A stretch of 64,000 bases of DNA from Solimonas terrae (GTDB taxonomy: Bacteria; Pseudomonadota; Gammaproteobacteria; Nevskiales; Nevskiaceae). The stretch covers positions 310,001 to 374,000 of the forward strand of contig NZ_JAAMOW010000002.1 in the NCBI RefSeq assembly GCF_011067135.1. The letters are read 5' to 3'. This document shows, piece by piece, positions 1 to 64,000 of the stretch; the stretch's first letter is position 1; each line of letters opens with the position of its first letter. The notes beneath the pieces were generated by a model. It was not told the DNA's origin. It ran no database searches and saw only the letters and a list, made by a program, of their open reading frames with translations. Both the position numbers and the translations under genes were made by a program.

Positions 1-2
1 AG

Positions 3-1478
3 AAAGCGAGGCGTCGGCGCTATCCGCTGATCGTGCTCACGGACGCGCGCGAACTGTTCGGCAGCGCCGTCGAAATGTGCCGGGCGGTCGCGGCGGCGCG
101 CGAGACCCGCGAATGCATCATCGTCCGTCACGATGAAGCCTGGCTGGCACCCGAGGATGCCGCCGCCGAGGCCGCGCATCTCGAGCAGATCATCGCCTGG
201 TGCCGTCGCGCCTATCGCGTGCAGCGCGGCGAGGTCGCGTTGTTCGTCAGCGGCGGCGGCGTGCCCTGCGCCAGGACACTGCACGACCGCCGATCGAAGG
301 CGGTCGACCGCTGGATCGTCGTCGCGCAAACGCCATCCGATACGCCGTCGGCCTGGTGTCAGCCGCCAGCTCGTCGCGCCGGTCGCCGGCCGCGCGTCGC
401 CTGGACCGGCACGGCGTCGGTGCCGGTCGCTTTCGATGCAAGCGTGAGCGTCAAGACGCTGCCGGAAGCAACGCCGGCCGGGCAGGTCGTCACCGCCCTG
501 CTGCACGGGCTGCGCGCGCTGTGGGGAACGGGACACGACTACGGCAGCGAGGTGATGCCGCTCGGCAAGCCGCTGGTTGCAGCGCTGCTGCGTGGCGCGA
601 TGCCGATCATCCGCCGCCTGCGGCAGTCGGCGAAGGCTCCGCCGGCCAACGAAAGCCGGTACCGGTTCCGCTCCGAGCTCATGGATCGGGATTTCGAAAT
701 CTTCGTGTCGCTGCCGCCGCGTGCGCGCGAACGCCGCCAGGCCTATCCCGCGGTCGTCACGCTCGACGGCAGCGCCACCTGGTCGACCTGTTCGGAGATC
801 GCATTGCGCATGGCGGCGGCCGGCGAGATCGAGGATGTCGTGATGATCGGCATCGGCGTGCCGCACGAAGAAGGCGAGGCCGCATTCGGGCTGCGGCGCT
901 TCGAGGAGTTTTCGCCGCCGGCCGGCGATGCCGCGTTCACGGGCGGACTCGGCCGCATCTTCGAATCGATCTTCGCGCTATTCGGTCAGGATGTACGTCG
1001 GCACTTCGGACGTGCGCCCGATTTTCACCGCTTCATCGTCGACGAACTGATGCCGGAACTGTTGCGCGTGCTGCCGCTCGATCCGCAGCGTCTGTGCATC
1101 GCCGGGCACTCGGCCGGCGGCACCTTCATCGGTTTCGAGCGCGCGCAGGCCGATTCGCCGTTCTCGCGCTTCGCGGTGTCGAGCCCGGGCGTGTCGATCT
1201 CGGACAACTGGATGCTGAAGGCCGATGGCGGCCTGCGGCCCGGCCTCGCCCGCGGCCGCAGGACCATCGTCACGATGGGCGGCGAAGAACGACACAATGC
1301 GTTCAATGCGCTGGCGGGCATTCCCTTGTCGGCGCACTATGCGCGGCAGCTTGAAGTGCTCGACGCCGGCGAGGTCGAGTTCCTCTGTCTTGACGGTGAT
1401 TCGCACACGACGGTCTTCCCGCGCGCCTTTGCGCTGGCCATGTCCCGACTATTCGCAAGCGAGGTTCGCGGTGCTTAG
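3..1478 (+). CDS. Putative esterase, alpha/beta-hydrolase with two esterase-like halves, 5' end outside window
   Basis: The frame is open right up to the left edge. The codons before the first GTG (base 33) read YPLIVLTDARE, a typical strand-and-oxyanion region of the putative-esterase (enterochelin esterase/esterase D-like) family, so the gene probably begins upstream. The protein looks like two esterase units in a row. The first half has no recognisable nucleophile elbow. The second half carries GHSAGG (Ser codon 1110-1112) and a closing His in GDSHTTVF near the C terminus. This suggests a degenerate first domain and an active second one. No signal peptide can be judged without the true start. 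The stop overlaps the next gene by 8 bp, so it belongs to a hydrolase operon. The substrate is unknown; an ester or peptide-like ester is most likely. The fold is well supported, the substrate is not. Confidence 0.75.
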   Translation, partial: KARRRRYPLIVLTDARELFGSAVEMCRAVAAARETRECIIVRHDEAWLAPEDAAAEAAHLEQIIAWCRRAYRVQRGEVALFVSGGGVPCARTLHDRRSKAVDRWIVVAQTPSDTPSAWCQPPARRAGRRPRVAWTGTASVPVAFDASVSVKTLPEATPAGQVVTALLHGLRALWGTGHDYGSEVMPLGKPLVAALLRGAMPIIRRLRQSAKAPPANESRYRFRSELMDRDFEIFVSLPPRARERRQAYPAVVTLDGSATWSTCSEIALRMAAAGEIEDVVMIGIGVPHEEGEAAFGLRRFEEFSPPAGDAAFTGGLGRIFESIFALFGQDVRRHFGRAPDFHRFIVDELMPELLRVLPLDPQRLCIAGHSAGGTFIGFERAQADSPFSRFAVSSPGVSISDNWMLKADGGLRPGLARGRRTIVTMGGEERHNAFNALAGIPLSAHYARQLEVLDAGEVEFLCLDGDSHTTVFPRAFALAMSRLFASEVRGA

Positions 1479-2358
1479 GAAACTGATGCGCGGTCTGGGC
1501 TGGACGCTCGCCATCCTGCTGGCCGTGGTGCTGGTGCTGATCGCCTGGATTCATCACGAGGGCCGGCCGCCGCATGGCCGGGCGCAGTACGTCGCGATGG
1601 GCAGCTCGTTCGCCGCCGGTCCGGCGATCACCACGCGCGCTGCCGACAGTCCCTGGTTCTGCGCGCGCTCGCAGGACAATTACGCGCATCAGCTCGCGCG
1701 GCTGCGCCAGCTGTCGCTGGTCGATGTCAGCTGCGGCGGTGCGACGACGCGGCACATCCTCGGCGGCGGCTTCCTGATGCTGCCGCCGCAGCTCGACGCG
1801 GTGACGAGCGACACCGAACTGGTCACGATCACGATCGGCGGCAACGACATCGACTACATCGGCAACATGATGGCGCTGGGCTGCGACGCGAGCACGCCCT
1901 GGTACCTGCGCCGGGTCGGCGCCTGCCGCAGTCGCAGCGTCGGCCGCATGGAACAGGATCTGCGCGACACCGCGCTGCGGATGGGCCGCATCGTCGACGA
2001 GATCCATCGTCGTGCGCCGAAGGCGAAGGTCGTGCTCGTCACCTATCAGACCGTGCTCCCCGACCAGGGCACTTGCGAGCGGCTCGGTCTGAGCGATGCG
2101 CAGGTCGCGCAGATGCGCGACATCGCCGACCAGCTCGCGGACACGACCCGCCGCGTCGCGCAGCAACATGGCGCGCTGCTGCTGGACGCCGCGAGCCTGA
2201 CCCACGGTCACGATGTCTGCGCCGCCGATGCGTGGATGAACGGCATGCGGCCGTCGCGCGGTCTGCTCGGTGCGCCGCTGCACCCGACGCTGGCGGCGAT
2301 GACCGCGATCGCGCAGGCGCTCGACGCGCTGCTCGACCAGGCGCCGCCGGCATCGTGA
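1471..2358 (+). CDS. SGNH/GDSL-family hydrolase with N-terminal membrane anchor
   Basis: Protein of 295 aa if it starts at the GTG at 1471, which has a GAGG six bases upstream and overlaps the preceding stop. An ATG at 1486 is an alternative. Residues about 7-28 form one hydrophobic segment (a signal anchor or uncleaved signal), so the catalytic domain probably faces the periplasm. SGNH blocks are visible: block I MGSSFAAGP (nucleophile Ser about residue 46), block III GGND (Asn about 125) and block V with His about 271 in LHPT. Paired cysteines in the mature domain could form disulfides, as in Streptomyces-type SGNH esterases. It lies between two other serine hydrolases, so a shared ester substrate is plausible. 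The family is reasonably sure, the substrate is unknown. Confidence 0.78.
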   Translation: MLRKLMRGLGWTLAILLAVVLVLIAWIHHEGRPPHGRAQYVAMGSSFAAGPAITTRAADSPWFCARSQDNYAHQLARLRQLSLVDVSCGGATTRHILGGGFLMLPPQLDAVTSDTELVTITIGGNDIDYIGNMMALGCDASTPWYLRRVGACRSRSVGRMEQDLRDTALRMGRIVDEIHRRAPKAKVVLVTYQTVLPDQGTCERLGLSDAQVAQMRDIADQLADTTRRVAQQHGALLLDAASLTHGHDVCAADAWMNGMRPSRGLLGAPLHPTLAAMTAIAQALDALLDQAPPAS

Positions 2359-4154
2359 GCGCTTCGCCGAGCCCGGGGCATTGCGCGCGACGCGCGCGTG
2401 CCGGTTCCGTGCGTACGCAGCGGCTGCTGCCGTGCCTGTTCGCCCTTGCGCTGATGGCGGCGGTGCCGATCGCCGAGGCCGCGCCGACGCCGCTGGCGGA
2501 CCCCTTCTTCTTCTACCAGCGCGCGCCCGAGTACGACTCGGTCGTGAAGACCTCCGGCGTCGAGGTGCCGGTACGCACGCCGGACGGCGGCTCCAGCCAT
2601 CTGTCCTGCCGCCTGTACCGGCCGGCCCGTCATGGCGTTGCCGTGCCGGGAAAATTCCCGGGCATCGTCATGGACTACTTCGCCTACCATCTGGTGGACG
2701 TCGTCGAGAGCCTCGGCGGGCACTTCGATTTCTTTCCCGAGCATGGCTACAACGTCATCAACTGCGATGTGCCGGGCAGTGGCAGCTCGCCCGGTATCCT
2801 CGATCAGTTCGGCCCGGCCGAAACCCTGGCGAACTACGACCTGATCGAGTGGTTTGCGGCGCAGCCGTATTCGGACGGCAACATCGGCCAGCAGGGCGCG
2901 AGCTACGGCGGACACACGACCAACAAGGTCGCGGCGCTGCGGCCGCCGCATCTGAAGGCGATCGTGCCGGATTCGTCGTTCGTCGACTGGTACGAGCAGA
3001 CCATCTACCACGGCGGCATCCGCAACGAGTCGATCTACTACCAGGTCTGGGGCATGCCGATCGCTGCGTTCGGCGGCAGCAATCTGTTCGGCGCGCTCAA
3101 GGGCATTCGTCGCGACACGCTGCATCGCTACGGCGAACATCCGCTGTACGACGATTACTGGCGTGCGCACGGCCTCGGGCCGAACCTCGCGAACTACCTT
3201 GTGCCGGCGCTGGTGGTCGACGGCTGGAACGATCGCTACAAGGACGCCGCCATCACGCTCTACACCGCGCACAAGGACACGGTCTGGCTGTTGATGGGGC
3301 CCTGGGGCCACGCCGCCTACAAGGGCGCGAACGCGACCGGCACCCTGGTCGAGACCTCGCATCAGCTCGCCTGGTACGACCACTGGCTCCGGCATCTGCC
3401 GGGCGCGCCCTTGCCACGCGCGAAAATCACTTCCTACGAAATGCCGGACGACGCCGGCAGCGCCGGCTGGCAGCAGTATGCGGACTGGCCACCGGCATCG
3501 GTTGCCGGCACACGCTTCCATTTCACGGCCGCCCGAACGATGAGCACGGCCGCCGCCACGCAGGCCGCGGTCCTGCAGTGGCAGGTCAAGGCCGACGACA
3601 GCGGTTCGGACCCGGCGAGCGGCAAGCAGAAGTCGGGTGTCGATCAGGCCGCTGCCGATGCCAGTGCGTATCGACTGACGTTCACCACGGCGCCGTTGCC
3701 GGCCGACACGGTGATCGCCGGTTCGGCCGAAGTGCATCTGAATGTCGCCTTCAGCGCGAACGGCGGAAATCTGGTGGCGCGGCTGATGGAAGTGCTGCCC
3801 GGCGGCACGGTCCGGCAGGTCGCGACCGGCTGGCTGAAGGCCAGTCATTATCGCGGTGACGATCAACTGCAGCCGATCACGCCGGGTGCGCGCTACGACA
3901 TGCAGGTCCATGTGCTGGCCACCGACTGGCGATTCCGCAAGGGCAGCCGCTTGCGGATCTCGCTGTCGAGTGGCGATGTGCCGGACGCCACGGCCGATGC
4001 GGCACCGGGAACGGTGTCGGTCGCGGTCGGCGGCGGCGCGCAGTCCTACGTGGAGCTGCCGATCATCACCGCCGGCGCAGCGAACGCGGCGGTCGTGGTC
4101 GCGCCGGCGAGTGCGGCGGATTGCAGTGCCTGCCGGCCTTCGCCTGCGCATTGA
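2355..4154 (+). CDS. CocE/NonD (S15 Xaa-Pro-type) alpha/beta-hydrolase, secreted
   Basis: Start taken at the GTG at 2355, whose GTGA overlaps the stop of the SGNH gene (translational coupling), giving 599 aa. A GTG at 2409 would start directly at a clean signal peptide (RTQRLLPCLFALALM, cleavage after AEA), so the mature protein is exported either way. The triad of the cocaine-esterase/X-Pro dipeptidyl-peptidase fold is visible: Ser about 183 in GASYGG, Asp about 293 in WNDRY and His about 319 in WGHAAY. A C-terminal beta-rich jelly-roll region (PepX_C-like) follows. Family members hydrolyse esters, amides or Xaa-Pro bonds. The neighbouring S9 peptidases make a proline- or N-alkyl-amide-linked substrate attractive, but that is inference. 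Confidence 0.8.
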   Translation: MSASPSPGHCARRARAGSVRTQRLLPCLFALALMAAVPIAEAAPTPLADPFFFYQRAPEYDSVVKTSGVEVPVRTPDGGSSHLSCRLYRPARHGVAVPGKFPGIVMDYFAYHLVDVVESLGGHFDFFPEHGYNVINCDVPGSGSSPGILDQFGPAETLANYDLIEWFAAQPYSDGNIGQQGASYGGHTTNKVAALRPPHLKAIVPDSSFVDWYEQTIYHGGIRNESIYYQVWGMPIAAFGGSNLFGALKGIRRDTLHRYGEHPLYDDYWRAHGLGPNLANYLVPALVVDGWNDRYKDAAITLYTAHKDTVWLLMGPWGHAAYKGANATGTLVETSHQLAWYDHWLRHLPGAPLPRAKITSYEMPDDAGSAGWQQYADWPPASVAGTRFHFTAARTMSTAAATQAAVLQWQVKADDSGSDPASGKQKSGVDQAAADASAYRLTFTTAPLPADTVIAGSAEVHLNVAFSANGGNLVARLMEVLPGGTVRQVATGWLKASHYRGDDQLQPITPGARYDMQVHVLATDWRFRKGSRLRISLSSGDVPDATADAAPGTVSVAVGGGAQSYVELPIITAGAANAAVVVAPASAADCSACRPSPAH

Positions 4155-4191
4155 AGCTGCGACAAGCGCGGCGCCGGGCGCGCTTCCGGCA

Positions 4192-5583
4192 TCAGTCCTG
4201 CCGATCGGCTTCGAGGTCTGCCGCGTCGTGCTTGCGGTCGCCGAGGGCGGCCTGGATGCCGGCGATGCGCGCACGGTTCAGCGGATAGTTCCAGATCAGC
4301 GCCGCGGCGCCGAGCAGGCCGATGGCGGGCAGGACGGCGCTCACCAGCTTGATGCCGAGTATGCCGCTGCTGGTCTGCACCGCGGCGGCGGCATCGAATC
4401 CGGACGCGCCGACCAGCGCGACGCCGGCCGCCGCCGAAACGCCGCCCAGTGATTTCTGCAGAAAGGTGAACAGCGAGGCGTAGAGGCCGCCGTGATCGCG
4501 GCCGGTTTCGAGCAGACCGTAATCGACGATGTCGGCGGTCATCGTGTAGACGATCACCGAGCCGCTCAGGCAGAACAGCAGCGTCGTGTAGAGCACGGAA
4601 CTCAGCGGCAGTGCCAGCGGTCCGGGCGAGATCAGCGCCAGCGCCGCACAGGCGAACACGCCGATGGCCAGACACACGGCCCACACCCGGTGCCGTTCCC
4701 AGCGCGCCGACAGCGCAGTCCAGAACGGCACGCCGAGGATCGTCGACACGAAGGCCACCAGCATGATGGCCGGATACTGCTTGCCGAGGCCCAGGTACGA
4801 GTCCATGTACAGATAGCTCACGCCGCCGGCCAGGCCGCCGAGCACATTGACCGGCAGAAACGCGGCGAGCAGGCGCAGCAGCGGCTTGTTGCCGCGCACC
4901 GCGGCGAGAATTTCGCGCACGCCGAAGCGCTCTTTCGCCGGTGCCAGGCCGGGCTTCTCCGTCGGCACGCGCAACACCAGCATCACGGTCACCAGCGGCA
5001 AGGCGACGATGCAGATCAGGGCGGCGAATCCGAGGCTGCGGAAGTCGAGTTCGGTGCTGTCCGAATAGCCGGCCTGCACCGCCAGAAACGGGATCACGAA
5101 GAACAGCAGCTGGCCGGCGAGCATGGCCAGGCCGCGCCAGGCCTGCACGCGGGCACGTTGTGCATAGTCCGCCGACAGGCCGTAGCTCCAGGCCTGCAGC
5201 GGGATTTCGATCACCTTCCATCCGACATAGGTGACCGCGGTCCACAGACCGAAATACAGCACGCTGACGCCGGACGGCGGGCGCAGCAGGAACCAGACGC
5301 CGACCATCGACAGCAGCGCCCCGGCGATCACCCAGCTGCGGCGCGTGCCGCTGCGTGCGTGGCTGCGGTCGGACCAATAGCCGATGAGCGGGTAGGTGAC
5401 GGCGTCGAACATCTTGGTGATCAGCATGGCCGCCGCCAGCGCGGTCAGCGAAAGCCCGGCGTGCTTGGCGTACACCGCCTGGATCTGTCCCTCGGGGCCG
5501 TGCATCACGCCGAGCACCAGCGTCGGCAGGGTGAAGGCGATCAACAGACTGCGTTGCAGCGGTGCGGCGGTGCTGGAACTCAT
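4192..5583 (-). CDS. GPH/MFS family symporter
   Basis: Inner-membrane transporter of 463 aa with about 12 hydrophobic segments. The loop after the second helix region (DAVTYPLIGYWSDRSHARSG) is the signature of the glycoside-pentoside-hexuronide:cation symporter branch of the MFS. I chose the ATG at 5583 (MSSSTAAP) because it puts the first helix at the usual distance; a longer start at 5631 is possible. The gene points away from the TetR gene at 5772, and the 188 bp between them holds an ATACA/TGTAT palindrome, so the regulator probably controls it. GPH members carry sugars but also other polar solutes, so a sugar substrate should not be assumed here. It most likely imports the substrate or a breakdown product of the neighbouring hydrolases. 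Confidence 0.8.
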   Translation of the reverse strand: MSSSTAAPLQRSLLIAFTLPTLVLGVMHGPEGQIQAVYAKHAGLSLTALAAAMLITKMFDAVTYPLIGYWSDRSHARSGTRRSWVIAGALLSMVGVWFLLRPPSGVSVLYFGLWTAVTYVGWKVIEIPLQAWSYGLSADYAQRARVQAWRGLAMLAGQLLFFVIPFLAVQAGYSDSTELDFRSLGFAALICIVALPLVTVMLVLRVPTEKPGLAPAKERFGVREILAAVRGNKPLLRLLAAFLPVNVLGGLAGGVSYLYMDSYLGLGKQYPAIMLVAFVSTILGVPFWTALSARWERHRVWAVCLAIGVFACAALALISPGPLALPLSSVLYTTLLFCLSGSVIVYTMTADIVDYGLLETGRDHGGLYASLFTFLQKSLGGVSAAAGVALVGASGFDAAAAVQTSSGILGIKLVSAVLPAIGLLGAAALIWNYPLNRARIAGIQAALGDRKHDAADLEADRQD

Positions 5584-5713
5584 GGACAGGCTCTCACGTG
5601 ATAGACCTCGCATGCGGATGGCGCCGGGCATGGCCGCGATTGCGTGCCGACATCGGCCGGCCGCCGCGGCAATCGCTTATCCGTCCGCAAGCCTACTTGA
5701 CGTCATCCGAATA

Positions 5714-5727
5714 ATACAGCAATGTAT
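5714..5727. promoter_or_regulatory. Palindromic operator, site A of the 14-bp regulon
   Basis: ATACAGCAATGTAT lies in the divergent region between the GPH transporter (ATG 5583) and the TetR gene (ATG 5772). Both half-sites, ATACA and TGTAT, are perfect. The same spaced palindrome recurs before five other transcription units in this arm. TetR-family repressors such as AcrR are known to bind ATACA-type half-sites. Confidence 0.65.
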
Positions 5728-5771
5728 GTTGAAAGAGGACAGTGTCCTCAATTAAATCCGACCGAGCATCA

Positions 5772-6434
5772 ATGCCGACCACCGCTTCCGCAACGCCGCG
5801 ACCCGGCCCGCGACCCAGTACCAGCCGTCGGGAGATCGTCCAGTGCGCGATCCGCATGCTGGACCGCGACGGCGCCGAGGCCCTCACGTTTCGCGCCGTG
5901 GCGCGCGAACTCGACGTCGCGGTCGGCGCGCTCGGCCGCTATTTCAGGAATCTGGCGGACCTCGAAGACGAGGTCGCGGCGGCGCTGCTGTCCGGAATGC
6001 GTCCGCTCGACGACTCCAGCGCGGCCGGTCTGCGCGAGCAGTTGCTGCGGTTCGGGCTGGACTGGCTGGAAATCATGCGCAAGCACCCGTACCTGGCGAC
6101 GATCCTGGGCCCTGCCAGCGCGGAAGTGGTGGCCCGCCACGTCGCGCAGTGCGTGAAGGTGATGGTCGCCGCCGGCATCGAGTTCGAGCAGGCAATGGCC
6201 ATCTACTCGGTGGTTGCCAATCTCGCCTACGCCTGGGGCGTGCAAGGTGCGAGACAGAGCAAGCCGGGACTGCAGCCAGTGCTGGCGCAGGTGTTCTCCG
6301 AGCAGCTCGGCGGGCTCGCGCCGCAAATCGCGAAGCTCGCCGCCGCTCCGGGCACCGCGATCTACCGCCGCTGGCTGAAGCTTTGTATCGACGGTCTGCT
6401 GCCGCTGCAGCAGGCCCCACGCAAACGGCGCTGA
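5772..6434 (+). CDS. TetR/AcrR-family regulator 1
   Basis: Protein of 220 aa from the ATG at 5772; a GTG at 5742 would add ten residues. The N-terminal helix-turn-helix (residues about 18-65: SRREIVQCAIRML ... LTFRAVARELDVAVGALGRYF) is typical TetR. The C-terminal ligand domain is divergent, as usual. The palindrome at 5714-5727 sits 45 bp before the start, consistent with autoregulation and control of the divergent transporter. It is 38 bp upstream of the S9A peptidase gene on the same strand and could be the first gene of that operon. Whether this protein or TetR 2 (24576) reads the 14-bp sites elsewhere cannot be told from sequence. Confidence 0.85.
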   Translation: MPTTASATPRPGPRPSTSRREIVQCAIRMLDRDGAEALTFRAVARELDVAVGALGRYFRNLADLEDEVAAALLSGMRPLDDSSAAGLREQLLRFGLDWLEIMRKHPYLATILGPASAEVVARHVAQCVKVMVAAGIEFEQAMAIYSVVANLAYAWGVQGARQSKPGLQPVLAQVFSEQLGGLAPQIAKLAAAPGTAIYRRWLKLCIDGLLPLQQAPRKRR

Positions 6435-6472
6435 GCGCAGCCGCCCATTCATTCACGAGGAAGAGCTTGCCG

Positions 6473-8497
6473 ATGAACTATCCCCACGCCCGGATCCAGC
6501 CGACCGCCGTCAGTTATGGCCGTGTCCGTTACACCGACGACTATCAGTGGCTGGAGGAGGAAACGGCGGAAGCCCTGGCCTGGGAGGCAGAGCAGGATCG
6601 TCTGGCGCAGGACTGGCTGCGCAACACACCGGCCAGGGCGCGTGCGGAAGCGCTGATCGACGCGATGCCACGCATCAGCGCGGATTTCCCGAGCTACAGC
6701 GGCGGCCGCTGGTTCCAGAGGCGCACGCCGTCCGATCGGAAAATGCAGGTGCTCGAAGTCGCCGACTCGATCGATGGCCCCTGGCGCTGCATTGTCGATC
6801 TCAATCAGATGTCGGCCGGCCGCATGCTCGCCGCCGACAGCTTTGTGCCGTCGCCGGACGGACGCAAGCTGCTGTTCAGCCTCGGCGTCGACGGCAACGA
6901 GCTCGCCGAGCTGCGCGTGGTCGATGTCGACAACGGCACGATGCTGGTCGACTCGGTTCGCCAGATCCGCCCGTTCTTCGCCGTGTGGTCCGCGGACAGC
7001 AGCGGCTTCTACTACACCGCAATCGATCCTGCGGTGTCGATGGAAGAGATGAGGGTGTTCAGGCAGGTGCTGGGTGCGGCACCGGTGACGCGACCCGAGG
7101 CCTACGAGATGACCCACCCGATGACCTGGGCGAAGAGCGCCGGCGACGGCAGGCATCTGTTCATCATCGCCGATCATCTCAATCCGCGGCCGGACTACAT
7201 TCGCGACGACACCACCGGCGAGGCCTGGCGCCCTTTCCTCAAGGGCGAGACCGCCCTGTTCCGCGGCGAGATCATCGGTGACCGCTACTACGCCGTCACC
7301 GACGAGGGCGCGCCCTGCGGGCGGCTGGTCTCGATTCCGCTGGCGACGCCGACCGATCGCAGCACCTGGACGGAGCTGCTCGCCGGCTCGGAAAACGTGC
7401 TCGGCACGCTGTTCGCGGTCGACGGCCTGCTGGTGCTCGCCGATCTGGTCGACTGCTACTCGCGCATGCGGGTGTTCGACACCGAGGGCCGGCTCAAGGG
7501 CGAGATCGGGATGCCCGGCCATGGCTCGATGAGCGCGATCAATTTCGTGATCCCGAACATGCTGGACATGTTCGCCAAGGGCAGCAGCGGCGACGTGCTG
7601 TTTCCGTTCTCGACGGCGGCGCAGTCGCCGGCGCTGTACCGTGCCAATGTCCACACGCTGGAAGTGGAAGCGCTGACCCGGCCGCTGCTGAAGATCGACG
7701 CACGGTTCCAGGATCATTCGGCCATCAGCGCCGACGGCGCACGCGTGCCGTACAACGTCATCGCCCGCGCCGATGTCGACCTGACGCAGCCGCAGCCGAC
7801 GGCGATCTACGGCTACGGCGGCTTCGCGGTGGCGCTGGTGCCGTCGTGGGTCGGCACCTGGCTGGCGGCCTGGGTGCAGGCCGGCGGCGTGCTGGTGCTC
7901 GGCCACCTGCGCGGCGGCGGCGAACTGGGCCCGGAGATGTGGCATCAGGGTCGTTTGCTGAACAAGCAGAACAGCTTCAACGACGTCTATGCGATCGCCG
8001 AAGACCTGATAGCGCGGCGCATCACCACCGCCGCGCAGCTGGGCGTGGTCGGCGGTTCCAATGGTGGCGCGATGGCGGCCGCCGCGGTCGTGCAGCGTCC
8101 GGACCTGTTCCGTGCCGCCATCTCGCAGGTCCCGATCACCGACGCACTGGCGCGCGCACGCGACCCGATCACGATGGGTGCGACCATGGACTACGGCGAT
8201 CCGAACGATCCGGACCTGTCGGAAGCGCTGCTGGCCTGGAGTCCGTACCACAACATCAAGGACGGCACGGCCTATCCGTCGCTCCTGCTCGACGCCGGCA
8301 AGAGCGACGTGCGCTGTCCGCCCTGGCATGTGCGCAAGATGGCAGCGCGCATGCAGCCGGCAAACACGAGCTCGCACCCGATTCTGATGCGCGTGCGCGA
8401 AGGCGTCGGTCATGGCGCGGCGGATGTCGAAGGGCAACGCGCGCAAGGCAGCGACTGGCTGGGTTTCTTCATCGGCGAACTCGGCCTGGCGCCGTAG
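6473..8497 (+). CDS. Prolyl oligopeptidase family (S9A) serine peptidase
   Basis: Protein of 674 aa, the normal length for S9A prolyl oligopeptidases. The ATG at 6473 has a GAGGAAGAG stretch about 8 bases upstream. The N-terminal part (residues 1-75 and the WLEE motif) packs against a seven-bladed propeller (about 75-420), followed by the hydrolase domain. The triad is visible: Ser529 in GGSNGG, Asp612 in GKSDVRC and His647 in VGHG. The oxyanion region YGYGGF and the LRGGGELG loop are also present. No signal peptide is seen, so it should be cytosolic and act on short peptides up to about 30 residues, cutting after Pro or other N-alkyl residues. It probably forms an operon with the S9B peptidase 42 bp downstream. 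Family well supported; exact specificity unknown. Confidence 0.9.
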   Translation: MNYPHARIQPTAVSYGRVRYTDDYQWLEEETAEALAWEAEQDRLAQDWLRNTPARARAEALIDAMPRISADFPSYSGGRWFQRRTPSDRKMQVLEVADSIDGPWRCIVDLNQMSAGRMLAADSFVPSPDGRKLLFSLGVDGNELAELRVVDVDNGTMLVDSVRQIRPFFAVWSADSSGFYYTAIDPAVSMEEMRVFRQVLGAAPVTRPEAYEMTHPMTWAKSAGDGRHLFIIADHLNPRPDYIRDDTTGEAWRPFLKGETALFRGEIIGDRYYAVTDEGAPCGRLVSIPLATPTDRSTWTELLAGSENVLGTLFAVDGLLVLADLVDCYSRMRVFDTEGRLKGEIGMPGHGSMSAINFVIPNMLDMFAKGSSGDVLFPFSTAAQSPALYRANVHTLEVEALTRPLLKIDARFQDHSAISADGARVPYNVIARADVDLTQPQPTAIYGYGGFAVALVPSWVGTWLAAWVQAGGVLVLGHLRGGGELGPEMWHQGRLLNKQNSFNDVYAIAEDLIARRITTAAQLGVVGGSNGGAMAAAAVVQRPDLFRAAISQVPITDALARARDPITMGATMDYGDPNDPDLSEALLAWSPYHNIKDGTAYPSLLLDAGKSDVRCPPWHVRKMAARMQPANTSSHPILMRVREGVGHGAADVEGQRAQGSDWLGFFIGELGLAP

Positions 8498-8539
8498 CCG
8501 AGCAGCCGTTTCCATCGGAATCAGCGGAAGAATGTCATC

Positions 8540-10918
8540 GTGAGAATGCAGGAGCGTTATGCCGGCGCCGAGAAGCTGCTGGCGCCGGTGGCCGCCGGCA
8601 AGCTGAAAAACACGGCACCGGTCGCACGCTGGATCGATAACACCGATGCCTGCTGGTACCGGCGGCATCAGGCCGACGGACACGAATGGGTGATCGTCGA
8701 TGCGGTGTCGGGCGCGCGCCGCGCGGCCTTCGATCATCGTCGCCTGGCCGCGTCGCTGACCGCGCTCGGTCATCCGTCCGATGCCGGCAGGCTGGGCATC
8801 GAAGTCACGAGCGTGACGCTCGATCGCGTCGAGTTCACGTTCGAGCACAGGCGCTATCGCTGGTCGGACGGCAGCGGCGAGCCGAGCCTGCTCGGCGAGG
8901 TCGAAGCGGCACACGGACCGTCGCGGTCGCCGGACGGCAAGTGGTTGCTGGGCCAGCGCGACGGCAACCTCTGGCTGGCGCAGGCCGGCGGTGCGCCGCA
9001 GCAGATCACGCACGACGGCACGCCGGACGACGGCTATGCGATCTATCACGGCAACTACCGCGCCGGCTACATCACGCGCAGCCGTGTCGACGCCAGGGAT
9101 CAGGCGGCCGGCATCGTCTGGGCGCCGGACAGCAGCAAGCTGATCGTCTGGCGCGTCGATCAGCGCCACGTCGAAGCGTATCCGATGGTCGAAACGGCGC
9201 CGCGCGACGGCAGCTTCCGGCCGAAGCTGCATCTGCCGCGCATGCCGCTGACGGGCGAGGCGACGCCGACCATACGCTGGCTGTGTCTCGATCTGGCCAG
9301 CCGCCGACTGACGCCGCTGCAGTTGCCGGACGATCAGCTGCATCTGCACCAGGACTGGGAGGCCGTGCGCAAATGGATGTGGAGCCCGGACTGCACGCAC
9401 GCCTGGGCGGTGATGTTCGGTGCCGATCAGAAGACGGCATCGCTGCTCGACATCGATCTGGCCAGCGGTGCGGCGCGCGTGGTTGTTGCGGAAACCGACG
9501 AGCCGCGTGTCGAGCTGAACACGACTTCGTACAGCCCGGTCGCGGTCGATGTCATCGGCGATCTCGAACAGGTGGTCTGGTACAGCCACCGCTCCGGCTG
9601 GGGCCATCTGTACCGTTACGACGGCAGGACCGGGCAGCTGCTCAATGCGATCACCAGCGGCGCGTGGCTGGTGCGTGATCTGATCGACGTCGACCGGCGC
9701 AGCGGGCGCGTGCTGTTCACGGCCTCCGGTCGCGAGGGCGGCAATCCGTATCTGCGCTCGCTGTACGCGGTGAATCTGGACGGCAGCGGCCTGCGGCGGC
9801 TGACGCCGGCGGGTGTCGATGCCGACATCAATCCCGGCCTGTCGGCGATCTCGAAGACCACCGAGTTCATTCGCCAGCTGTCACCGAGCGGTCGGCATCT
9901 GCTGTACACGCGCTCGACGGTTTCGCAGCCGCCGCAAACCGTCATCGTGCGGCTCGCGGACGGCCACGAAACGCTGATCGAGCAAGCCGATGTCTCGGCG
10001 CTGCTCGCCGACGGTTATGTGCCGCCGGAGGAATTCGTCACGCTCGCGGCCGACGGCAAGACCGAAATCCACGGCCTGCTGTACCGGCCGGCGGTGCTGC
10101 CGGCCGATGGCAGGGCGCCGGTCATCGTCGCCCAGTACGCCAGCCCGCTGATGGCGGCCTGTCCGCGCACGTACGTGGGCGCTGTCGTCGGTCCCGGGCA
10201 ATGGATTTCGCCGGCTGCCTTTGCCGCGCTGGGCTGCGCGGTGATCGCGCTCGATGCGCGCGGCACGACCAGCCGCAACCGGGCGTTCGCGACGGCCGGG
10301 CAGGGCAGGCTGAATCTGATCGGCATGGACGATTACGTCGCCGCCATCACGCAACTCGGCGAACGCCACCGCTGGCTCGACACGCGTCGCGTCGGCATCC
10401 AGGGCGGCTCCTACGGCGGCTTTGCGGTGATCCGCGCGATGCTGGAATTCCCGGAGGTCTTCACGGTCGGCGTGTCCGGTGTGCCGATGTGCACCGTGCA
10501 CGGCATCTATCCGGATTATCACTGGACCGGCTGGCACGGCGCGCCGGACTACGGCGACGGCCGCAGCGAGCGCCCCGGTGCGACGGCGCGGCCGCAGAAC
10601 TACGCGTCGCTGGATGCCACCGAGCAGATCGGAAAGCTCAAGGGTCCGCTGCTGGTCATGGCCGGCGAGCTGGACGAGAACTGCCCGCTGCCGCCGATCA
10701 TGCAGATGTATGCGGCAGCCGTGGAGGCCGACGCGCCGATGGATCTGATCGTGATGCCGGGCTGCAGCCACCAGACCGTGATCCGCACGCGTTACACCTT
10801 CCGCAAGGTCATGGATCATTTCTGCCGTCATCTGCTCGGCAAGGCACCGCCGGCGAAGTTCCGCTTCAGCGTCCTGCCGCAGCGGCCCGAGCCGGACGAT
10901 CGCGCGACGGCGTGGTAG
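8540..10918 (+). CDS. Dipeptidyl-peptidase IV-type (S9B) serine peptidase
   Basis: Protein of 792 aa from the GTG at 8540 (an ATG two codons later is equally possible). The propeller covers residues about 80-540. The C-terminal alpha/beta-hydrolase has Ser624 in GGSYGG, Asp712 in GELDENC and His744 in CSHQT, the standard order of S9 peptidases. In DPP-IV enzymes an N-terminal Glu-Glu pair binds the free amino end of the substrate; I do not see a clear DPP-IV-type pair, so dipeptide release is not certain. No secretion signal is evident. It follows the S9A peptidase and precedes the amidohydrolase on the same strand; the three together look like a peptide-dismantling set. Confidence 0.87.
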   Translation: MRMQERYAGAEKLLAPVAAGKLKNTAPVARWIDNTDACWYRRHQADGHEWVIVDAVSGARRAAFDHRRLAASLTALGHPSDAGRLGIEVTSVTLDRVEFTFEHRRYRWSDGSGEPSLLGEVEAAHGPSRSPDGKWLLGQRDGNLWLAQAGGAPQQITHDGTPDDGYAIYHGNYRAGYITRSRVDARDQAAGIVWAPDSSKLIVWRVDQRHVEAYPMVETAPRDGSFRPKLHLPRMPLTGEATPTIRWLCLDLASRRLTPLQLPDDQLHLHQDWEAVRKWMWSPDCTHAWAVMFGADQKTASLLDIDLASGAARVVVAETDEPRVELNTTSYSPVAVDVIGDLEQVVWYSHRSGWGHLYRYDGRTGQLLNAITSGAWLVRDLIDVDRRSGRVLFTASGREGGNPYLRSLYAVNLDGSGLRRLTPAGVDADINPGLSAISKTTEFIRQLSPSGRHLLYTRSTVSQPPQTVIVRLADGHETLIEQADVSALLADGYVPPEEFVTLAADGKTEIHGLLYRPAVLPADGRAPVIVAQYASPLMAACPRTYVGAVVGPGQWISPAAFAALGCAVIALDARGTTSRNRAFATAGQGRLNLIGMDDYVAAITQLGERHRWLDTRRVGIQGGSYGGFAVIRAMLEFPEVFTVGVSGVPMCTVHGIYPDYHWTGWHGAPDYGDGRSERPGATARPQNYASLDATEQIGKLKGPLLVMAGELDENCPLPPIMQMYAAAVEADAPMDLIVMPGCSHQTVIRTRYTFRKVMDHFCRHLLGKAPPAKFRFSVLPQRPEPDDRATAW

Positions 10919-11006
10919 AGCGTACGACTGCGTTCGTTGTCATCACCAGGGGCCGCAGCCGGCGAACGGCACGGCGGCCCGGTCCCAGCATCACCGGAGC
11001 CGGTTC

Positions 11007-12245
11007 ATGAGTATCAAGATTCTGCGCAACAGCCTGATCTTCGACGGTCGCAGCGACGTATTGATCGAAGGCGGCAGCATCGTCATCGAGAACGACCGGA
11101 TTCGCGAGATCGCGGCCGGTGATGCACGCATCGATGGCGCGACCGTGATCGACATGGGCGGCCGCTTCGTCATGCCGGGTCTGCTCGACGTGCATTTCCA
11201 CGTCTACGGCATCTCGCTGAACATGCATCTGATCGACAACATGACCCTTCCCCTGAAGGTCGCGTACGCCGCGCGCCTGCTGAAGGGAACCCTGCATCGC
11301 GGCTACACCACGGTTCGCGATCCGGCCGGCGGCGAGATCGGCCTGCATCTCGCCATCCACCAGGGCCTCATGGAAGGGCCGCGCCTGTACTACGGCGGCA
11401 AGGCGCTGTCGCAGACCGGCGGCCACGGCGACATGCGACCTGCGCACCAGCTCGACGGGCCCTGCGGCTGCAGCGCGAACAGCACCTTCGCCGAGATCGT
11501 CGACGGCGTCGAGAACGTGCGCGTGTTCTGCCGCAACGAGCTGCGCAAGGGCGCCGACCACATCAAGGTCTTCATTTCCGGTGGCGTCGCGTCGCCCACC
11601 GATCCGATCTGGATGCCGCAGTACACCGACGAGGAAATCGAAGCCGCCGTTCACGAAGCCGGCACGCGCCGCAAATACGTGGTTGCACACTGCCACACCG
11701 ATGACGGCGCACGTCGCTGTCTGAAGACCGGCATCCGCTCGATCGACCACTGCACGATGATCACCGAGGACACGGCGAAACTGATCGCGGCCGCCGACGG
11801 CAAGGCCTATGCCGTGCCGACGATCGCCGTGCAGGAACAGATCATGCGCCATGGCCCCGAACTGGGCGTGTTCGGCGAGAGCCTGGAGAAGATCAGGATC
11901 GCGCACGCCGCCGCCTACCGCTCGATGGAATTCCTGAAGCGCGCCGGCGCGCGGGTCGGCATGGGCACCGATCTGTTCGAGGAGCGCTTTCATCCGATGC
12001 AGAACGAGGAGTTCAGCTTCCGTGCCGACATCTTCGAGCCGATCGACCTGCTGCGTTCGGCGACCAGCGTCAATGCCGAGATCATGCAGAAGCGCGGGCA
12101 GGTCGGCAGCATCGAGCCGGGCGCCTATGCGGACCTCATCGCCATCGACCGCAATCCACTGCGGGACATTCACGTCATGGCGCGGCCCGACGAGCACTTC
12201 TCGATGATCATGAAAGGCGGCGAGTTCGTGCGCAATCGCCTCTAG
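11007..12245 (+). CDS. Metal-dependent amidohydrolase (imidazolonepropionase/Xaa-Pro dipeptidase-like)
   Basis: Protein of 412 aa with the full binuclear metal set of the amidohydrolase superfamily: His63 and His65 in DVHFHVYG, the bridging carboxylated Lys187 in HIKVFISGG, His228 in VAHCH, His248 in SIDHC and Asp322 in MGTD. This layout matches cytosolic amidohydrolases including Xaa-Pro and N-acyl dipeptidases and imidazolonepropionase-like enzymes. Next to two S9 peptidases it could cleave the final N-alkyl dipeptide or a related amide; this is inference. The 88 bp before it hold no clear ATACA/TGTAT site, so it is likely read through from the peptidase genes. A broken relative lies at 23.6-23.9 kb. 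Confidence 0.85.
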   Translation: MSIKILRNSLIFDGRSDVLIEGGSIVIENDRIREIAAGDARIDGATVIDMGGRFVMPGLLDVHFHVYGISLNMHLIDNMTLPLKVAYAARLLKGTLHRGYTTVRDPAGGEIGLHLAIHQGLMEGPRLYYGGKALSQTGGHGDMRPAHQLDGPCGCSANSTFAEIVDGVENVRVFCRNELRKGADHIKVFISGGVASPTDPIWMPQYTDEEIEAAVHEAGTRRKYVVAHCHTDDGARRCLKTGIRSIDHCTMITEDTAKLIAAADGKAYAVPTIAVQEQIMRHGPELGVFGESLEKIRIAHAAAYRSMEFLKRAGARVGMGTDLFEERFHPMQNEEFSFRADIFEPIDLLRSATSVNAEIMQKRGQVGSIEPGAYADLIAIDRNPLRDIHVMARPDEHFSMIMKGGEFVRNRL

Positions 12246-12316
12246 GGCCGGCCAGACCTGACGACCTCGCCGTGGCCGAGTCTGCCTTGCCGCAGCACAA
12301 GCAACGCGGAAGGGGG

Positions 12317-12331
12317 TGTACGAGGTGTACA
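12317..12331. promoter_or_regulatory. TGTAC/TGTACA direct-repeat element
   Basis: TGTACGAGGTGTACA lies 25 bp before operator site B. A very similar string, TGTACAGGATGTACA, occurs at 48480-48494 upstream of obgE. This may be chance or a shared factor site. Confidence 0.2.
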
Positions 12332-12356
12332 CGCGCGAATCGGTCTGCTCCGTAAA

Positions 12357-12370
12357 ATACAGAACTGTAT
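12357..12370. promoter_or_regulatory. Palindromic operator, site B (perfect), over a -10 box
   Basis: ATACAGAACTGTAT is a perfect inverted repeat (ATACAG-AA-CTGTAT). Its right half overlaps a consensus TATAAT at 12368-12373 that would drive the small ORF and LuxR-type gene downstream. Overlap with a -10 box is the classic arrangement for repression. No good -35 is visible at the matching distance. Confidence 0.7.
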
Positions 12371-12440
12371 AATAAAAGCACGAATCCGGTCGGCGACGTT
12401 TCGCGGCCCGCCGGGCCAGGCGCCAGCGCCGGAAGAGGTC

Positions 12441-12683
12441 ATGAGCATGCCGGAACAGGAATTTGTCTTCGCGGTTCGCGGCTCGGCGCCGTCGGGCACG
12501 CCTGCCGACGTGACGGCGGCGATGTGCGGCCGCGGACTCGATCGCCGCGACCCTGCAACGTCCTGCGAGGCCGCTGTCGCGCCGACCTTCGCGACGCTGC
12601 GGCCGGCGACATCGCGAGCCGACCGCGAGTCCGGGCCGCGGCAGAACGTCGCGCAAACGGCGGCGCGTCCGCAGCGGGCCTGA
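12441..12683 (+). CDS. Hypothetical small ORF, possibly the 5' part of the following regulator
   Basis: An 80-aa frame (or 78 aa from the ATG at 12447) begins right after GGAAGAGG and ends six bases before the GTG proposed for the LuxR-type gene. Third codon positions are strongly G/C, as in real genes of this genome. I do not recognise the product. Two readings are possible: a separate small protein, or the N-terminal part of the LuxR-type regulator cut off by a frameshift near 12680. The frame has no domain I can name. Confidence 0.3.
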   Translation: MSMPEQEFVFAVRGSAPSGTPADVTAAMCGRGLDRRDPATSCEAAVAPTFATLRPATSRADRESGPRQNVAQTAARPQRA

Positions 12684-12688
12684 ACGCC

Positions 12689-12973
12689 GTGGATACCGGA
12701 CTGGCTTGTACGTGCCTGGACGCGCGCACCGAGCTCGACAGCGAGCGCGGCGCCGACGCCGGTCCCGCGGCCCCGGCCTTCACGCCGCGCGAAATGCAGG
12801 TGCTGTATCTGGTCGCCTGCGGCCGTTCGTGCAAGCAGATGGCCGCGGCGCTGCACATCTCCATGTGCACCGTCGATGTCTACCGCCGACGGTTGTTCGC
12901 CAGGCTCGGCGTGCGCAATGCCGTTGCCCTGCAGCGCCACGCCATTCTGTCCGGCTGGCTGAGGCTGACGTGA
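12689..12973 (+). CDS. Small LuxR/GerE-type helix-turn-helix protein
   Basis: From a GTG at 12689 the product is 94 aa; the same frame stays open further upstream to about 12524. Residues about 33-90 form a GerE/LuxR HTH: FTPREMQVLYLVACG, then CKQMAAALHISMCTVDVYRRRLFARLGVRN. No receiver or autoinducer-binding domain is present in frame, so either it is a minimal DNA-binding regulator or its N-terminal domain was lost by a frameshift (see the ORF at 12441). Site B lies upstream and site C downstream, so it belongs to the TetR-controlled cluster and may tune the formate dehydrogenase-like gene that follows. Confidence 0.55.
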   Translation: MDTGLACTCLDARTELDSERGADAGPAAPAFTPREMQVLYLVACGRSCKQMAAALHISMCTVDVYRRRLFARLGVRNAVALQRHAILSGWLRLT

Positions 12974-13059
12974 AGCCGGCGTTCCGATCGCCGGCCCGGC
13001 TTCATTGGCCGATCTCGGGCCCGACCATCGGCGAAGCGTGGCGTGGCACGCGCATTACC

Positions 13060-13073
13060 ATACATGAATGTAT
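13060..13073. promoter_or_regulatory. Palindromic operator, site C (perfect)
   Basis: ATACATGAATGTAT is a perfect inverted repeat (ATACAT-GA-ATGTAT), 127 bp before the molybdoenzyme gene. A TATAGT at 13071-13076 overlaps its right half and could be the -10 box. It has the same spacing as sites A, B, E and F. Confidence 0.68.
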
Positions 13074-13199
13074 AGTAGTAGCGGAGCTGTTCGCCGCAGC
13101 AGCCGGATTCGCTGGGCCGGCGTGAGCGCAAGTCCGGGAGCCGTTAGCATGGACGCCGCGATCCCGTGACAGTGACGGAACCGTGGGCACGGAGGATCT

Positions 13200-15445
<2,246 letters not shown>

Positions 15446-15449
<4 letters not shown>

Positions 15450-15688
15450 GCGGGGTCGATCTGCAAGGCCTGCTGCAGCTGATCGCCGCGGACGACGGCA
15501 CCTCGCTTCCTCGCGCGGCAAGGAAACTCAGGCTCGGTCAGAGCCAGTTGCTGCGGGCGCTGACCGCGCTGGGCGGCCATGGCGCGGCAGGAGCAGCTGC
15601 GTTGATCGAGGTCAGGGGCGACAGTCCGCAACGGCTTTACCTGACGCCCGCCGGACGCGCGCATCTGGAGCGTGACGATGAAACATGA
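15446..15688 (+). CDS. Small winged-helix-like protein between molybdoenzyme and fdhD
   Basis: Protein of 80 aa that starts in an ATGA overlap with the molybdoenzyme stop and runs 11 bp into fdhD, so it is translationally tied to both. The sequence (LQGLLQLIAADDGTSLPRAA ... LRLGQSQLLRAL) reads like a short helix-turn-helix followed by a wing (LIEVRGDSPQRLYLTPAGRAHL), resembling MarR/LysR-type DNA-binding folds. Too small for a ligand domain. It could be a local regulator or a maturation helper; the context favours a formate dehydrogenase link. I cannot name a family. Confidence 0.6.
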
Positions 15689-16454
15689 GCCGCTGAGAAT
15701 CGTGCAGGCGACGCGCATCGAACGCAGCATTCGCGAAGATCGCAACGAGACGCTGGCGGACGAGACGCCGATCGCCCTGGTCTACAACGGCCGCTCGCAC
15801 GCCGTGATGATGGCGACGCCCGGCGATCTCGACGACTTCGCGTACGGCTTCACGCTGGCCGAAGGGATCGTCGATGATGTCGGCGAAATCGAGATCGTCG
15901 ACCGTCTGTACACCGCGCACGGCATTTCGCTGCAAATGCTGATCCCGCAACGACGCTATGACCGCCTGCGGGACCGCGAGCGGAACCTGACCGGTCGTAC
16001 CGGCTGCGGCCTCTGCGGCGCCGCCACGCTCGAAGCGGCGATGCGGCCGATCCGTCGCGTGACATCGACGGCGGCGATTGCCACGGAACGCCTGCCGGAC
16101 GCCTTTGCCCGCCTGATCGCGGCGCAGCCGCTGAACGATCGCAGTGGCGCCCTGCACGCCGCGGCGCTGATCATGTCCGACGGACCGATGCTGGTCCGGG
16201 AAGACGTCGGCCGCCACAATGCCGTCGACAAGGCGCTCGGCGCCGCGGCAATGCACCGGGATCGGCCGCGCGCGCTGCTGGTCACGTCGCGGGCTTCGTA
16301 CGAAGTCATACACAAGGCGGCACAACGCAACTGTCCGGTGGTCGCCGCCGTGTCGGCGCCAACGGCGCTGGCGGTGCGCTTTGCCGAAGAGGCCGGCATC
16401 ACCCTGATCGGTTTCGCGCGCGGGAATCGCATGACCGTCTACAGCCATCCCTGA
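15678..16454 (+). CDS. fdhD: Formate dehydrogenase sulfurtransferase FdhD
   Basis: Protein of 258 aa. The ATG at 15678 is preferred over the GTG at 15672 because GGAG at 15667-15670 is then seven bases upstream. FdhD transfers sulfur from IscS to the molybdenum cofactor of formate dehydrogenases. The sequence shows the CGLCG loop (Cys110 and Cys113), the acidic N-terminal start of the fold (ETPIALVYNG) and the conserved VGRHNAVDK and TSRASYE stretches. Its place directly after the molybdoenzyme supports assignment of that enzyme as formate dehydrogenase-like. Cytosolic. Confidence 0.93.
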   Translation: MKHEPLRIVQATRIERSIREDRNETLADETPIALVYNGRSHAVMMATPGDLDDFAYGFTLAEGIVDDVGEIEIVDRLYTAHGISLQMLIPQRRYDRLRDRERNLTGRTGCGLCGAATLEAAMRPIRRVTSTAAIATERLPDAFARLIAAQPLNDRSGALHAAALIMSDGPMLVREDVGRHNAVDKALGAAAMHRDRPRALLVTSRASYEVIHKAAQRNCPVVAAVSAPTALAVRFAEEAGITLIGFARGNRMTVYSHP

Positions 16455-16583
16455 TGCGCAGCGCGTACGCCTGCCTGCGCGAACGCCGGGGCAGCGGCGA
16501 GCCTGAATCGTCCGCGGCGACGGCCGGGTCGTGGTGCCGCCGCAGCCCGAATTCCGTGATCCGAGATTCGCCAGTATTGTATT

Positions 16584-16597
16584 ATACGTTTGTGCAT
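16584..16597. promoter_or_regulatory. Weak palindromic operator, site D, before soxB
   Basis: ATACGTTTGTGCAT matches the ATACA-N4-TGTAT pattern at eight of ten half-site positions and lies 34 bp before soxB. A TATTAT at 16580-16585 may be a -10 box. It is weaker than the other sites and could be chance, but position and spacing fit. Confidence 0.4.
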
Positions 16598-16631
16598 GAT
16601 ACGGTTTGTTCAGACGCTCAGAACGGATCCC

Positions 16632-17873
16632 ATGCGCTATTCGGCCCTCACCCTTGCTCGCAATGCCCTGACCGGCCATCGGCAGTGGCAACCCATGTGG
16701 CGGGACGCCCAGCCGCAGCCGCACTACGACGTGGTGATCGTCGGCGGCGGCGGCCACGGTCTGGCGACGGCCTACTACCTGGCGAAGCATCACGGCGTGA
16801 AGCGCGTCGCGGTGCTGGAAAAGGCCTGGATCGGCGGCGGCAACACCGGCCGCAACACGACCATCGTGCGCTCGAACTATTTCCTGCCCGAGTCTTCGGC
16901 GTTCTACGAGTTCTCGGTGCAGCTGTACGAGAAGCTCAGCCGCGAGCTGAACTACAACATCATGTTCTCGCAGCGCGGCATGATCACGCTCGCGCATTCG
17001 CGGCACGACGAGGAAACGCTGCGCCGTTCGTTCAACGCGATGTCGCTGAACGGGGTCGATTGCGAGTGGCTGGAACCGGACGAGGTGTTCGAGCGCATGC
17101 CGCTCTACAACCGCGCCGGGCGCTTCCCGGTGCGTGCCGGTCTCGATCAGCCACGCGCCGGTTCGGCGCGACACGATGCGGTCGCCTGGGGCTACGCCCG
17201 CGCGGCGTCCGATCTCGGCGTCGACATCATCCAGAACTGTGAAGTCACCGGCTTCCTCGGTGGCGACGGCCATGTCGGCGGCGTGTCGACGAGCCGCGGC
17301 AACATCGGTGCGGACAAGGTCTGCCTTGCCGTAGCCGGGCACACCAGCCAGATCGCCGCGAAAGCCGGGCTGCAACTGCCGATCACCAGCTACGCCTTGC
17401 AGGCTTTCGTGTCCGAACCGGTCAAGCCGGTGTTCGACACCGTCGTGCTGTCGCCGGCCACCGGCGTCTATCTGAGCCAGACCGACAAGGGCGAGCTGGT
17501 GATCGGCGGCGCGCTCGACCTGTATCCGTCGTACGCGCAGCGCGGCAATTTCCATACGGTCGAAAACGTCGTCGCCGGCATGCTCGAGATGTTTCCCGCG
17601 TTCTCGCGTCTGCGTCTGATGCGCCAGTGGGCCGGCATCGTCGATGTGGTTCGCGACTCCTCGCCGATCCTCGGGCCGAGTCCGGTCGACAACCTCTATC
17701 TGAACTGCGGATTCGGCACCGGCGGCTTCAAGGCGATTCCGGCCGGCGGCTGGACCATGGCGCATACGCTGGCGACCGGCGATGTCCATCCGCTGATCAA
17801 ACCCTTTGCCCTCGAACGTTTCCAGAACGGTGCGCTGATCGATGAAGCGGCCGCAGCCGGGATTGCCCACTGA
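16632..17873 (+). CDS. soxB: Sarcosine oxidase beta subunit
   Basis: Protein of 413 aa from the ATG at 16632 (MRYSALTLARNALTGHRQW, the family's usual beginning; a GTG at 16590 is an unlikely longer start). It is the flavoprotein subunit that oxidises sarcosine to glycine plus a one-carbon unit and H2O2. The N-terminal dinucleotide fold (VVIVGGGGHGLATAYYLA, about residues 33-50) binds FAD. ARHDAVAWGYARAA contains His181, matching the His that holds covalent FMN in heterotetrameric sarcosine oxidases. It leads the soxBDAG operon and is joined to soxD by a one-base stop/start overlap (TGATG). Cytosolic. Confidence 0.93.
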   Translation: MRYSALTLARNALTGHRQWQPMWRDAQPQPHYDVVIVGGGGHGLATAYYLAKHHGVKRVAVLEKAWIGGGNTGRNTTIVRSNYFLPESSAFYEFSVQLYEKLSRELNYNIMFSQRGMITLAHSRHDEETLRRSFNAMSLNGVDCEWLEPDEVFERMPLYNRAGRFPVRAGLDQPRAGSARHDAVAWGYARAASDLGVDIIQNCEVTGFLGGDGHVGGVSTSRGNIGADKVCLAVAGHTSQIAAKAGLQLPITSYALQAFVSEPVKPVFDTVVLSPATGVYLSQTDKGELVIGGALDLYPSYAQRGNFHTVENVVAGMLEMFPAFSRLRLMRQWAGIVDVVRDSSPILGPSPVDNLYLNCGFGTGGFKAIPAGGWTMAHTLATGDVHPLIKPFALERFQNGALIDEAAAAGIAH

Positions 17874-18160
17874 TGCTGCTGATCTCCTGTCCTTTTTGCG
17901 GCCCGCGCGACGAGACCGAATTCCGTTGCGGCGGCCAGAGCCACATCCAGCGGCCCGGTCCGCACACCGCGGTCAGTGATGCCGACTGGGGCGCGTACCT
18001 GTATACGCGCGACAACCCCAAAGGCTGGCACTTCGAGCGCTGGCTGCATGCCGGTGGTTGCCGGCAGTGGTTCAACCTGGCGCGCAGCACCGTCACGCAC
18101 GAAATTCGCGCGGTCTACGCGATGGGCGAGGCGGCGCCGGTGATCGGGGAGTCGTCATGA
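17873..18160 (+). CDS. soxD: Sarcosine oxidase delta subunit
   Basis: Protein of 95 aa, the usual size for the zinc-binding delta subunit of heterotetrameric sarcosine oxidase. The four expected zinc ligands are present: Cys6, Cys9, His59 and Cys63. The stretch DWGAYLYTRDNPKG is characteristic of the family. The gene overlaps soxB and soxA at both ends (ATGA with soxA), as expected for a complex made in fixed proportions. A structural, non-catalytic subunit. Confidence 0.92.
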   Translation: MLLISCPFCGPRDETEFRCGGQSHIQRPGPHTAVSDADWGAYLYTRDNPKGWHFERWLHAGGCRQWFNLARSTVTHEIRAVYAMGEAAPVIGESS

Positions 18161-21120
18161 GCCAGCCCCTGCGTCTGCCCGAAGGAGGTCGCATCGATCG
18201 CAGCCAGCCGCTGCGCTTCGAATTCGATGGTCGTGCCTACATCGGCTACGCCGGCGACACGCTGGCCTCGGCACTGATCGCCAACGGCGTGCGCGTCACC
18301 GGCCGCAGCTTCAAGTACCACCGTCCGCGCGGGACGATGGCGGCCGGCTTCGAGGAAGCCAACAGCATCGTGCAACTCGGGCGCGCGTCGCGCACCGAGC
18401 CGAACCTGCGCGCCACGCAGATCGAACTGAGCGAAGGCCTGCAGGCACGCGCGGTCAATTGCTGGCCGAGCGCGCGTTTCGACCTGTTCTCGTTCTTCCG
18501 GCTGTTCAAGCCGTTCTGGCCGGCCGGCTTCTACTACAAGACTTTCATGGCGCCGAGCTGGCACCTGTGGGAGCCGGCGATCCGCCACGGTGCCGGCCTC
18601 GGTGTCGCGCCGCGCGTTGCCGACCCGGACGTCTACGAAAAGCGCTTTGCCGGCGCCGATGTGATCGTCGTCGGCGCCGGCCCCAGCGGGATCGCCGCCG
18701 CACTGGCGGCAGCGCGGGCCGGTGCGTCCGTGATTCTGCTCGACGACAAGCCGGACCTGGGCGGCTCGTTGCTGTACGAAGCCGGCGCGATCGAGGGGCT
18801 TGCGGCGGCGCAGTGGAAAGACGCGCAGCTGCAGGCGCTGGGCGCGCTGCCGAACGTGCAGCTGATGACGCGGACCACGGCGTTCGGCTACTACGACCAC
18901 AACCACCTGCTCGCCAACGAGCTGCTGCCGGGGTCCGCGCACGGCGCGCGCCAGCGGCTCTGGAAGATTCGCGGCAAGCGCATCGTCATGGCGACCGGCG
19001 CGCTGGAACGACCGCTGGTGTTTCCGAACAACGACCGGCCCGGCGTGATGCTGGCAGGCGCGGCGCGCCAGTACCTGCATCGCCATGCGGTGCTGCCGGG
19101 CCGGCGCATTGTCGTCGCCACCAACAACGACAGCGCCTACGAGGTCGCGATCGAGCTCAAGCAGGCGGGTGCCGACATCGCGTTGATTGCCGATACCCGG
19201 ACGATCGCCGACAGCACGCTCGCCGCGCAGGCGCGTGCGCTCGGCATCGAGGTCGCCGGCGGTCTGTCACCGACCGACACGCGTGGCAGCAAGAGCCTGC
19301 ACGCGGTTGAACTCCACGAGGTCGACGCACAGGGCCGCGTTAGACCGGGCAGCGCGCGGCGCGTGTCCGCCGACTCGCTGCTGGTGTCCGGTGGCTGGAA
19401 CCCGACCGTGCATCTGTTCTCGCAGTCCGGTGGCAGCCTGCGTTACGACGACGCGCAGAAGGCCTTTGTTCCGGCCCGCTATGCGCAGCCGGGATTCATG
19501 GTGGGGGCCGCCGCCGGCATCGCGCAACGTGCGGATGCGGTCGCGTCGGCACGCGTCGCCGGCGCTGAAGCCGCTGCCGGCCGCAGCGGCAGCGTGGCGC
19601 CGGTGGGCGAGGGCGCCAGCGGACAGAGCTTCTGGTCGGTCGACGTCACGCCGCTGGGTCGCGCGGTGTCGAAGTCCTGGGTCGATCTCGCCAGCGACTC
19701 GACCGAATCCGATCTGCGCCTCGCCGCGCGCGAGAATTTCATTTCCGTGGAGCTGTTCAAGCGCTACACCACGACCGGCATGATGACCGACCAGGGCAAG
19801 ACCTCGAACGTCAATGCGATCGGCATCCTCGGTGGCGTCATCGGCAAGGCGCCCGGTGAAGTCGGCACCACGCGTTTCCGGCCACCGTTCAATCCGGTCA
19901 GCTTCGGCGCGATCGCCGGCCGCAATGTCGGTGCGCACTACCGGCCGCTGCGGCGTCTGCCGACGCACGACGCGCAGCTCGCGCTCGGCGCGCATGTCGA
20001 GGACTACGGCGCCTGGCTGCGGCCCTCGCACTATCCGCGCGCCGGCGAGTCGGAGACGGTGACGATCGCGCGCGAGGTGCACGCCGTGCGCTCGGCGGTC
20101 GGCCTGCTCGACTATTCGCCGCTCGGCAAGATTCTGGTGTCCGGGCCGGACGCCGCGACCTTCCTGCAGCGCATGTACGTCAACAACGTGCAGACGCTGA
20201 AAGTCGGCGCCTGCCGCTACGGCCTGATGCTCGGCGAGGACGGCATCGTCAAGGATGACGGCGTGCTCGTGCGCTGGAGCGAGGATTCGTTCGTCGTCGG
20301 CACCACCAGCGGGCAGGCCGATCGCATCGTCGACTGGCTGGAGGAATGGCTGCAGTGTGAGTGGACCGGACTCGACGTCACGGTCGAATCGATCACCACG
20401 CAATGGTCGACGCTGATGCTCGCCGGACCGCGGGCGCGCGAGCTGCTGATGCGTCTGGGTACGGGCATCGATCTGTCCGCCGACGCGTTTCCGCACATGA
20501 CGGCGCGCGAAGGCCTGCTCGGCAAGGTGCCGTTGCGCATCTCGCGCGTGAGCTTCACCGGCGAGCTGAGTTTCGAGATCAGCGTGCCCTGGAATTGCGG
20601 GCGCGCGCTGTGGGATCGGCTGCTCGGCCTCGGCGCGGACCTCGGCATCCAGCCGTTCGGCCTCGAATCGCTGCTGCTGATGCGTGTCGAAAAGGGCTTT
20701 CTGCACGTCGGGTCCGATACCGACGGCCTGACGCTGCCGCAGGATGTCGGCTTCGCCGCGATCATCGACAAGAAGAAGGAAGACTTCGTCGGCCGTCGTT
20801 CGACGATGACGCCGGACGCGTTGCGCCAGGATCGCCGGCAACTGGTCGGCCTGTTGCCGGTCGACGGTCGCACGCTGCTGCCTTGCGGCGCGCACATCGT
20901 CGGCGAGGATTTCGTGAAGGCGCCGGTGCGTTCGCAGGGCTGGGTCACTTCGTCGGTGTACAGCCCGACGCTGAACAAGCCGGTGGCGATGGGCCTGGTC
21001 GAGCGCGGGCTGGAACGGCTCGGCCAGCGCGTGAAGATCTTCGACGACGGCCGCTGCATCGATGCGACGATCACCAGCATGGCGTTCTACGACGCCGACG
21101 GCGCGCGCCTGAGGATGTGA
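18157..21120 (+). CDS. soxA: Sarcosine oxidase alpha subunit
   Basis: Protein of 987 aa, full length for the family. Order: a ferredoxin-like N-terminal domain (residues about 1-100, with GDTLASALIANGVR), an NAD-binding fold (VIVVGAGPSGIAAALAAA, about 169-186), a second dinucleotide segment, then a C-terminal GcvT-like folate-binding domain (about 600-987, beginning near the FRPPFNPVSFGAIAG linker). The GcvT part captures the methyl group as 5,10-methylene-tetrahydrofolate. The start overlaps soxD by ATGA. It hands its product to FolD and PurU, encoded just downstream. Confidence 0.94.
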   Translation: MSQPLRLPEGGRIDRSQPLRFEFDGRAYIGYAGDTLASALIANGVRVTGRSFKYHRPRGTMAAGFEEANSIVQLGRASRTEPNLRATQIELSEGLQARAVNCWPSARFDLFSFFRLFKPFWPAGFYYKTFMAPSWHLWEPAIRHGAGLGVAPRVADPDVYEKRFAGADVIVVGAGPSGIAAALAAARAGASVILLDDKPDLGGSLLYEAGAIEGLAAAQWKDAQLQALGALPNVQLMTRTTAFGYYDHNHLLANELLPGSAHGARQRLWKIRGKRIVMATGALERPLVFPNNDRPGVMLAGAARQYLHRHAVLPGRRIVVATNNDSAYEVAIELKQAGADIALIADTRTIADSTLAAQARALGIEVAGGLSPTDTRGSKSLHAVELHEVDAQGRVRPGSARRVSADSLLVSGGWNPTVHLFSQSGGSLRYDDAQKAFVPARYAQPGFMVGAAAGIAQRADAVASARVAGAEAAAGRSGSVAPVGEGASGQSFWSVDVTPLGRAVSKSWVDLASDSTESDLRLAARENFISVELFKRYTTTGMMTDQGKTSNVNAIGILGGVIGKAPGEVGTTRFRPPFNPVSFGAIAGRNVGAHYRPLRRLPTHDAQLALGAHVEDYGAWLRPSHYPRAGESETVTIAREVHAVRSAVGLLDYSPLGKILVSGPDAATFLQRMYVNNVQTLKVGACRYGLMLGEDGIVKDDGVLVRWSEDSFVVGTTSGQADRIVDWLEEWLQCEWTGLDVTVESITTQWSTLMLAGPRARELLMRLGTGIDLSADAFPHMTAREGLLGKVPLRISRVSFTGELSFEISVPWNCGRALWDRLLGLGADLGIQPFGLESLLLMRVEKGFLHVGSDTDGLTLPQDVGFAAIIDKKKEDFVGRRSTMTPDALRQDRRQLVGLLPVDGRTLLPCGAHIVGEDFVKAPVRSQGWVTSSVYSPTLNKPVAMGLVERGLERLGQRVKIFDDGRCIDATITSMAFYDADGARLRM

Positions 21121-21122
21121 AC

Positions 21123-21686
21123 ATGAGCGATCAACAGGCCGTTTTTCCGGTACCGCAATCGCCGTTCGGCACGCAGCCGGGCGCCACGGCAAGAACCTTC
21201 GTCGATGCCGCGCATGTACGCATCGTCGAGGAGCCGTTCCTGCGGCTGATCAGCGTGCGCTTCTCCAGACAGGTCGAGCTGGCAGCGGTCGCCGAGCGCC
21301 TGCAGTTGTCGGCCACGCAGGCGCCGAACAGCTATCTCGCCAGCGCGGGGCGCGAGGCGGCGCGTTACGAGCCGCGCGCCTGGCTGCTGATCGGCGGGCC
21401 GGACGACGCGCTGCCATCGGCGGTCGCCGGCAGTCTGGTGACGGACCTGTCGGCGCGCCTCGCTTCGTTCCGCATCGGCGGCACGGCGGCGACGCGCATC
21501 CTGGGTTCGTCGACCAGTGTCTGCCCGGCGCCGGGGGGCTTCGTGCGCACGCTGTTCGCGGAAAGCTATCCGGTGCTGCTGCAGTGTCTGGGCGTGCAGG
21601 ACTTCCGCCTGCTGGTCGATGTCAGTCTCGCATCGGCGTGCGCGGACTGGCTGACGGACGCCGCAACCCTGTCGACGCAAGCCTAG
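21123..21686 (+). CDS. soxG: Sarcosine oxidase gamma subunit
   Basis: Protein of 187 aa starting two bases after the soxA stop. SoxG proteins share sequence with the N-terminal part of GcvT-like folds and complete the alpha-beta-gamma-delta tetramer. Recognisable are the C-terminal stretch with CPAPGGFVRTLFAES and the DFRLLVDVSLA ending. Assigned mainly from position as the fourth gene of soxBDAG, size and these stretches. The next gene begins 82 bp later, behind its own operator site, so the operon may end here or continue into purU. Confidence 0.85.
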   Translation: MSDQQAVFPVPQSPFGTQPGATARTFVDAAHVRIVEEPFLRLISVRFSRQVELAAVAERLQLSATQAPNSYLASAGREAARYEPRAWLLIGGPDDALPSAVAGSLVTDLSARLASFRIGGTAATRILGSSTSVCPAPGGFVRTLFAESYPVLLQCLGVQDFRLLVDVSLASACADWLTDAATLSTQA

Positions 21687-21723
21687 GCAGATGCCCGGCA
21701 GGCGCCGCGTCGTGGCCAATAAC

Positions 21724-21737
21724 ATACAGATATGAAT
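21724..21737. promoter_or_regulatory. Palindromic operator, site E, before purU
   Basis: ATACAGATATGAAT matches ATACA-N4-TGTAT at nine of ten half-site positions. It lies 31 bp before the purU start in the 82-bp soxG-purU gap, so purU-folD may have their own regulated promoter in addition to read-through. Confidence 0.58.
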
Positions 21738-21768
21738 AGTAATGGACCGTTCGAACCCGAGCCCTGCA

Positions 21769-22629
21769 ATGAGTGCTGATCACCACGACCTCGTCCTGAC
21801 CTTTCTGAGCCCGGACCGGCCGGGCATCCTCGCGGCAGTGACCGCCTGCGTGTTCAAGGCCGGCTGCGACATTCGCGATGCGCAGCAGTTCGGCGACGAC
21901 GCCAGCAGGACCTTCTTCGTGCGCATGCATCTTTCGGCGCCGGTTTCGACCAGCGAAAGCGCGCTGTCGGAGGCGATCGCGACGGTCGCCGGCCAGCTCG
22001 ATCTGCGCTGGAGCCTGCGCCCGTGGCAGCGCAAGCTGCGCAGTCTGATCCTGGTGTCGAAGTACGGGCACTGCCTCAACGATCTGCTGCATCGCTGGCG
22101 TACCGGTCTGCTGCATACCGACATCGTCGGCGTGGTCTCCAACCACGAGGACTTCCGCAGCCTGACGCAGTGGTACGGGCTGCCGTTTCACCATCTGCCG
22201 GTCACCCCGGACACCAAGGCGGCGCAGGAAGCGAAAATCCTCGAACTCGTCGAATCGACGCAGACCGACCTGGTCGTGCTCGCGCGCTACATGCAGGTGC
22301 TGTCGGAAAACCTGTGCCGGCAGCTCGACGGCCGCTGCATCAACATCCATCACTCGTTCCTGCCCAGCTTCAAGGGCGCCAGCCCGTACAAGCGCGCCTA
22401 CGAGCGCGGCGTGAAACTGGTCGGTGCCACCGCGCACTACGTGACCAGCGATCTCGACGAAGGTCCGATCATCGAACAGGACGTGGTGCGCGTGAATCAC
22501 GCGATGAATGCCGACGAGATGACCAATCTCGGCCGCGAGGTCGAAGCGCGCGTGCTGGCACGCGCGGTGCGCTGGCATGTCGAGCATCGCGTCATCCTCA
22601 ACGCCGGCAAGACCATCGTCTTTCAATGA
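21769..22629 (+). CDS. purU: Formyltetrahydrofolate deformylase
   Basis: Protein of 286 aa from the ATG at 21769 ([19 protein letters not shown]); an ATG nine codons earlier is less likely. PurU hydrolyses 10-formyl-tetrahydrofolate to formate and tetrahydrofolate. An N-terminal ACT domain (residues about 6-85, [11 protein letters not shown]) precedes the formyltransferase-like domain with [14 protein letters not shown] and the Asp-containing [12 protein letters not shown], which carry the active-site Asn, His and Asp. In sarcosine catabolic operons PurU regenerates free folate from the carbon captured by SoxA, releasing formate that the molybdoenzyme at 13.2 kb could oxidise. Confidence 0.94.
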
Positions 22630-22660
22630 ACGAACGCCGAGTGCAAGCGGAGCCATCGCG

Positions 22661-23566
22661 ATGAGCGCGCGCCTGCTGGACGGCAAGGCGATCGCCGCCG
22701 AGGTGCAGGCGGGCGTCTCGGCCCGCATCGGACAGCGCGTCGCCGGCGGTCTGCGGCGGCCGTGTCTGGCAACCGTGATCGTCGGCGACGACGCGGCGTC
22801 GGCGGTCTATGTGCGCAACAAGATCATCGCCTGCGAGCGCGTCGGCATCCGGCCGTTGCCGCATCATCTGCCGGCGACCACGACGCAGGCGCAACTGCTG
22901 GCGCTGGTCGATGCGCTGAACGACGACGACACGGTCGACGGCATCCTCGTGCAGCTGCCGCTGCCGGCTGCGCTCGATGCGACGGCGGTGATCGAACGCA
23001 TCCATCCGGACAAGGATGTCGACGGCTTTCATCCGTTCAATGTCGGGCGCCTGATGCAGCGCATCCCGCGCCTGCGGCCCTGCACGCCGCTCGGCGTGAT
23101 CGAAATGCTGCGGCGGTCCGGCGAAACCTTCCATGGCCGACGCGCCGTGGTCGTCGGCGCGTCCAATATCGTCGGCCGGCCGATGGCGATGGAACTGCTG
23201 CTGGCCGGCGCCATCGTCACGGTGACGCATCGCTTCACCGCCGATCTGGCCGGTGATGTCGCGGCCGGCGAAATCCTCGTCGTCGCGGTCGGCAAGCCCG
23301 GCCTCGTCAAGGGCGAGTGGGTACGTCCCGGCGCCACGGTCATCGACGTCGGCATCAATCGCGGTGCGGACGGCAAACTGCGTGGCGACGTCGACTTCGC
23401 CGCCGCCAGCGAGCGCGCCGCGCTGATCACGCCGGTGCCGGGCGGCGTGGGGCCGATGACGGTGGCGATGCTGATGCGCAACACGCTGCAGGCGATGGAG
23501 CTGCATCAGTCGGCGTTTCCGTCCACCGCGGTCGAACCGGGTCCGCTGCTGCATTCCGTTGCGTGA
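22661..23566 (+). CDS. folD: Methylene-tetrahydrofolate dehydrogenase/cyclohydrolase
   Basis: Protein of 301 aa from the ATG at 22661 (GCGGAG about 8 bases upstream). It is bifunctional: it oxidises 5,10-methylene-THF with NADP and hydrolyses methenyl-THF to 10-formyl-THF. Visible are [14 protein letters not shown] (active-site Lys), [11 protein letters not shown], the D-rich [16 protein letters not shown], the NADP loop [15 protein letters not shown] and the closing [15 protein letters not shown] signature. It sits between SoxA (which makes methylene-THF) and PurU (which uses formyl-THF) in the pathway. Probably a dedicated second copy beside a housekeeping folD elsewhere (inference). Confidence 0.94.
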
Positions 23567-23915
23567 AACCGACAGGAGCTGTCTTGGCCGGCGATCTCGG
23601 CCGCTATCTCGTCAACGCTGCGCGGCGCGATGGCGCCGGGTCGGACGACATGATCACCGGGCCGTGGGCATCGAGTTCACGGTGCGTCGTCAGGTGCTGT
23701 CGGCGGCCGACATCCTGATTTCCGCGACCTCGGTGAACGCGGAAATCCTGCAGATGCGGGACAGGCTCGGCGTGATCAAGCCGGGTGCGCTGGCCGATCT
23801 GCTCGTTGTCGACGGCAATCCGCTCGACGACATCGGCCTGCTCGCTGCCAACGGTGCGCACCTGACGCACATCATGCGCGCCGGCGAGTTCGTCAAGCAG
23901 CCGCCGGCGGCCTGA
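23567..23915 (+). pseudogene. Remnant of a second amidohydrolase (C-terminal part, frameshifted)
   Basis: The last 75 or so codons (LSAADILISATSVNAEILQMRD ... LVVDGNPLDD ... IMRAGEFVKQ) match the C terminus of imidazolonepropionase-like amidohydrolases and resemble the end of the intact gene at 11007-12245. Upstream of about 23664 the similarity seems to continue in a different frame (GAGSDDMITGPWAS, like the GTD metal loop), which points to a frameshift. The N-terminal two thirds with the HxH metal motif are missing. It sits directly after folD; a deleted paralogue of the first amidohydrolase is the simplest explanation. Confidence 0.55.
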
Positions 23916-23922
23916 GCGAACG

Positions 23923-24576
23923 CTACTTCGTCGTGCGCAATGCGGCGAGGTACTTCTCGCCGCCGAGCACTTCGAGATAGGTGTCGAGATTGCTTTCGCG
24001 ATCGCTCAAGGCTTCCTCGACGCCGATCGAGTAATAGCCGATCTGGTGCCAGTACATGACGCGTGCGCGGATGATGGCGTCCTTGGGTTTGTAGCCGAAG
24101 CCGGCGTACAGGCGACGGATGGCCTCGATGCGCTCTTCGTCGACGGCGTGAACGACCCTGGCGACCGGTTCCGAGATGCGCGCCCACTCGCGAATCGCCA
24201 TGTCGTACTGTGGGTCGAAGCCGGATTCGTGGACCAGGTTGCTGGTCATCTCGCGGAAACTCTTCAGCGTCGACGCGATGGTCGAGGTGTCCAGCGATGC
24301 CGGCACGAAGCGATTGGTCTGCTGCCAGTCCTTGAGCAGCAGTTCCAGCATGCTGTGATGGCTCTTGAAGTGGTGGTAGAAGCCGCCACGCGTCACGTTC
24401 AGGCGCTTGGCCAGGCGATCCGCCTTGACCGCACCGATGCCTTCCTCGATCAGGATCACCTTGGCGGCGTTGAGCCAGCCTTCGAGCGTGACCTTGATAT
24501 TGCCCTTGCGACCGGGCGAGGGGATGGTCAGCTTGCGCTTCTGGCGGCTGGTGGAAGTGAGGCGTTTGGTGGCCAT
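23923..24576 (-). CDS. TetR-family regulator 2
   Basis: Protein of 217 aa from the ATG at 24576 (MATKRLTSTSR). A basic N-terminal tail (residues 1-28) precedes the HTH: VTLEGWLNAAKVILIEEG, then VKADRLAKRLNVTRGGFYHHFKSHHSML. A ligand domain of about 150 residues follows. Operator site F with an overlapping TATAAT lies 19-40 bp upstream, so autorepression is likely. It closes the catabolic arm and is the best candidate for reading sites A-F, because its own promoter has the most elaborate operator; TetR 1 at 5772 is the alternative. The effector is unknown, perhaps sarcosine, a folate or the peptide substrate. Confidence 0.88.
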   Translation of the reverse strand: MATKRLTSTSRQKRKLTIPSPGRKGNIKVTLEGWLNAAKVILIEEGIGAVKADRLAKRLNVTRGGFYHHFKSHHSMLELLLKDWQQTNRFVPASLDTSTIASTLKSFREMTSNLVHESGFDPQYDMAIREWARISEPVARVVHAVDEERIEAIRRLYAGFGYKPKDAIIRARVMYWHQIGYYSIGVEEALSDRESNLDTYLEVLGGEKYLAALRTTK

Positions 24577-24594
24577 GGCGTCCGCGATCGTGGT

Positions 24595-24615
24595 ATTCAG
24601 AACTGTATTATACAG
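24595..24615. promoter_or_regulatory. Operator site F with overlapping -10 box of TetR 2
   Basis: ATTCAGAACTGTAT (24595-24608) matches the regulon palindrome at nine of ten positions. It overlaps a second perfect palindrome, CTGTATTATACAG (24603-24615), whose minus-strand reading contains TATAAT. This compound site lies directly before the TetR 2 start and also faces the open frame running rightwards. Confidence 0.65.
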
Positions 24616-24632
24616 CGCAAACGCGATCCGGC

Positions 24633-25027
24633 ATGCGCGCTGCCGCGAGTCGCGCCGCGGTCGTCGCCTCATGCACCGCCCTGATGCCCGCGGTCGCCGG
24701 TCGTGCCGACGCCGCGTCACCGGTCATTTCACGAAAACCTGCATCGTCGGCTACGAGCTCGAACGCGGCGCCGACACCGTCTGGTGGACGATGGCCTTCG
24801 ACCCGGCCACGGGCGTGCGCTTCGGTCTCGACAAGCCGGACGTCGATCCCGACCTGCTGTTTCGCGGCAAGTACGACGCTTTCGTCGACTTCACGCGCCT
24901 GAGCAAGACCGGTCAGGCTGGCCCGTTTCCACTGACTTTCTCCGGCAACCCAAACGTCTACATGCACATCAGCGAAGCCTTCGCCGCCGCCAGCCAGGTC
25001 GCGACCGTGGATACGCGATTCAGCTAG
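24633..25027 (+). pseudogene. Possible frameshifted exported SCP2-like protein
   Basis: The ATG at 24633 opens with a good signal-peptide-like stretch (RAAVVASCTALMPAVAGRADA). Its frame then degenerates, while another frame from about 24715 reads as sensible protein: KTCIVGYELERGADTVWWTM, FGLDKPDVDPDLLFRGKYDAFVDF and SGNPNVYMHISEAFAAA. The latter resembles SCP2 sterol-carrier-like domains. One indel near 24715 would join them into a product of about 130 aa. Either the gene is broken or the sequence has an error. It is divergent from TetR 2 and shares operator site F. Confidence 0.4.
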
Positions 25028-25219
25028 TCCGCCGCATCGCGCGCCCGGCAGCGCATCGTCGATCATCGGTGTCGGTTGTTCGGCGCGAGTCGAAATGTGC
25101 GGACGGAATAATGAAGGGTGCCGGTGAGCGGCACCCCGTTCCCCGTGCTCCATCCGGACAGGGCGCCGTGCTCGCCGCACGGCCCCGCTAAACTTCGCAC
25201 CCCGCAACCGGAGCCTGCG

Positions 25220-25591
25220 ATGTCGGTCGATGCCTTCCTGAAACGCCTGCGCGAAACCCCGGACGAGATCGAATTCGCCGACACGATCGCCACGATCGAC
25301 GGCGCCTACGACTACACGCCAACCGCGTTCCGCAATGGTGAGGTCCACAACGAAGCCGGTCAGAACGCCGGCTCCTGCAAGCTGCTGTCGTTCGCCAGGC
25401 TGCGGGGATTGAGTGAAGCCGAAACGCTGGCGTGCTTCGGGCGCTTCTATCGTGAAGACGTGCTGAAGAATCCGGACGGCAGCGACCACCAGAACATTCG
25501 CAACTTCATGCGGACGGGTTGGGGTGGGGTGGTGTTTGAGGGGCGAGCGCTGCAGAGTCGCCCGGGGTTGAAGAAACCGCAGTCGAAGTAA
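25220..25591 (+). CDS. HopJ-family protein
   Basis: Protein of 123 aa from the ATG at 25220 (GGAG nine bases upstream). Recognisable HopJ family stretches: FADTIATIDGAYDYTPTAFRNG, NEAGQNAGSCKLLSFA, CFGRFYREDVL and the C-terminal HQNIRNFMRTGWGGVVFEG. The name comes from a Pseudomonas syringae candidate effector, but homologues are widespread in non-pathogens and probably have a housekeeping role that is not known. No type III signals or neighbours are present here, so an effector function should not be assumed. Confidence 0.85.
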   Translation: MSVDAFLKRLRETPDEIEFADTIATIDGAYDYTPTAFRNGEVHNEAGQNAGSCKLLSFARLRGLSEAETLACFGRFYREDVLKNPDGSDHQNIRNFMRTGWGGVVFEGRALQSRPGLKKPQSK

Positions 25592-25660
25592 GCTCCAACA
25601 GAATGTTCGGAATATTTACTCCGCCCTCTTTTCCCTTTCTTCCCAAGTTTCTACTGGATT

Positions 25661-27985
25661 TCAAGAAACCCAAGTTGCGATGTCGCTTTGCGCTGCCTCG
25701 ATCGCAGATGGCGAAACGAAGTGATATCGTTCGCCTTGGCCAATTTTTGAGAACACAGCTTTCACAAATTCCTTGCTTGGGGTGCCTGTCAGTTTATAGC
25801 TCTCATATGCAGCGAGAGCACGAGCTGGCCGGTACACCTCGGAGAGTTCAGCCTGCGGTTGTGCTTGCTTCGTGCCCCCAAAAGCAAGATGTGCTGCTTC
25901 GAAATTGCCTAGCATGTATTCCGTTAGGCCCAGATTTGCGCTGAAAATGGCGTCGTCATTTTTTAGTTTTTTGGCTGTGGCGAACCTTTCTCGTGCAAAC
26001 GATACATCTCGTTGTCGCCCCTCTAGTGCACATAGGCCGGCGGTATTCTCTACAAAGCAGTAGCGGACCCCAGCCGTCTGAAAATCAGCATAGTCTTTAA
26101 GCGCTTGGTCATATTTCTTCCTAGTCCGCGCCCCGGCGAGTATGCGAGATGCAACTAGCGGCGAGAATACCTGCACCGATGAATTACTTCGTCCATCGCT
26201 ACTGGCAGCGTACATCGCAAATGCTAGTGCCTTACTGGGATCTAAGTTGCTGTTGTCTCCTGAAATAGCTTTCCGCTCGATCGATGGATCGTATATGCCA
26301 ACACAGAACCGTATTTTTCCTCCTAGCGAAGTTTCGCAGTGCTGTACAACTTTTCTTGCCGCCGTCTCCGTCTCGACAGGAGGATGGCTAGACCATACCG
26401 CAGCAATAGAGGTCTGATCAATTTGACCAATTCTTATTTTTGCGAGAGGCAAAAATAGTTCGGTGATCGATGTATAGAGTTTAGCTAAGGATGAATTGAC
26501 GAAGGCGGAACCGCGATCTTTTAGCACGACATCCGGAGCTTCGATTGCAAATACGCAGGCTGCAGCGCCGTCTCCCAGAATTTCTTGGCATATGGAATCT
26601 ACATAAGCTTGTAGTTCCTCCGGTTTTAAAATGTCCCCTTGGTGTTCCAAGCTCGCACTAGGCGAGTTATTGAGGAGGTGAGCGATTGACCCTAATGGAA
26701 CCGCTTCAAGCGTTGAGCCAACAGCAAATGGCGCAGCTCCGACTTTAGCGATAGTTCTACAGAACGAAAGGTCTCGTTGGGCCTCGATAACCTCAATGTG
26801 CCCGCACGAGAGTCTGGGGTAGCTTCCAAGCTTTCTGCGTGAACGGCCGTCGCTGACGTAGAATGGTTTAGTTCCGACGAAATCTGGATGATATACTTTG
26901 AACTCTTGGCCGACCTGCACGCCGACTAAGGTTCCGATGTCAACGACAACTATGTCAGTCTCGGCATGATGTTCAATTACGGCCCCACAATGCGTTAGGA
27001 TGTCAGAGTAGTGACGCACAGTGTCTCGCCCGCCGGCCTTGGCGCGATAAAGAGCACTATCAGCGTGTTCGAGTAGGCGAGATACTTCGGCGCGGTCTTC
27101 TAAGTCACCAACCGGCATTATCCGAGTGGCCGTGCTCGCGATGCCGACGCTTACTGTCGTTTGTCGTTCGGTAATGGGAGGAAGGGAGATATCACGCGTT
27201 ATTTCCGGAACAGACACCCATTCAGAATCAGTCGGTGTTGGCGTATCTTTAATGACCTTCCTAATTCGATTTCCGATCTCTGAAAGGTCTGCTTTAGGCA
27301 GTTGGCCAGAAATAACCAAAAAGAACTCTTCCCCATGAGGGTGTGCCACAAACGACTCTTGTATGCTAGGGAATAGCTCGCGTAACGTTCCTTCGAATGT
27401 TTTGAGGCGGCGTCCTATGGTTTGTAAAACCAAGTCCCCAAATTGATGGCCATACGAGTCGTTGCACTGTTTAAAATGATCTACATCTAGGGCGAAAATG
27501 TGAACCTCTGACAGCTGAGTTTGGTTTGTTCCCGCAAGGACCATATCTCCCGAATCGGCCGTTCCTGCGGTCAAAAATTTGTTCAGCCTTGATTCGAGTT
27601 CTAATTGATTCGGAAGGCCTGTTTTGCTGTGGTGCGTGGCGTTAAATCTGTAATCACTGATTCGTAAACAGTCCTCAAGTATTATTTGGACTTTATCGTA
27701 TGTAGCTCTTCTTGGCCGTGAGTGAAAGAGTGCCAAGACAATAGCTGATAGCGACGGTACTGCGAAAAATACTTCGGAAGAACGCCGCGCTCGCCAAGGC
27801 TCACCGTGAATTAGTGATTGCTCCAAACGACTACGGAGTGTGGTGTCCAGGACGGGCACATTCGTAGCGGTAAACCACTCATTGTGATACTTTTTATAAA
27901 TCGTTCGCCCTGCCAGCAGGGTATCGAACTCAGGACGTCGATCTATTACTTCTTCAAAAAAGCTTTGAAATCGACCCTCAAGCAT
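25661..27985 (-). CDS. GGDEF-domain protein with a second cyclase-like domain and TPR-like tail, AT-rich
   Basis: Protein of 774 aa. Residues about 118-325 form a GGDEF domain: TGLPNQLE, ALDVDHFKQCND (metal Asp), HGEEF at 217-221 in place of GG[DE]EF, TVSVGIA, and ADSALYRAKAGGRD at 308-321. Its loop is longer than usual. Residues about 345-430 look like a small beta-barrel. Residues about 470-610 resemble a second, degenerate copy of the same fold (ACVFAIEAPD, RFCVGIYD, then SKALAFAMYAASSDGRS), with no GGDEF loop. The tail (about 625-705) looks like TPR helices. No membrane segment. The DNA is visibly AT-richer than both sides, suggesting transfer. The ATG lies 10 bp past the nrdB stop, and its GAGG overlaps that stop. 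It may make c-di-GMP or another dinucleotide, or be a sensor. Confidence 0.75.
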   Translation of the reverse strand: MLEGRFQSFFEEVIDRRPEFDTLLAGRTIYKKYHNEWFTATNVPVLDTTLRSRLEQSLIHGEPWRARRSSEVFFAVPSLSAIVLALFHSRPRRATYDKVQIILEDCLRISDYRFNATHHSKTGLPNQLELESRLNKFLTAGTADSGDMVLAGTNQTQLSEVHIFALDVDHFKQCNDSYGHQFGDLVLQTIGRRLKTFEGTLRELFPSIQESFVAHPHGEEFFLVISGQLPKADLSEIGNRIRKVIKDTPTPTDSEWVSVPEITRDISLPPITERQTTVSVGIASTATRIMPVGDLEDRAEVSRLLEHADSALYRAKAGGRDTVRHYSDILTHCGAVIEHHAETDIVVVDIGTLVGVQVGQEFKVYHPDFVGTKPFYVSDGRSRRKLGSYPRLSCGHIEVIEAQRDLSFCRTIAKVGAAPFAVGSTLEAVPLGSIAHLLNNSPSASLEHQGDILKPEELQAYVDSICQEILGDGAAACVFAIEAPDVVLKDRGSAFVNSSLAKLYTSITELFLPLAKIRIGQIDQTSIAAVWSSHPPVETETAARKVVQHCETSLGGKIRFCVGIYDPSIERKAISGDNSNLDPSKALAFAMYAASSDGRSNSSVQVFSPLVASRILAGARTRKKYDQALKDYADFQTAGVRYCFVENTAGLCALEGRQRDVSFARERFATAKKLKNDDAIFSANLGLTEYMLGNFEAAHLAFGGTKQAQPQAELSEVYRPARALAAYESYKLTGTPSKEFVKAVFSKIGQGERYHFVSPSAIEAAQSDIATWVS

Positions 27986-27995
27986 TGGCTATGCC

Positions 27996-29147
27996 TCAAT
28001 CCCAGCTCAAAGCCCCGCCCGTCTGATACTCCGTCACACGCGTCTCGAAGAAGTTCTTTTCCTTCTTGAGGTCGAGGACTTCGCTCATCCACGGGAACGG
28101 GTTTTCGGCGCGCGGGTAGAGGGCCTTGAGGCCGATCTGTTCGCAGCGGCGGTTGGCGATGAACTTCATGTACTCGTTGAACATGTTGGCGTTCAGGCCG
28201 AGCACGCCGCGCGGCATGGTGTCGTGCGCGTAGCGGATTTCCAGCTCGGTCGCTTCCTTGATCATGTCCAGCGCCTGCTGCTGGAACTCGGCGGTCCACA
28301 GGTGCGGGTTTTCGATCTTGATCTGGTTGATGACATCAATCCCGAAATTCATGTGCATGGCTTCGTCGCGCATGATGTACTGGATCTGCTCGGAGACGCC
28401 GACCATCTTGTTGCGGCGGCCGAAGCTGAGCAGCTGCACGAAGCCGACGTAGAAGAAGATGCCTTCGAAGACGACGTAGAAGGCGATCATGTCGCGCAGC
28501 AGGCGCTGATCGTCTTCGGTGGTGCCGGTGTTGAAGTTCGGATCGCCCAGTGACTGCGTGTACGGCAGGGCCCACGCGGCCTTGTCGTGGATGCTCGGCA
28601 CTTCGCGGTACATGTTGAAGACTTCGGCTTCGTCGAGGCCGAGGCTTTCGATGCAGTACTGGTAGGCGTGCGTGTGGATCGCTTCCTCGAAGGCCTGGCG
28701 CAGGATGTACTGGCGGCATTCCGGATTGGTGATGTGGCGGTAGACCGCCAGCACGAGGTTGTTGGCGACCAGCGAGTCCGCGGTGCTGAAGAAGCCGAGC
28801 GAACGCTTGATGATCATGCGCTCGTCTTCGGTCAGGCCCTGCGGGTCCTGCCACATGGCGATGTCGGCGGACATGCCGATTTCCTGCGGCATCCAGTGGT
28901 TGTTGCAGGCCGACAGGTACTTGTCCCAGGCCCACTTGTACTTGAACGGGACGAGCTGGTTGAGGTCGGCGTGGCAGTTGATGATCTTCTTGTCGTCGAC
29001 GCGGATGCGGCTGGCGCCCATCTCCAGGTCTTCGAGGCCGGTGGCGCCGGCTGCGACCGCTTCGGCGGCGAGATGGTGAGGCCGCGCCTTCGGCGTGATC
29101 GCCGGCGTCTGCGTCGCGGTGCTCGGAGTGTCGTCCCAGTTCAGCAT
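27996..29147 (-). CDS. nrdB: Ribonucleotide reductase class Ia, beta subunit
   Basis: Protein of 383 aa. It houses the di-iron tyrosyl radical used by NrdA to reduce ribonucleoside diphosphates. Ligand helices are visible: [27 protein letters not shown] (Glu, His and the radical Tyr region), [13 protein letters not shown] and [11 protein letters not shown] (Glu and His). The N terminus carries a 30-residue Ala/Pro/Thr-rich extension before the core. The C terminus TGGALSWD is the tail that docks on NrdA. The gene is on the same strand as nrdA but separated by a DUF2214 gene and a repeat cluster. The stop overlaps the ribosome site of the GGDEF gene, so read-through is likely. Confidence 0.95.
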
Positions 29148-29212
29148 GATGTCGTCCCTCTTCTATGTCGGTCGCCGTTTCGCGGCGGCTCTGTATTCGT
29201 GAATGTGTGAGG

Positions 29213-29662
29213 TCAGTGCACGCCGTAGCCGTGCGCGACCATCGTGATGAGCAGCGTGATGATGACGATCAGCGTGAGCTGCACGTGCATCAGGATGCGG
29301 GTCTTGCGGGCTTCGCCTTCGGCCGGCAGCGCGCCGGCGTCGACGGCCTTGCGCCAGCGGATGAAGCGCAGCGTCGGTACCACCGAGATCAGCGCGGCGA
29401 GAATGAACAGGCCGATGACGCCGTGGAACGCGCCGTTGTGGAAGTAGTAGTCCGGGCCTTTGCCGCCGTGCCAGACGCGCAGCATGCCGGTGACGAAGAC
29501 CACCAGCGCGGCGATGCCGTAGATGCGGTCGACGCGGGCGATGCTGCGCACGGCATCGGGAACCCCGCTCAGCTTCAGCAGATACATCTGCGCCATCAGC
29601 GCGCCGACCATCAGCAGGACGGCGACGTAATGAACCCAGGGCAGGATGACGGTGCTGAGCAT
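29213..29662 (-). CDS. DUF2214-like membrane protein between nrdA and nrdB
   Basis: Protein of 149 aa from the ATG at 29662. It has four hydrophobic segments: near the N terminus (WVHYVAVLLMVGALMAQMYL), at about 48-66 (IYGIAALVVFVTGMLRVW), about 78-98 (VIGLFILAALISVVPTLRF) and at the C terminus (LTLIVIITLLITMVAHGYG). The FHNGAFHGVIGLF stretch and overall layout match DUF2214-type proteins of unknown function. It is 65 bp upstream of nrdB in the same direction and may be co-transcribed. No known link to nucleotide reduction. Confidence 0.7.
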   Translation of the reverse strand: MLSTVILPWVHYVAVLLMVGALMAQMYLLKLSGVPDAVRSIARVDRIYGIAALVVFVTGMLRVWHGGKGPDYYFHNGAFHGVIGLFILAALISVVPTLRFIRWRKAVDAGALPAEGEARKTRILMHVQLTLIVIITLLITMVAHGYGVH

Positions 29663-29703
29663 GAGGGGATTCCCTATTGCGAGTGCAGACCAGCCGGCGT
29701 GAT

Positions 29704-29897
29704 CCCTCGATACACCGCGCTGCACGCGGCACTCGGGACGAACGGGTCAAAGCGACGAGCCGGCTGCCCGTTCATTCCGTTCATGGCGAGTGCCGCATCT
29801 CTCAAACCGTTCGCCCCGAGTGCCGCGCAACGCGCGGTGTATCGAGGGGCATGCGCGTGGCTCGATACACCGCTGTCGCGGCACTCGCCACGAACGG
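29704..29897. repeat. Cluster of four related palindromic intergenic repeats
   Basis: A 37-45-bp element occurs at 29704-29745 (forward), 29777-29796 (inverted, half), 29807-29849 (inverted) and 29861-29897 (forward). The core reads CTCGATACACCGC, then GCGGCACTCG, then CGAACGG. The opposing copies can fold into large hairpins in the nrdA-DUF2214 gap. Similar CGATACxCCGCTGCGCGG...GAACGG elements are common between genes in proteobacteria. They may attenuate or stabilise the nrd transcript. Confidence 0.75.
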
Positions 29898-29958
29898 CAT
29901 GAGGGACACGGCTTTCGCCATGAACGACGGTCGACAGGGCAGCCGGCTGGCGCATGGC

Positions 29959-32922
29959 TTACTGGCAGGCCTCGCAGTCCGGATCGAGGATCGAGCAGAC
30001 CTTGGCGCTGCCGCTGCCGGCTTCCAGCGTCGGCAGGATGATCGGCTCGGCGGCCACCGGGACCGCGGGCTTGGCGGCGGCCTTCGCCGACGCGCCGCCC
30101 GCCTTGCCGGCGCCTGCGTTGCCGACGGCGTTCAGGCGGTTGTCCTGGATCGTCGTCTTCTCGGCGTGGGTGGCGCCCATGGTGCGCAGGTAGTACGTGG
30201 TCTTCAGGCCGGACAGCCAGGCGTGCTTGTACAGTTCATCAAGCTTCTTGCCCGACGGCTGCGCCATGTACAGGTTCAGCGACTGTGCCTGGTCGATCCA
30301 CTTCTGGCGGCGCGAGCCGGCGTCGACCAGACGCTTGGCATCGATTTCGAAGGCGCACTTGTAGATGTCCTTCAGCTCGGCCGGGATGCGGTCGATCTGC
30401 TGCACGCTGCCGTCGAAGTATTTGAGGTCATGCGCCATCACCTCGTCCCAGAGACCGAGGGCCTTGAGGTCGTTGACGAGGTATTCGTTGACGACGGTGA
30501 ACTCGCCGGACAGGTTCGATTTGACGTAGAGGTTCTGGTACGTCGGCTCGATCGACTGCGACACGCCGGTGATGTTGGCGATGGTCGCGGTCGGCGCGAT
30601 CGCCATGGTGTTGCTGTTGCGGATGCCGGTGGTCTGGATCTGCGTGCGCAGCGCGGCCCAGTCGAAGCGACCGGACTGCGAGGCGTCCTGCTGCAGATAC
30701 TGGCCGCGATTGTCGGCGAGCAGCTTGATCGAGTCGATCGGCAGGATGCCCTGATCCCAGAGCGAGCCCTTGAAGCTGGAATACGCGCCGCGCTCGATGG
30801 CGAGCTGGGCCGAGGCCTTGATCGTGTAGTAGCTGATCGCTTCCATCGACTCGTCGGCGAACTGGATCGCGGCTTCGGACTCGTACGGCAGGCGCTTCTT
30901 GTAGAGCGCGTCGTTGAAGCCCATCACGCCGAGGCCCACCGGGCGGTGGCGCATGTTGGAGTCACGCGCGGTCTTCACCGAGTAGTAGTTGTACTCGATG
31001 ACATTGTCGAGCATGCGCATCGCGGTGTTGACGGTCTTCTCGAGCTTGGCGAGATCGAGCTGGCCGTTGGCACCGATGTGGCGCGGCAGGTTGACCGAGC
31101 CGAGGTTGCAGACCGCGATTTCCTTGTCGGCCTTGGTGTTCAGCGTGATCTCGGTGCACAGGTTCGACGAGTGCACGACGCCGACATGCTGCTGCGGCGA
31201 ACGCAGGTTGCACGGGTCCTTGAACGTGACCCACGGATGGCCGGTTTCGAACAGCATCGACAGCATCTTGCGCCACAGGTTGGTGGCCGGCATGCGCTTG
31301 AAGTTCTTGATGCGGCCTTCGTCGGCGAGGCGCTCGTACTCCGTGTACTTCACCTCGAACGCGCGGCCGATCAGGTCGTGCAGGTCCGGCGTTTCTTCCG
31401 GGCTGAACAGCGTCCACTGACCGTCTTCCATGACGCGCTTCATGAACAGGTCCGGCACCCAGTTGGCCGTGTTCATGTCGTGCGTGCGGCGGCGGTCGTC
31501 ACCGGTGTTCTTGCGCAGTTCGAGGAATTCCTCGATGTCGCGGTGCCAGGTTTCCAGATAGCCGCAGACTGCGCCCTTGCGCTTGCCGCCCTGGTTGACG
31601 GCCACGGCCGTGTCGTTGGCGACTTTCATGAACGGCACGACGCCGTTGGACTTGCCGTTGGTGCCCTTGATGTAGCCGCCCATGCCGCGCACCGGCGTCC
31701 AGTCGTTGCCGAGGCCGCCGGCAAACTTCGACAGCATGGCGTTGTCGTGGATCGCGCCGAAGATGCCGTGCAGATCATCCGGCACCTGCGTCAGGTAGCA
31801 GCTCGACAGCTGCGGACGCAGCGTGCCGGAGTTGAACAGCGTCGGCGTGCTGCTCATGAAGTCGAACGACGACAGCAGCGTGTAGAACTCGATGGCGCGG
31901 GCTTCGCGGTCGATCTCGTTCATCGCCAGTCCCATCGCCACGCGCATGAAGAACGCCTGCGGCAGTTCGAAGCGCGTCTTGTTGCTGTGGATGAAGTAGC
32001 GGTCGTACAGCGTCTGCAGGCCGAGGTAGTCGAACATGCCGTCGCGATCGGCGAGCAGGGCGCGGCCGAGCGCGTCGAGGTCGTAGAGCGCGAGCTTGGG
32101 GTCCAGCAGTTCGAGTTCGACGGCCTTGTGGATGTAGGCGCGGAAGTAGTCCGGGTAGACCGCCTTCATTTCCTCGAAGGTCGGCCGGGTTTCAGGCAGG
32201 CCGAGGAACTTCAGGGCCTCGTGGCGCATCGCGTCGCAGAGCAGGCGCGCCGAAACGTAGGTGTAGTTCGGCTCCTTCTCGATGCGCGCGCGCGCGGCCA
32301 GCGTCAGCGCCTGGCTGAGTTCGGTTTCCGGAATGCCGTCATACAGATCGCGCAGCGCGGCAGCGACCACTTCCTCGATGTCGGTGCCGCTGAGTCCGGC
32401 GCAGGCTTCCGTCACCAGACGGCGCATGCGCGCTTCGTCCAGGGCGACGACGCTGCCGTCGTCGAGCTTGACGTTGATGCCCGGGCGCACGACCGCCGGC
32501 GCCTTCGCCGCTTCGGCGGCACGCTTGCGCGCCTGTTCGTCGCGGTACAGCACGTAGGTGCGGGCGACCTTGTGCTCGCCGGCGCGCATCAGCGCCAGTT
32601 CGACCTGATCCTGGATGTCTTCGATGTGCAGGGTGCCGCCGCCGACCATGTGGCGCGTCAGCGCCGATTCGACCTGCGCGGTGATCGCCTCGACCTTGGA
32701 ACGCACGGCCGCCGACGCCGCTGCCGCGCCGCCCTCGACGGCGAGGAACGCCTTGGTGACGGCGACCGCGATCTTCTGCGCGTCGAAGCTGGTCAGCTTG
32801 CCGTTGCGGCGTATGACCTTGATGCCGCCGGGAGCGGTCGCCGCGACTTCTGCGGTGCTGACCTGGGTTTCCGGCGGGGTGCGGCGCGATTCCGCCGACG
32901 ACGTGGTGTTTTGAGTAAGCAT
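29959..32922 (-). CDS. nrdA: Ribonucleotide reductase class Ia, alpha subunit
   Basis: Protein of 987 aa, longer than the 761-aa E. coli enzyme because of its N terminus. A first ATP-cone (residues about 30-125, IKVIRRNGKLTSFDAQKIAVAV) is followed by a second ATP-cone-like stretch (about 140-235, INVKLDDGSVVALDEARMRRLV). Two cones usually mean dATP-dependent activity control. The catalytic barrel shows SNLCTEITLN, the PTPTLFNSGT-type loop and GLGVMGFNDALY. The C terminus ends CSILDPDCEACQ, with the Cys pair that passes electrons from thioredoxin or glutaredoxin. The start has AGGGGA about eight bases upstream. A sigma-70-like promoter and a possible NrdR box precede it. Confidence 0.95.
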   Translation of the reverse strand: MLTQNTTSSAESRRTPPETQVSTAEVAATAPGGIKVIRRNGKLTSFDAQKIAVAVTKAFLAVEGGAAAASAAVRSKVEAITAQVESALTRHMVGGGTLHIEDIQDQVELALMRAGEHKVARTYVLYRDEQARKRAAEAAKAPAVVRPGINVKLDDGSVVALDEARMRRLVTEACAGLSGTDIEEVVAAALRDLYDGIPETELSQALTLAARARIEKEPNYTYVSARLLCDAMRHEALKFLGLPETRPTFEEMKAVYPDYFRAYIHKAVELELLDPKLALYDLDALGRALLADRDGMFDYLGLQTLYDRYFIHSNKTRFELPQAFFMRVAMGLAMNEIDREARAIEFYTLLSSFDFMSSTPTLFNSGTLRPQLSSCYLTQVPDDLHGIFGAIHDNAMLSKFAGGLGNDWTPVRGMGGYIKGTNGKSNGVVPFMKVANDTAVAVNQGGKRKGAVCGYLETWHRDIEEFLELRKNTGDDRRRTHDMNTANWVPDLFMKRVMEDGQWTLFSPEETPDLHDLIGRAFEVKYTEYERLADEGRIKNFKRMPATNLWRKMLSMLFETGHPWVTFKDPCNLRSPQQHVGVVHSSNLCTEITLNTKADKEIAVCNLGSVNLPRHIGANGQLDLAKLEKTVNTAMRMLDNVIEYNYYSVKTARDSNMRHRPVGLGVMGFNDALYKKRLPYESEAAIQFADESMEAISYYTIKASAQLAIERGAYSSFKGSLWDQGILPIDSIKLLADNRGQYLQQDASQSGRFDWAALRTQIQTTGIRNSNTMAIAPTATIANITGVSQSIEPTYQNLYVKSNLSGEFTVVNEYLVNDLKALGLWDEVMAHDLKYFDGSVQQIDRIPAELKDIYKCAFEIDAKRLVDAGSRRQKWIDQAQSLNLYMAQPSGKKLDELYKHAWLSGLKTTYYLRTMGATHAEKTTIQDNRLNAVGNAGAGKAGGASAKAAAKPAVPVAAEPIILPTLEAGSGSAKVCSILDPDCEACQ

Positions 32923-33016
32923 TTTTGACGTCCCCTGGACTGCTGATTTCGATATCTGGCGTCACGCGTCCCGGCCGCTTTATTTCCATGGCGGGGTGAC
33001 GGGTGGCAGTCTCCCA

Positions 33017-33045
33017 AGACTAGGCTTCGTTCCGTTGAGCGTCAA
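33017..33045 (-). promoter_or_regulatory. Predicted sigma-70 promoter of nrdA
   Basis: On the minus strand TTGACG (33040-33045) and TAGTCT (33017-33022) are separated by 17 bp, about 95 bp before the nrdA start. No better pair is visible in this gap. Confidence 0.45.
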
Positions 33046-33054
33046 CCGATTTTT

Positions 33055-33068
33055 CCAACATATTGTGG
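33055..33068 (-). promoter_or_regulatory. Possible NrdR box
   Basis: CCACAATATGTTGG on the minus strand resembles the NrdR box (ACAC-ATAT-rich 16-mer with dyad symmetry) and lies ten bases upstream of the proposed -35 of nrdA. NrdR boxes normally come in pairs about three turns apart; I do not see a convincing partner, so this is tentative. Confidence 0.3.
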
Positions 33069-33365
33069 TTATATTTCCATGCGACCCCAAGGGCTTGTGT
33101 TGAAGCGGTGCAAGGTGCGTGCACAAGCTGTGGGCAAATGTGGGACAAATACCCGAATGCCGCGACGAAACAGATACTTAGCTTCCGTCACCATTCGAGC
33201 ACCGTGCGCGATCCTGATGCAGCCACGATCCGCGCCCCGAAATGCCGGTTCCACACGCGTTCCACCGGCAGGGGAGATTGTGCATAATTCAATGATAAAG
33301 TTTCCGTATCGCTTTATAGATCACGGAAACGGGGCCATTTGACCGACTACGCGGCAACGCCGCGC

Positions 33366-33404
33366 CTCCTCACCCAACCCTCTCCTCCACGGGAGGAGAG
33401 GGCT
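33366..33404. repeat. Intergenic hairpin repeat, CCTCTCCTCC type
   Basis: CTCACCCAACCCTCTCCTCC with its inverse GGAGGAGAGGG three bases later. Relatives occur at 34138-34170 and 34918-34956. The same family of short hairpins is widespread between genes in proteobacteria. Confidence 0.6.
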
Positions 33405-33470
33405 CGGGCACGGTGTCACGGCTGCCTGCCGGGTTCTGCTTGACGGAAGGAGGATTGCGACGAACCTGCC

Positions 33471-33582
33471 GGCATCCGGCATCCGGCATCCGGCATCCGG
33501 CATCCGGCATCCGGCATCCGGCATCCGGCATCCGGCATCCGGCATCCGGCATCCGGCATCCGGCATCCGGCATCCGGCATCC
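33471..33582. repeat. Microsatellite: 16 perfect copies of a 7-bp unit
   Basis: Sixteen uninterrupted copies of GGCATCC, followed by two decayed copies (GGCATTC, GACATTC) up to about 33597. Because 7 is not a multiple of 3 the tract is open in every frame, so long apparent reading frames across it are not evidence of genes. Expected to vary in copy number by slippage. Confidence 0.95.
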
Positions 33583-33601
33583 GGCATTCGACATTCGGTG
33601 T

Positions 33602-34085
33602 ACCACACCCGAATCCCGCGTCCGGAATGTGGCGTGCGGCATCCAGCGTCCAGTGTTCCGGACCCCGAATCCCGCGTGTGGCATCCAGCGTCCGGTATCC
33701 CTCATCTCACGGCTGGAATGTGGCATCCAGCGCCCGGTGTTCCGGACCCCGAAACCCGCGTGTGGCATCCAGCGTCCGGTATCCCTCATCTCGCGGCTGG
33801 AATGTGGCATCCAGTGCCCAGTGTTCCGGACCCCGAATCCCGCGTCCGGCATCCAGCGTCCCGTATCCCTCATCTCGCGGCTGGAATGTGGCATCCAGCG
33901 CCAGTGTTCCGGACCCCGAAACCCGCGTCCGGCATCCAGCGTCCCGTATCCCGCATCTCATGGCCGGAACGTGGCGTGTGGCATCCAGCATCCAGTGTTC
34001 CGCACCCGAATCCCGCGTCCGGAATGTGGCGTGCGGCAAGCGGCATTCCGCATCCCGCGTCCGGAACGTGGCCTCCGCGATCCAC
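33602..34085. repeat. 84-bp minisatellite array continuing from the 7-bp tract
   Basis: Units start at 33660, 33744, 33828 and 33911 (84, 84, 83 and 91 bp), each beginning GGACCCCGAA and ending CCAGTGTTCC or close. Partial units lie on both flanks (33602-33659 and 34002-34085). Words inside the unit (GGCATCCAGCGTCC, GGTATCCCTCATCTC) look like diverged relatives of the neighbouring GGCATCC repeat, suggesting the array grew from it. No gene is visible in this stretch. Confidence 0.9.
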
Positions 34086-34137
34086 CGTCCTGGCTCTTCC
34101 GCTTCCGAAGGAACAGGGGCTCCGAGTACTGCGCCTT

Positions 34138-34170
34138 CTCACCAATCCGCTCCTCCGTCGGAGGAGCGGG
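34138..34170. repeat. Intergenic hairpin repeat, CCGCTCCTCC type
   Basis: CCGCTCCTCC-GTC-GGAGGAGCGG, a 10-bp stem, similar to the hairpins at 33366 and 34918. The 300 bp after it (34171-34470) hold no gene I can support; a related hairpin built on CCTCTGCCCTTCAGGGCGGAGG lies at 34428-34460. Confidence 0.55.
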
Positions 34171-34472
34171 TTCGACACGGAAGGAGAGCGCTCAGGATGG
34201 GGCCACGGTCGCGTGCCGGGTGCCGCTCGGTGGAAGGAAGCGTGCGAGGCCAGCGTGCGCAACTAGTGTCCGAGCTGCGCGTCTTTCAGCGGGCGGTGGA
34301 CGTGGACTCCCGAGGCTTCGACTTCGTCATCTCGAAAATGACGATCGTCCGATACCGTCGAAGTTCGATGTGGGCGCTGCTCTGCTGGAAGCGTTGCGAA
34401 CATCTCGCTTGGTCTTGCGCCCTGCTCCCCTCTGCCCTTCAGGGCGGAGGGGTTGGGGGAGGTGGGTGCGGA

Positions 34473-34817
34473 TCAGGTGACCAACCCCAGTTCTCGCAGG
34501 ATCACGTCCACGACATCGCTCGGGTTCTCGCGGACGTCGTGGTTCCAGAAACGCAGTACCCGGTATCCCCGCAGCCCGATCGCTGCCGTCCGCGCTTTGT
34601 CGGCGTCCAGACACTGCGCGTGCTGGCCGCCATCGAGTTCGATGACCAGATGGCGCGCAGGGATCGCGAAGTCGACGATATACGGCCCGATCGGGTGCTG
34701 GCGCCGCAGCTTCCACGGCAGCTCCGCCGCGCGCAGCGCCAGCCACAGCCGCTGCTCCGCGGGCGTCATGTTCCGACGCAGGGCGCGGGCGCGCCGGGTG
34801 CGGGGTTTGATCGCCAT
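34473..34817 (-). CDS. DUF559 endonuclease-like protein
   Basis: Protein of 114 aa covering almost exactly a DUF559 domain, a Vsr/restriction-endonuclease-like fold. Visible: the start LRRNMTPAEQRLWLALRA, then LRRQHPIGPYIVDFA (catalytic Asp), VIELDGGQH (Glu in the E-x-D/E-G element) and GYRVLRFWNHDVREN. Family members often sit as solitary small genes among repeats and have no established function. Here it is the only gene in the 2.8 kb of repeats between nrdA and the efflux operon. It could be an autonomous nuclease linked to repeat turnover, but that is speculation. Confidence 0.8.
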   Translation of the reverse strand: MAIKPRTRRARALRRNMTPAEQRLWLALRAAELPWKLRRQHPIGPYIVDFAIPARHLVIELDGGQHAQCLDADKARTAAIGLRGYRVLRFWNHDVRENPSDVVDVILRELGLVT

Positions 34818-34917
34818 TGCGCTGTTCTCCGCGATGATTGTCGCGTGGCGGAGTGCAGTTGTTCGGGATTCAAGTCACAGTGATGTGATCAGCACCCGCG
34901 GCTTTCGTCCGGTCGAC

Positions 34918-34956
34918 CTCCTCACCCAACCCTCTCCTCCGGAGGAGGAGAGGGCC
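34918..34956. repeat. Intergenic hairpin repeat, CCTCTCCTCC type
   Basis: CTCACCCAACCCTCTCCTCC followed at once by GGAGGAGGAGAGGG. Nearly the same sequence as the element at 33366-33404. Confidence 0.6.
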
Positions 34957-35060
34957 AGCGCACCGCAGCGCCTTGCGCCCGACTTCCTTCATCTGCGGCG
35001 AATGTTGAAGCGCAGGGTCAAAGACCCCGACCGCTGCAGGCAACGCAAAGCGTCCGCGTC

Positions 35061-35683
35061 TGCGTGCAAGCGCCCACCCCCCTTCCGCCCTTCAGCGCGA
35101 AGGCGCCGAGGAAGGTGGGTGCCCGATCAGGCGAGCAGCCAATGGCCACACAGGTACTCAACGATGCGAGCCCCGGCTTGCGTCCGCATGCAAGCGCCCG
35201 ATTCTCCTCCGCCCTTCAGGGCGGAGGGGCTGGGGGAGGTGGGTGCCCGATCGAGGGATCAGCGCGCGGACACGCATGCACTCAGCGATGCGAGCCCCCG
35301 GGCTTGCGTCTGCGTGCAAGCGCCCACCCCCCTTCCGCCCTTCAGCGCGAAGGCGCCGAGGAAGGCAGGTGCCCGATCAGGCGAGCAGCCAATGGCCACA
35401 CAGGCACTCAACGATGCGAGCCCCCGGCTTGCGTCCGCGTGCAAGCGCCCGATTCCCCTCCGCCCTTCAGGGCGGAGGGGCTGGGGGAGGTGGGTGCCCG
35501 ATCGAGGAATCAGCGCGCGGACACGCATGCACTCAGCGATTCGAACTCCGGCTTGCGTCCGCATGCAAGCGCCCGATTCCCCTCCGCCCTTCAGGGCGGA
35601 GGGGCTTGGGGGAGGTGGGTGCCCGATCAAGGGATCAGCGCGCGGACACGCATGCACTCAGCGATGCGAGCCCGTCGTCGCCG
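35061..35683. repeat. Higher-order tandem repeat (A-B-A-B-B, 250-bp A-B unit)
   Basis: Two related subunits of about 125 bp alternate: A at 35061 and 35311, B at about 35187, 35437 and 35561. All begin with TGCAAGCGCCC and share TGGGTGCCCGATC. B copies contain a hairpin of CCTCCGCCC-TTCA-GGGCGGAGG type with a near-perfect stem; A copies have a broken version (TTCAGCGCGAAGG). A and B differ downstream (GAGCAGCCAATGGCCACACAG against CAGCGCGCGGACACGCATGC). Open frames over it are artefacts of its composition. No gene is seen from 34818 to 35719. Confidence 0.9.
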
Positions 35684-35719
35684 GTAAACCAACTCATGCA
35701 GACATTTCGGCCCCGCCGA

Positions 35720-37201
35720 CTAACGCGACGCGTCGGATTCCGGCATCGCTTCCGCCATCACCGGTCGATCGCCTTCCGACCATCCGCCACCAAGTGCCCG
35801 GATCAGGGCGACGCTGGCGCGCAGGCGGCCGGTTTGCAGGGCGAGTTGATCGCGGCGGGTCTGCAGGGCGGCGGTCTGGGCGACGGTGACGTCGAGGTAG
35901 TTGACGGCGCCTTCGCGGTAGCGGGTCATCGCATAGTCGAGCGCCTGCTGCGCGGCGTCGACGGCGAGGGTCTGGTCGGCGGCGGCGTCGCGATAGCGGG
36001 CCAGCACGGTGAGATTGTCTTCGACCTGCGAGAAGGCCTGCAGGGCGACGGCGCGATAGTCCGCGCCGGCTTCGTCGAGTGCGGCGCGTGCCTGGCGGAC
36101 TTGCGCTGCGCGCAACCCGCCGTTGAACAGGTCGAGCGCGAGGCTGGGGCCGACGGCCCAGAACAGGTTCGAGGCCTTGAACCAGTCGCTGTTGTCGAAG
36201 CTCGAATAGCCGGCGCTGGCGCTCAGGTTCAGCGATGGAAACCAGGCCGCGCGCGCGACGCCGACGGTGGCGTTGGCGGCAGCGGTACGGCGCTCGGCGG
36301 CGGCGATGTCCGGACGACGCTGCAGCAGGGTCGCCGGCAGTTCCAGCGGAATCGTCGGCAGCGCCAGCGGCGTCGTATCGGCTGCGATCGTGAAGCTCGA
36401 CGGCGACTCGCCGATCAGCACGGCGATCGCGTGCTCGAGCAGCGTGCGTTGCGCCGCGGTCGTCGATACCTGCGCGCGGGCAGTCTGCAGCTGGGTGCGC
36501 GCACGGGCGACATCGAGGCCGGACGCGATGCCGCCATCGTGGCGGGTCTGCGTCAGTTGCAAGGCCTTGTCGTAGGCGACGACGGTGTCCTGCAACAACT
36601 GCGTTTCGCTGTCGTAGCGGCGCAGCTGCACGTAGTCGTCGACCAGCTCGGCCTGCAGGCTGAGGCGCGCCGATTCCAGATCGGCGGCGGCGGCGGCCAG
36701 TCCGGCGTTGCCGGCGCGCACGCTGTTGCGGACGCGGCCCCAGAGATCGAGTTCGTAGGCGGCGCTCAGGCCCAGCGAGTTGCTGTCGAAATATTTCTCG
36801 CTGCGTCCGGACGGCGGCTGCATGGCGGAAGCGCGTTCACGCTCGACGGTGCCGCCGAGCGAGAGGTTCGGAAAGTACGCGGCGCGGGTCTGGTCGCGAT
36901 AGGCCGCGGCCTGTTCGTAATGCGCGAGCGCGGCCGCGAGATCGGGGCTGCCGGTTTCGACACGCGCGGCCAGCGCGTCGAGTTGATCGTCGCCGTACAG
37001 CGTCCACCAGTTGCCGCGTGCCAGACGATCGGCCGGCGAGGCCGGCGTCCAGCCGGCGCCTGCGTCGCCGCCGGCGCCGGCCTGATACCGCCCTGCGATC
37101 GGCACGTCGGGGACCGTGTACTTCGGTGCAAACGAGCAGGCGCTCAGCGCGATCGCGCCCAGGCCGGCGAGGGCCGCTGTCCAGCCGGGCGTAGCCGGCA
37201 T
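35720..37201 (-). CDS. RND efflux outer-membrane factor (NodT/OprM family lipoprotein)
   Basis: Protein of 493 aa from the ATG at 37201, ten bases after the adaptor stop. This start gives a clean lipoprotein signal ending LSAC (lipid Cys about residue 22); an ATG at 37231 inside the adaptor gene is the alternative. Two OEP repeats of the TolC fold follow, with the typical WWTLYGDDQLDAL and the YELDLWGR and GPSLALDLFNGG motifs about 200 residues apart. It forms the outer-membrane channel for the RND permease and adaptor upstream. Likely a drug, dye or metabolite exporter. Last gene of the operon. Confidence 0.9.
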   Translation of the reverse strand: MPATPGWTAALAGLGAIALSACSFAPKYTVPDVPIAGRYQAGAGGDAGAGWTPASPADRLARGNWWTLYGDDQLDALAARVETGSPDLAAALAHYEQAAAYRDQTRAAYFPNLSLGGTVERERASAMQPPSGRSEKYFDSNSLGLSAAYELDLWGRVRNSVRAGNAGLAAAAADLESARLSLQAELVDDYVQLRRYDSETQLLQDTVVAYDKALQLTQTRHDGGIASGLDVARARTQLQTARAQVSTTAAQRTLLEHAIAVLIGESPSSFTIAADTTPLALPTIPLELPATLLQRRPDIAAAERRTAAANATVGVARAAWFPSLNLSASAGYSSFDNSDWFKASNLFWAVGPSLALDLFNGGLRAAQVRQARAALDEAGADYRAVALQAFSQVEDNLTVLARYRDAAADQTLAVDAAQQALDYAMTRYREGAVNYLDVTVAQTAALQTRRDQLALQTGRLRASVALIRALGGGWSEGDRPVMAEAMPESDASR

Positions 37202-37211
37202 CGCGCGCCGC

Positions 37212-38409
37212 TCAAGCTTTCCGGTTCGCATCGCTTTTTCCGGGCGCAGCGTTCGGGGCCACCGCGGGCTTGTCGGCGAGCCGCACGGCGTCACCGTCGC
37301 GCAGCGAGTCCGGCGGGCTGTCGATGATGCGATTGCTGCTCTGCAGGCCGGCCACTTCGACGGTCTTGCCGAGGTCGCGGGTGATGTCGACCGGCGTCAT
37401 CTTCACCTTGTTGTCGGCACCGAGCAGGGCAACGTGCATGCCGCTGCCGTCGAAGATCAGGCAACTGGCCGGCACCGACGCGCCCTTGGCGTCGCCGGGT
37501 AAAGCCAGGCTGACATCGGCATAACCGCCGGGCAGCAGATCGCCATCGGTGTTGTCGACCGCCAGCTGCACCAGCGTGCCGCCGCTGGCGGCACTGATGG
37601 CCTGCGCCGTGCTTTCGATCTTCGCGCTGAATTCCCGGCCCGGATATTCCGGCACGGTCATTGTCGCGGTCTGTCCGATCCGGATGCTTGCGATGTAGCT
37701 TTGCGGCACCTGCACGTAGACACGCAGCTTGTGCGTGTCGGCAACCGTGAACAGTTCCGGGCCGCTGCCGCCGCCGGCACTGATCAGTGCGCCGACATCG
37801 GTCGAGCGCGAAGTCACGACGCCGTCGAACGGCGCGACGATGCGCTGGAAGCCCTGCGTCGCCGCGAGACGATCGACGTTGGCGCGCGCGGCCGCTTCGG
37901 CGGCCTGCTTGGCGGCGGCGTCTCCGACTTTTTCGTCGACTTCCTGCTTCGACACGGCATCGCTGCCGAGCATCGCCTGCCAGCGCGTCGCCGTGCTGCG
38001 CGCGAGATCGGCGTCGGCCTTCGCCTTGGCGAAGTCGGCCCGTGCCTGCGCGAGCTGCTGGTCGACGTCCGGCGTTTCGATTTCGGCGAGCAACTGGCCG
38101 GCCTTCACGTGCGCGCCGATGTCGACCTTCCAGTCTTTCAGATAACCGCTGGTGCGGGCGTAGATCGGCGCGCTGGCGTAGGCCTCGAGTCGGCCCGGCA
38201 GTTGCAGCGCATCGCTCTCGCCGAGCGCCTGCGGTTGCACGGTCGCGACCACCGGCAGCGCGTTGGCATCGGTCCAGTCGCGCAGCTGGCTGCTGCTGCG
38301 TGCGCGTTGCGTGAGGCCGATCGCGACGATCGCGACCAGCACGACGGCGATGACGATGCCGCTGGTGCGCAGGCTGCGCGGCACGGGGCGGGCGGTGGTG
38401 GCAGGTGGT

Positions 38410-38423
<14 letters not shown>
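37212..38423 (-). CDS. RND efflux periplasmic adaptor (HlyD/AcrA family)
   Basis: Protein of 403 aa with one N-terminal membrane anchor (about residues 21-39, TSGIVIAVVLVAIVAIGL), then barrel, lipoyl and alpha-hairpin elements (SAPIYARTSGYLKDWKVDIGAHVKAGQLLAEIETP; hairpin about 110-190; FQRIVAPFDGVVTSRSTDVGALI). It overlaps the permease gene by 14 bp and ends 10 bp before the outer-membrane factor. It bridges the inner-membrane pump and the outer channel. The substrate cannot be read from this subunit. Confidence 0.92.
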
Positions 38424-41610
<3,187 letters not shown>

Positions 41611-41770
41611 GGCGTTTTCCGGGGGAGCGGCGGGGAGCGGAGGCCGCGCAGTATCGCTGCCCGCAGGTGGCGCGAGGCTGTCCGCTTCATGAAAGAAAAG
41701 TCATGAGCCCTGGCGCGCGCCGCTTTCCCGCCGATGACGCCGTCCGCCAGCGCCGCGCGCGGGCTGCGGC

Positions 41771-43162
41771 TCAGTTGCCGATCGCCGGCGGCTGGCAGTG
41801 CAGGGTGACGCGCGCGCCGCCGTGTTCGCCGGTGCCGATGTCGAGGCGGAACCCGTGCAGGCGCACGATCGCCGACACGATCGACAGCCCGAGTCCCGAT
41901 CCCGGCAGCTGGCGGGTGCCTTCGCTGCGATAGAAGCGCTGCAGCACGGCATCGCGCTCGCCGGCCGGAATGCCCGGTCCGTTGTCGAGTACGCACAGCC
42001 GCGCGCCATGGGCGTCGGTGCGCGCGCGCAGCTGCACGATGCCGCCGTCCGGCGTGAACTTGATCGCATTGCTGACCAGATTGCTGATCGCCTCGAACAG
42101 CAGTTCGCGGTCGGCGTCGATCGCCGGCACGGCTTCGAGCTGCAGTTCGAGCCGCACGTTCTTGTCTTCGGCCAGCGGGGCGAACAGCTCGTGGATCTCG
42201 CGCAGCATCGCACCGAGATCGACGCTGCCGAAGCCGGCGCGCCGGCGCCGGTCTTCCATCTCCGAGATCCGCAGCAGCGCGGCGAAGCGGCTGAGCAGGG
42301 AGTCGACGTCGGCGATGCAATGCTCGACCAGGGCGCCGCGATCGGCGTCGATCGGCGCGTGCTGCTGCAGGCGGTGCAGCTGCGCGCGCAGGCGCGTCAG
42401 CGGCGTGCGCAGGTCGTGCGCGATGTTGTCGCAAACGCCCTTGACCTCGCTCATCGAACGTTCGAGTTCGGCGAGCATGGCATTGACGATCGAGGCCAGC
42501 AGATCGAGTTCGTCGCGTCGCCCGGACAGCGGCAGGCGGCGGCCGAGATCGCCGCGCATGATCGGCTGCACCGCCGCTTCCAGGGCGCGCACGCGGCGCA
42601 GGGGCCCGCGGCTCAGCAGGTAGCCGCCGATCAGGCCGGGAATCAGCGTCAGCGACAGCGCCCAGAGCAGGCTCTGGCGCAGGATCACGCCGACCTGGTC
42701 GACGACGCTGGTGGCCCGCGCCAGCACCAGCAGCTCGCCGCTGCCGAGGCGCAGCGCCAGTGCGCGTGCACGCTGCACGCGTACCTGATCGAGGCGCTGC
42801 ACGCCATGCGCGAGCAGGTGCACATGACCGTCCGCCTGCAGATGCGCCGGCAGTTCGGCGAGATTGCCGGCCAGGTGCCGGCCGTCGGCGGCGAACACGC
42901 CGAACGCCATCACGCCTTGCAGATCGAGCGCACTCGTCGTCGCCATAGCCGCCGGCAACTGGCTGCGATCGATACTGGCGAGGTAATGCGCGCGCTGTTC
43001 GAGAATCTGGTCGACAACCTGTGACAGATAGCGTTGCGTTTCGAGGTTGATGACGCCGATCAACACCGTCCCCCAGACCACGAACAGCGCGCCATAGATC
43101 AGCAGCAGGCGCGTCGTCGACGAGCGCCAGCGGCCGTGCAGCGGCGAGTCAGGCGTCGCCAA
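41771..43162 (-). CDS. Sensor histidine kinase of the efflux operon
   Basis: Protein of 463 aa: TM1 near residues 17-38, a periplasmic sensor of about 110 residues, TM2 near 160-180, a HAMP domain (RGPLRRVRALEAAVQPIMRGDLGRRLPLSG), the phospho-acceptor His249 in NIAHDLRTPL, and an ATPase domain with NLVSNAIKFTP, DNGPGIP and GSGLGLSIV. It overlaps its response regulator by 14 bp. It probably senses a compound in the periplasm that the RND pump removes. Inner membrane. Confidence 0.93.
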   Translation of the reverse strand: MATPDSPLHGRWRSSTTRLLLIYGALFVVWGTVLIGVINLETQRYLSQVVDQILEQRAHYLASIDRSQLPAAMATTSALDLQGVMAFGVFAADGRHLAGNLAELPAHLQADGHVHLLAHGVQRLDQVRVQRARALALRLGSGELLVLARATSVVDQVGVILRQSLLWALSLTLIPGLIGGYLLSRGPLRRVRALEAAVQPIMRGDLGRRLPLSGRRDELDLLASIVNAMLAELERSMSEVKGVCDNIAHDLRTPLTRLRAQLHRLQQHAPIDADRGALVEHCIADVDSLLSRFAALLRISEMEDRRRRAGFGSVDLGAMLREIHELFAPLAEDKNVRLELQLEAVPAIDADRELLFEAISNLVSNAIKFTPDGGIVQLRARTDAHGARLCVLDNGPGIPAGERDAVLQRFYRSEGTRQLPGSGLGLSIVSAIVRLHGFRLDIGTGEHGGARVTLHCQPPAIGN

Positions 43163-43829
43163 GGCGATACCCCGAGCCGCGCACGGTGCGGATCAGCGGC
43201 GTGACGCCGGCCGGATCGACTTTCTTGCGCAGGCGACCGATGTGCACGTCGATCAGGTTGGTACCGGGATCGAAATGAAAGCCCCAGACCGCCTCGAAGA
43301 TCATCATGCGCGTCAGCACCTGCCCGGAATTGCGCATCATAAACTCGAGCAGGCGGAACTCGGTCGGCAGCAGTTCGAGGTCGCGACCGCTGCGGCGCGC
43401 GTTGCGCGTCATCAGGTCCAGTTCGAGATCGGCGACGCGCAACTCGGTCAGCGGCACCGCGCCGCCGCGGCTGCGGCGCAACAGCACTTCGACACGCGCC
43501 GCCATCTCGTCGGGCGCGAAGGGCTTGGTCATGTAGTCGTCGCCGCCGGCGCGCAGGCCGCGCACGCGCTCGTCGATGTCGGACAGCGCGCTGATCATCA
43601 GGACCGGGGTTTCGACGCCGACCTGACGCATGGTGGTGACGATCGCCAGACCGTCGACGCCGGGCAGCATGCGATCGAGCGTGATCGCGTCGTAACCGGG
43701 GCCGATCGCCTTGACCAGACCGTCGCGGCCGTTGTCTACCCAGTCGACCTCGATTCCATGCTGCTCGAGTTCGGCAATAATCTCCCGAGCCGTGACCTCG
43801 TCGTCTTCGATCGTCAGAACCCTGGTCAT
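43149..43829 (-). CDS. OmpR-family response regulator
   Basis: Protein of 226 aa. The receiver domain has the acidic pair in IEDDE, the phosphorylation Asp52 in TLDRMLPG and the Lys in MTKPF. The C-terminal winged helix has the OmpR/PhoB pattern (LLPTEFRLLEFMMRNSGQVLTRMMI ... VDVHIGRLRKKVD, with IDVH here). First gene of the RR-HK-permease-adaptor-channel series on the minus strand. Expected to activate the efflux genes and perhaps itself; I see no clear direct-repeat site in the short upstream gap. Confidence 0.94.
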   Translation of the reverse strand: MTRVLTIEDDEVTAREIIAELEQHGIEVDWVDNGRDGLVKAIGPGYDAITLDRMLPGVDGLAIVTTMRQVGVETPVLMISALSDIDERVRGLRAGGDDYMTKPFAPDEMAARVEVLLRRSRGGAVPLTELRVADLELDLMTRNARRSGRDLELLPTEFRLLEFMMRNSGQVLTRMMIFEAVWGFHFDPGTNLIDVHIGRLRKKVDPAGVTPLIRTVRGSGYRLGDA

Positions 43830-43869
43830 GGCACCTTCAGGCCGCGAGAACCGGCCGAGACCTTACTCC

Positions 43870-46008
43870 ATGCCACGCGGTTTCCCAAAGCATTCGATGC
43901 CGAGCCCGCCGAACGACAACGCAGCTTCCGGTTCCGCCGACGGCGCCGCACGCAGCTTGCTGCCGCGTCTGCGACGGATGCCGCCGGCCGAGCGCCAGGC
44001 GCGCGCGCTCGACGCCGCACTGGCGCGGATCGCCGCGGCCGACGAGACGCAGCGCCTCGACGCGCTGGCGGCGCTGGTCGATGCCCTGCGGCCGGCGCGC
44101 CCACGGCTGGCCGAGCCGGCGCAGACGCAGCTGCAGCGGCTGACCGAGCGCGTGCGCGAAGACCCGGCGGTGCGCGCCAGCCTGCGCGACGCGCTGGTCT
44201 GGCTGCTGGGCAGCAAGCAGCCGCTGCGCCTGTTCACCGAATCCGGCGTCCTGGCCCAGGAGAGCTTCTTCGCCGGTCTGCGTCGGCGCCTCGGCGAACG
44301 CCTGCTGCCGGAAGAGTGGCGCGGTGACGAACTGCGCGATTGCCTCGCGCGCCTTTTCGATCGCGACACCGATCATGTCTGGGTCGGCGCGGTCGCCGAC
44401 GACGTCTGGGTGGCGCTGCTCGACGCGCTCGACTTCTCGGCCGCGCGCCTGCCGGCGGCGCCCGGCGAGCAGGCGGTGATGTCGCTGCAGATTCTCGATG
44501 CCCTGCAGGTCGTCTCCTATCGCATCGCATCGATCGGCCTGGAGCCGGAGTTCGTGCGCAGCTATCCGGCGATCGAACGTTACGAGTCGCCGTTCCTGAT
44601 GCAGAACGTCGAGGTGCATGCCTTCATTGCCGAACGGCGCGCGGCGGCCGCGGAGAAGCGCGCAGTCGCGCTCGACGACAAGCAGCTGCTGATGCTGCTC
44701 GACCAGTGCAGGAAGATCATCGACAAGGTCCGCAAGCAGGCCGCACAGACCGGTGCCAGCGTCAGCCTGACCGTGCTGCTGGTGCGCATCGAACAGAAGA
44801 TCGAGCGTTTGCGCGTGTTGCTGGCACTGCTGGAAGACCGGCCGACACACGAGCTGAACGGTGTGCGCGTGCAGTTTCTCAAGGCGCTGGTGCGAGCCGA
44901 AAACCGCCGGCACAGCATTCGCGAGCTGTGGTCGCAGACCGCCGACCTGCTCAGCTCGCGCGTGATCGAGAACGCCAGCAAGACCGGCGAGCAGTACATC
45001 ACGACCACGCGCAGCGAGTACTTCGGTCTGCTGAACTCGGCGCTCGGTGCCGGCTTCGTGGTCGTCGTCGCGGCGTTCATCAAGCTGGCGCTGTCGGGCG
45101 AGGCGCGTGCGCCGTTCGGCGAGGCGGTGGTCTACAGCCTCAACTACGCCGCCGCGTTCGTGCTGATGTACGTCTGCCATTTCTCGCTGGCAACCAAGCA
45201 GCCGGCAGTGACCGCACACCGCTTTGCGCGGAGCATCGAGGAAGCCGGCGCCAGGCGCCGCATCGAGGCACTGGCGGAAATCGTCGTGCGCACCTTCCGC
45301 AGCCAGTTCGTCGCGATCGCCGGCAACCTGCTGATCGTCGTGCCGGTCGCGTTGCTGATCGCCGATCTGATGTACGCGCAGACCGGGCACTACTACGTCG
45401 GCGAGGCCAAGGCCCGGCATCTGCTCGAAGACGCCGATCCGCTCGATCCGCGCGTCTGGGCCTGGGCTGCGATCACCGGCATCTGGCTGTTCCTGACCGG
45501 CCTGATCTCCGGCTTCTACGACAACAAGGCCGCGTACGACCGTGTCCCGCAAAGACTCAGGCAGCTGCGCTGGTTGCGCGCGCTGCTCGGCCGGCGCGGC
45601 ATCGAGCGTCTGGCGACCTACATCGATCTGAATCTCGGCGGTCTGGTCGGCAGCATCGCGTTCGGCATCATGCTCGGCACCACCGCGGCGCTGGGTCGCG
45701 TGCTCGGGGTGCCGCTCGGCAGCCTGCACGTCACCTTCGTGTCGGCGAACTGCGCCTACGCGATCGTCACGCTGGACGGTGGCTTGAGCGGAGGCGAGAT
45801 CGCGCGGCTCTGTGCCGGCGTGGCGGTGATCGGGCTCCTCAATCTCGGGGTCAGCTTCACGCTGGCGCTGTCGGTGGCGCTGCGGGCGCAACGCATCCAT
45901 TTCACCGATACGCGTGCGCTGCTGTTCGAACTCGGTCGGCGTTTCCTGCGCCGCCCGCAGCACTACTTCTGGCCGCCGCGCGATCCGCCTGCCGACACGC
46001 CGCAATAG
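43870..46008 (+). CDS. Gcr-type 'site-specific recombinase' family membrane protein
   Basis: Protein of 712 aa from the ATG at 43870 (an ATG at 43897 is possible). The N-terminal 400 residues are helical and charged. The signature stretch ENASKTGEQYITTTRSEYF lies at about 370. The C-terminal half has about six membrane segments (SALGAGFVVVVAAFIKLAL; NLLIVVPVALLIADLMY; AITGIWLFLTGLISGFYDN; and others). This is the 'SpecificRecomb' family, named after a gonococcal factor; nothing in it looks like a tyrosine or serine recombinase. The membrane topology makes DNA recombination doubtful. Real function unknown. Confidence 0.82.
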   Translation: MPRGFPKHSMPSPPNDNAASGSADGAARSLLPRLRRMPPAERQARALDAALARIAAADETQRLDALAALVDALRPARPRLAEPAQTQLQRLTERVREDPAVRASLRDALVWLLGSKQPLRLFTESGVLAQESFFAGLRRRLGERLLPEEWRGDELRDCLARLFDRDTDHVWVGAVADDVWVALLDALDFSAARLPAAPGEQAVMSLQILDALQVVSYRIASIGLEPEFVRSYPAIERYESPFLMQNVEVHAFIAERRAAAAEKRAVALDDKQLLMLLDQCRKIIDKVRKQAAQTGASVSLTVLLVRIEQKIERLRVLLALLEDRPTHELNGVRVQFLKALVRAENRRHSIRELWSQTADLLSSRVIENASKTGEQYITTTRSEYFGLLNSALGAGFVVVVAAFIKLALSGEARAPFGEAVVYSLNYAAAFVLMYVCHFSLATKQPAVTAHRFARSIEEAGARRRIEALAEIVVRTFRSQFVAIAGNLLIVVPVALLIADLMYAQTGHYYVGEAKARHLLEDADPLDPRVWAWAAITGIWLFLTGLISGFYDNKAAYDRVPQRLRQLRWLRALLGRRGIERLATYIDLNLGGLVGSIAFGIMLGTTAALGRVLGVPLGSLHVTFVSANCAYAIVTLDGGLSGGEIARLCAGVAVIGLLNLGVSFTLALSVALRAQRIHFTDTRALLFELGRRFLRRPQHYFWPPRDPPADTPQ

Positions 46009-46047
46009 GCCGCAGGCGGCACTGCTGCTGCGGCGCGCGACCGCCGA

Positions 46048-47211
46048 TCAGCGATGCGTCGGGCCGACGACCAGGTTGTCGCGATGCACGATCTCGGGTT
46101 CGCCGACGTGGCCGAGGCGTGCCGCCAGCTCGTCGCGCTTCGCGCCCATGATCCTGGCGGCTTCGTCGGCGTCGTAATTGCAGAGTCCGCGGCCGATCTC
46201 GACGCCGCTGGGGTCGATCAGCGCCACCAGATCGCCATGCGAGAAATCACCCTCGACCCGGACCACGCCGACCGGCAGCAGGCTGCGGCCCTGCTCGCGC
46301 AACACGCGCGCCGCACCCTCGTCGAGGTGCAGCTTGCCGCGCAGCTGCAGCTGGCCGGCGATCCAGCGCTTGCGCGCGGTCATCACGCCCAGCGCCGGCG
46401 TCAGCAGCGTGCCGATCGTCTCGCCGCGCGCAATCTGCATCAGTGCGTCCGGCCGGCGACCGTGGGCAATGATGGTGGCGGCGCCGGAGCGCGCCGCGGT
46501 GTGCGCGGCGTTGAGCTTGGTGCGCATGCCGCCGCGGCCGAGCACGCCCTTGCTGTCGCCGGCCATGCCGGCGAGACGCGTGTCGGTCAGCGCTGCCTCG
46601 CTCACCAGCTGCGCATCGGGCACGAGGCGCGGATCGGCCTCGTACAGACCATCCTGATCGGTCAGCAGGATCAGCAGATCGGCTTCGGTGAGATTGACGG
46701 TCAGTGCGCCGAGCGTATCGTTGTCGCCGAGCCGGATTTCGTCGGTGGCCACCGTGTCGTTCTCGTTGACGACCGGCACCACGCCGAATTCGAGCAGCGC
46801 GTTGAGCGTGCCGCGCGCGTTCAGGTAGCGGTCGCGATCGGCGACGTCGTCGTGGGTCAGCAGGATCTGCGCTGCCTTGATGCCGTGCGTGTTGAACTCC
46901 GACTCGTAGGCACGCACCAGGCCCATCTGGCCGACCGCCGCCATCGCCTGCAGTTCGTGCAGGGCGCCGGGACGCTTCTTCAGGCCCAGCCGCGCCATGC
47001 CTTCGGCGACCGCACCGGACGACACGAGGACGATCTGCTTGCCGCTCGCGCGCAGCGCCGCAATCTGCGTACACCAGTCGCGGATCGCCTCGTGATCGAG
47101 ACCCTGGCCCTTGGCCGTGACCAGGGAACTGCCGACCTTGATCACCCAGCGGCGGGTGTTGGCGAGCCTGGCGCGGGCGTTCGCGGCAAGCGGAGCAGGG
47201 GAGGCCGTCAT
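46048..47211 (-). CDS. proB: Glutamate 5-kinase
   Basis: Protein of 387 aa from the ATG at 47211. It catalyses the first step of proline synthesis, glutamate to glutamyl-5-phosphate. An amino-acid kinase domain (residues about 20-275: [56 protein letters not shown]) is followed by a C-terminal PUA domain (about 290-375), as in E. coli ProB. It lies 22 bp after obgE on the same strand, the order known from Pseudomonas. Cytosolic, usually feedback-inhibited by proline. Confidence 0.96.
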
Positions 47212-47233
47212 CGTGTCGGGAGGGTTGGAGCGC

Positions 47234-48553
<1,320 letters not shown>

Positions 48554-48811
48554 TCAGGCCGGAACGATGTCGACGTGAAGCTTGCCGGCCGGGCCACGGG
48601 TGCGGAATTGCACCTTGCCTTCGGTGAGGGCGAAGATCGTGTGATCCTTGCCGACGCCGGCGCCGACACCGGCGTGATATTTGGTGCCACGCTGGCGGAT
48701 GATGATGTTGCCGGCGACAACCGCTTCGCCGCCGAACTTCTTCACGCCAAGGCGCTTGGATTCTGAGTCGCGGCCGTTACGAGTACTGCCGCCTGCTTTT
48801 TTGTGTGCCAT
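48554..48811 (-). CDS. rpmA: 50S ribosomal protein L27
   Basis: Protein of 85 aa, the normal length. The N terminus [20 protein letters not shown] and the [23 protein letters not shown] stretches identify bL27, which reaches the peptidyl-transferase centre. It follows rplU by 33 bp and ends before a strong terminator. Confidence 0.98.
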
Positions 48812-48844
48812 TTCGGATGCTCCTGAATCGGTGGGCCGTGCGCT

Positions 48845-49159
48845 TTAGGCGCCGAGGATTTCGGTGACCTTCACTTCCGTGAAGTTCTGCCGATGGCCCT
48901 GTTCCTTGTGATAATGCTTGCGGCGGCGATGCTTGACGATGCGGATCTTGTCGCCACGGCCGTGCGAGAGTACTTCGGCCTTGACCGCACTGCCGGCAAC
49001 CAGCGGCGCGCCGATCTTGACCTGCTCGCCTTCGCCCACCATCAGCACTTCTTCGAACGACACAATGCTGCCGACTTCGGCAACCAGCGTTTCGATCTTC
49101 AGGGTGTCACCCTGGGCAACCTTGTACTGCTTGCCACCCGTCTTGATTACGGCGTACAT
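48845..49159 (-). CDS. rplU: 50S ribosomal protein L21
   Basis: Protein of 104 aa from the ATG at 49159 ([14 protein letters not shown]), with GGAG about eight bases upstream; an upstream in-frame ATG at 49171 lies before that Shine-Dalgarno and is not used. [15 protein letters not shown] near the C terminus is the rRNA-binding signature of bL21. First gene of the rplU-rpmA operon, under the promoter at 49241-49269. Confidence 0.98.
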
Positions 49160-49240
49160 CGTTGACTCCAAAAATGAAAATCATCTAATTATGTTTGTAA
49201 GCCGCAGCGATGAAGCTGCCCGGCCCGAATGAAGCGCGTG

Positions 49241-49269
49241 ATTGTAGGTGCGCCCCCCTGAAAGGTCAA
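49241..49269 (-). promoter_or_regulatory. Sigma-70 promoter of rplU-rpmA
   Basis: On the minus strand TTGACC (49264-49269) and TACAAT (49241-49246) are spaced by 17 bp, about 80 bp before rplU. A strong match for a ribosomal-protein promoter. Confidence 0.75.
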
Positions 49270-49378
49270 CCGATTTGCATGCTTGCGTCGGACGCGGCCG
49301 CGGTTTCGCCAAATTCCGGGCGAATGCGGCTAAGTCGTTGACGGCCAAGCGTTCGGCCGCCTAGCATCGCGCCGCCCT

Positions 49379-50347
49379 ATGGACCTCAAGACCATCCTCG
49401 CCCCCATCGCCGACGACATGCGGCAGGTGGATGACACCATTCATGCCCGGCTCCGGTCGGAGGTCGCGCTGATCAACGAGATCGGCCACTACATCACCTC
49501 GGCCGGCGGCAAGCGCCTGCGGCCGGCGCTGGTGCTGCTGGCCGCGCGCGCCTGCGGCTGCACCAGCGCCGAACCGGTGCTGCATGCCGCGATGATCGAA
49601 TTCATACACACCTCGACGCTCTTGCACGACGATGTCGTCGACGAGTCGGGACTGCGTCGCGGCCGCAAGACCGCCAACGCCGTGTTCGGCAATGCCGGGG
49701 CCGTGTTGTCCGGCGACTTTCTGTACTCGCGTGCGTTCCAGATGATGGTCGAGCCCGGGCGCACCGAAGTGATGAGCGTGATGGCCAATGCCACCAATGC
49801 CATCGCCGAAGGCGAAGTCCTGCAGCTGCTGAACTGCGGCGACCCGGATACCGACGAAGCGCGTTACATGCGCGTCATCGAACTGAAGACCGCGCGCCTG
49901 TTCGAGGCCGGTTGCCGGCTCGGCGCGCTCGCCGCCGAACAGGGCGATGCGATCCAGCAACGCCTGCACGACTACGGACATCATCTCGGCCTGGCGTTCC
50001 AGCTCGTCGACGATGTACTCGACTACACGGCAGACAGTGAAGTCAGCGGCAAGAACGTCGGCACCGACCTGGCCGAGGGCAAGCCGACGCTGCCGCTGAT
50101 TCACGCCATGAAGCACGGCTCCGCACAGCAAGCCGCCCTGATTCGGGACGCCATCACGCACGGCCGCGTCGACCAGCTTGAAGCCGTAATGAAAGCAGTT
50201 GAATCCACAGGGGCGATTCCTTACACTCGCGCCCTCGCTGAAAGGCACAGCCTCAAAGCGGTCGAATCGCTCGGTGAAATTCCCGACTCACCACACAAGA
50301 AAGCGATGATCGAGCTGGCCCGATTCAATACCAATCGAGCGGCTTGA
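49379..50347 (+). CDS. ispB: Octaprenyl (polyprenyl) diphosphate synthase
   Basis: Protein of 322 aa that makes the long isoprenoid tail of ubiquinone. The two Asp-rich motifs are present: LLHDDVVDESGLRRG with first-region DDxxD, and FQLVDDVLDY with the second. GKRLRPALVLL matches the conserved IPP-binding entry. Divergent from rplU as in E. coli. No clear Shine-Dalgarno precedes the ATG. A TTGACG/TAGCAT pair (49338-49343 and 49362-49367, 18 bp apart) would put the transcript start only a few bases before the ATG, so a nearly leaderless mRNA is possible. Confidence 0.94.
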   Translation: MDLKTILAPIADDMRQVDDTIHARLRSEVALINEIGHYITSAGGKRLRPALVLLAARACGCTSAEPVLHAAMIEFIHTSTLLHDDVVDESGLRRGRKTANAVFGNAGAVLSGDFLYSRAFQMMVEPGRTEVMSVMANATNAIAEGEVLQLLNCGDPDTDEARYMRVIELKTARLFEAGCRLGALAAEQGDAIQQRLHDYGHHLGLAFQLVDDVLDYTADSEVSGKNVGTDLAEGKPTLPLIHAMKHGSAQQAALIRDAITHGRVDQLEAVMKAVESTGAIPYTRALAERHSLKAVESLGEIPDSPHKKAMIELARFNTNRAA

Positions 50348-50355
50348 ACGTCTGA

Positions 50356-50432
50356 CGGGGCGTAGCTCAGTTTGGTAGAGCGCTTGCTTCGGGAGCAAGA
50401 GGTCGCAGGTTCGAATCCTGTCGCCCCGACCA
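50356..50432 (+). tRNA. tRNA-Pro (anticodon CGG)
   Basis: A 77-nt cloverleaf with acceptor CGGGGCG/CGCCCCG, discriminator A and encoded CCA. The anticodon stem-loop is CTTGC-TTCGGGA-GCAAG with anticodon CGG, reading CCG proline codons. The T loop is the standard GGTTCGAATCC. It lies 9 bp after ispB, as known from Pseudomonas-like gammaproteobacteria. Confidence 0.96.
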
Positions 50433-50436
50433 ACAT

Positions 50437-50465
50437 AAGCCACTGATTAATCAGTGGCTTTTTTG
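50437..50465 (+). terminator. Rho-independent terminator after tRNA-Pro
   Basis: AAGCCACTGATTAATCAGTGGCTT forms a perfect palindromic stem followed by a T-run, five bases after the tRNA. Confidence 0.92.
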
Positions 50466-50556
50466 TTTCCTGCGCATTGACGCAGGTCGGTGGATTTGCG
50501 GCAAGACCACCTTCCCCAGCAGTCCGGTTCGGATAAGGACGATCGTGTTCCGCGCG

Positions 50557-51688
50557 TCAGCCATCAAACTGATTACTTCCGGAGAAAACTTCGACGCTCG
50601 CGTCTTGGCTCCATCTTCTCAAATGAAGGGGCCTCCGAGAATCTCGGGGCGGTTCATTACGCATGATGTGATCTGCCTTCCACCTTTTGATTTGACCGCC
50701 GCCTTGGTTTGATCGCATGTCGTTCGCCGCTCGATCGAATGTGCGCCAGTTGTCATCGGCTCGGGTTTCGGCGCTCGCCGTTTGACAGCCTGCAGGCGAT
50801 GGAGCACGAACAGGAATCGCCGTGTCGCCGCAGATGCAGGGCTGCCGATTCAAATGCCGGTCAGCACCACCGCTGCACATCAGGGTCTGACCGCTGACAT
50901 AGTCCGACTCCGGCGCGCACAGCAGATGAACCGAACCTGCCGCGTCATCAGCCGTCCCGGCGCGCCCCAGCAGGAGACTCCGTTCCGGGGCCTGCTTGAG
51001 TTCCTTGCTGAAGCCGGTCCCGATCTCGCGGTCCTCGATGTTCGCCGTCGCGCCCTCATCGGCGCTGGCGGCCGTCAACCGGGTTTCGACGAAACCGAAG
51101 GCGACGCAGTTCACCGTCGTGTTCAGGCGCCCCCACTCCTTGGCTGGTGTCATCGTCATCCCAACGATGCCCGCTTTTCCGGCCGAATAGTTGGTCTGTC
51201 CAGAATTCCCGAACAGTCCGGCAATCGACGAAACGTTAACGATCTTGCGAACTGCACGTCGACCGTCATCAGCTTCAGCCTTGACCAGCCTGCGGATCAC
51301 CGGCTGCGCAGCGCGCAGAATTCGGAACGGTGCTGTCAGATGGGAGTCGAGCATGGCATGCCACTGCTCACCAGACATTTTCTGAATCACGTTGTCCCAG
51401 CTGTGGCCGGCGTTGTTGACGACGATGTCCAAGCCTCCGTAGGTCTGCACGGCCGTGGCGATAGCGTTCGACAAAATCGGCGGCAGTGACGCTGCCTGCA
51501 AAAACCACCGCATCGTCGCCCATCGCCTTGATCGTGGACACGACATCGTCGGTTGGTCCGGAATCAAGGTCGTTGACCACGACACGGGCGCCTTCGGCCG
51601 CCAGCTCCAGCGCCGTCGCGCGACCGATGCCGTAGCCGGAACCGGTAATCAGGGCAACCTTCCCGTCGAGTTTCCCAGCCACTGCCAT
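50557..51688 (-). pseudogene. Short-chain dehydrogenase/reductase, frameshifted
   Basis: The first frame begins MAVAGKLDGKVALITGSGYGIGRATALELA, a textbook Rossmann TGxxxGxG start, and reads to about GSVTAADF (51480). The rest of the enzyme then continues in another frame: VQTYGGLDIVVNNAGHS, VNVSSIAGLFGNSGQTNYSAGKAG (catalytic Ser, Tyr, Lys) and SGQTLMCSGG. One indel near 51480 splits it. The second frame also runs about 90 codons past the normal end to 50557 without SDR-like sequence, so the C terminus may be damaged too. It resembles hydroxyacyl-CoA-type SDRs and would fit a beta-oxidation-like step after the acyl-CoA synthetase. Broken gene or sequencing error. Confidence 0.75.
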
Positions 51689-51777
51689 TGATCCCTGTCC
51701 GGACTATGAATTCGAATGTGCTGTCACCGAGCCGCCGGCAATCAGGGGCTGTCTCGCGCACGTCGGTGAGTGTCGTC

Positions 51778-51812
51778 GATGACAGGAGCCCTCTTTCTCG
51801 GGGGCTCCTGAG
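51778..51812 (-). terminator. Likely terminator after the acyl-CoA synthetase gene
   Basis: CAGGAGCCC and GGGCTCCTG face each other around an 8-9-base loop, just after the synthetase stop. No long T-run, so strength is uncertain. Confidence 0.45.
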
Positions 51813-51816
51813 GTGT

Positions 51817-53289
51817 TTAGCCGCCACGCTCGTCGCGCAACTTGCTGCGCCGAATCTTTCCCGCTTCGTCCCGGGGAAGTGCAGTGAGGAATTCGTAGCC
51901 GCGCGGCACCTTGTAACTTGCCAGATGCGCTCTGACGTGCCGATCGAGATCGTCCTGGCCGGGGCAACGATCTTCGGACGTGGGCTCGATCAGTGCATGT
52001 ACCCGCCGACCCAGGTCCTCGTCCTTCACGCCAATGACCACGGCATCGCGAACCTCGGGATGCTGCGTGAGAATCGCTTCGACTTCCGCGGGTATCACGT
52101 TCGCGCCACCAGAGATGATCAGATCGACGCGACGATCCGACAGGTAGAGATAGCCGTCCTCGTCGACGTAGCCGAGATCGCCAACGCTGGCGAAGTCCGT
52201 TCCAACCGTCTCCAGTTCCGGAGCGCCGAGATAGCGGTACTGGGGTGGCCCGCCCCAGGCGCGAGTGAAGATTTCTCCAATCTCCATCGGCGGGACAGGG
52301 CAGCGCCGAGCGTCGAGGATACGAATCTCGGTGTGGTATCCCTTGCCAACGCTGCCAGGGCGTTCCAGCCATTCCGCTCCGCTTATGACCGTGATGCCGG
52401 TGATTTCGGTAGAGGCCCAGAGTTCGTACACCTTCGAGGCGCCCAGTCGTTCGATCCAGGCACGCTTGACCCAGTCGGGGCATGGCGCTGCCAGGTGCCA
52501 GAGTCTGCGGAGGCTGCGCAGGTCGCTTGCCTGGAAGGAGGCCGCCCGCAGCATGCGCAGCATCATGGTCGGGACCACATTGAGCACACTCGGCCGGTGT
52601 CGCACGATTGCGGACAGTGATTGCTCCGCATCGAACTTCTCGTTCAGGACCGCGCTGGCGCCTACGAAAAGAGCCGCCTGAGTGAACAGGAATGCCTGGT
52701 TGTGGTACAGGGGCCCGGGAGAATACAGCCGATCGCCATCGACGATTCCGAGAAGCGTCGCAAATGGATAGTCATCAGCAGCATAGTGAAAGGCGCCGGG
52801 CGACACGATCAATTTGGGTTTCCCGGTCGAACCACCAGAGGCGATCGCCTTGAATGGCTGAGGGATTGCATTTGGCAGCGGGGCGTCGGGATACCTGTCC
52901 AGCGAGCGGAGCTGAGCGCGGGATATCCCCTCGAGGTCCGGCGCGTCACTGATCACCGCCGTCGGTGTCGACAAAGCCAGCATCTGATCCCGCTCGGTGG
53001 CGGGCATGCGATGGCTGATCGGCATGGGGCAGGCCCCAAGCTTGTATGCGGCCAGCGTCGCTACCACATGCTCGAGGCAATTCGGCAGATGAATCGCAAT
53101 GAATGACCCCGGTCCTGCCGAGCGCTCGGAAAGCCTATGGGCCAGGCGATTTGCCCATCGCTCAAGCTGCATCCACGTCAGCCGTTCGTCGCTGCCGTCC
53201 ATCTTCTGCAGGATCAGTGCGATCGCATCCGGCCGTTCAGACGCGAGCTGCGTCAATCTCGTACCGGGCGACATCTTGTCCTTGCCCAT
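51817..53289 (-). CDS. Acyl-CoA synthetase (AMP-dependent, ANL family)
   Basis: Protein of 490 aa from the ATG at 53289, with GGGGAGGG six bases upstream. It activates a carboxylic acid with ATP and CoA. Motifs: the P loop ASGGSTGKPKLIVSP (about residue 160), YELWASTE, GDLGYVDEDGYLYLSDR (Asp for ribose) and the late Lys in DEAGKIRRSKL. Somewhat short at the N terminus compared with fatty-acyl enzymes, more like cyclohexanecarboxylate or aryl/steroid-acid CoA ligases. It diverges from the TonB receptor gene over a promoter with two tandem operators. It probably activates the acid freed by the carboxylesterase at 56 kb (inference). Confidence 0.9.
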   Translation of the reverse strand: MGKDKMSPGTRLTQLASERPDAIALILQKMDGSDERLTWMQLERWANRLAHRLSERSAGPGSFIAIHLPNCLEHVVATLAAYKLGACPMPISHRMPATERDQMLALSTPTAVISDAPDLEGISRAQLRSLDRYPDAPLPNAIPQPFKAIASGGSTGKPKLIVSPGAFHYAADDYPFATLLGIVDGDRLYSPGPLYHNQAFLFTQAALFVGASAVLNEKFDAEQSLSAIVRHRPSVLNVVPTMMLRMLRAASFQASDLRSLRRLWHLAAPCPDWVKRAWIERLGASKVYELWASTEITGITVISGAEWLERPGSVGKGYHTEIRILDARRCPVPPMEIGEIFTRAWGGPPQYRYLGAPELETVGTDFASVGDLGYVDEDGYLYLSDRRVDLIISGGANVIPAEVEAILTQHPEVRDAVVIGVKDEDLGRRVHALIEPTSEDRCPGQDDLDRHVRAHLASYKVPRGYEFLTALPRDEAGKIRRSKLRDERGG

Positions 53290-53399
53290 GCGGCCCTCCC
53301 CAGTGGTTCGTTGATCTTGCTCGTGTCGTCGCTCGTTCCGGAAGACGCCGCTGCCAAGCGCCGTGCAATCGAATTGCGCCGCCATTCGGCAAGAATGGC

Positions 53400-53441
53400 T
53401 TGACATGAATAATACACTAACTATTATCATACACTAAGTAT
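53400..53441. promoter_or_regulatory. Divergent promoter with tandem TetR-type operators
   Basis: Rightward TTGACA (53400-53405) and TATTAT (53422-53427) are 16 bp apart, facing the TonB receptor gene. Leftward TTAGTG (53432-53437, minus) and TATTAT (53409-53414, minus) are 17 bp apart, facing the synthetase. Two near-identical 13-mers, ATACACTAACTAT (53412-53424) and ATACACTAAGTAT (53429-53441), lie across both. They match the perfect palindrome before the TetR gene at 58.35 kb, so TetR 3 probably represses both directions at once. Confidence 0.68.
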
Positions 53442-53568
53442 GATCATGAACACGGGATGCATCGGTTAGTGACGCGATTGAATGCCGCGTCATTGCCGCG
53501 AGTTGCAGATGGCCGTTCGGCGACTGGACAAGCAGACCCGAAAATACGAAGTGCAGGGGAGAACGTGG

Positions 53569-56055
53569 ATGCTTGTGCAGAAGAACAGATGCGGCATTGG
53601 CCGAATGGCGCTCGCTGTCGCTTGCGTGTTCGTGTCGCTCGCCAGCCCGGCGATGCATGCCCAGGGACGCCCGTCGAATGACGAAGCAGGTACTTCCAAA
53701 GGCGGGGCCGTGGCGACAGGGGCTGCCGATGTCTCTGAAAGTCCTGATCCCGAACGATCGAACAAGCCCGATGAACAGCCTGCTGCAGCGAAAGGGCCCG
53801 CGTCTGACCAGCTAGACACGATCCCGGTGCCTGGCACTTCCACAGCGGTCGTGGGGCAAGTTGATACCGGAGCCTCGGCGCAGCAGATCCCCGAGATTGT
53901 GGTCACTGCCACAAAACGAGCGGAGTCGGTGCGCGACATCCCTGCCTCGATTACGGCAATCAGCGGTGAGAGCCTGGAGGAACATGGCCAGCTGAATCTG
54001 ATCGACTTCATCGCGCAGACTCCAGGGGTCACCGCGACACAGGGCAATTCCGGATATACACGATTCACGATGCGCGGTATCAGCACAGACACCGGACCGA
54101 CCTCACCGTCACCGTCTCCGGTCGGCGTGTTCATCGGCGACACGGCGTTTACCGACCCGTATATCGCGAACATCGTGCCCGACCTCAGTGCCTTCGATCT
54201 GGCGGGCGTGCAGGTGCTGAGGGGGCCTCAAGGGACCCTGTTCGGCGGAGCGGCGCTGTCCGGTGCAGTCCGCTACGAACTACAGGAGCCGGTGTTCGGT
54301 GAATGGCAGGCACGCGCATTTACGCAATTCACCAGTCCGTCCGGTGGAAGCGCGGCCTTTACCAGTGGCGCGGCCGCCAACGTTCCCTTGAACGAGGACA
54401 ATCTCGCCCTTCGAGTCGGCTACGTCAGGCGAAACTACCCGGGCGTTTATGACGATCTGCAAACGGGCGAAAAAGACGTTGACCATGGCGGCGGCAACCA
54501 GTATCGCGCCATTGTCCTTTGGCGTCCTGAAGACTGGTCCATCAAGGTGACGCACCTTTTCCAGGATTTCCACGCACCAAACGCGATCTACACGGCCGAT
54601 TCGGCAGACGGCCCTAGAGAGAATTCGGTCAATGTCCTCAAGGTGCCGGCCACCAACAAATTCGGTATGGACAGTTTTGAGGCGGGATACGACTTTGAGT
54701 CCATGAAAGTCGTCTCGCTGAGTTCGTACCTGTTCAAGGATTCCATATTCAATATCGACGCCACACCGGCAATCATCGGAGCGCCGCCGATCGGGTATCC
54801 GCCGGCCCTGGGCTTTCTGTCACCCGTCACGGAAAACTCGAGAGCCTTCTCGCAAGAGATACGTCTGCAGTCGACCGGTTCTGATCCATTCCAGTGGCTG
54901 GTCGGGGGGTACTACTACCGCTATCACCTGTACTTCAATATCTTGATCGACACGCCGCTGAATCAGGCGCTGACGGGACCCGACAGCGCACTTGTGACGC
55001 TGGCCGCGCGGCTGGGCATTCCACTGGCACAACTTACCGAAAATCTGGAGCTGCTCAATGGCACCTCCGACGTGACCTCAACGGAGCGCGCCCTATTCTT
55101 CGATCTCAGTTACAAGCTATGGGATCGACTCGATCTTTCGGCAGGCGCGCGTCTTTACGAGACGAAGGTTGCCGGTGGATTCGTTGCCACCGGGATCCTG
55201 CTTCGCGCCGAAAACAATGGCATGAATTCGGACACGAGAGACCAGATAGCGGAACGCGGCGTCAATCCGAAATTGACCGCGACCTACGCCTTCACGAGAG
55301 ATGTTTCGGTCTATCTGCAGATCGCCAAGGGATTCCGTTTCGGCGGCATCCAGTATGTGCCCTCGACGCCCACGAATGGCGTGCCGCCCACCTTCAAGTC
55401 GGACTCTCTCTGGAATTATGAGATCGGGCTGAGAACGAGTTGGCTGGATCGAACATTGAACGCCGATCTCACGGCGTTCTTCATCAATTACAAGAACCCG
55501 ATCATCACACAGGCGACACCCGGAATCCCCATCAACTACAACGACAACGTGTCATCTGCCATCAGTCGTGGACTGGAAGCAAACCTCCTGTGGAATACGC
55601 CACTCCGCGGACTGAGCATAGCGCTGACGGCCGCGCTGACCGACGCCCACATCACCTCTCCATTCCAGGCGGCAAACGGCGAGGAGATCGAATCGGGGCA
55701 GGAGATGCCGGGAACGGCGCCGCAGCAATATCACGCGACCATCGAATATCTCCGACCCATCGGCAAATTCGTGATTGGTGGAAGCACCGGGTACACCTAT
55801 GTCGGCCAAGGCTACAGCGACCTTCAGCACAGCGTCGAAATCAATGGGTACGGGACCTTGGATGCAGGTCTCACGCTGGGTACGGATGCGTTCCGATTCA
55901 ATCCGAAATTGGCGCTTAACGTCAGCAACATACTCAACGAAACTCGCCCGAACGCCGGCGGGGCCGTGACGCCGCTTGTACCGCTGGGCGACCTCTACGC
56001 GTACGGCTTGATTGCGCCGCGAACCTATTCGCTCAGGTTGAGTGTCGATTTTTGA
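53569..56055 (+). CDS. TonB-dependent outer-membrane receptor
   Basis: Protein of 828 aa from the ATG at 53569, with GGGGAGA eight bases upstream; a longer frame from 53482 exists but lacks a signal at its start. Signal peptide residues 1-31 (ALAVACVFVSLASPAMHAQ), then an unusual linker of about 75 residues rich in Pro, Ala and acidic residues. The TonB box region EIVVTATKRAESVRDIPASI and plug (VQVLRGPQGTLFGGAALSGAVRY) follow, then a 22-strand barrel ending TYSLRLSVDF. No N-terminal sensor (STN) domain. It takes up a bulky substrate across the outer membrane using TonB energy. The cluster suggests an ester- or acyl-containing compound, not necessarily a siderophore. Confidence 0.92.
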   Translation: MLVQKNRCGIGRMALAVACVFVSLASPAMHAQGRPSNDEAGTSKGGAVATGAADVSESPDPERSNKPDEQPAAAKGPASDQLDTIPVPGTSTAVVGQVDTGASAQQIPEIVVTATKRAESVRDIPASITAISGESLEEHGQLNLIDFIAQTPGVTATQGNSGYTRFTMRGISTDTGPTSPSPSPVGVFIGDTAFTDPYIANIVPDLSAFDLAGVQVLRGPQGTLFGGAALSGAVRYELQEPVFGEWQARAFTQFTSPSGGSAAFTSGAAANVPLNEDNLALRVGYVRRNYPGVYDDLQTGEKDVDHGGGNQYRAIVLWRPEDWSIKVTHLFQDFHAPNAIYTADSADGPRENSVNVLKVPATNKFGMDSFEAGYDFESMKVVSLSSYLFKDSIFNIDATPAIIGAPPIGYPPALGFLSPVTENSRAFSQEIRLQSTGSDPFQWLVGGYYYRYHLYFNILIDTPLNQALTGPDSALVTLAARLGIPLAQLTENLELLNGTSDVTSTERALFFDLSYKLWDRLDLSAGARLYETKVAGGFVATGILLRAENNGMNSDTRDQIAERGVNPKLTATYAFTRDVSVYLQIAKGFRFGGIQYVPSTPTNGVPPTFKSDSLWNYEIGLRTSWLDRTLNADLTAFFINYKNPIITQATPGIPINYNDNVSSAISRGLEANLLWNTPLRGLSIALTAALTDAHITSPFQAANGEEIESGQEMPGTAPQQYHATIEYLRPIGKFVIGGSTGYTYVGQGYSDLQHSVEINGYGTLDAGLTLGTDAFRFNPKLALNVSNILNETRPNAGGAVTPLVPLGDLYAYGLIAPRTYSLRLSVDF

Positions 56056-56134
56056 TGCTCGCGCCTCGGACCCGCGCGCAGCGACGCGGGCGCCGAAATG
56101 AACATCGGAAAGACCTCGGAATCAGAGAACTTCA

Positions 56135-57637
56135 ATGAACCTTCTTCCCGCAATTGAACGATCCACAAGACTAGGACGCGTACGCGGAACAGTGCGCCTG
56201 GGTGTGGAGACCTATCGTGGTCTCCGCTACGCCCAGCCCGCCCGACGATTCCAGCCGGCGGAGTCGGCGACGCCATGGGCTGGAACCTATGACGCAACCG
56301 CCTACCGGGCGGCAGCAGCCCAGGCGCCCATTCGGGAAGACATTTTCGGCCCTATGCCGAAGAGCGGACTTTCTGAAGACTGCCTGTTTCTGAATGTGCA
56401 TGTTCCGAACGAAAGTTCACCCGCACTTCGCCCGGTACTGGTGTTCATTCACGGCGGCTCCCACCTTACCGGCTCCGGGAATTTCTACGACGGCACTGCC
56501 TTGGCCTCGGGTGCCGATGCGGTGGTCGTGTGCATCAACTACCGGCTCGGCATTTTCGCGTCGATCGACAGCACTCGCTTCGGCACTCAGGACGAAGGGC
56601 GCGGAGAGCTGTGGTTGAGCGATCAGATAGCCGCGCTTCGCTGGGTTCGGGAAAACGTCGTCGACTACGGGGGTAATCCGGAACTCGTGACGATCATCGG
56701 CGAATCTGCCGGTGCGGTTTCCGTCATCGCTTTGTGCGCCGCACCGGAGGCCCGAGGACTTGTGCATCGAGCCGTAGCCTGCAGTCCTGGCAACATGGTC
56801 TGCGATCCCGCGCCCGATGTCGTCGCGATCATAGCGAAAATGCGCAAGTGTTCGCGTGAGGCTGCAATCAGTTACCTGAAAGCCGCTTCCACCGGGGAGC
56901 TGCTCGCGCTTCAGAGACGCAAAGGCAAGGGCCTGGGACCTCACGAAGTCGTGAATACCCCGCTGCTTCCCACCCGAATCGAGCAGCTCATTCAGGATCG
57001 CGGATCGAGTGCCGTGCCATTGATCGCCGGATTTGCGACCCACGAAGGTGAGAGCCTTGATTACATCTTGAAACTCGAGACCGGTTTACCGTGGCCGCTG
57101 CTCGACGTTGTCCAGCACATCGTTGCCAGAACAATGGCCCGACATCCGGCGGACGGCACCGACAAGGTCAGGACCTACCTGAAGCGTCTCAAGAAAGTGA
57201 AGAGAGATATCGGATTCGGATCGCGCTTCAACGATCTGGTATGGACAGATGTGTTTCGGCGTGCATCGATGGATTACGCCGAGGCCACGTCTTCAGCCGG
57301 CAGCCGCGGCTACGTCTATGTCATCGACGTGCCGACCCGGATCGCCGACCGCCTGCTGCGGTCTAGCCACTGCGTCGATCTGCCACTGACGTTCAACGTC
57401 TGGGACGATCCGGAACACACCGTTCCGGCATTTGCCGAGCACCCGGGAGCACCAGCCCTTGCTCGCCGCTGGGTCGCGATGCTCGGTCATTTTGCCCGCA
57501 CCGGTGAGCCCGGTGACACGCTGGGCTCCTGGCCAATGTATGAGTCGACGCAGCGTGCGTCGATGCGGGTAGCCGCCGATGGCTGTCGCCTGGAGTACGA
57601 CGTCGATCCGGAATACCGGCATGAAATCTGGACCTAG
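56135..57637 (+). CDS. Type-B carboxylesterase
   Basis: Protein of 500 aa with the cholinesterase/carboxylesterase-B layout: VRLGVETYRGLRYAQPARRF at the N terminus, SEDCLFLNVHVP, oxyanion VFIHGGSHLTGSG, and nucleophile Ser191 in GESAGAVS. A Glu in AGFATHEGESL and a His in SSHCVDLPLTFN fit the other triad positions. No signal peptide is seen, so it acts in the cytosol after uptake. It lies 80 bp after the TonB receptor in the same direction and is probably co-transcribed. It would split an imported ester into an alcohol and an acid, the latter a candidate substrate of the acyl-CoA synthetase. Confidence 0.92.
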   Translation: MNLLPAIERSTRLGRVRGTVRLGVETYRGLRYAQPARRFQPAESATPWAGTYDATAYRAAAAQAPIREDIFGPMPKSGLSEDCLFLNVHVPNESSPALRPVLVFIHGGSHLTGSGNFYDGTALASGADAVVVCINYRLGIFASIDSTRFGTQDEGRGELWLSDQIAALRWVRENVVDYGGNPELVTIIGESAGAVSVIALCAAPEARGLVHRAVACSPGNMVCDPAPDVVAIIAKMRKCSREAAISYLKAASTGELLALQRRKGKGLGPHEVVNTPLLPTRIEQLIQDRGSSAVPLIAGFATHEGESLDYILKLETGLPWPLLDVVQHIVARTMARHPADGTDKVRTYLKRLKKVKRDIGFGSRFNDLVWTDVFRRASMDYAEATSSAGSRGYVYVIDVPTRIADRLLRSSHCVDLPLTFNVWDDPEHTVPAFAEHPGAPALARRWVAMLGHFARTGEPGDTLGSWPMYESTQRASMRVAADGCRLEYDVDPEYRHEIWT

Positions 57638-57664
57638 CCGCAGCCGGTCGTCGAACATCCGCCG

Positions 57665-58306
57665 TTACGTCTTGGCAGTGTCCAGCGCGATCGTCAGAAA
57701 TACCTTCAGGATGTGCTTTGCGTCGACATTCAACTGGTGTGTCTGGAATCGCAAAACCGAAAGGCCGCTGGTCATGGCGAGCAAGTGGGCCGCGATGTTT
57801 CTTGCCGGACCGGCAAGCTTTTCGCCGGCGCCCAGAGAGGACGACTCGACAATGCCCGCGAAGTACTCGACGCCGCTTGCGGATACCAGATTCAGTTTCT
57901 CTGCGATATCGGGTCTGCCGAGACTGATGCTGTGAACGACGAAGAAGAGGCTGTCGACTGGAGCGTACGGAACCGTTTGATGATCTTCCGCCAGAATCTG
58001 GGCGAGAGCCATGAGGTTGAGTCGAAGCGGGCCGCCACGCTTGATGCGAGGTTCCACTCGTTCGAAAACTTCGCCCACTTTTTTCTTCCAGAGTTCCAGA
58101 AAAAGATTCTGCTTGTCACCAAAGGCGTAGTACACCGGATAGCGCGAGACGCCGGCAGACTCGGCGACTTCTTCCATCGTGCTGGCCTCGTAGCCCTTCT
58201 CGCAGAACATCACCCAGGCAGCATCAAGCATGGATTCGGTTCGTCTGATTTTCTGGTCGGCGCGAGAAAGTCGCTGAACGCCGACGCGTTTGAGTTTGGT
58301 TGCCAT
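57665..58306 (-). CDS. TetR-family regulator 3
   Basis: Protein of 213 aa. HTH at residues about 20-70: TESMLDAAWVMFCEKGYEASTMEEVAESAGVSRYPVYYAFGDKQNLFLEL. A 140-residue effector domain follows. The perfect 17-bp palindrome at 58351-58367 lies 45 bp before its start, so it is likely self-regulated and reads the related tandem sites at 53.4 kb. It faces the carboxylesterase gene tail to tail, with 27 bp between the stops. The effector is probably the ester or its acyl product. Confidence 0.92.
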   Translation of the reverse strand: MATKLKRVGVQRLSRADQKIRRTESMLDAAWVMFCEKGYEASTMEEVAESAGVSRYPVYYAFGDKQNLFLELWKKKVGEVFERVEPRIKRGGPLRLNLMALAQILAEDHQTVPYAPVDSLFFVVHSISLGRPDIAEKLNLVSASGVEYFAGIVESSSLGAGEKLAGPARNIAAHLLAMTSGLSVLRFQTHQLNVDAKHILKVFLTIALDTAKT

Positions 58307-58350
58307 GGGCCTGAAGGTCGGTTTTCAATTCGATGCAGCGAAAGACATGA

Positions 58351-58367
58351 TAATACAGCGTGTATTA
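58351..58367. promoter_or_regulatory. Perfect 17-bp palindromic operator of TetR 3
   Basis: TAATACAGCGTGTATTA is symmetrical around a 3-bp centre; its core ATACA-GCG-TGTAT (58353-58365) has a spacer one base shorter than in the 14-bp sites of the left arm. It lies between TetR 3 and the divergent MFS gene and can control both. Confidence 0.7.
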
Positions 58368-58557
58368 TAAATATGTACTCCGCGGGTGCACCGGTCGCCT
58401 CAACTCGGCGCCGCCGGCGGGCCGCTGCCGAGCAAGGCTGCACATCGAATTGCGTGGCATGCCGGGATGCCGGGACAGCGAGCGTGACGCTATACGACCC
58501 TGCGAACGTCGGCGACTGCCGGAGCGCCCGGGTTGAGCTGCACCTCGGAGTGGGCCA

Positions 58558-60057
58558 TTGAGAGACGAGCCGTCGATCCAAATGCGTCCGCCGTCTGGTG
58601 AATACGAACGCGCGCTGCTGCGGTCGGTGCCGATACCACGGGCCTCGAAGCTGAGCTATGCGGCGGGTTCGGTCCTCGACCTGACCGTGAACACCAGCAT
58701 CAATGTCTTTCTGTTGTTCTATGCAAGCGTGGTCTGCGGCTTGTCGGCGGCACTGTCGGGTGGCGCCTTGGCGATGGGCCTGATCGTCGATGCGGTCGCT
58801 GACCCGCTTATCGGATCGCTGTCTGACAATCATCACTCGCGGTGGGGCCGTCGTCTGCCCTTCATGGTCCTTGGCGCGCCTGTTCTGCTGTTGAGTTTCG
58901 TTTTGCTGTTTTCCCTGCCACAGCTGACGAATCAGTGGGTGCTCTTTGCAACCCTGTCTGCGGCCTGCATTGCAGTCCGTGTCAGCCTGTCGCTGTTCAA
59001 TCTGCCGTACTTCGCTGTCGGTGCGGAGATCAGCGATGATGCCGGCGAACGCTCCGACATCATCGCCTGGCGCTGGCTCGCGGGAATGCTCGCGGCCCTT
59101 GTGACGGTTGCACTGGGATTCAGCGTCTTCTTCAAAGGTCCGCACGGAACTGGTACACGTGCGGCATATGCGCCCTTCGCGATGACCCTTGCCGCAATGA
59201 TGTGCGTGGCTGCTATGCTGTCGATGAGTGCCGTTCGCCAAACGCTGCCACGTCAGCACTTGCCACCGCCCCGTGGCTCGGCGTCTGTCACCGGCTTCTT
59301 CTTGGAACTCGGCGAGTTGGCTGCAAATCGTACGTTCCTCGTCGTCTTCGTCGTCGCTCTATTGTTCGCGGCGGCGCAAGGGATTACGCAGTCGCTTGGT
59401 CTTCACGCCAACACGTTCTTCTGGCGATTGACAAGCGACCAGATCCAGCTGGTGACCCTGGCATTTCCCGTCGGATTGATTCTGGGCGCGCCCTGTGCGG
59501 GCTCGATTGTTGCCAGGCTGGAACGCCGCACCGCTGCATTCATCGGTTTGAGCGGACTGATTCTGGCGCAGGCAACGCCGGCCGCTCTGAAGCTTTCCGG
59601 TTTGCTGAAGCCCGAGGTGCTGCCTTTGGCTGAAGTCCTGGCACTCTCCGCCCTGGCCGGCGGTGCGATGACGACGGTCGCCGCAATCGCGTTGCTGTCG
59701 ATGATAACCGACGCCGCCGACGAACATGAGCTCCGCTTCGGTGCACGCCGTGAGGGGCTGTACTTCGCAAGCTGGAGTTTTGCGAGCAAGGCGGCGAGTG
59801 GGCTCGGGACCTTTCTGTCCGGCATTGCACTGCAGGCGATCAACTTTCCCGTCGGAGACGTCGACTCGACAACGGTGCTACCTGCAGCGACAGCCAATGC
59901 GCTGGGCTTCATCTATGGCCCTGGGGCAGCTGTGCTGTCCGCGCTGTCCGTTGCCGTTCTCCTCAGATATCGTCTGAACCGGAACACGCACTCGGCGATA
60001 CTTGCCGAGCTTCAGCGAAGACGAGCTGTTGGCCGAGGCCACTGGGCAAGTGAGTGA
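58558..60057 (+). CDS. GPH/MFS family transporter 2
   Basis: Protein of 499 aa from a TTG at 58558 with CGGAG eight bases upstream; an ATG at 58582 has no clear ribosome site. About 12 membrane segments. The loop DAVADPLIGSLSDNHHSRWGRRLPFM is the GPH/MFS signature. It is divergent from TetR 3 over the operator at 58351, the same regulator-transporter arrangement as in the left arm at 5.6 kb. Likely inner-membrane uptake of the substrate delivered by the TonB receptor, or export of a product. Not close to the first transporter beyond the shared family motifs. Confidence 0.85.
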   Translation: MRDEPSIQMRPPSGEYERALLRSVPIPRASKLSYAAGSVLDLTVNTSINVFLLFYASVVCGLSAALSGGALAMGLIVDAVADPLIGSLSDNHHSRWGRRLPFMVLGAPVLLLSFVLLFSLPQLTNQWVLFATLSAACIAVRVSLSLFNLPYFAVGAEISDDAGERSDIIAWRWLAGMLAALVTVALGFSVFFKGPHGTGTRAAYAPFAMTLAAMMCVAAMLSMSAVRQTLPRQHLPPPRGSASVTGFFLELGELAANRTFLVVFVVALLFAAAQGITQSLGLHANTFFWRLTSDQIQLVTLAFPVGLILGAPCAGSIVARLERRTAAFIGLSGLILAQATPAALKLSGLLKPEVLPLAEVLALSALAGGAMTTVAAIALLSMITDAADEHELRFGARREGLYFASWSFASKAASGLGTFLSGIALQAINFPVGDVDSTTVLPAATANALGFIYGPGAAVLSALSVAVLLRYRLNRNTHSAILAELQRRRAVGRGHWASE

Positions 60058-60073
60058 GCAGAACGAACGTGTC

Positions 60074-60131
60074 GGGAATCAAGCGTTCGAGCAGGCGACA
60101 GGATACTGTCTGCTCGACCTTCTTGATTCCC
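60074..60131. terminator. Large inverted repeat, likely bidirectional terminator
   Basis: GGGAATCAAG (60074-60083) pairs with CTTGATTCCC (60122-60131), and inside it TCGAGCAG pairs with CTGCTCGA. It sits between the convergent MFS and SnoaL-like genes. No long T-run, so it may instead protect mRNA 3' ends. Confidence 0.5.
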
Positions 60132-60194
60132 GCGCTTGATCATGCCGGTACGACACAGCTGCGTCATGCCGAGATGGCCGCGCTCAAGCGCGGT

Positions 60195-60605
60195 TCACGG
60201 TCCCGGACGCTGGCCGCCGCAGAGGATGTCGGTGACGCGCTCGGTGTCCATGTATTCCTTGAACTCGGCGAGCTTGCCGTCGCGGAAGCGCATGAAGAAG
60301 TGGTACTGGTTGCGGTAGCGCTGGCCGGACACGTGGTCGCCTTCCGATTCGGCTTCGACGGCGACGCGATCGTCCTCGGCGGTCATCGCCTTGATCGTGA
60401 AACGGATGCCGTTCGGGAAGACTTCGAACACGCTGCCTGCAGCCTGGGCGATCTGCGCCTTGCCGAATTTTCCCGAGATCAGGGTGTTGCCGGTGGTGAG
60501 GCAGTAGCCATCATCGGCATAGGCAGCAATGATCGCCGGCACGTCACCGCGATTGAGCGCGTCGAAAAATGCGTGCGCCAGTTGCTTGTTGCGTTCGATG
60601 CTCAT
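60195..60605 (-). CDS. SnoaL/NTF2-like protein
   Basis: Protein of 136 aa from the ATG at 60605 (MSIERNKQLAHAFFDALNRGD). The cone-shaped NTF2/SnoaL fold is recognisable from that start, IAAYADDGYCLTTG, YHFFMRFRDGKLAEFKEYMDT and the C-terminal acidic strand. Members include polyketide cyclases, ketosteroid isomerase-like and limonene-epoxide hydrolase-like enzymes, as well as inactive binding proteins. Its place next to the esterase/CoA-ligase cluster hints at a step on a cyclic or terpenoid compound, without proof. Confidence 0.75.
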   Translation of the reverse strand: MSIERNKQLAHAFFDALNRGDVPAIIAAYADDGYCLTTGNTLISGKFGKAQIAQAAGSVFEVFPNGIRFTIKAMTAEDDRVAVEAESEGDHVSGQRYRNQYHFFMRFRDGKLAEFKEYMDTERVTDILCGGQRPGP

Positions 60606-60908
60606 CGCTACTCCTGTTGCGGTGCCGGGCACGTTTTCCGTTCCGCAAGCCTGCGCGTCGCCTGCATCGGCCGCCCCCTCGGATCGGACTAGCCGGGTGA
60701 TTGGCACGCCTGGCCTCGTCATGCGGCGCGGCGACCGGTCGCCGACGGCGAGCACGAAGCTCATGAGCGGTCGGCATCGGGCGGCGCGGTCGCGCGAAGC
60801 GCCGCCAGGACCCGATGTCGTTTGGCCATGCCGACGGTCCGTTGTCCGCCACCGGCGGATTGGCGTTGTCGCGGGCAGGGGCCGGGCGGCGCCGGTCTGC
60901 CGATCGGG

Positions 60909-60941
60909 TGTCCGCTGCTGTCCGCTCGCTGTTCGCGGACA
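60909..60941. promoter_or_regulatory. Clustered TGTCCGC half-sites (activator site) upstream of tolC
   Basis: TGTCCGC at 60909-60915 and 60919-60925 and the inverse GCGGACA at 60935-60941, 67-99 bp upstream of the sigma-54 promoter. This distance is usual for enhancer sites of sigma-54 activators. The rest of the 450-bp gap from 60606 holds no gene I can support. Confidence 0.6.
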
Positions 60942-61007
60942 GCGGCACGAGCCGGACGAATTCTGGAAATTCCTTTTCAGTCAATGTAGTGCCGAACGAA
61001 GCCCGGC

Positions 61008-61023
61008 TGGCACAGGCGCTGCG
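61008..61023 (+). promoter_or_regulatory. Sigma-54 promoter of tolC
   Basis: TGGCACAGGCGCTGCG keeps the obligatory GG and GC at the right spacing and agrees with TGGCAC-N5-TTGC except for one base. It lies 34 bp before the tolC start. Confidence 0.65.
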
Positions 61024-61057
61024 TAGTAGCCCTTGAATCCAGAGTGGGGCACTGGCA

Positions 61058-62437
61058 ATGCGGATGGTGGCAGCGGCGGTACTGATCAGTGTGTTCGGCG
61101 CCTCGCCGGCGCAGGCCAACAGCCTGCTCGATGCGTATCGCGCCGCACAGCACAACGATGCGGTGCTCGATGCGGCGCTCGCGGTGCGGGATGCGGCGGT
61201 CGAAGTGCAGCCGCAGGCGCGCGCCTTGCTGCTGCCGACGGTGACCGCCACGGCTTCCGCGGCGCGCGAACACTACCGGCTCGATGGTGCGAATTCGGTG
61301 GTCGGCGATCCGTCGAATCCGACACCGGCCGACGACAACGCGAACTTCGCGGCGACGCGCAGGACCTACGGCCTGGATCTCGATCAGCCGCTGTGGAGCG
61401 TCGAGTCGTTCCAGAAGTTGCGACAGTCCAGTCTCGAGGTCGCGCAGGCCGAAGCGGCGTATCGCGATGCGCAGCAGGCGCTGATCCTGCGCGTCGCCGA
61501 ATCCTATTTCGCCGTGCTCGCGGCAGCCGACAACCTCAGCGCCAATCGTTCGGAGCGCGAGGCCTACGGAGCGCTGGTCGACCAGGCGCAGAAGAAACTG
61601 CAGACCGGTCTGGGCGCGCGCATTGGCGTCGAGGAGGCGCAGTCGTTCTACACGCTGACCGGGCAGTCGGTCAGCGACTCCGAACTGGCACTGCTCGACG
61701 CCCGGCGCGCCCTGCTGCAGATGACGCGCCTGTCGACGGCGATCGTGCCGCTGCGCGGCGAGATTCCGCTGGTATCGCCGCGGCCGGCGAGTTCGGACGA
61801 CTGGCTGGTTGCGACGCGCGACGACAACTACGGCGTGCAGGCGGCCGAACTGGCGGCAGCCGCCGCGCAGCGCGGCGTCGCGGTCGTGCGCGGGCGTTAC
61901 TGGCCGACGATTTCGTTGCAAGGTTCGCTGGGCAAGACGGAAGTCCCGGACGTGCTCGGCGGCGATCAGCGCGTCGACAGCATCGGCGTGGTCGCACAGT
62001 GGCCGATCTTCCAGGGTGGAATGGTGCGCTCGCAGACCCGAGAGGCCGAGGCGCGATTTCGCCAGAGCTGGGCCGAATATCAGAATCGCAAGCGGCAGGC
62101 CGAGCGCGACACGCTCGCCGCTTACCGCGGCGTGATCGCCGGCATCCGCAATATCCGCTCCGGGCGGCTCGCGGTCGATGCCAATCGCACGGCAGTCGAG
62201 GCCAGCCAGAACGGCGTCGAGGCCGGCACCCGCACGGAGTTCGATCTGCTCAATGCGCAGACCAATTACTACGCGGCCCTGCGCGCGTACTACCAGTCGC
62301 GTTACGACTATCTGGACAACAGCCTGAAGCTCAAGGCGCAGGCCGGGCGGCTGACCGAAGCGGATCTGGTGGCTGTCGATGCCGAACTGGCCGATGACGG
62401 CAGCCAGATCGAAATGCCGGACGAACAGGCGCCATGA
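61058..62437 (+). CDS. tolC: TolC-family outer-membrane channel protein
   Basis: Protein of 459 aa with a signal peptide (residues 1-20, cleavage after AQA). Two structural repeats of the TolC fold: the opening SLLDAYRAAQHNDAVLDAA, then ILRVAESYFAVLAAADNL, and in the second half GVVAQWPIFQGGMVRSQTREAE with the C-terminal TEFDLLNAQTNYYAAL. It is the channel partner for the adaptor and ABC genes that follow. Separate sigma-54 promoters before this gene and before the adaptor suggest joint control by one activator. It is unlike the lipoprotein channel at 35.7 kb and belongs to the exporter-type branch. Confidence 0.92.
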   Translation: MRMVAAAVLISVFGASPAQANSLLDAYRAAQHNDAVLDAALAVRDAAVEVQPQARALLLPTVTATASAAREHYRLDGANSVVGDPSNPTPADDNANFAATRRTYGLDLDQPLWSVESFQKLRQSSLEVAQAEAAYRDAQQALILRVAESYFAVLAAADNLSANRSEREAYGALVDQAQKKLQTGLGARIGVEEAQSFYTLTGQSVSDSELALLDARRALLQMTRLSTAIVPLRGEIPLVSPRPASSDDWLVATRDDNYGVQAAELAAAAAQRGVAVVRGRYWPTISLQGSLGKTEVPDVLGGDQRVDSIGVVAQWPIFQGGMVRSQTREAEARFRQSWAEYQNRKRQAERDTLAAYRGVIAGIRNIRSGRLAVDANRTAVEASQNGVEAGTRTEFDLLNAQTNYYAALRAYYQSRYDYLDNSLKLKAQAGRLTEADLVAVDAELADDGSQIEMPDEQAP

Positions 62438-62452
62438 GGGGCCAGGCAAAAC

Positions 62453-62486
62453 TGTCCGCAGTGTCCGCGGCAGCTGTCCGCGGACG
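62453..62486. promoter_or_regulatory. Clustered TGTCCGC half-sites upstream of the adaptor gene
   Basis: TGTCCGC at 62453-62459, 62462-62468 and 62475-62481, the last as the palindrome TGTCCGCGGACG. They lie 68-101 bp before the second sigma-54 promoter, the same distance as the cluster before tolC. Confidence 0.6.
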
Positions 62487-62553
62487 CCTCGCCGGCACCG
62501 TCGGCCCGGAGGAGAAGTCTTTGATAACAGTAATTTATCGCGTCGCTGACGGC

Positions 62554-62569
62554 TGGTATGGCGCTTGCG
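62554..62569 (+). promoter_or_regulatory. Sigma-54 promoter of the adaptor-ABC genes
   Basis: TGGTATGGCGCTTGCG fits TGG-Y-A-Y-G-N4-TTGC fully, with GG and GC at the required spacing, 41 bp before the adaptor ATG. Stronger than the tolC copy. Confidence 0.72.
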
Positions 62570-62609
62570 CCATCGAAAGCCGGACCGCGAATCGCGGCGG
62601 GGAACCGGC

Positions 62610-63890
62610 ATGACCATGATGATTCGGGATACCAGCGGGCAGGATCGCGTGATCGCGCGGACGCCGTGGTGGCGGCGCCATCGCAAGTGGTTGCTGATCG
62701 GCGGCATCGCGGCACTGGTGCTCGCGCTGATCGTGCCGGTCACGCTGCGCTCGCTGTCGGCGGGCACATCGGTCAGCCGGCAGCGCATCAGCATCGCCAC
62801 CGTGGAGCGCGGCGATTTCACGCGCGACATTTCCGCCGAAGGCCGCGTCGTCGCCGCCGTCAGCCCGACACTGTATGCACCGGCGCCGGGCTCGGTGCGC
62901 TTCAGCGTGCAGGCCGGCGGCAAGGTCGACAAGGATCAGGTGATCGGCAGCGTCGACAGTCCGGAGCTGACCAGCAAGCTCGCACAGGAGCGCGCCAATC
63001 TCGAAGCGCTGCAGGTCGATTACTCGCGTGCGCAACTCGATGCCAGGCAGCAGGCGCTGGTGGCGGAGCAGACGCTGGAGCAGGCGCAGATCGATCGCCA
63101 GACCGCGGTCACCGAACAGGAGCGCACGAAGAAGGCTTTCGAGCTCGGCGTGACGCCGGAGATCGAAGTGCTGCGCACGCAGGCCGCGCTGCAGAAGGCC
63201 GAGATCGCCCTGAAGCGGGCCGACACCGATCACGAGCTGCAGAAGGAAGGGCGTCGCTTCGATGTCGAGGCCAGGCGCCTCGCGCGCGATCGCCAGCAGC
63301 TGATGGTCGACGATCTGCAGCGTCAGGTCGATCTGCTGACGCTGCGCTCGCCGGTGTCCGGTCAGGTCGGCCAGTTGATGGTCACCGACCGTTCGACGGT
63401 CGCCAAGGACGCGGCACTGCTGACGGTTGTCGATCTGTCCGCGCTCGAGGTCGAGGTCAAGGTGCCGGAGAGCTTCGCGCGCGATCTTGCCGTCGGCATG
63501 CCGGCGACGATTCGCGGCAATGGCAGCGAATGGCGCGGCGAGGTCAGTGCGGTGGCGCCGGAAGTCGTCAACGGTGAAGTGACGGCGCGTGTTCGCTTTG
63601 TCGGCGAGGCGCCGCAGGGTCTGCGCCAGAGCCAGCGCCTGTCGGTGCGTGTCGTGCTCGACGAACGCAAGAACGTGGTGATGGTGGCGCGCGGTCCGTT
63701 CCTGGACCTCGGTCGCGGTACGACGGCCTATGTGGTCGACGGCGACATCGCCGAGAAGCGTGCCATCCGCACCGGCGCCGCCAGCGTCGACAAGGTCGAA
63801 ATTCTCGACGGGTTGCAGCCGGGCGATCAGATCGTCATTTCCGGCACCGATACCTTCAACGACGCCGATCGCGTCGCCCTCAGTCGCTGA
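62610..63890 (+). CDS. HlyD/MacA-type periplasmic adaptor
   Basis: Protein of 426 aa from the ATG at 62610 with GGGGAA five bases upstream. One N-terminal membrane segment (about residues 30-52, KWLLIGGIAALVLALIVPVTL). Lipoyl half-motifs (PAPGSVRFSVQAGGKVDKDQVIGSVDS and LRSPVSGQVGQLMV) flank a long coiled-coil hairpin (about 125-235). Then comes a barrel domain (LEVEVKVPESFARDLAVGMPA) and a C-terminal domain (VDKVEILDGLQPGDQIVISG). Links the ABC transporter encoded next to TolC. The operon is under sigma-54 control, so export is probably signal-dependent. Confidence 0.92.
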   Translation: MTMMIRDTSGQDRVIARTPWWRRHRKWLLIGGIAALVLALIVPVTLRSLSAGTSVSRQRISIATVERGDFTRDISAEGRVVAAVSPTLYAPAPGSVRFSVQAGGKVDKDQVIGSVDSPELTSKLAQERANLEALQVDYSRAQLDARQQALVAEQTLEQAQIDRQTAVTEQERTKKAFELGVTPEIEVLRTQAALQKAEIALKRADTDHELQKEGRRFDVEARRLARDRQQLMVDDLQRQVDLLTLRSPVSGQVGQLMVTDRSTVAKDAALLTVVDLSALEVEVKVPESFARDLAVGMPATIRGNGSEWRGEVSAVAPEVVNGEVTARVRFVGEAPQGLRQSQRLSVRVVLDERKNVVMVARGPFLDLGRGTTAYVVDGDIAEKRAIRTGAASVDKVEILDGLQPGDQIVISGTDTFNDADRVALSR

Positions 63891-63926
63891 GCCGACACGA
63901 GCCCTAACTCTGGAGAGGATGTTCCC

Positions 63927-64000
63927 ATGCTGAAGATGACGCATCTGGCCAAGGCCTTTCGCACCGAAGTCGTCGAAACCTACGCGCTGCGCGATTTCTC
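63927..64000 (+). CDS. ABC transporter ATP-binding protein (MacB/LolD-like), 3' end outside window
   Basis: Only the first 24 codons are present: MLKMTHLAKAFRTEVVETYA, then LRDF. This is the usual opening of MacB/LolD-type ATPases ahead of the P loop. GGAGAGG lies eight bases before the ATG and the gene follows the adaptor by 36 bp. The Walker motifs lie outside the window. Confidence 0.8.
   Translation, partial: MLKMTHLAKAFRTEVVETYALRDF

What the first reader, a model, noticed from the sequence alone, without database searches (positions are those of the whole stretch)
5714..24615. One 14-bp palindrome marks six promoters of a peptide / sarcosine / C1 regulon
ATACA-N4-TGTAT sites stand before the GPH transporter/TetR 1 (5714), the LuxR-type gene (12357, perfect), the formate dehydrogenase-like gene (13060, perfect), soxB (16584, weak), purU (21724) and TetR 2 (24595). 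Sites B, C and F overlap -10-like boxes. All lie in gene-start gaps, none was noticed inside a gene, and A/T-rich words this long are rare in such G+C-rich DNA. TetR repressors such as AcrR use ATACA half-sites. I infer a single repressor, TetR 2 or TetR 1, that joins peptidases, sarcosine oxidase and formate oxidation into one inducible unit.
Basis: partly seen in the sequence, partly recalled or inferred. Interest (0 to 1): 0.75.

Follow-up and report, generated by a model that had tools for sequence, protein, structure and literature searches.

The report
TetR-controlled sarcosine and peptide regulon
One short palindromic DNA word sits at the start of six neighbouring genes or operons and is very probably the binding site of a single repressor that switches on, together, the breakdown of peptides and of the methylated amino acid sarcosine.

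Summary
ATACA-N4-TGTAT occurs exactly three times in the window (0 in 100 shuffles) and four times in the 4.42-Mb genome; the fourth copy lies between a paralogous amidohydrolase and another TetR gene. A matrix built only from other genomes ranks sites A-F as the six best positions of the window. In Solimonas the homologous cluster has sites before GPH, a LuxR-type gene, fdh, soxB, purU and tetR2.

The regulator is most likely TetR 2, not TetR 1. TetR 2 orthologs occur in 5 of 85 genomes of the order, and each of the five has 2-4 exact sites. In Oceanococcus they stand before kbl-tdh, a peptidase, an amino-acid dehydrogenase and, with one mismatch, tetR2. Among 29 distant TetR 2 homologs, 7 of 7 with recognition helix R-G-[SG]-F-Y have an exact site, 0 of 22 without it. 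A sister clade reading R-T-S-F-Y has TGTnCA-N4-TGTCA instead.

AcrR is a poor analogue: its spacing is N8. Binding, repression and the effector are inferred. The bare word also occurs in 34 of 80 TetR2-less genomes. I found no description of this regulon in the papers searched. New member of a known kind.

The parts
5714..5727 (.). site A, exact, between GPH transporter and tetR1
   Evidence: same gap has an exact site in G028 and G040
12357..12370 (.). site B, exact, before the LuxR-type gene
   Evidence: Solimonas has ATGCAGTTATGCAT in the gap at the same place
13060..13073 (.). site C, exact, before the FdhF-like gene
   Evidence: weak site (10.8) on the fdh side of the Solimonas fdh|soxB gap
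16584..16597 (.). site D, two mismatches, before soxB
   Evidence: rank 6 in the window; Solimonas soxB side 13.8
21724..21737 (.). site E, one mismatch, before purU
   Evidence: Solimonas purU site in register
24595..24608 (.). site F, one mismatch, before tetR2; with TGTAT at 24604-24608 part of TGTATTATACA
   Evidence: related sites before tetR2 in Solimonas and Oceanococcus
23923..24576 (-). TetR 2, proposed regulator
   Evidence: Pfam TetR_N 37.9 bits, cut-off 24; distribution and helix
5772..6434 (+). TetR 1, local regulator or target
   Evidence: Pfam TetR_N 31.7 bits, cut-off 24
5735..5749 (.). GAGGACAGTGTCCTC, perfect palindrome, possible operator of TetR 1
   Evidence: function inferred
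4192..5583 (-). GPH/MFS-type transporter
   Evidence: Pfam MFS_2 201 bits; NCBIfam gph 158.5 bits, below its cut-off 231
6473..8497 (+). prolyl-oligopeptidase-type S9 peptidase
   Evidence: Pfam Peptidase_S9 and S9_N
8540..10918 (+). DPP-IV-type S9 peptidase
   Evidence: Pfam DPPIV_N and Peptidase_S9
11007..12245 (+). amidohydrolase related to Xaa-Pro dipeptidases
   Evidence: Pfam Amidohydro_1; NCBIfam Xaa-Pro dipeptidase 223.5 bits, below its cut-off 500
12524..12973 (+). LuxR-type HTH gene, start uncertain
   Evidence: ORF; GerE 52.6 bits
13200..15449 (+). FdhF/YdeP-type molybdoenzyme, putative formate dehydrogenase
   Evidence: TIGR01701 942 bits, cut-off 582
15446..15688 (+). small ORF between fdhF-like and fdhD
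   Evidence: no Pfam match
15678..16454 (+). fdhD
   Evidence: Pfam FdhD-NarQ 230 bits
16632..17873 (+). soxB, sarcosine oxidase beta
   Evidence: TIGR01373 649 bits, cut-off 529
17873..18160 (+). soxD-like ORF
   Evidence: reading; no family search
18157..21120 (+). soxA, sarcosine oxidase alpha
   Evidence: Pfam SO_alpha_A3, GCV_T, Fer2_4
21123..21686 (+). soxG-like ORF
   Evidence: reading; no family search
21769..22629 (+). purU, formyl-THF deformylase
   Evidence: TIGR00655 331.7 bits, cut-off 286
22661..23566 (+). folD
   Evidence: NF008058 428 bits, cut-off 355

Best explanation
ATACA-N4-TGTAT is the operator of TetR 2, a member of a proteobacterial TetR subfamily often found beside genes for N-methylated amino acids or quaternary amines. 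A TetR 2 dimer (inferred) sits on each site, where -10-like hexamers overlap one half-site or the other, and blocks transcription (inferred from position and family, not shown). When an effector binds, probably sarcosine, glycine or a related small amino acid (inferred from gene content), the promoters open together: GPH, tetR1 with the peptidase/amidohydrolase run behind it, the LuxR-type gene, fdh-fdhD, soxBDAG, purU-folD and tetR2 itself. The genes fit one route (established knowledge of the families): peptides to amino acids and sarcosine; sarcosine oxidase gives glycine and methylene-THF; FolD and PurU release formate; the FdhF-type enzyme oxidises it to CO2.
For: Four exact sites in 4.42 Mb, three here. 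Solimonas cluster: sites in the gaps before GPH, LuxR-type gene, fdh, soxB, purU, tetR2 with a matrix that excludes Solimonas; shuffled gaps reach the score in 0-15 of 2000. TetR 2 in 5 of 85 genomes; in the three kin groups that hold it, the 5 carriers have 15 of 18 exact sites over 19 genomes. Oceanococcus has no TetR 3 relative at E 1e-8 but has sites at amino-acid and peptidase genes and at tetR2. Distant homologs: 8 exact sites in 33 loci, mirror word 0, all 8 in the gap at the TetR2-like gene or its operon; helix R-G-[SG]-F-Y 7 of 7, others 0 of 22; sister clade R-T-S-F-Y has TGTnCA-N4-TGTCA in 9 of 10 rows.
Against: No binding or expression data. The exact word also occurs in 34 of 80 TetR2-less genomes of the order, up to 4-5 copies in G021 and G063. 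Six of 14 own-genome sites with up to one mismatch have no evident link, some inside genes. With one mismatch allowed the distant loci give 12 matches against 8 for the mirror word. Roseovarius L206, in the clade and beside soxBDAG, has no site, nor has its operon leader. D is weak alone. The dehydrogenase genes of Solimonas carry no site. Genomes compared are related, so the probabilities are indicative.
Confidence: 0.77

Rival explanations
1. The sites belong to the TetR genes of the peptide loci (TetR 1 here, TetR 3-type elsewhere), each binding a like operator at its own locus; TetR 2 is only a target.
For: Site A adjoins tetR1. The five TetR 3-type genes at 58-100% identity in G000, G028 and G040 each have an exact site within about 250 bp. 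TetR 3-side sites share a further tail TGTATGTACATTACA.
Against: TetR 1 and TetR 3 are not close to each other (34% over part). More distant TetR 3 paralogs L127 and L128 have no site. Oceanococcus has sites but no TetR 3 relative at E 1e-8. Distant TetR 2 homologs carry the word.
Confidence: 0.12
2. TetR 2 binds the sites but activates, or acts as a mixed regulator, rather than repressing.
For: -35 hexamers at 17-bp spacing are poor at nearly all sites (0-3 of 6 matches, one exception with 5).
Against: Sites overlap -10-like hexamers and lie 14-48 bp before many start codons; TetR proteins are mostly repressors (recalled).
Confidence: 0.1
3. The word is part of a promoter class read by a sigma factor, not an operator.
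For: TATAAT/TATAGT hexamers overlap B and C.
Against: Palindromic, only N4 spacing is enriched, four exact copies in the genome, and it follows TetR 2 and its recognition helix.
Confidence: 0.03

Closest known systems
AcrR of E. coli (TetR family)
   Same: TetR-type repressor; half-sites with ATACA/TGTAT
   Different: 24-bp site with N8 between the halves (PMC10597343, passages), controls efflux; an N8 site of this kind lies beside an acrR-like gene in Oceanococcus as a separate system
AmtR of Corynebacterium glutamicum
   Same: TetR-family regulator of creatine-utilisation genes (PMC8864220, title and abstract start in listings)
   Different: described there as a central nitrogen regulator; its operator was not compared here
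TetR genes beside hpbA (N-methyl-L-proline N-demethylase) on alphaproteobacterial plasmids
   Same: same subfamily in the tree, same CA-N4-TG core
   Different: helix SRTSFYWFF and word TGTnCA-N4-TGTCA; no description found in the held papers
fdhF/cg0617/cg0616 of C. glutamicum
   Same: FdhF needs the products of cg0616 and cg0617 (PMC4609165, passage); here too a small ORF lies beside fdhF-like and fdhD genes
   Different: here the genes carry the TetR 2 word and sit with sarcosine oxidase; that cg0616 is fdhD is recalled

Membership tests
TetR family of regulators | TetR_N DNA-binding domain above Pfam cut-off | tested here: met
   TetR 2 37.9 bits, cut-off 24
TetR family of regulators | all-helical TetR fold | tested here: met
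   model pLDDT 82; best PDB matches are TetR-type proteins, with modest TM-scores
TetR family of regulators | binds a palindromic operator and releases it on ligand binding | not testable with these tools
   needs EMSA/footprinting
AcrR-type operator | ATACA and TGTAT halves 8 bp apart | tested here: not met
   only N4 is enriched, N8 has none; AcrR site
TetR 2 subfamily (defined here) | one clade with the exact-site homologs | tested here: met
   13-row clade, support 92/86, not starred by the program
TetR 2 subfamily (defined here) | helix R-G-[SG]-F-Y with ATACA-N4-TGTAT at the gene or operon | tested here: met
   7 of 7 distant homologs, 0 of 22 without it
Heterotetrameric sarcosine oxidase | beta subunit above cut-off with alpha, delta, gamma genes | tested here: met
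   beta, alpha domains; delta and gamma read by eye only
Caulobacter-type Xaa-Pro dipeptidase (NF051886) | score above the curated cut-off | tested here: not met
   223.5 bits against 500; a related amidohydrolase, not a named member

The most novel reading that the evidence does not exclude
TetR 2 founds an undescribed proteobacterial repressor subfamily for N-methylated and glycine-family amino acids, in which a change in the recognition helix (R-G-[SG] to R-T-S) goes with a change of operator from ATACA-N4-TGTAT to TGTnCA-N4-TGTCA. In this lineage it was recruited to run a pathway for N-methylated, sarcosine-containing peptides: uptake, S9 peptidases, an imidodipeptidase-like amidohydrolase, sarcosine oxidase and C1 oxidation as one unit.
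Probability: 0.3. Interest if true: 0.7.

Novelty: new member of a known kind. Interest (0 to 1): 0.55.

Why it matters
It names, from sequence alone, the regulator, operator and targets of a whole catabolic unit, and suggests a helix-to-operator rule for a TetR subfamily with matches in 348 of 72,556 plasmid records, of which I found no account in the held library. If right, tetR2 with its operator is also a candidate sensor for sarcosine or a related amino acid.

Tried and rejected
TetR 1 as the common regulator: rejected, no close ortholog where the sites are conserved (short 40% matches over 75 residues exist in G064 and G070). AcrR-type operator: rejected on spacing. LuxR-type gene as a conserved partner: the Solimonas gene at the same place also has a GerE domain but no significant BLAST similarity (best E 2.1). 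Counting the bare word across the order as proof: rejected, 34 of 80 TetR2-less genomes have it. The kbl gene of G060 and G067 as a TetR2-less control: weaker than I first thought, since there kbl follows tdh directly; the G060 stretch, which includes the gap before tdh, has nothing nearer than 3 mismatches, and in G067 the start of the operon lies outside the stretch. The dehydrogenase gene in G060 and G067 is the cleaner control: nothing nearer than 4 mismatches. Class-wide ortholog search: 3 of 369 genomes matched at 1e-40, the own one and two at about 1e-42 (at most 8 candidates scored per genome, so misses are possible). The genome-contig scan used short peptide patterns and finds close relatives only. 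PHROGs, PADLOC, Rfam and viral contigs were not searched. Literature: ten searches, lists capped, uninformative; seen beyond listings: passages of PMC10597343 and PMC4609165. Recalled, from no call: that TetR proteins are mostly repressors, and the sarcosine-to-formate chemistry.
Full report
CHECK OF THE OBSERVATION. The word ATACA-N4-TGTAT is found exactly at 5714, 12357 and 13060, with none in 100 shuffles; 21724 and 24595 have one mismatch and 16584 two. The genome (4.42 Mb, 20 contigs) has four exact copies; the fourth, C11:178508 (L001), lies between a second amidohydrolase and a TetR gene followed by what reads as a TonB receptor. With up to one mismatch there are 14 sites: 5 in the finding; 3 at related genes (L001; L007 between a TetR and a DPP-IV-type S9 peptidase; L005 between a TonB receptor and a flavin amine oxidase); 6 with no evident link, some inside genes. 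Spacing is specific: of gaps 0-12 only N4 stands out. The second locus (L016) also holds a soxB paralog above the TIGR01373 cut-off next to its amidohydrolase.

INDEPENDENT MATRIX. A matrix from 10 sites of other genomes ranks the six sites as the best six positions of the 64-kb window, all in gaps; the seventh scores 10.6, and the score of D (13.7) is reached 0.23 times per 64 kb in 30 simulated sequences of the same dinucleotide make-up. The training sites were gathered with the same word, so exact sites rank high by construction; the ranks of D, E and F are the informative part.

FOOTPRINT IN SOLIMONAS. Orthologs of TetR 2 lie in Solimonas sp. SE-A11 (G028) and BWSM_106 (G040), in a cluster whose compared proteins are about 65-90% identical to those here, TetR 2 56-57%. 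With a matrix that excludes Solimonas, sites appear before GPH (25.2 and 22.5), purU (20.8), the LuxR-type gene (15.9), soxB (13.8), fdh (10.8) and tetR2 (13.1 and 10.4). Shuffling each of nine gaps reaches its best score in 0 to 15 of 2000 shuffles. Alignment puts the purU and tetR2 sites in register; the soxB and fdh sites share position but were not aligned with each other. The fdh|soxB gap was seen in G028 only.

WHICH REGULATOR. TetR 2 occurs in 5 of 85 genomes of the order. In the three kin groups that contain it (19 genomes) the 5 carriers hold 15 of 18 exact sites (counts; binomial 7e-7; without the own genus, 11 of 12 in 4 of 8 genomes, p = 0.003). These genomes are related and the word came from this genome, so the figures are indicative. 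The Oceanococcus-type genomes G064 and G070 (G070 is Oceanococcus sp. BWSM_70) have no TetR 3 relative at E 1e-8. Yet they have exact sites before kbl-tdh, an ELFV-type amino-acid dehydrogenase and a sensor kinase gene behind glnA (ntrB by position), and G070 before an M17 aminopeptidase; both have a one-mismatch site between tetR2 and a D-amino-acid dehydrogenase gene, and G064 one before an M3 peptidase. The dehydrogenase genes of their TetR2-less relatives G060 and G067 have nothing nearer than 4 mismatches. The kbl comparison is weaker, because there kbl follows tdh in an operon. With up to one mismatch against the mirrored word the counts are G028 16/2, G040 11/5, G064 23/5, G070 23/6; most of these sites were not linked to function, and some lie inside genes or belong to other systems, such as an N8 AcrR-like site.

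DISTANT FAMILY. TetR 2 has matches in 348 of 72,556 plasmid records; I fetched 27 regions, chosen by eye for diversity, and looked at six further contigs from genome searches. Neighbours include sarcosine oxidase genes (Shinella, Roseovarius), MttB with an FAD oxidoreductase (Leisingera, Mesorhizobium), MttB (Gemmobacter), hpbA (two Paracoccus, Thioclava), NADH:flavin oxidoreductase with or without proline racemase, and EutQ plus FAD oxidoreductase plus TRAP transporter (Paracoccus ferrooxidans, Tistrella). In two alphaproteobacterial contigs a gene with DAO and GCV_T domains, MttB and the TetR2-like gene are in a row, with ATACA-N4-TGTAC before the first. L200, L218, L223 and L224 had no such neighbour. 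Over all 33 loci (332,888 bases) there are 8 exact sites against 0 of the mirrored word, all 8 in the gap at the TetR2-like gene or its operon; with one mismatch included it is 12 against 8. In a 36-row tree (29 distant homologs, 4 TetR 2, 3 outgroups) the seven exact-site homologs fall with TetR 2 in one clade of 13 (support 92/86, just under the program's star). All seven have the helix R-G-[SG]-F-Y; of the 22 without it none has an exact site (Fisher 6e-7). They stem from about three or four lineages, so the true weight is less. The hpbA/OYE clade mostly reads SRTSFYWFF; 9 of its 10 rows have TGTnCA-N4-TGTCA within 200 bp before the TetR gene; of the 27 plasmid regions 11 have that word exactly (12 matches), mirror 0. 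Against: Roseovarius (TPGSFYWHF) and L223 (TKGSFYWHF) are in the TetR 2 clade without a site, and the leader of the Roseovarius sarcosine operon has none either. Four of the 33 loci (L204, L225, L226, L028) were not in the tree.

MECHANISM. Shown: sites, positions, conservation, covariation with the helix. Inferred: binding by TetR 2, repression, inducer. -10-like hexamers overlap the right half (B TATAAT, C TATAGT, GPH side of A TATTAT) or the left half (tetR2 TATAAT); which one is used is not known. The LuxR distance was taken to 12442, which may not be the gene start. A three-half-site form, TGTAT-N-ATACA-N4-TG at tetR2 here, recurs less exactly before tetR2 in Solimonas and Oceanococcus. 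The genes form one plausible route from peptides and sarcosine to CO2. The Oceanococcus targets (glycine C-acetyltransferase, threonine dehydrogenase, with serine ammonia-lyase behind tetR2) touch the same glycine node, which is why I propose a glycine-family effector.

NOVELTY. TetR-type catabolic repressors are well known; this subfamily, operator and regulon I did not find in the held papers. Most subscription papers are missing there, so this is not proof of absence.

Noticed in passing
window 5735-5749: Perfect 15-bp palindrome GAGGACAGTGTCCTC between site A and tetR1; possible own operator of TetR 1.
   Followed up: partly
L016 15803-17044: A second soxB above the TIGR01373 cut-off stands beside the second amidohydrolase; I saw no soxD, soxA or soxG among the genes called around it. 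The same pair occurs in Solimonas (L199).
   Followed up: partly
window 23580-23915: Between folD and tetR2 the reading frame resembles the C-terminal end of the amidohydrolase at 11007-12245, as if a remnant; seen by eye.
   Followed up: no
window 26000-28000: G+C falls to 48-50% against 65% overall, over a gene with a GGDEF domain (25661-27985).
   Followed up: no
L205, L208, L215, L216: A TetR2-like gene follows a nucleoside hydrolase gene with the fully palindromic ATACAGTACTGTAT in front; substrate unknown.
   Followed up: no
L001, L050, L054, L055: Sites beside TetR 3-type genes share a further tail TGTATGTACATTACA, perhaps a second regulator's site.
   Followed up: no
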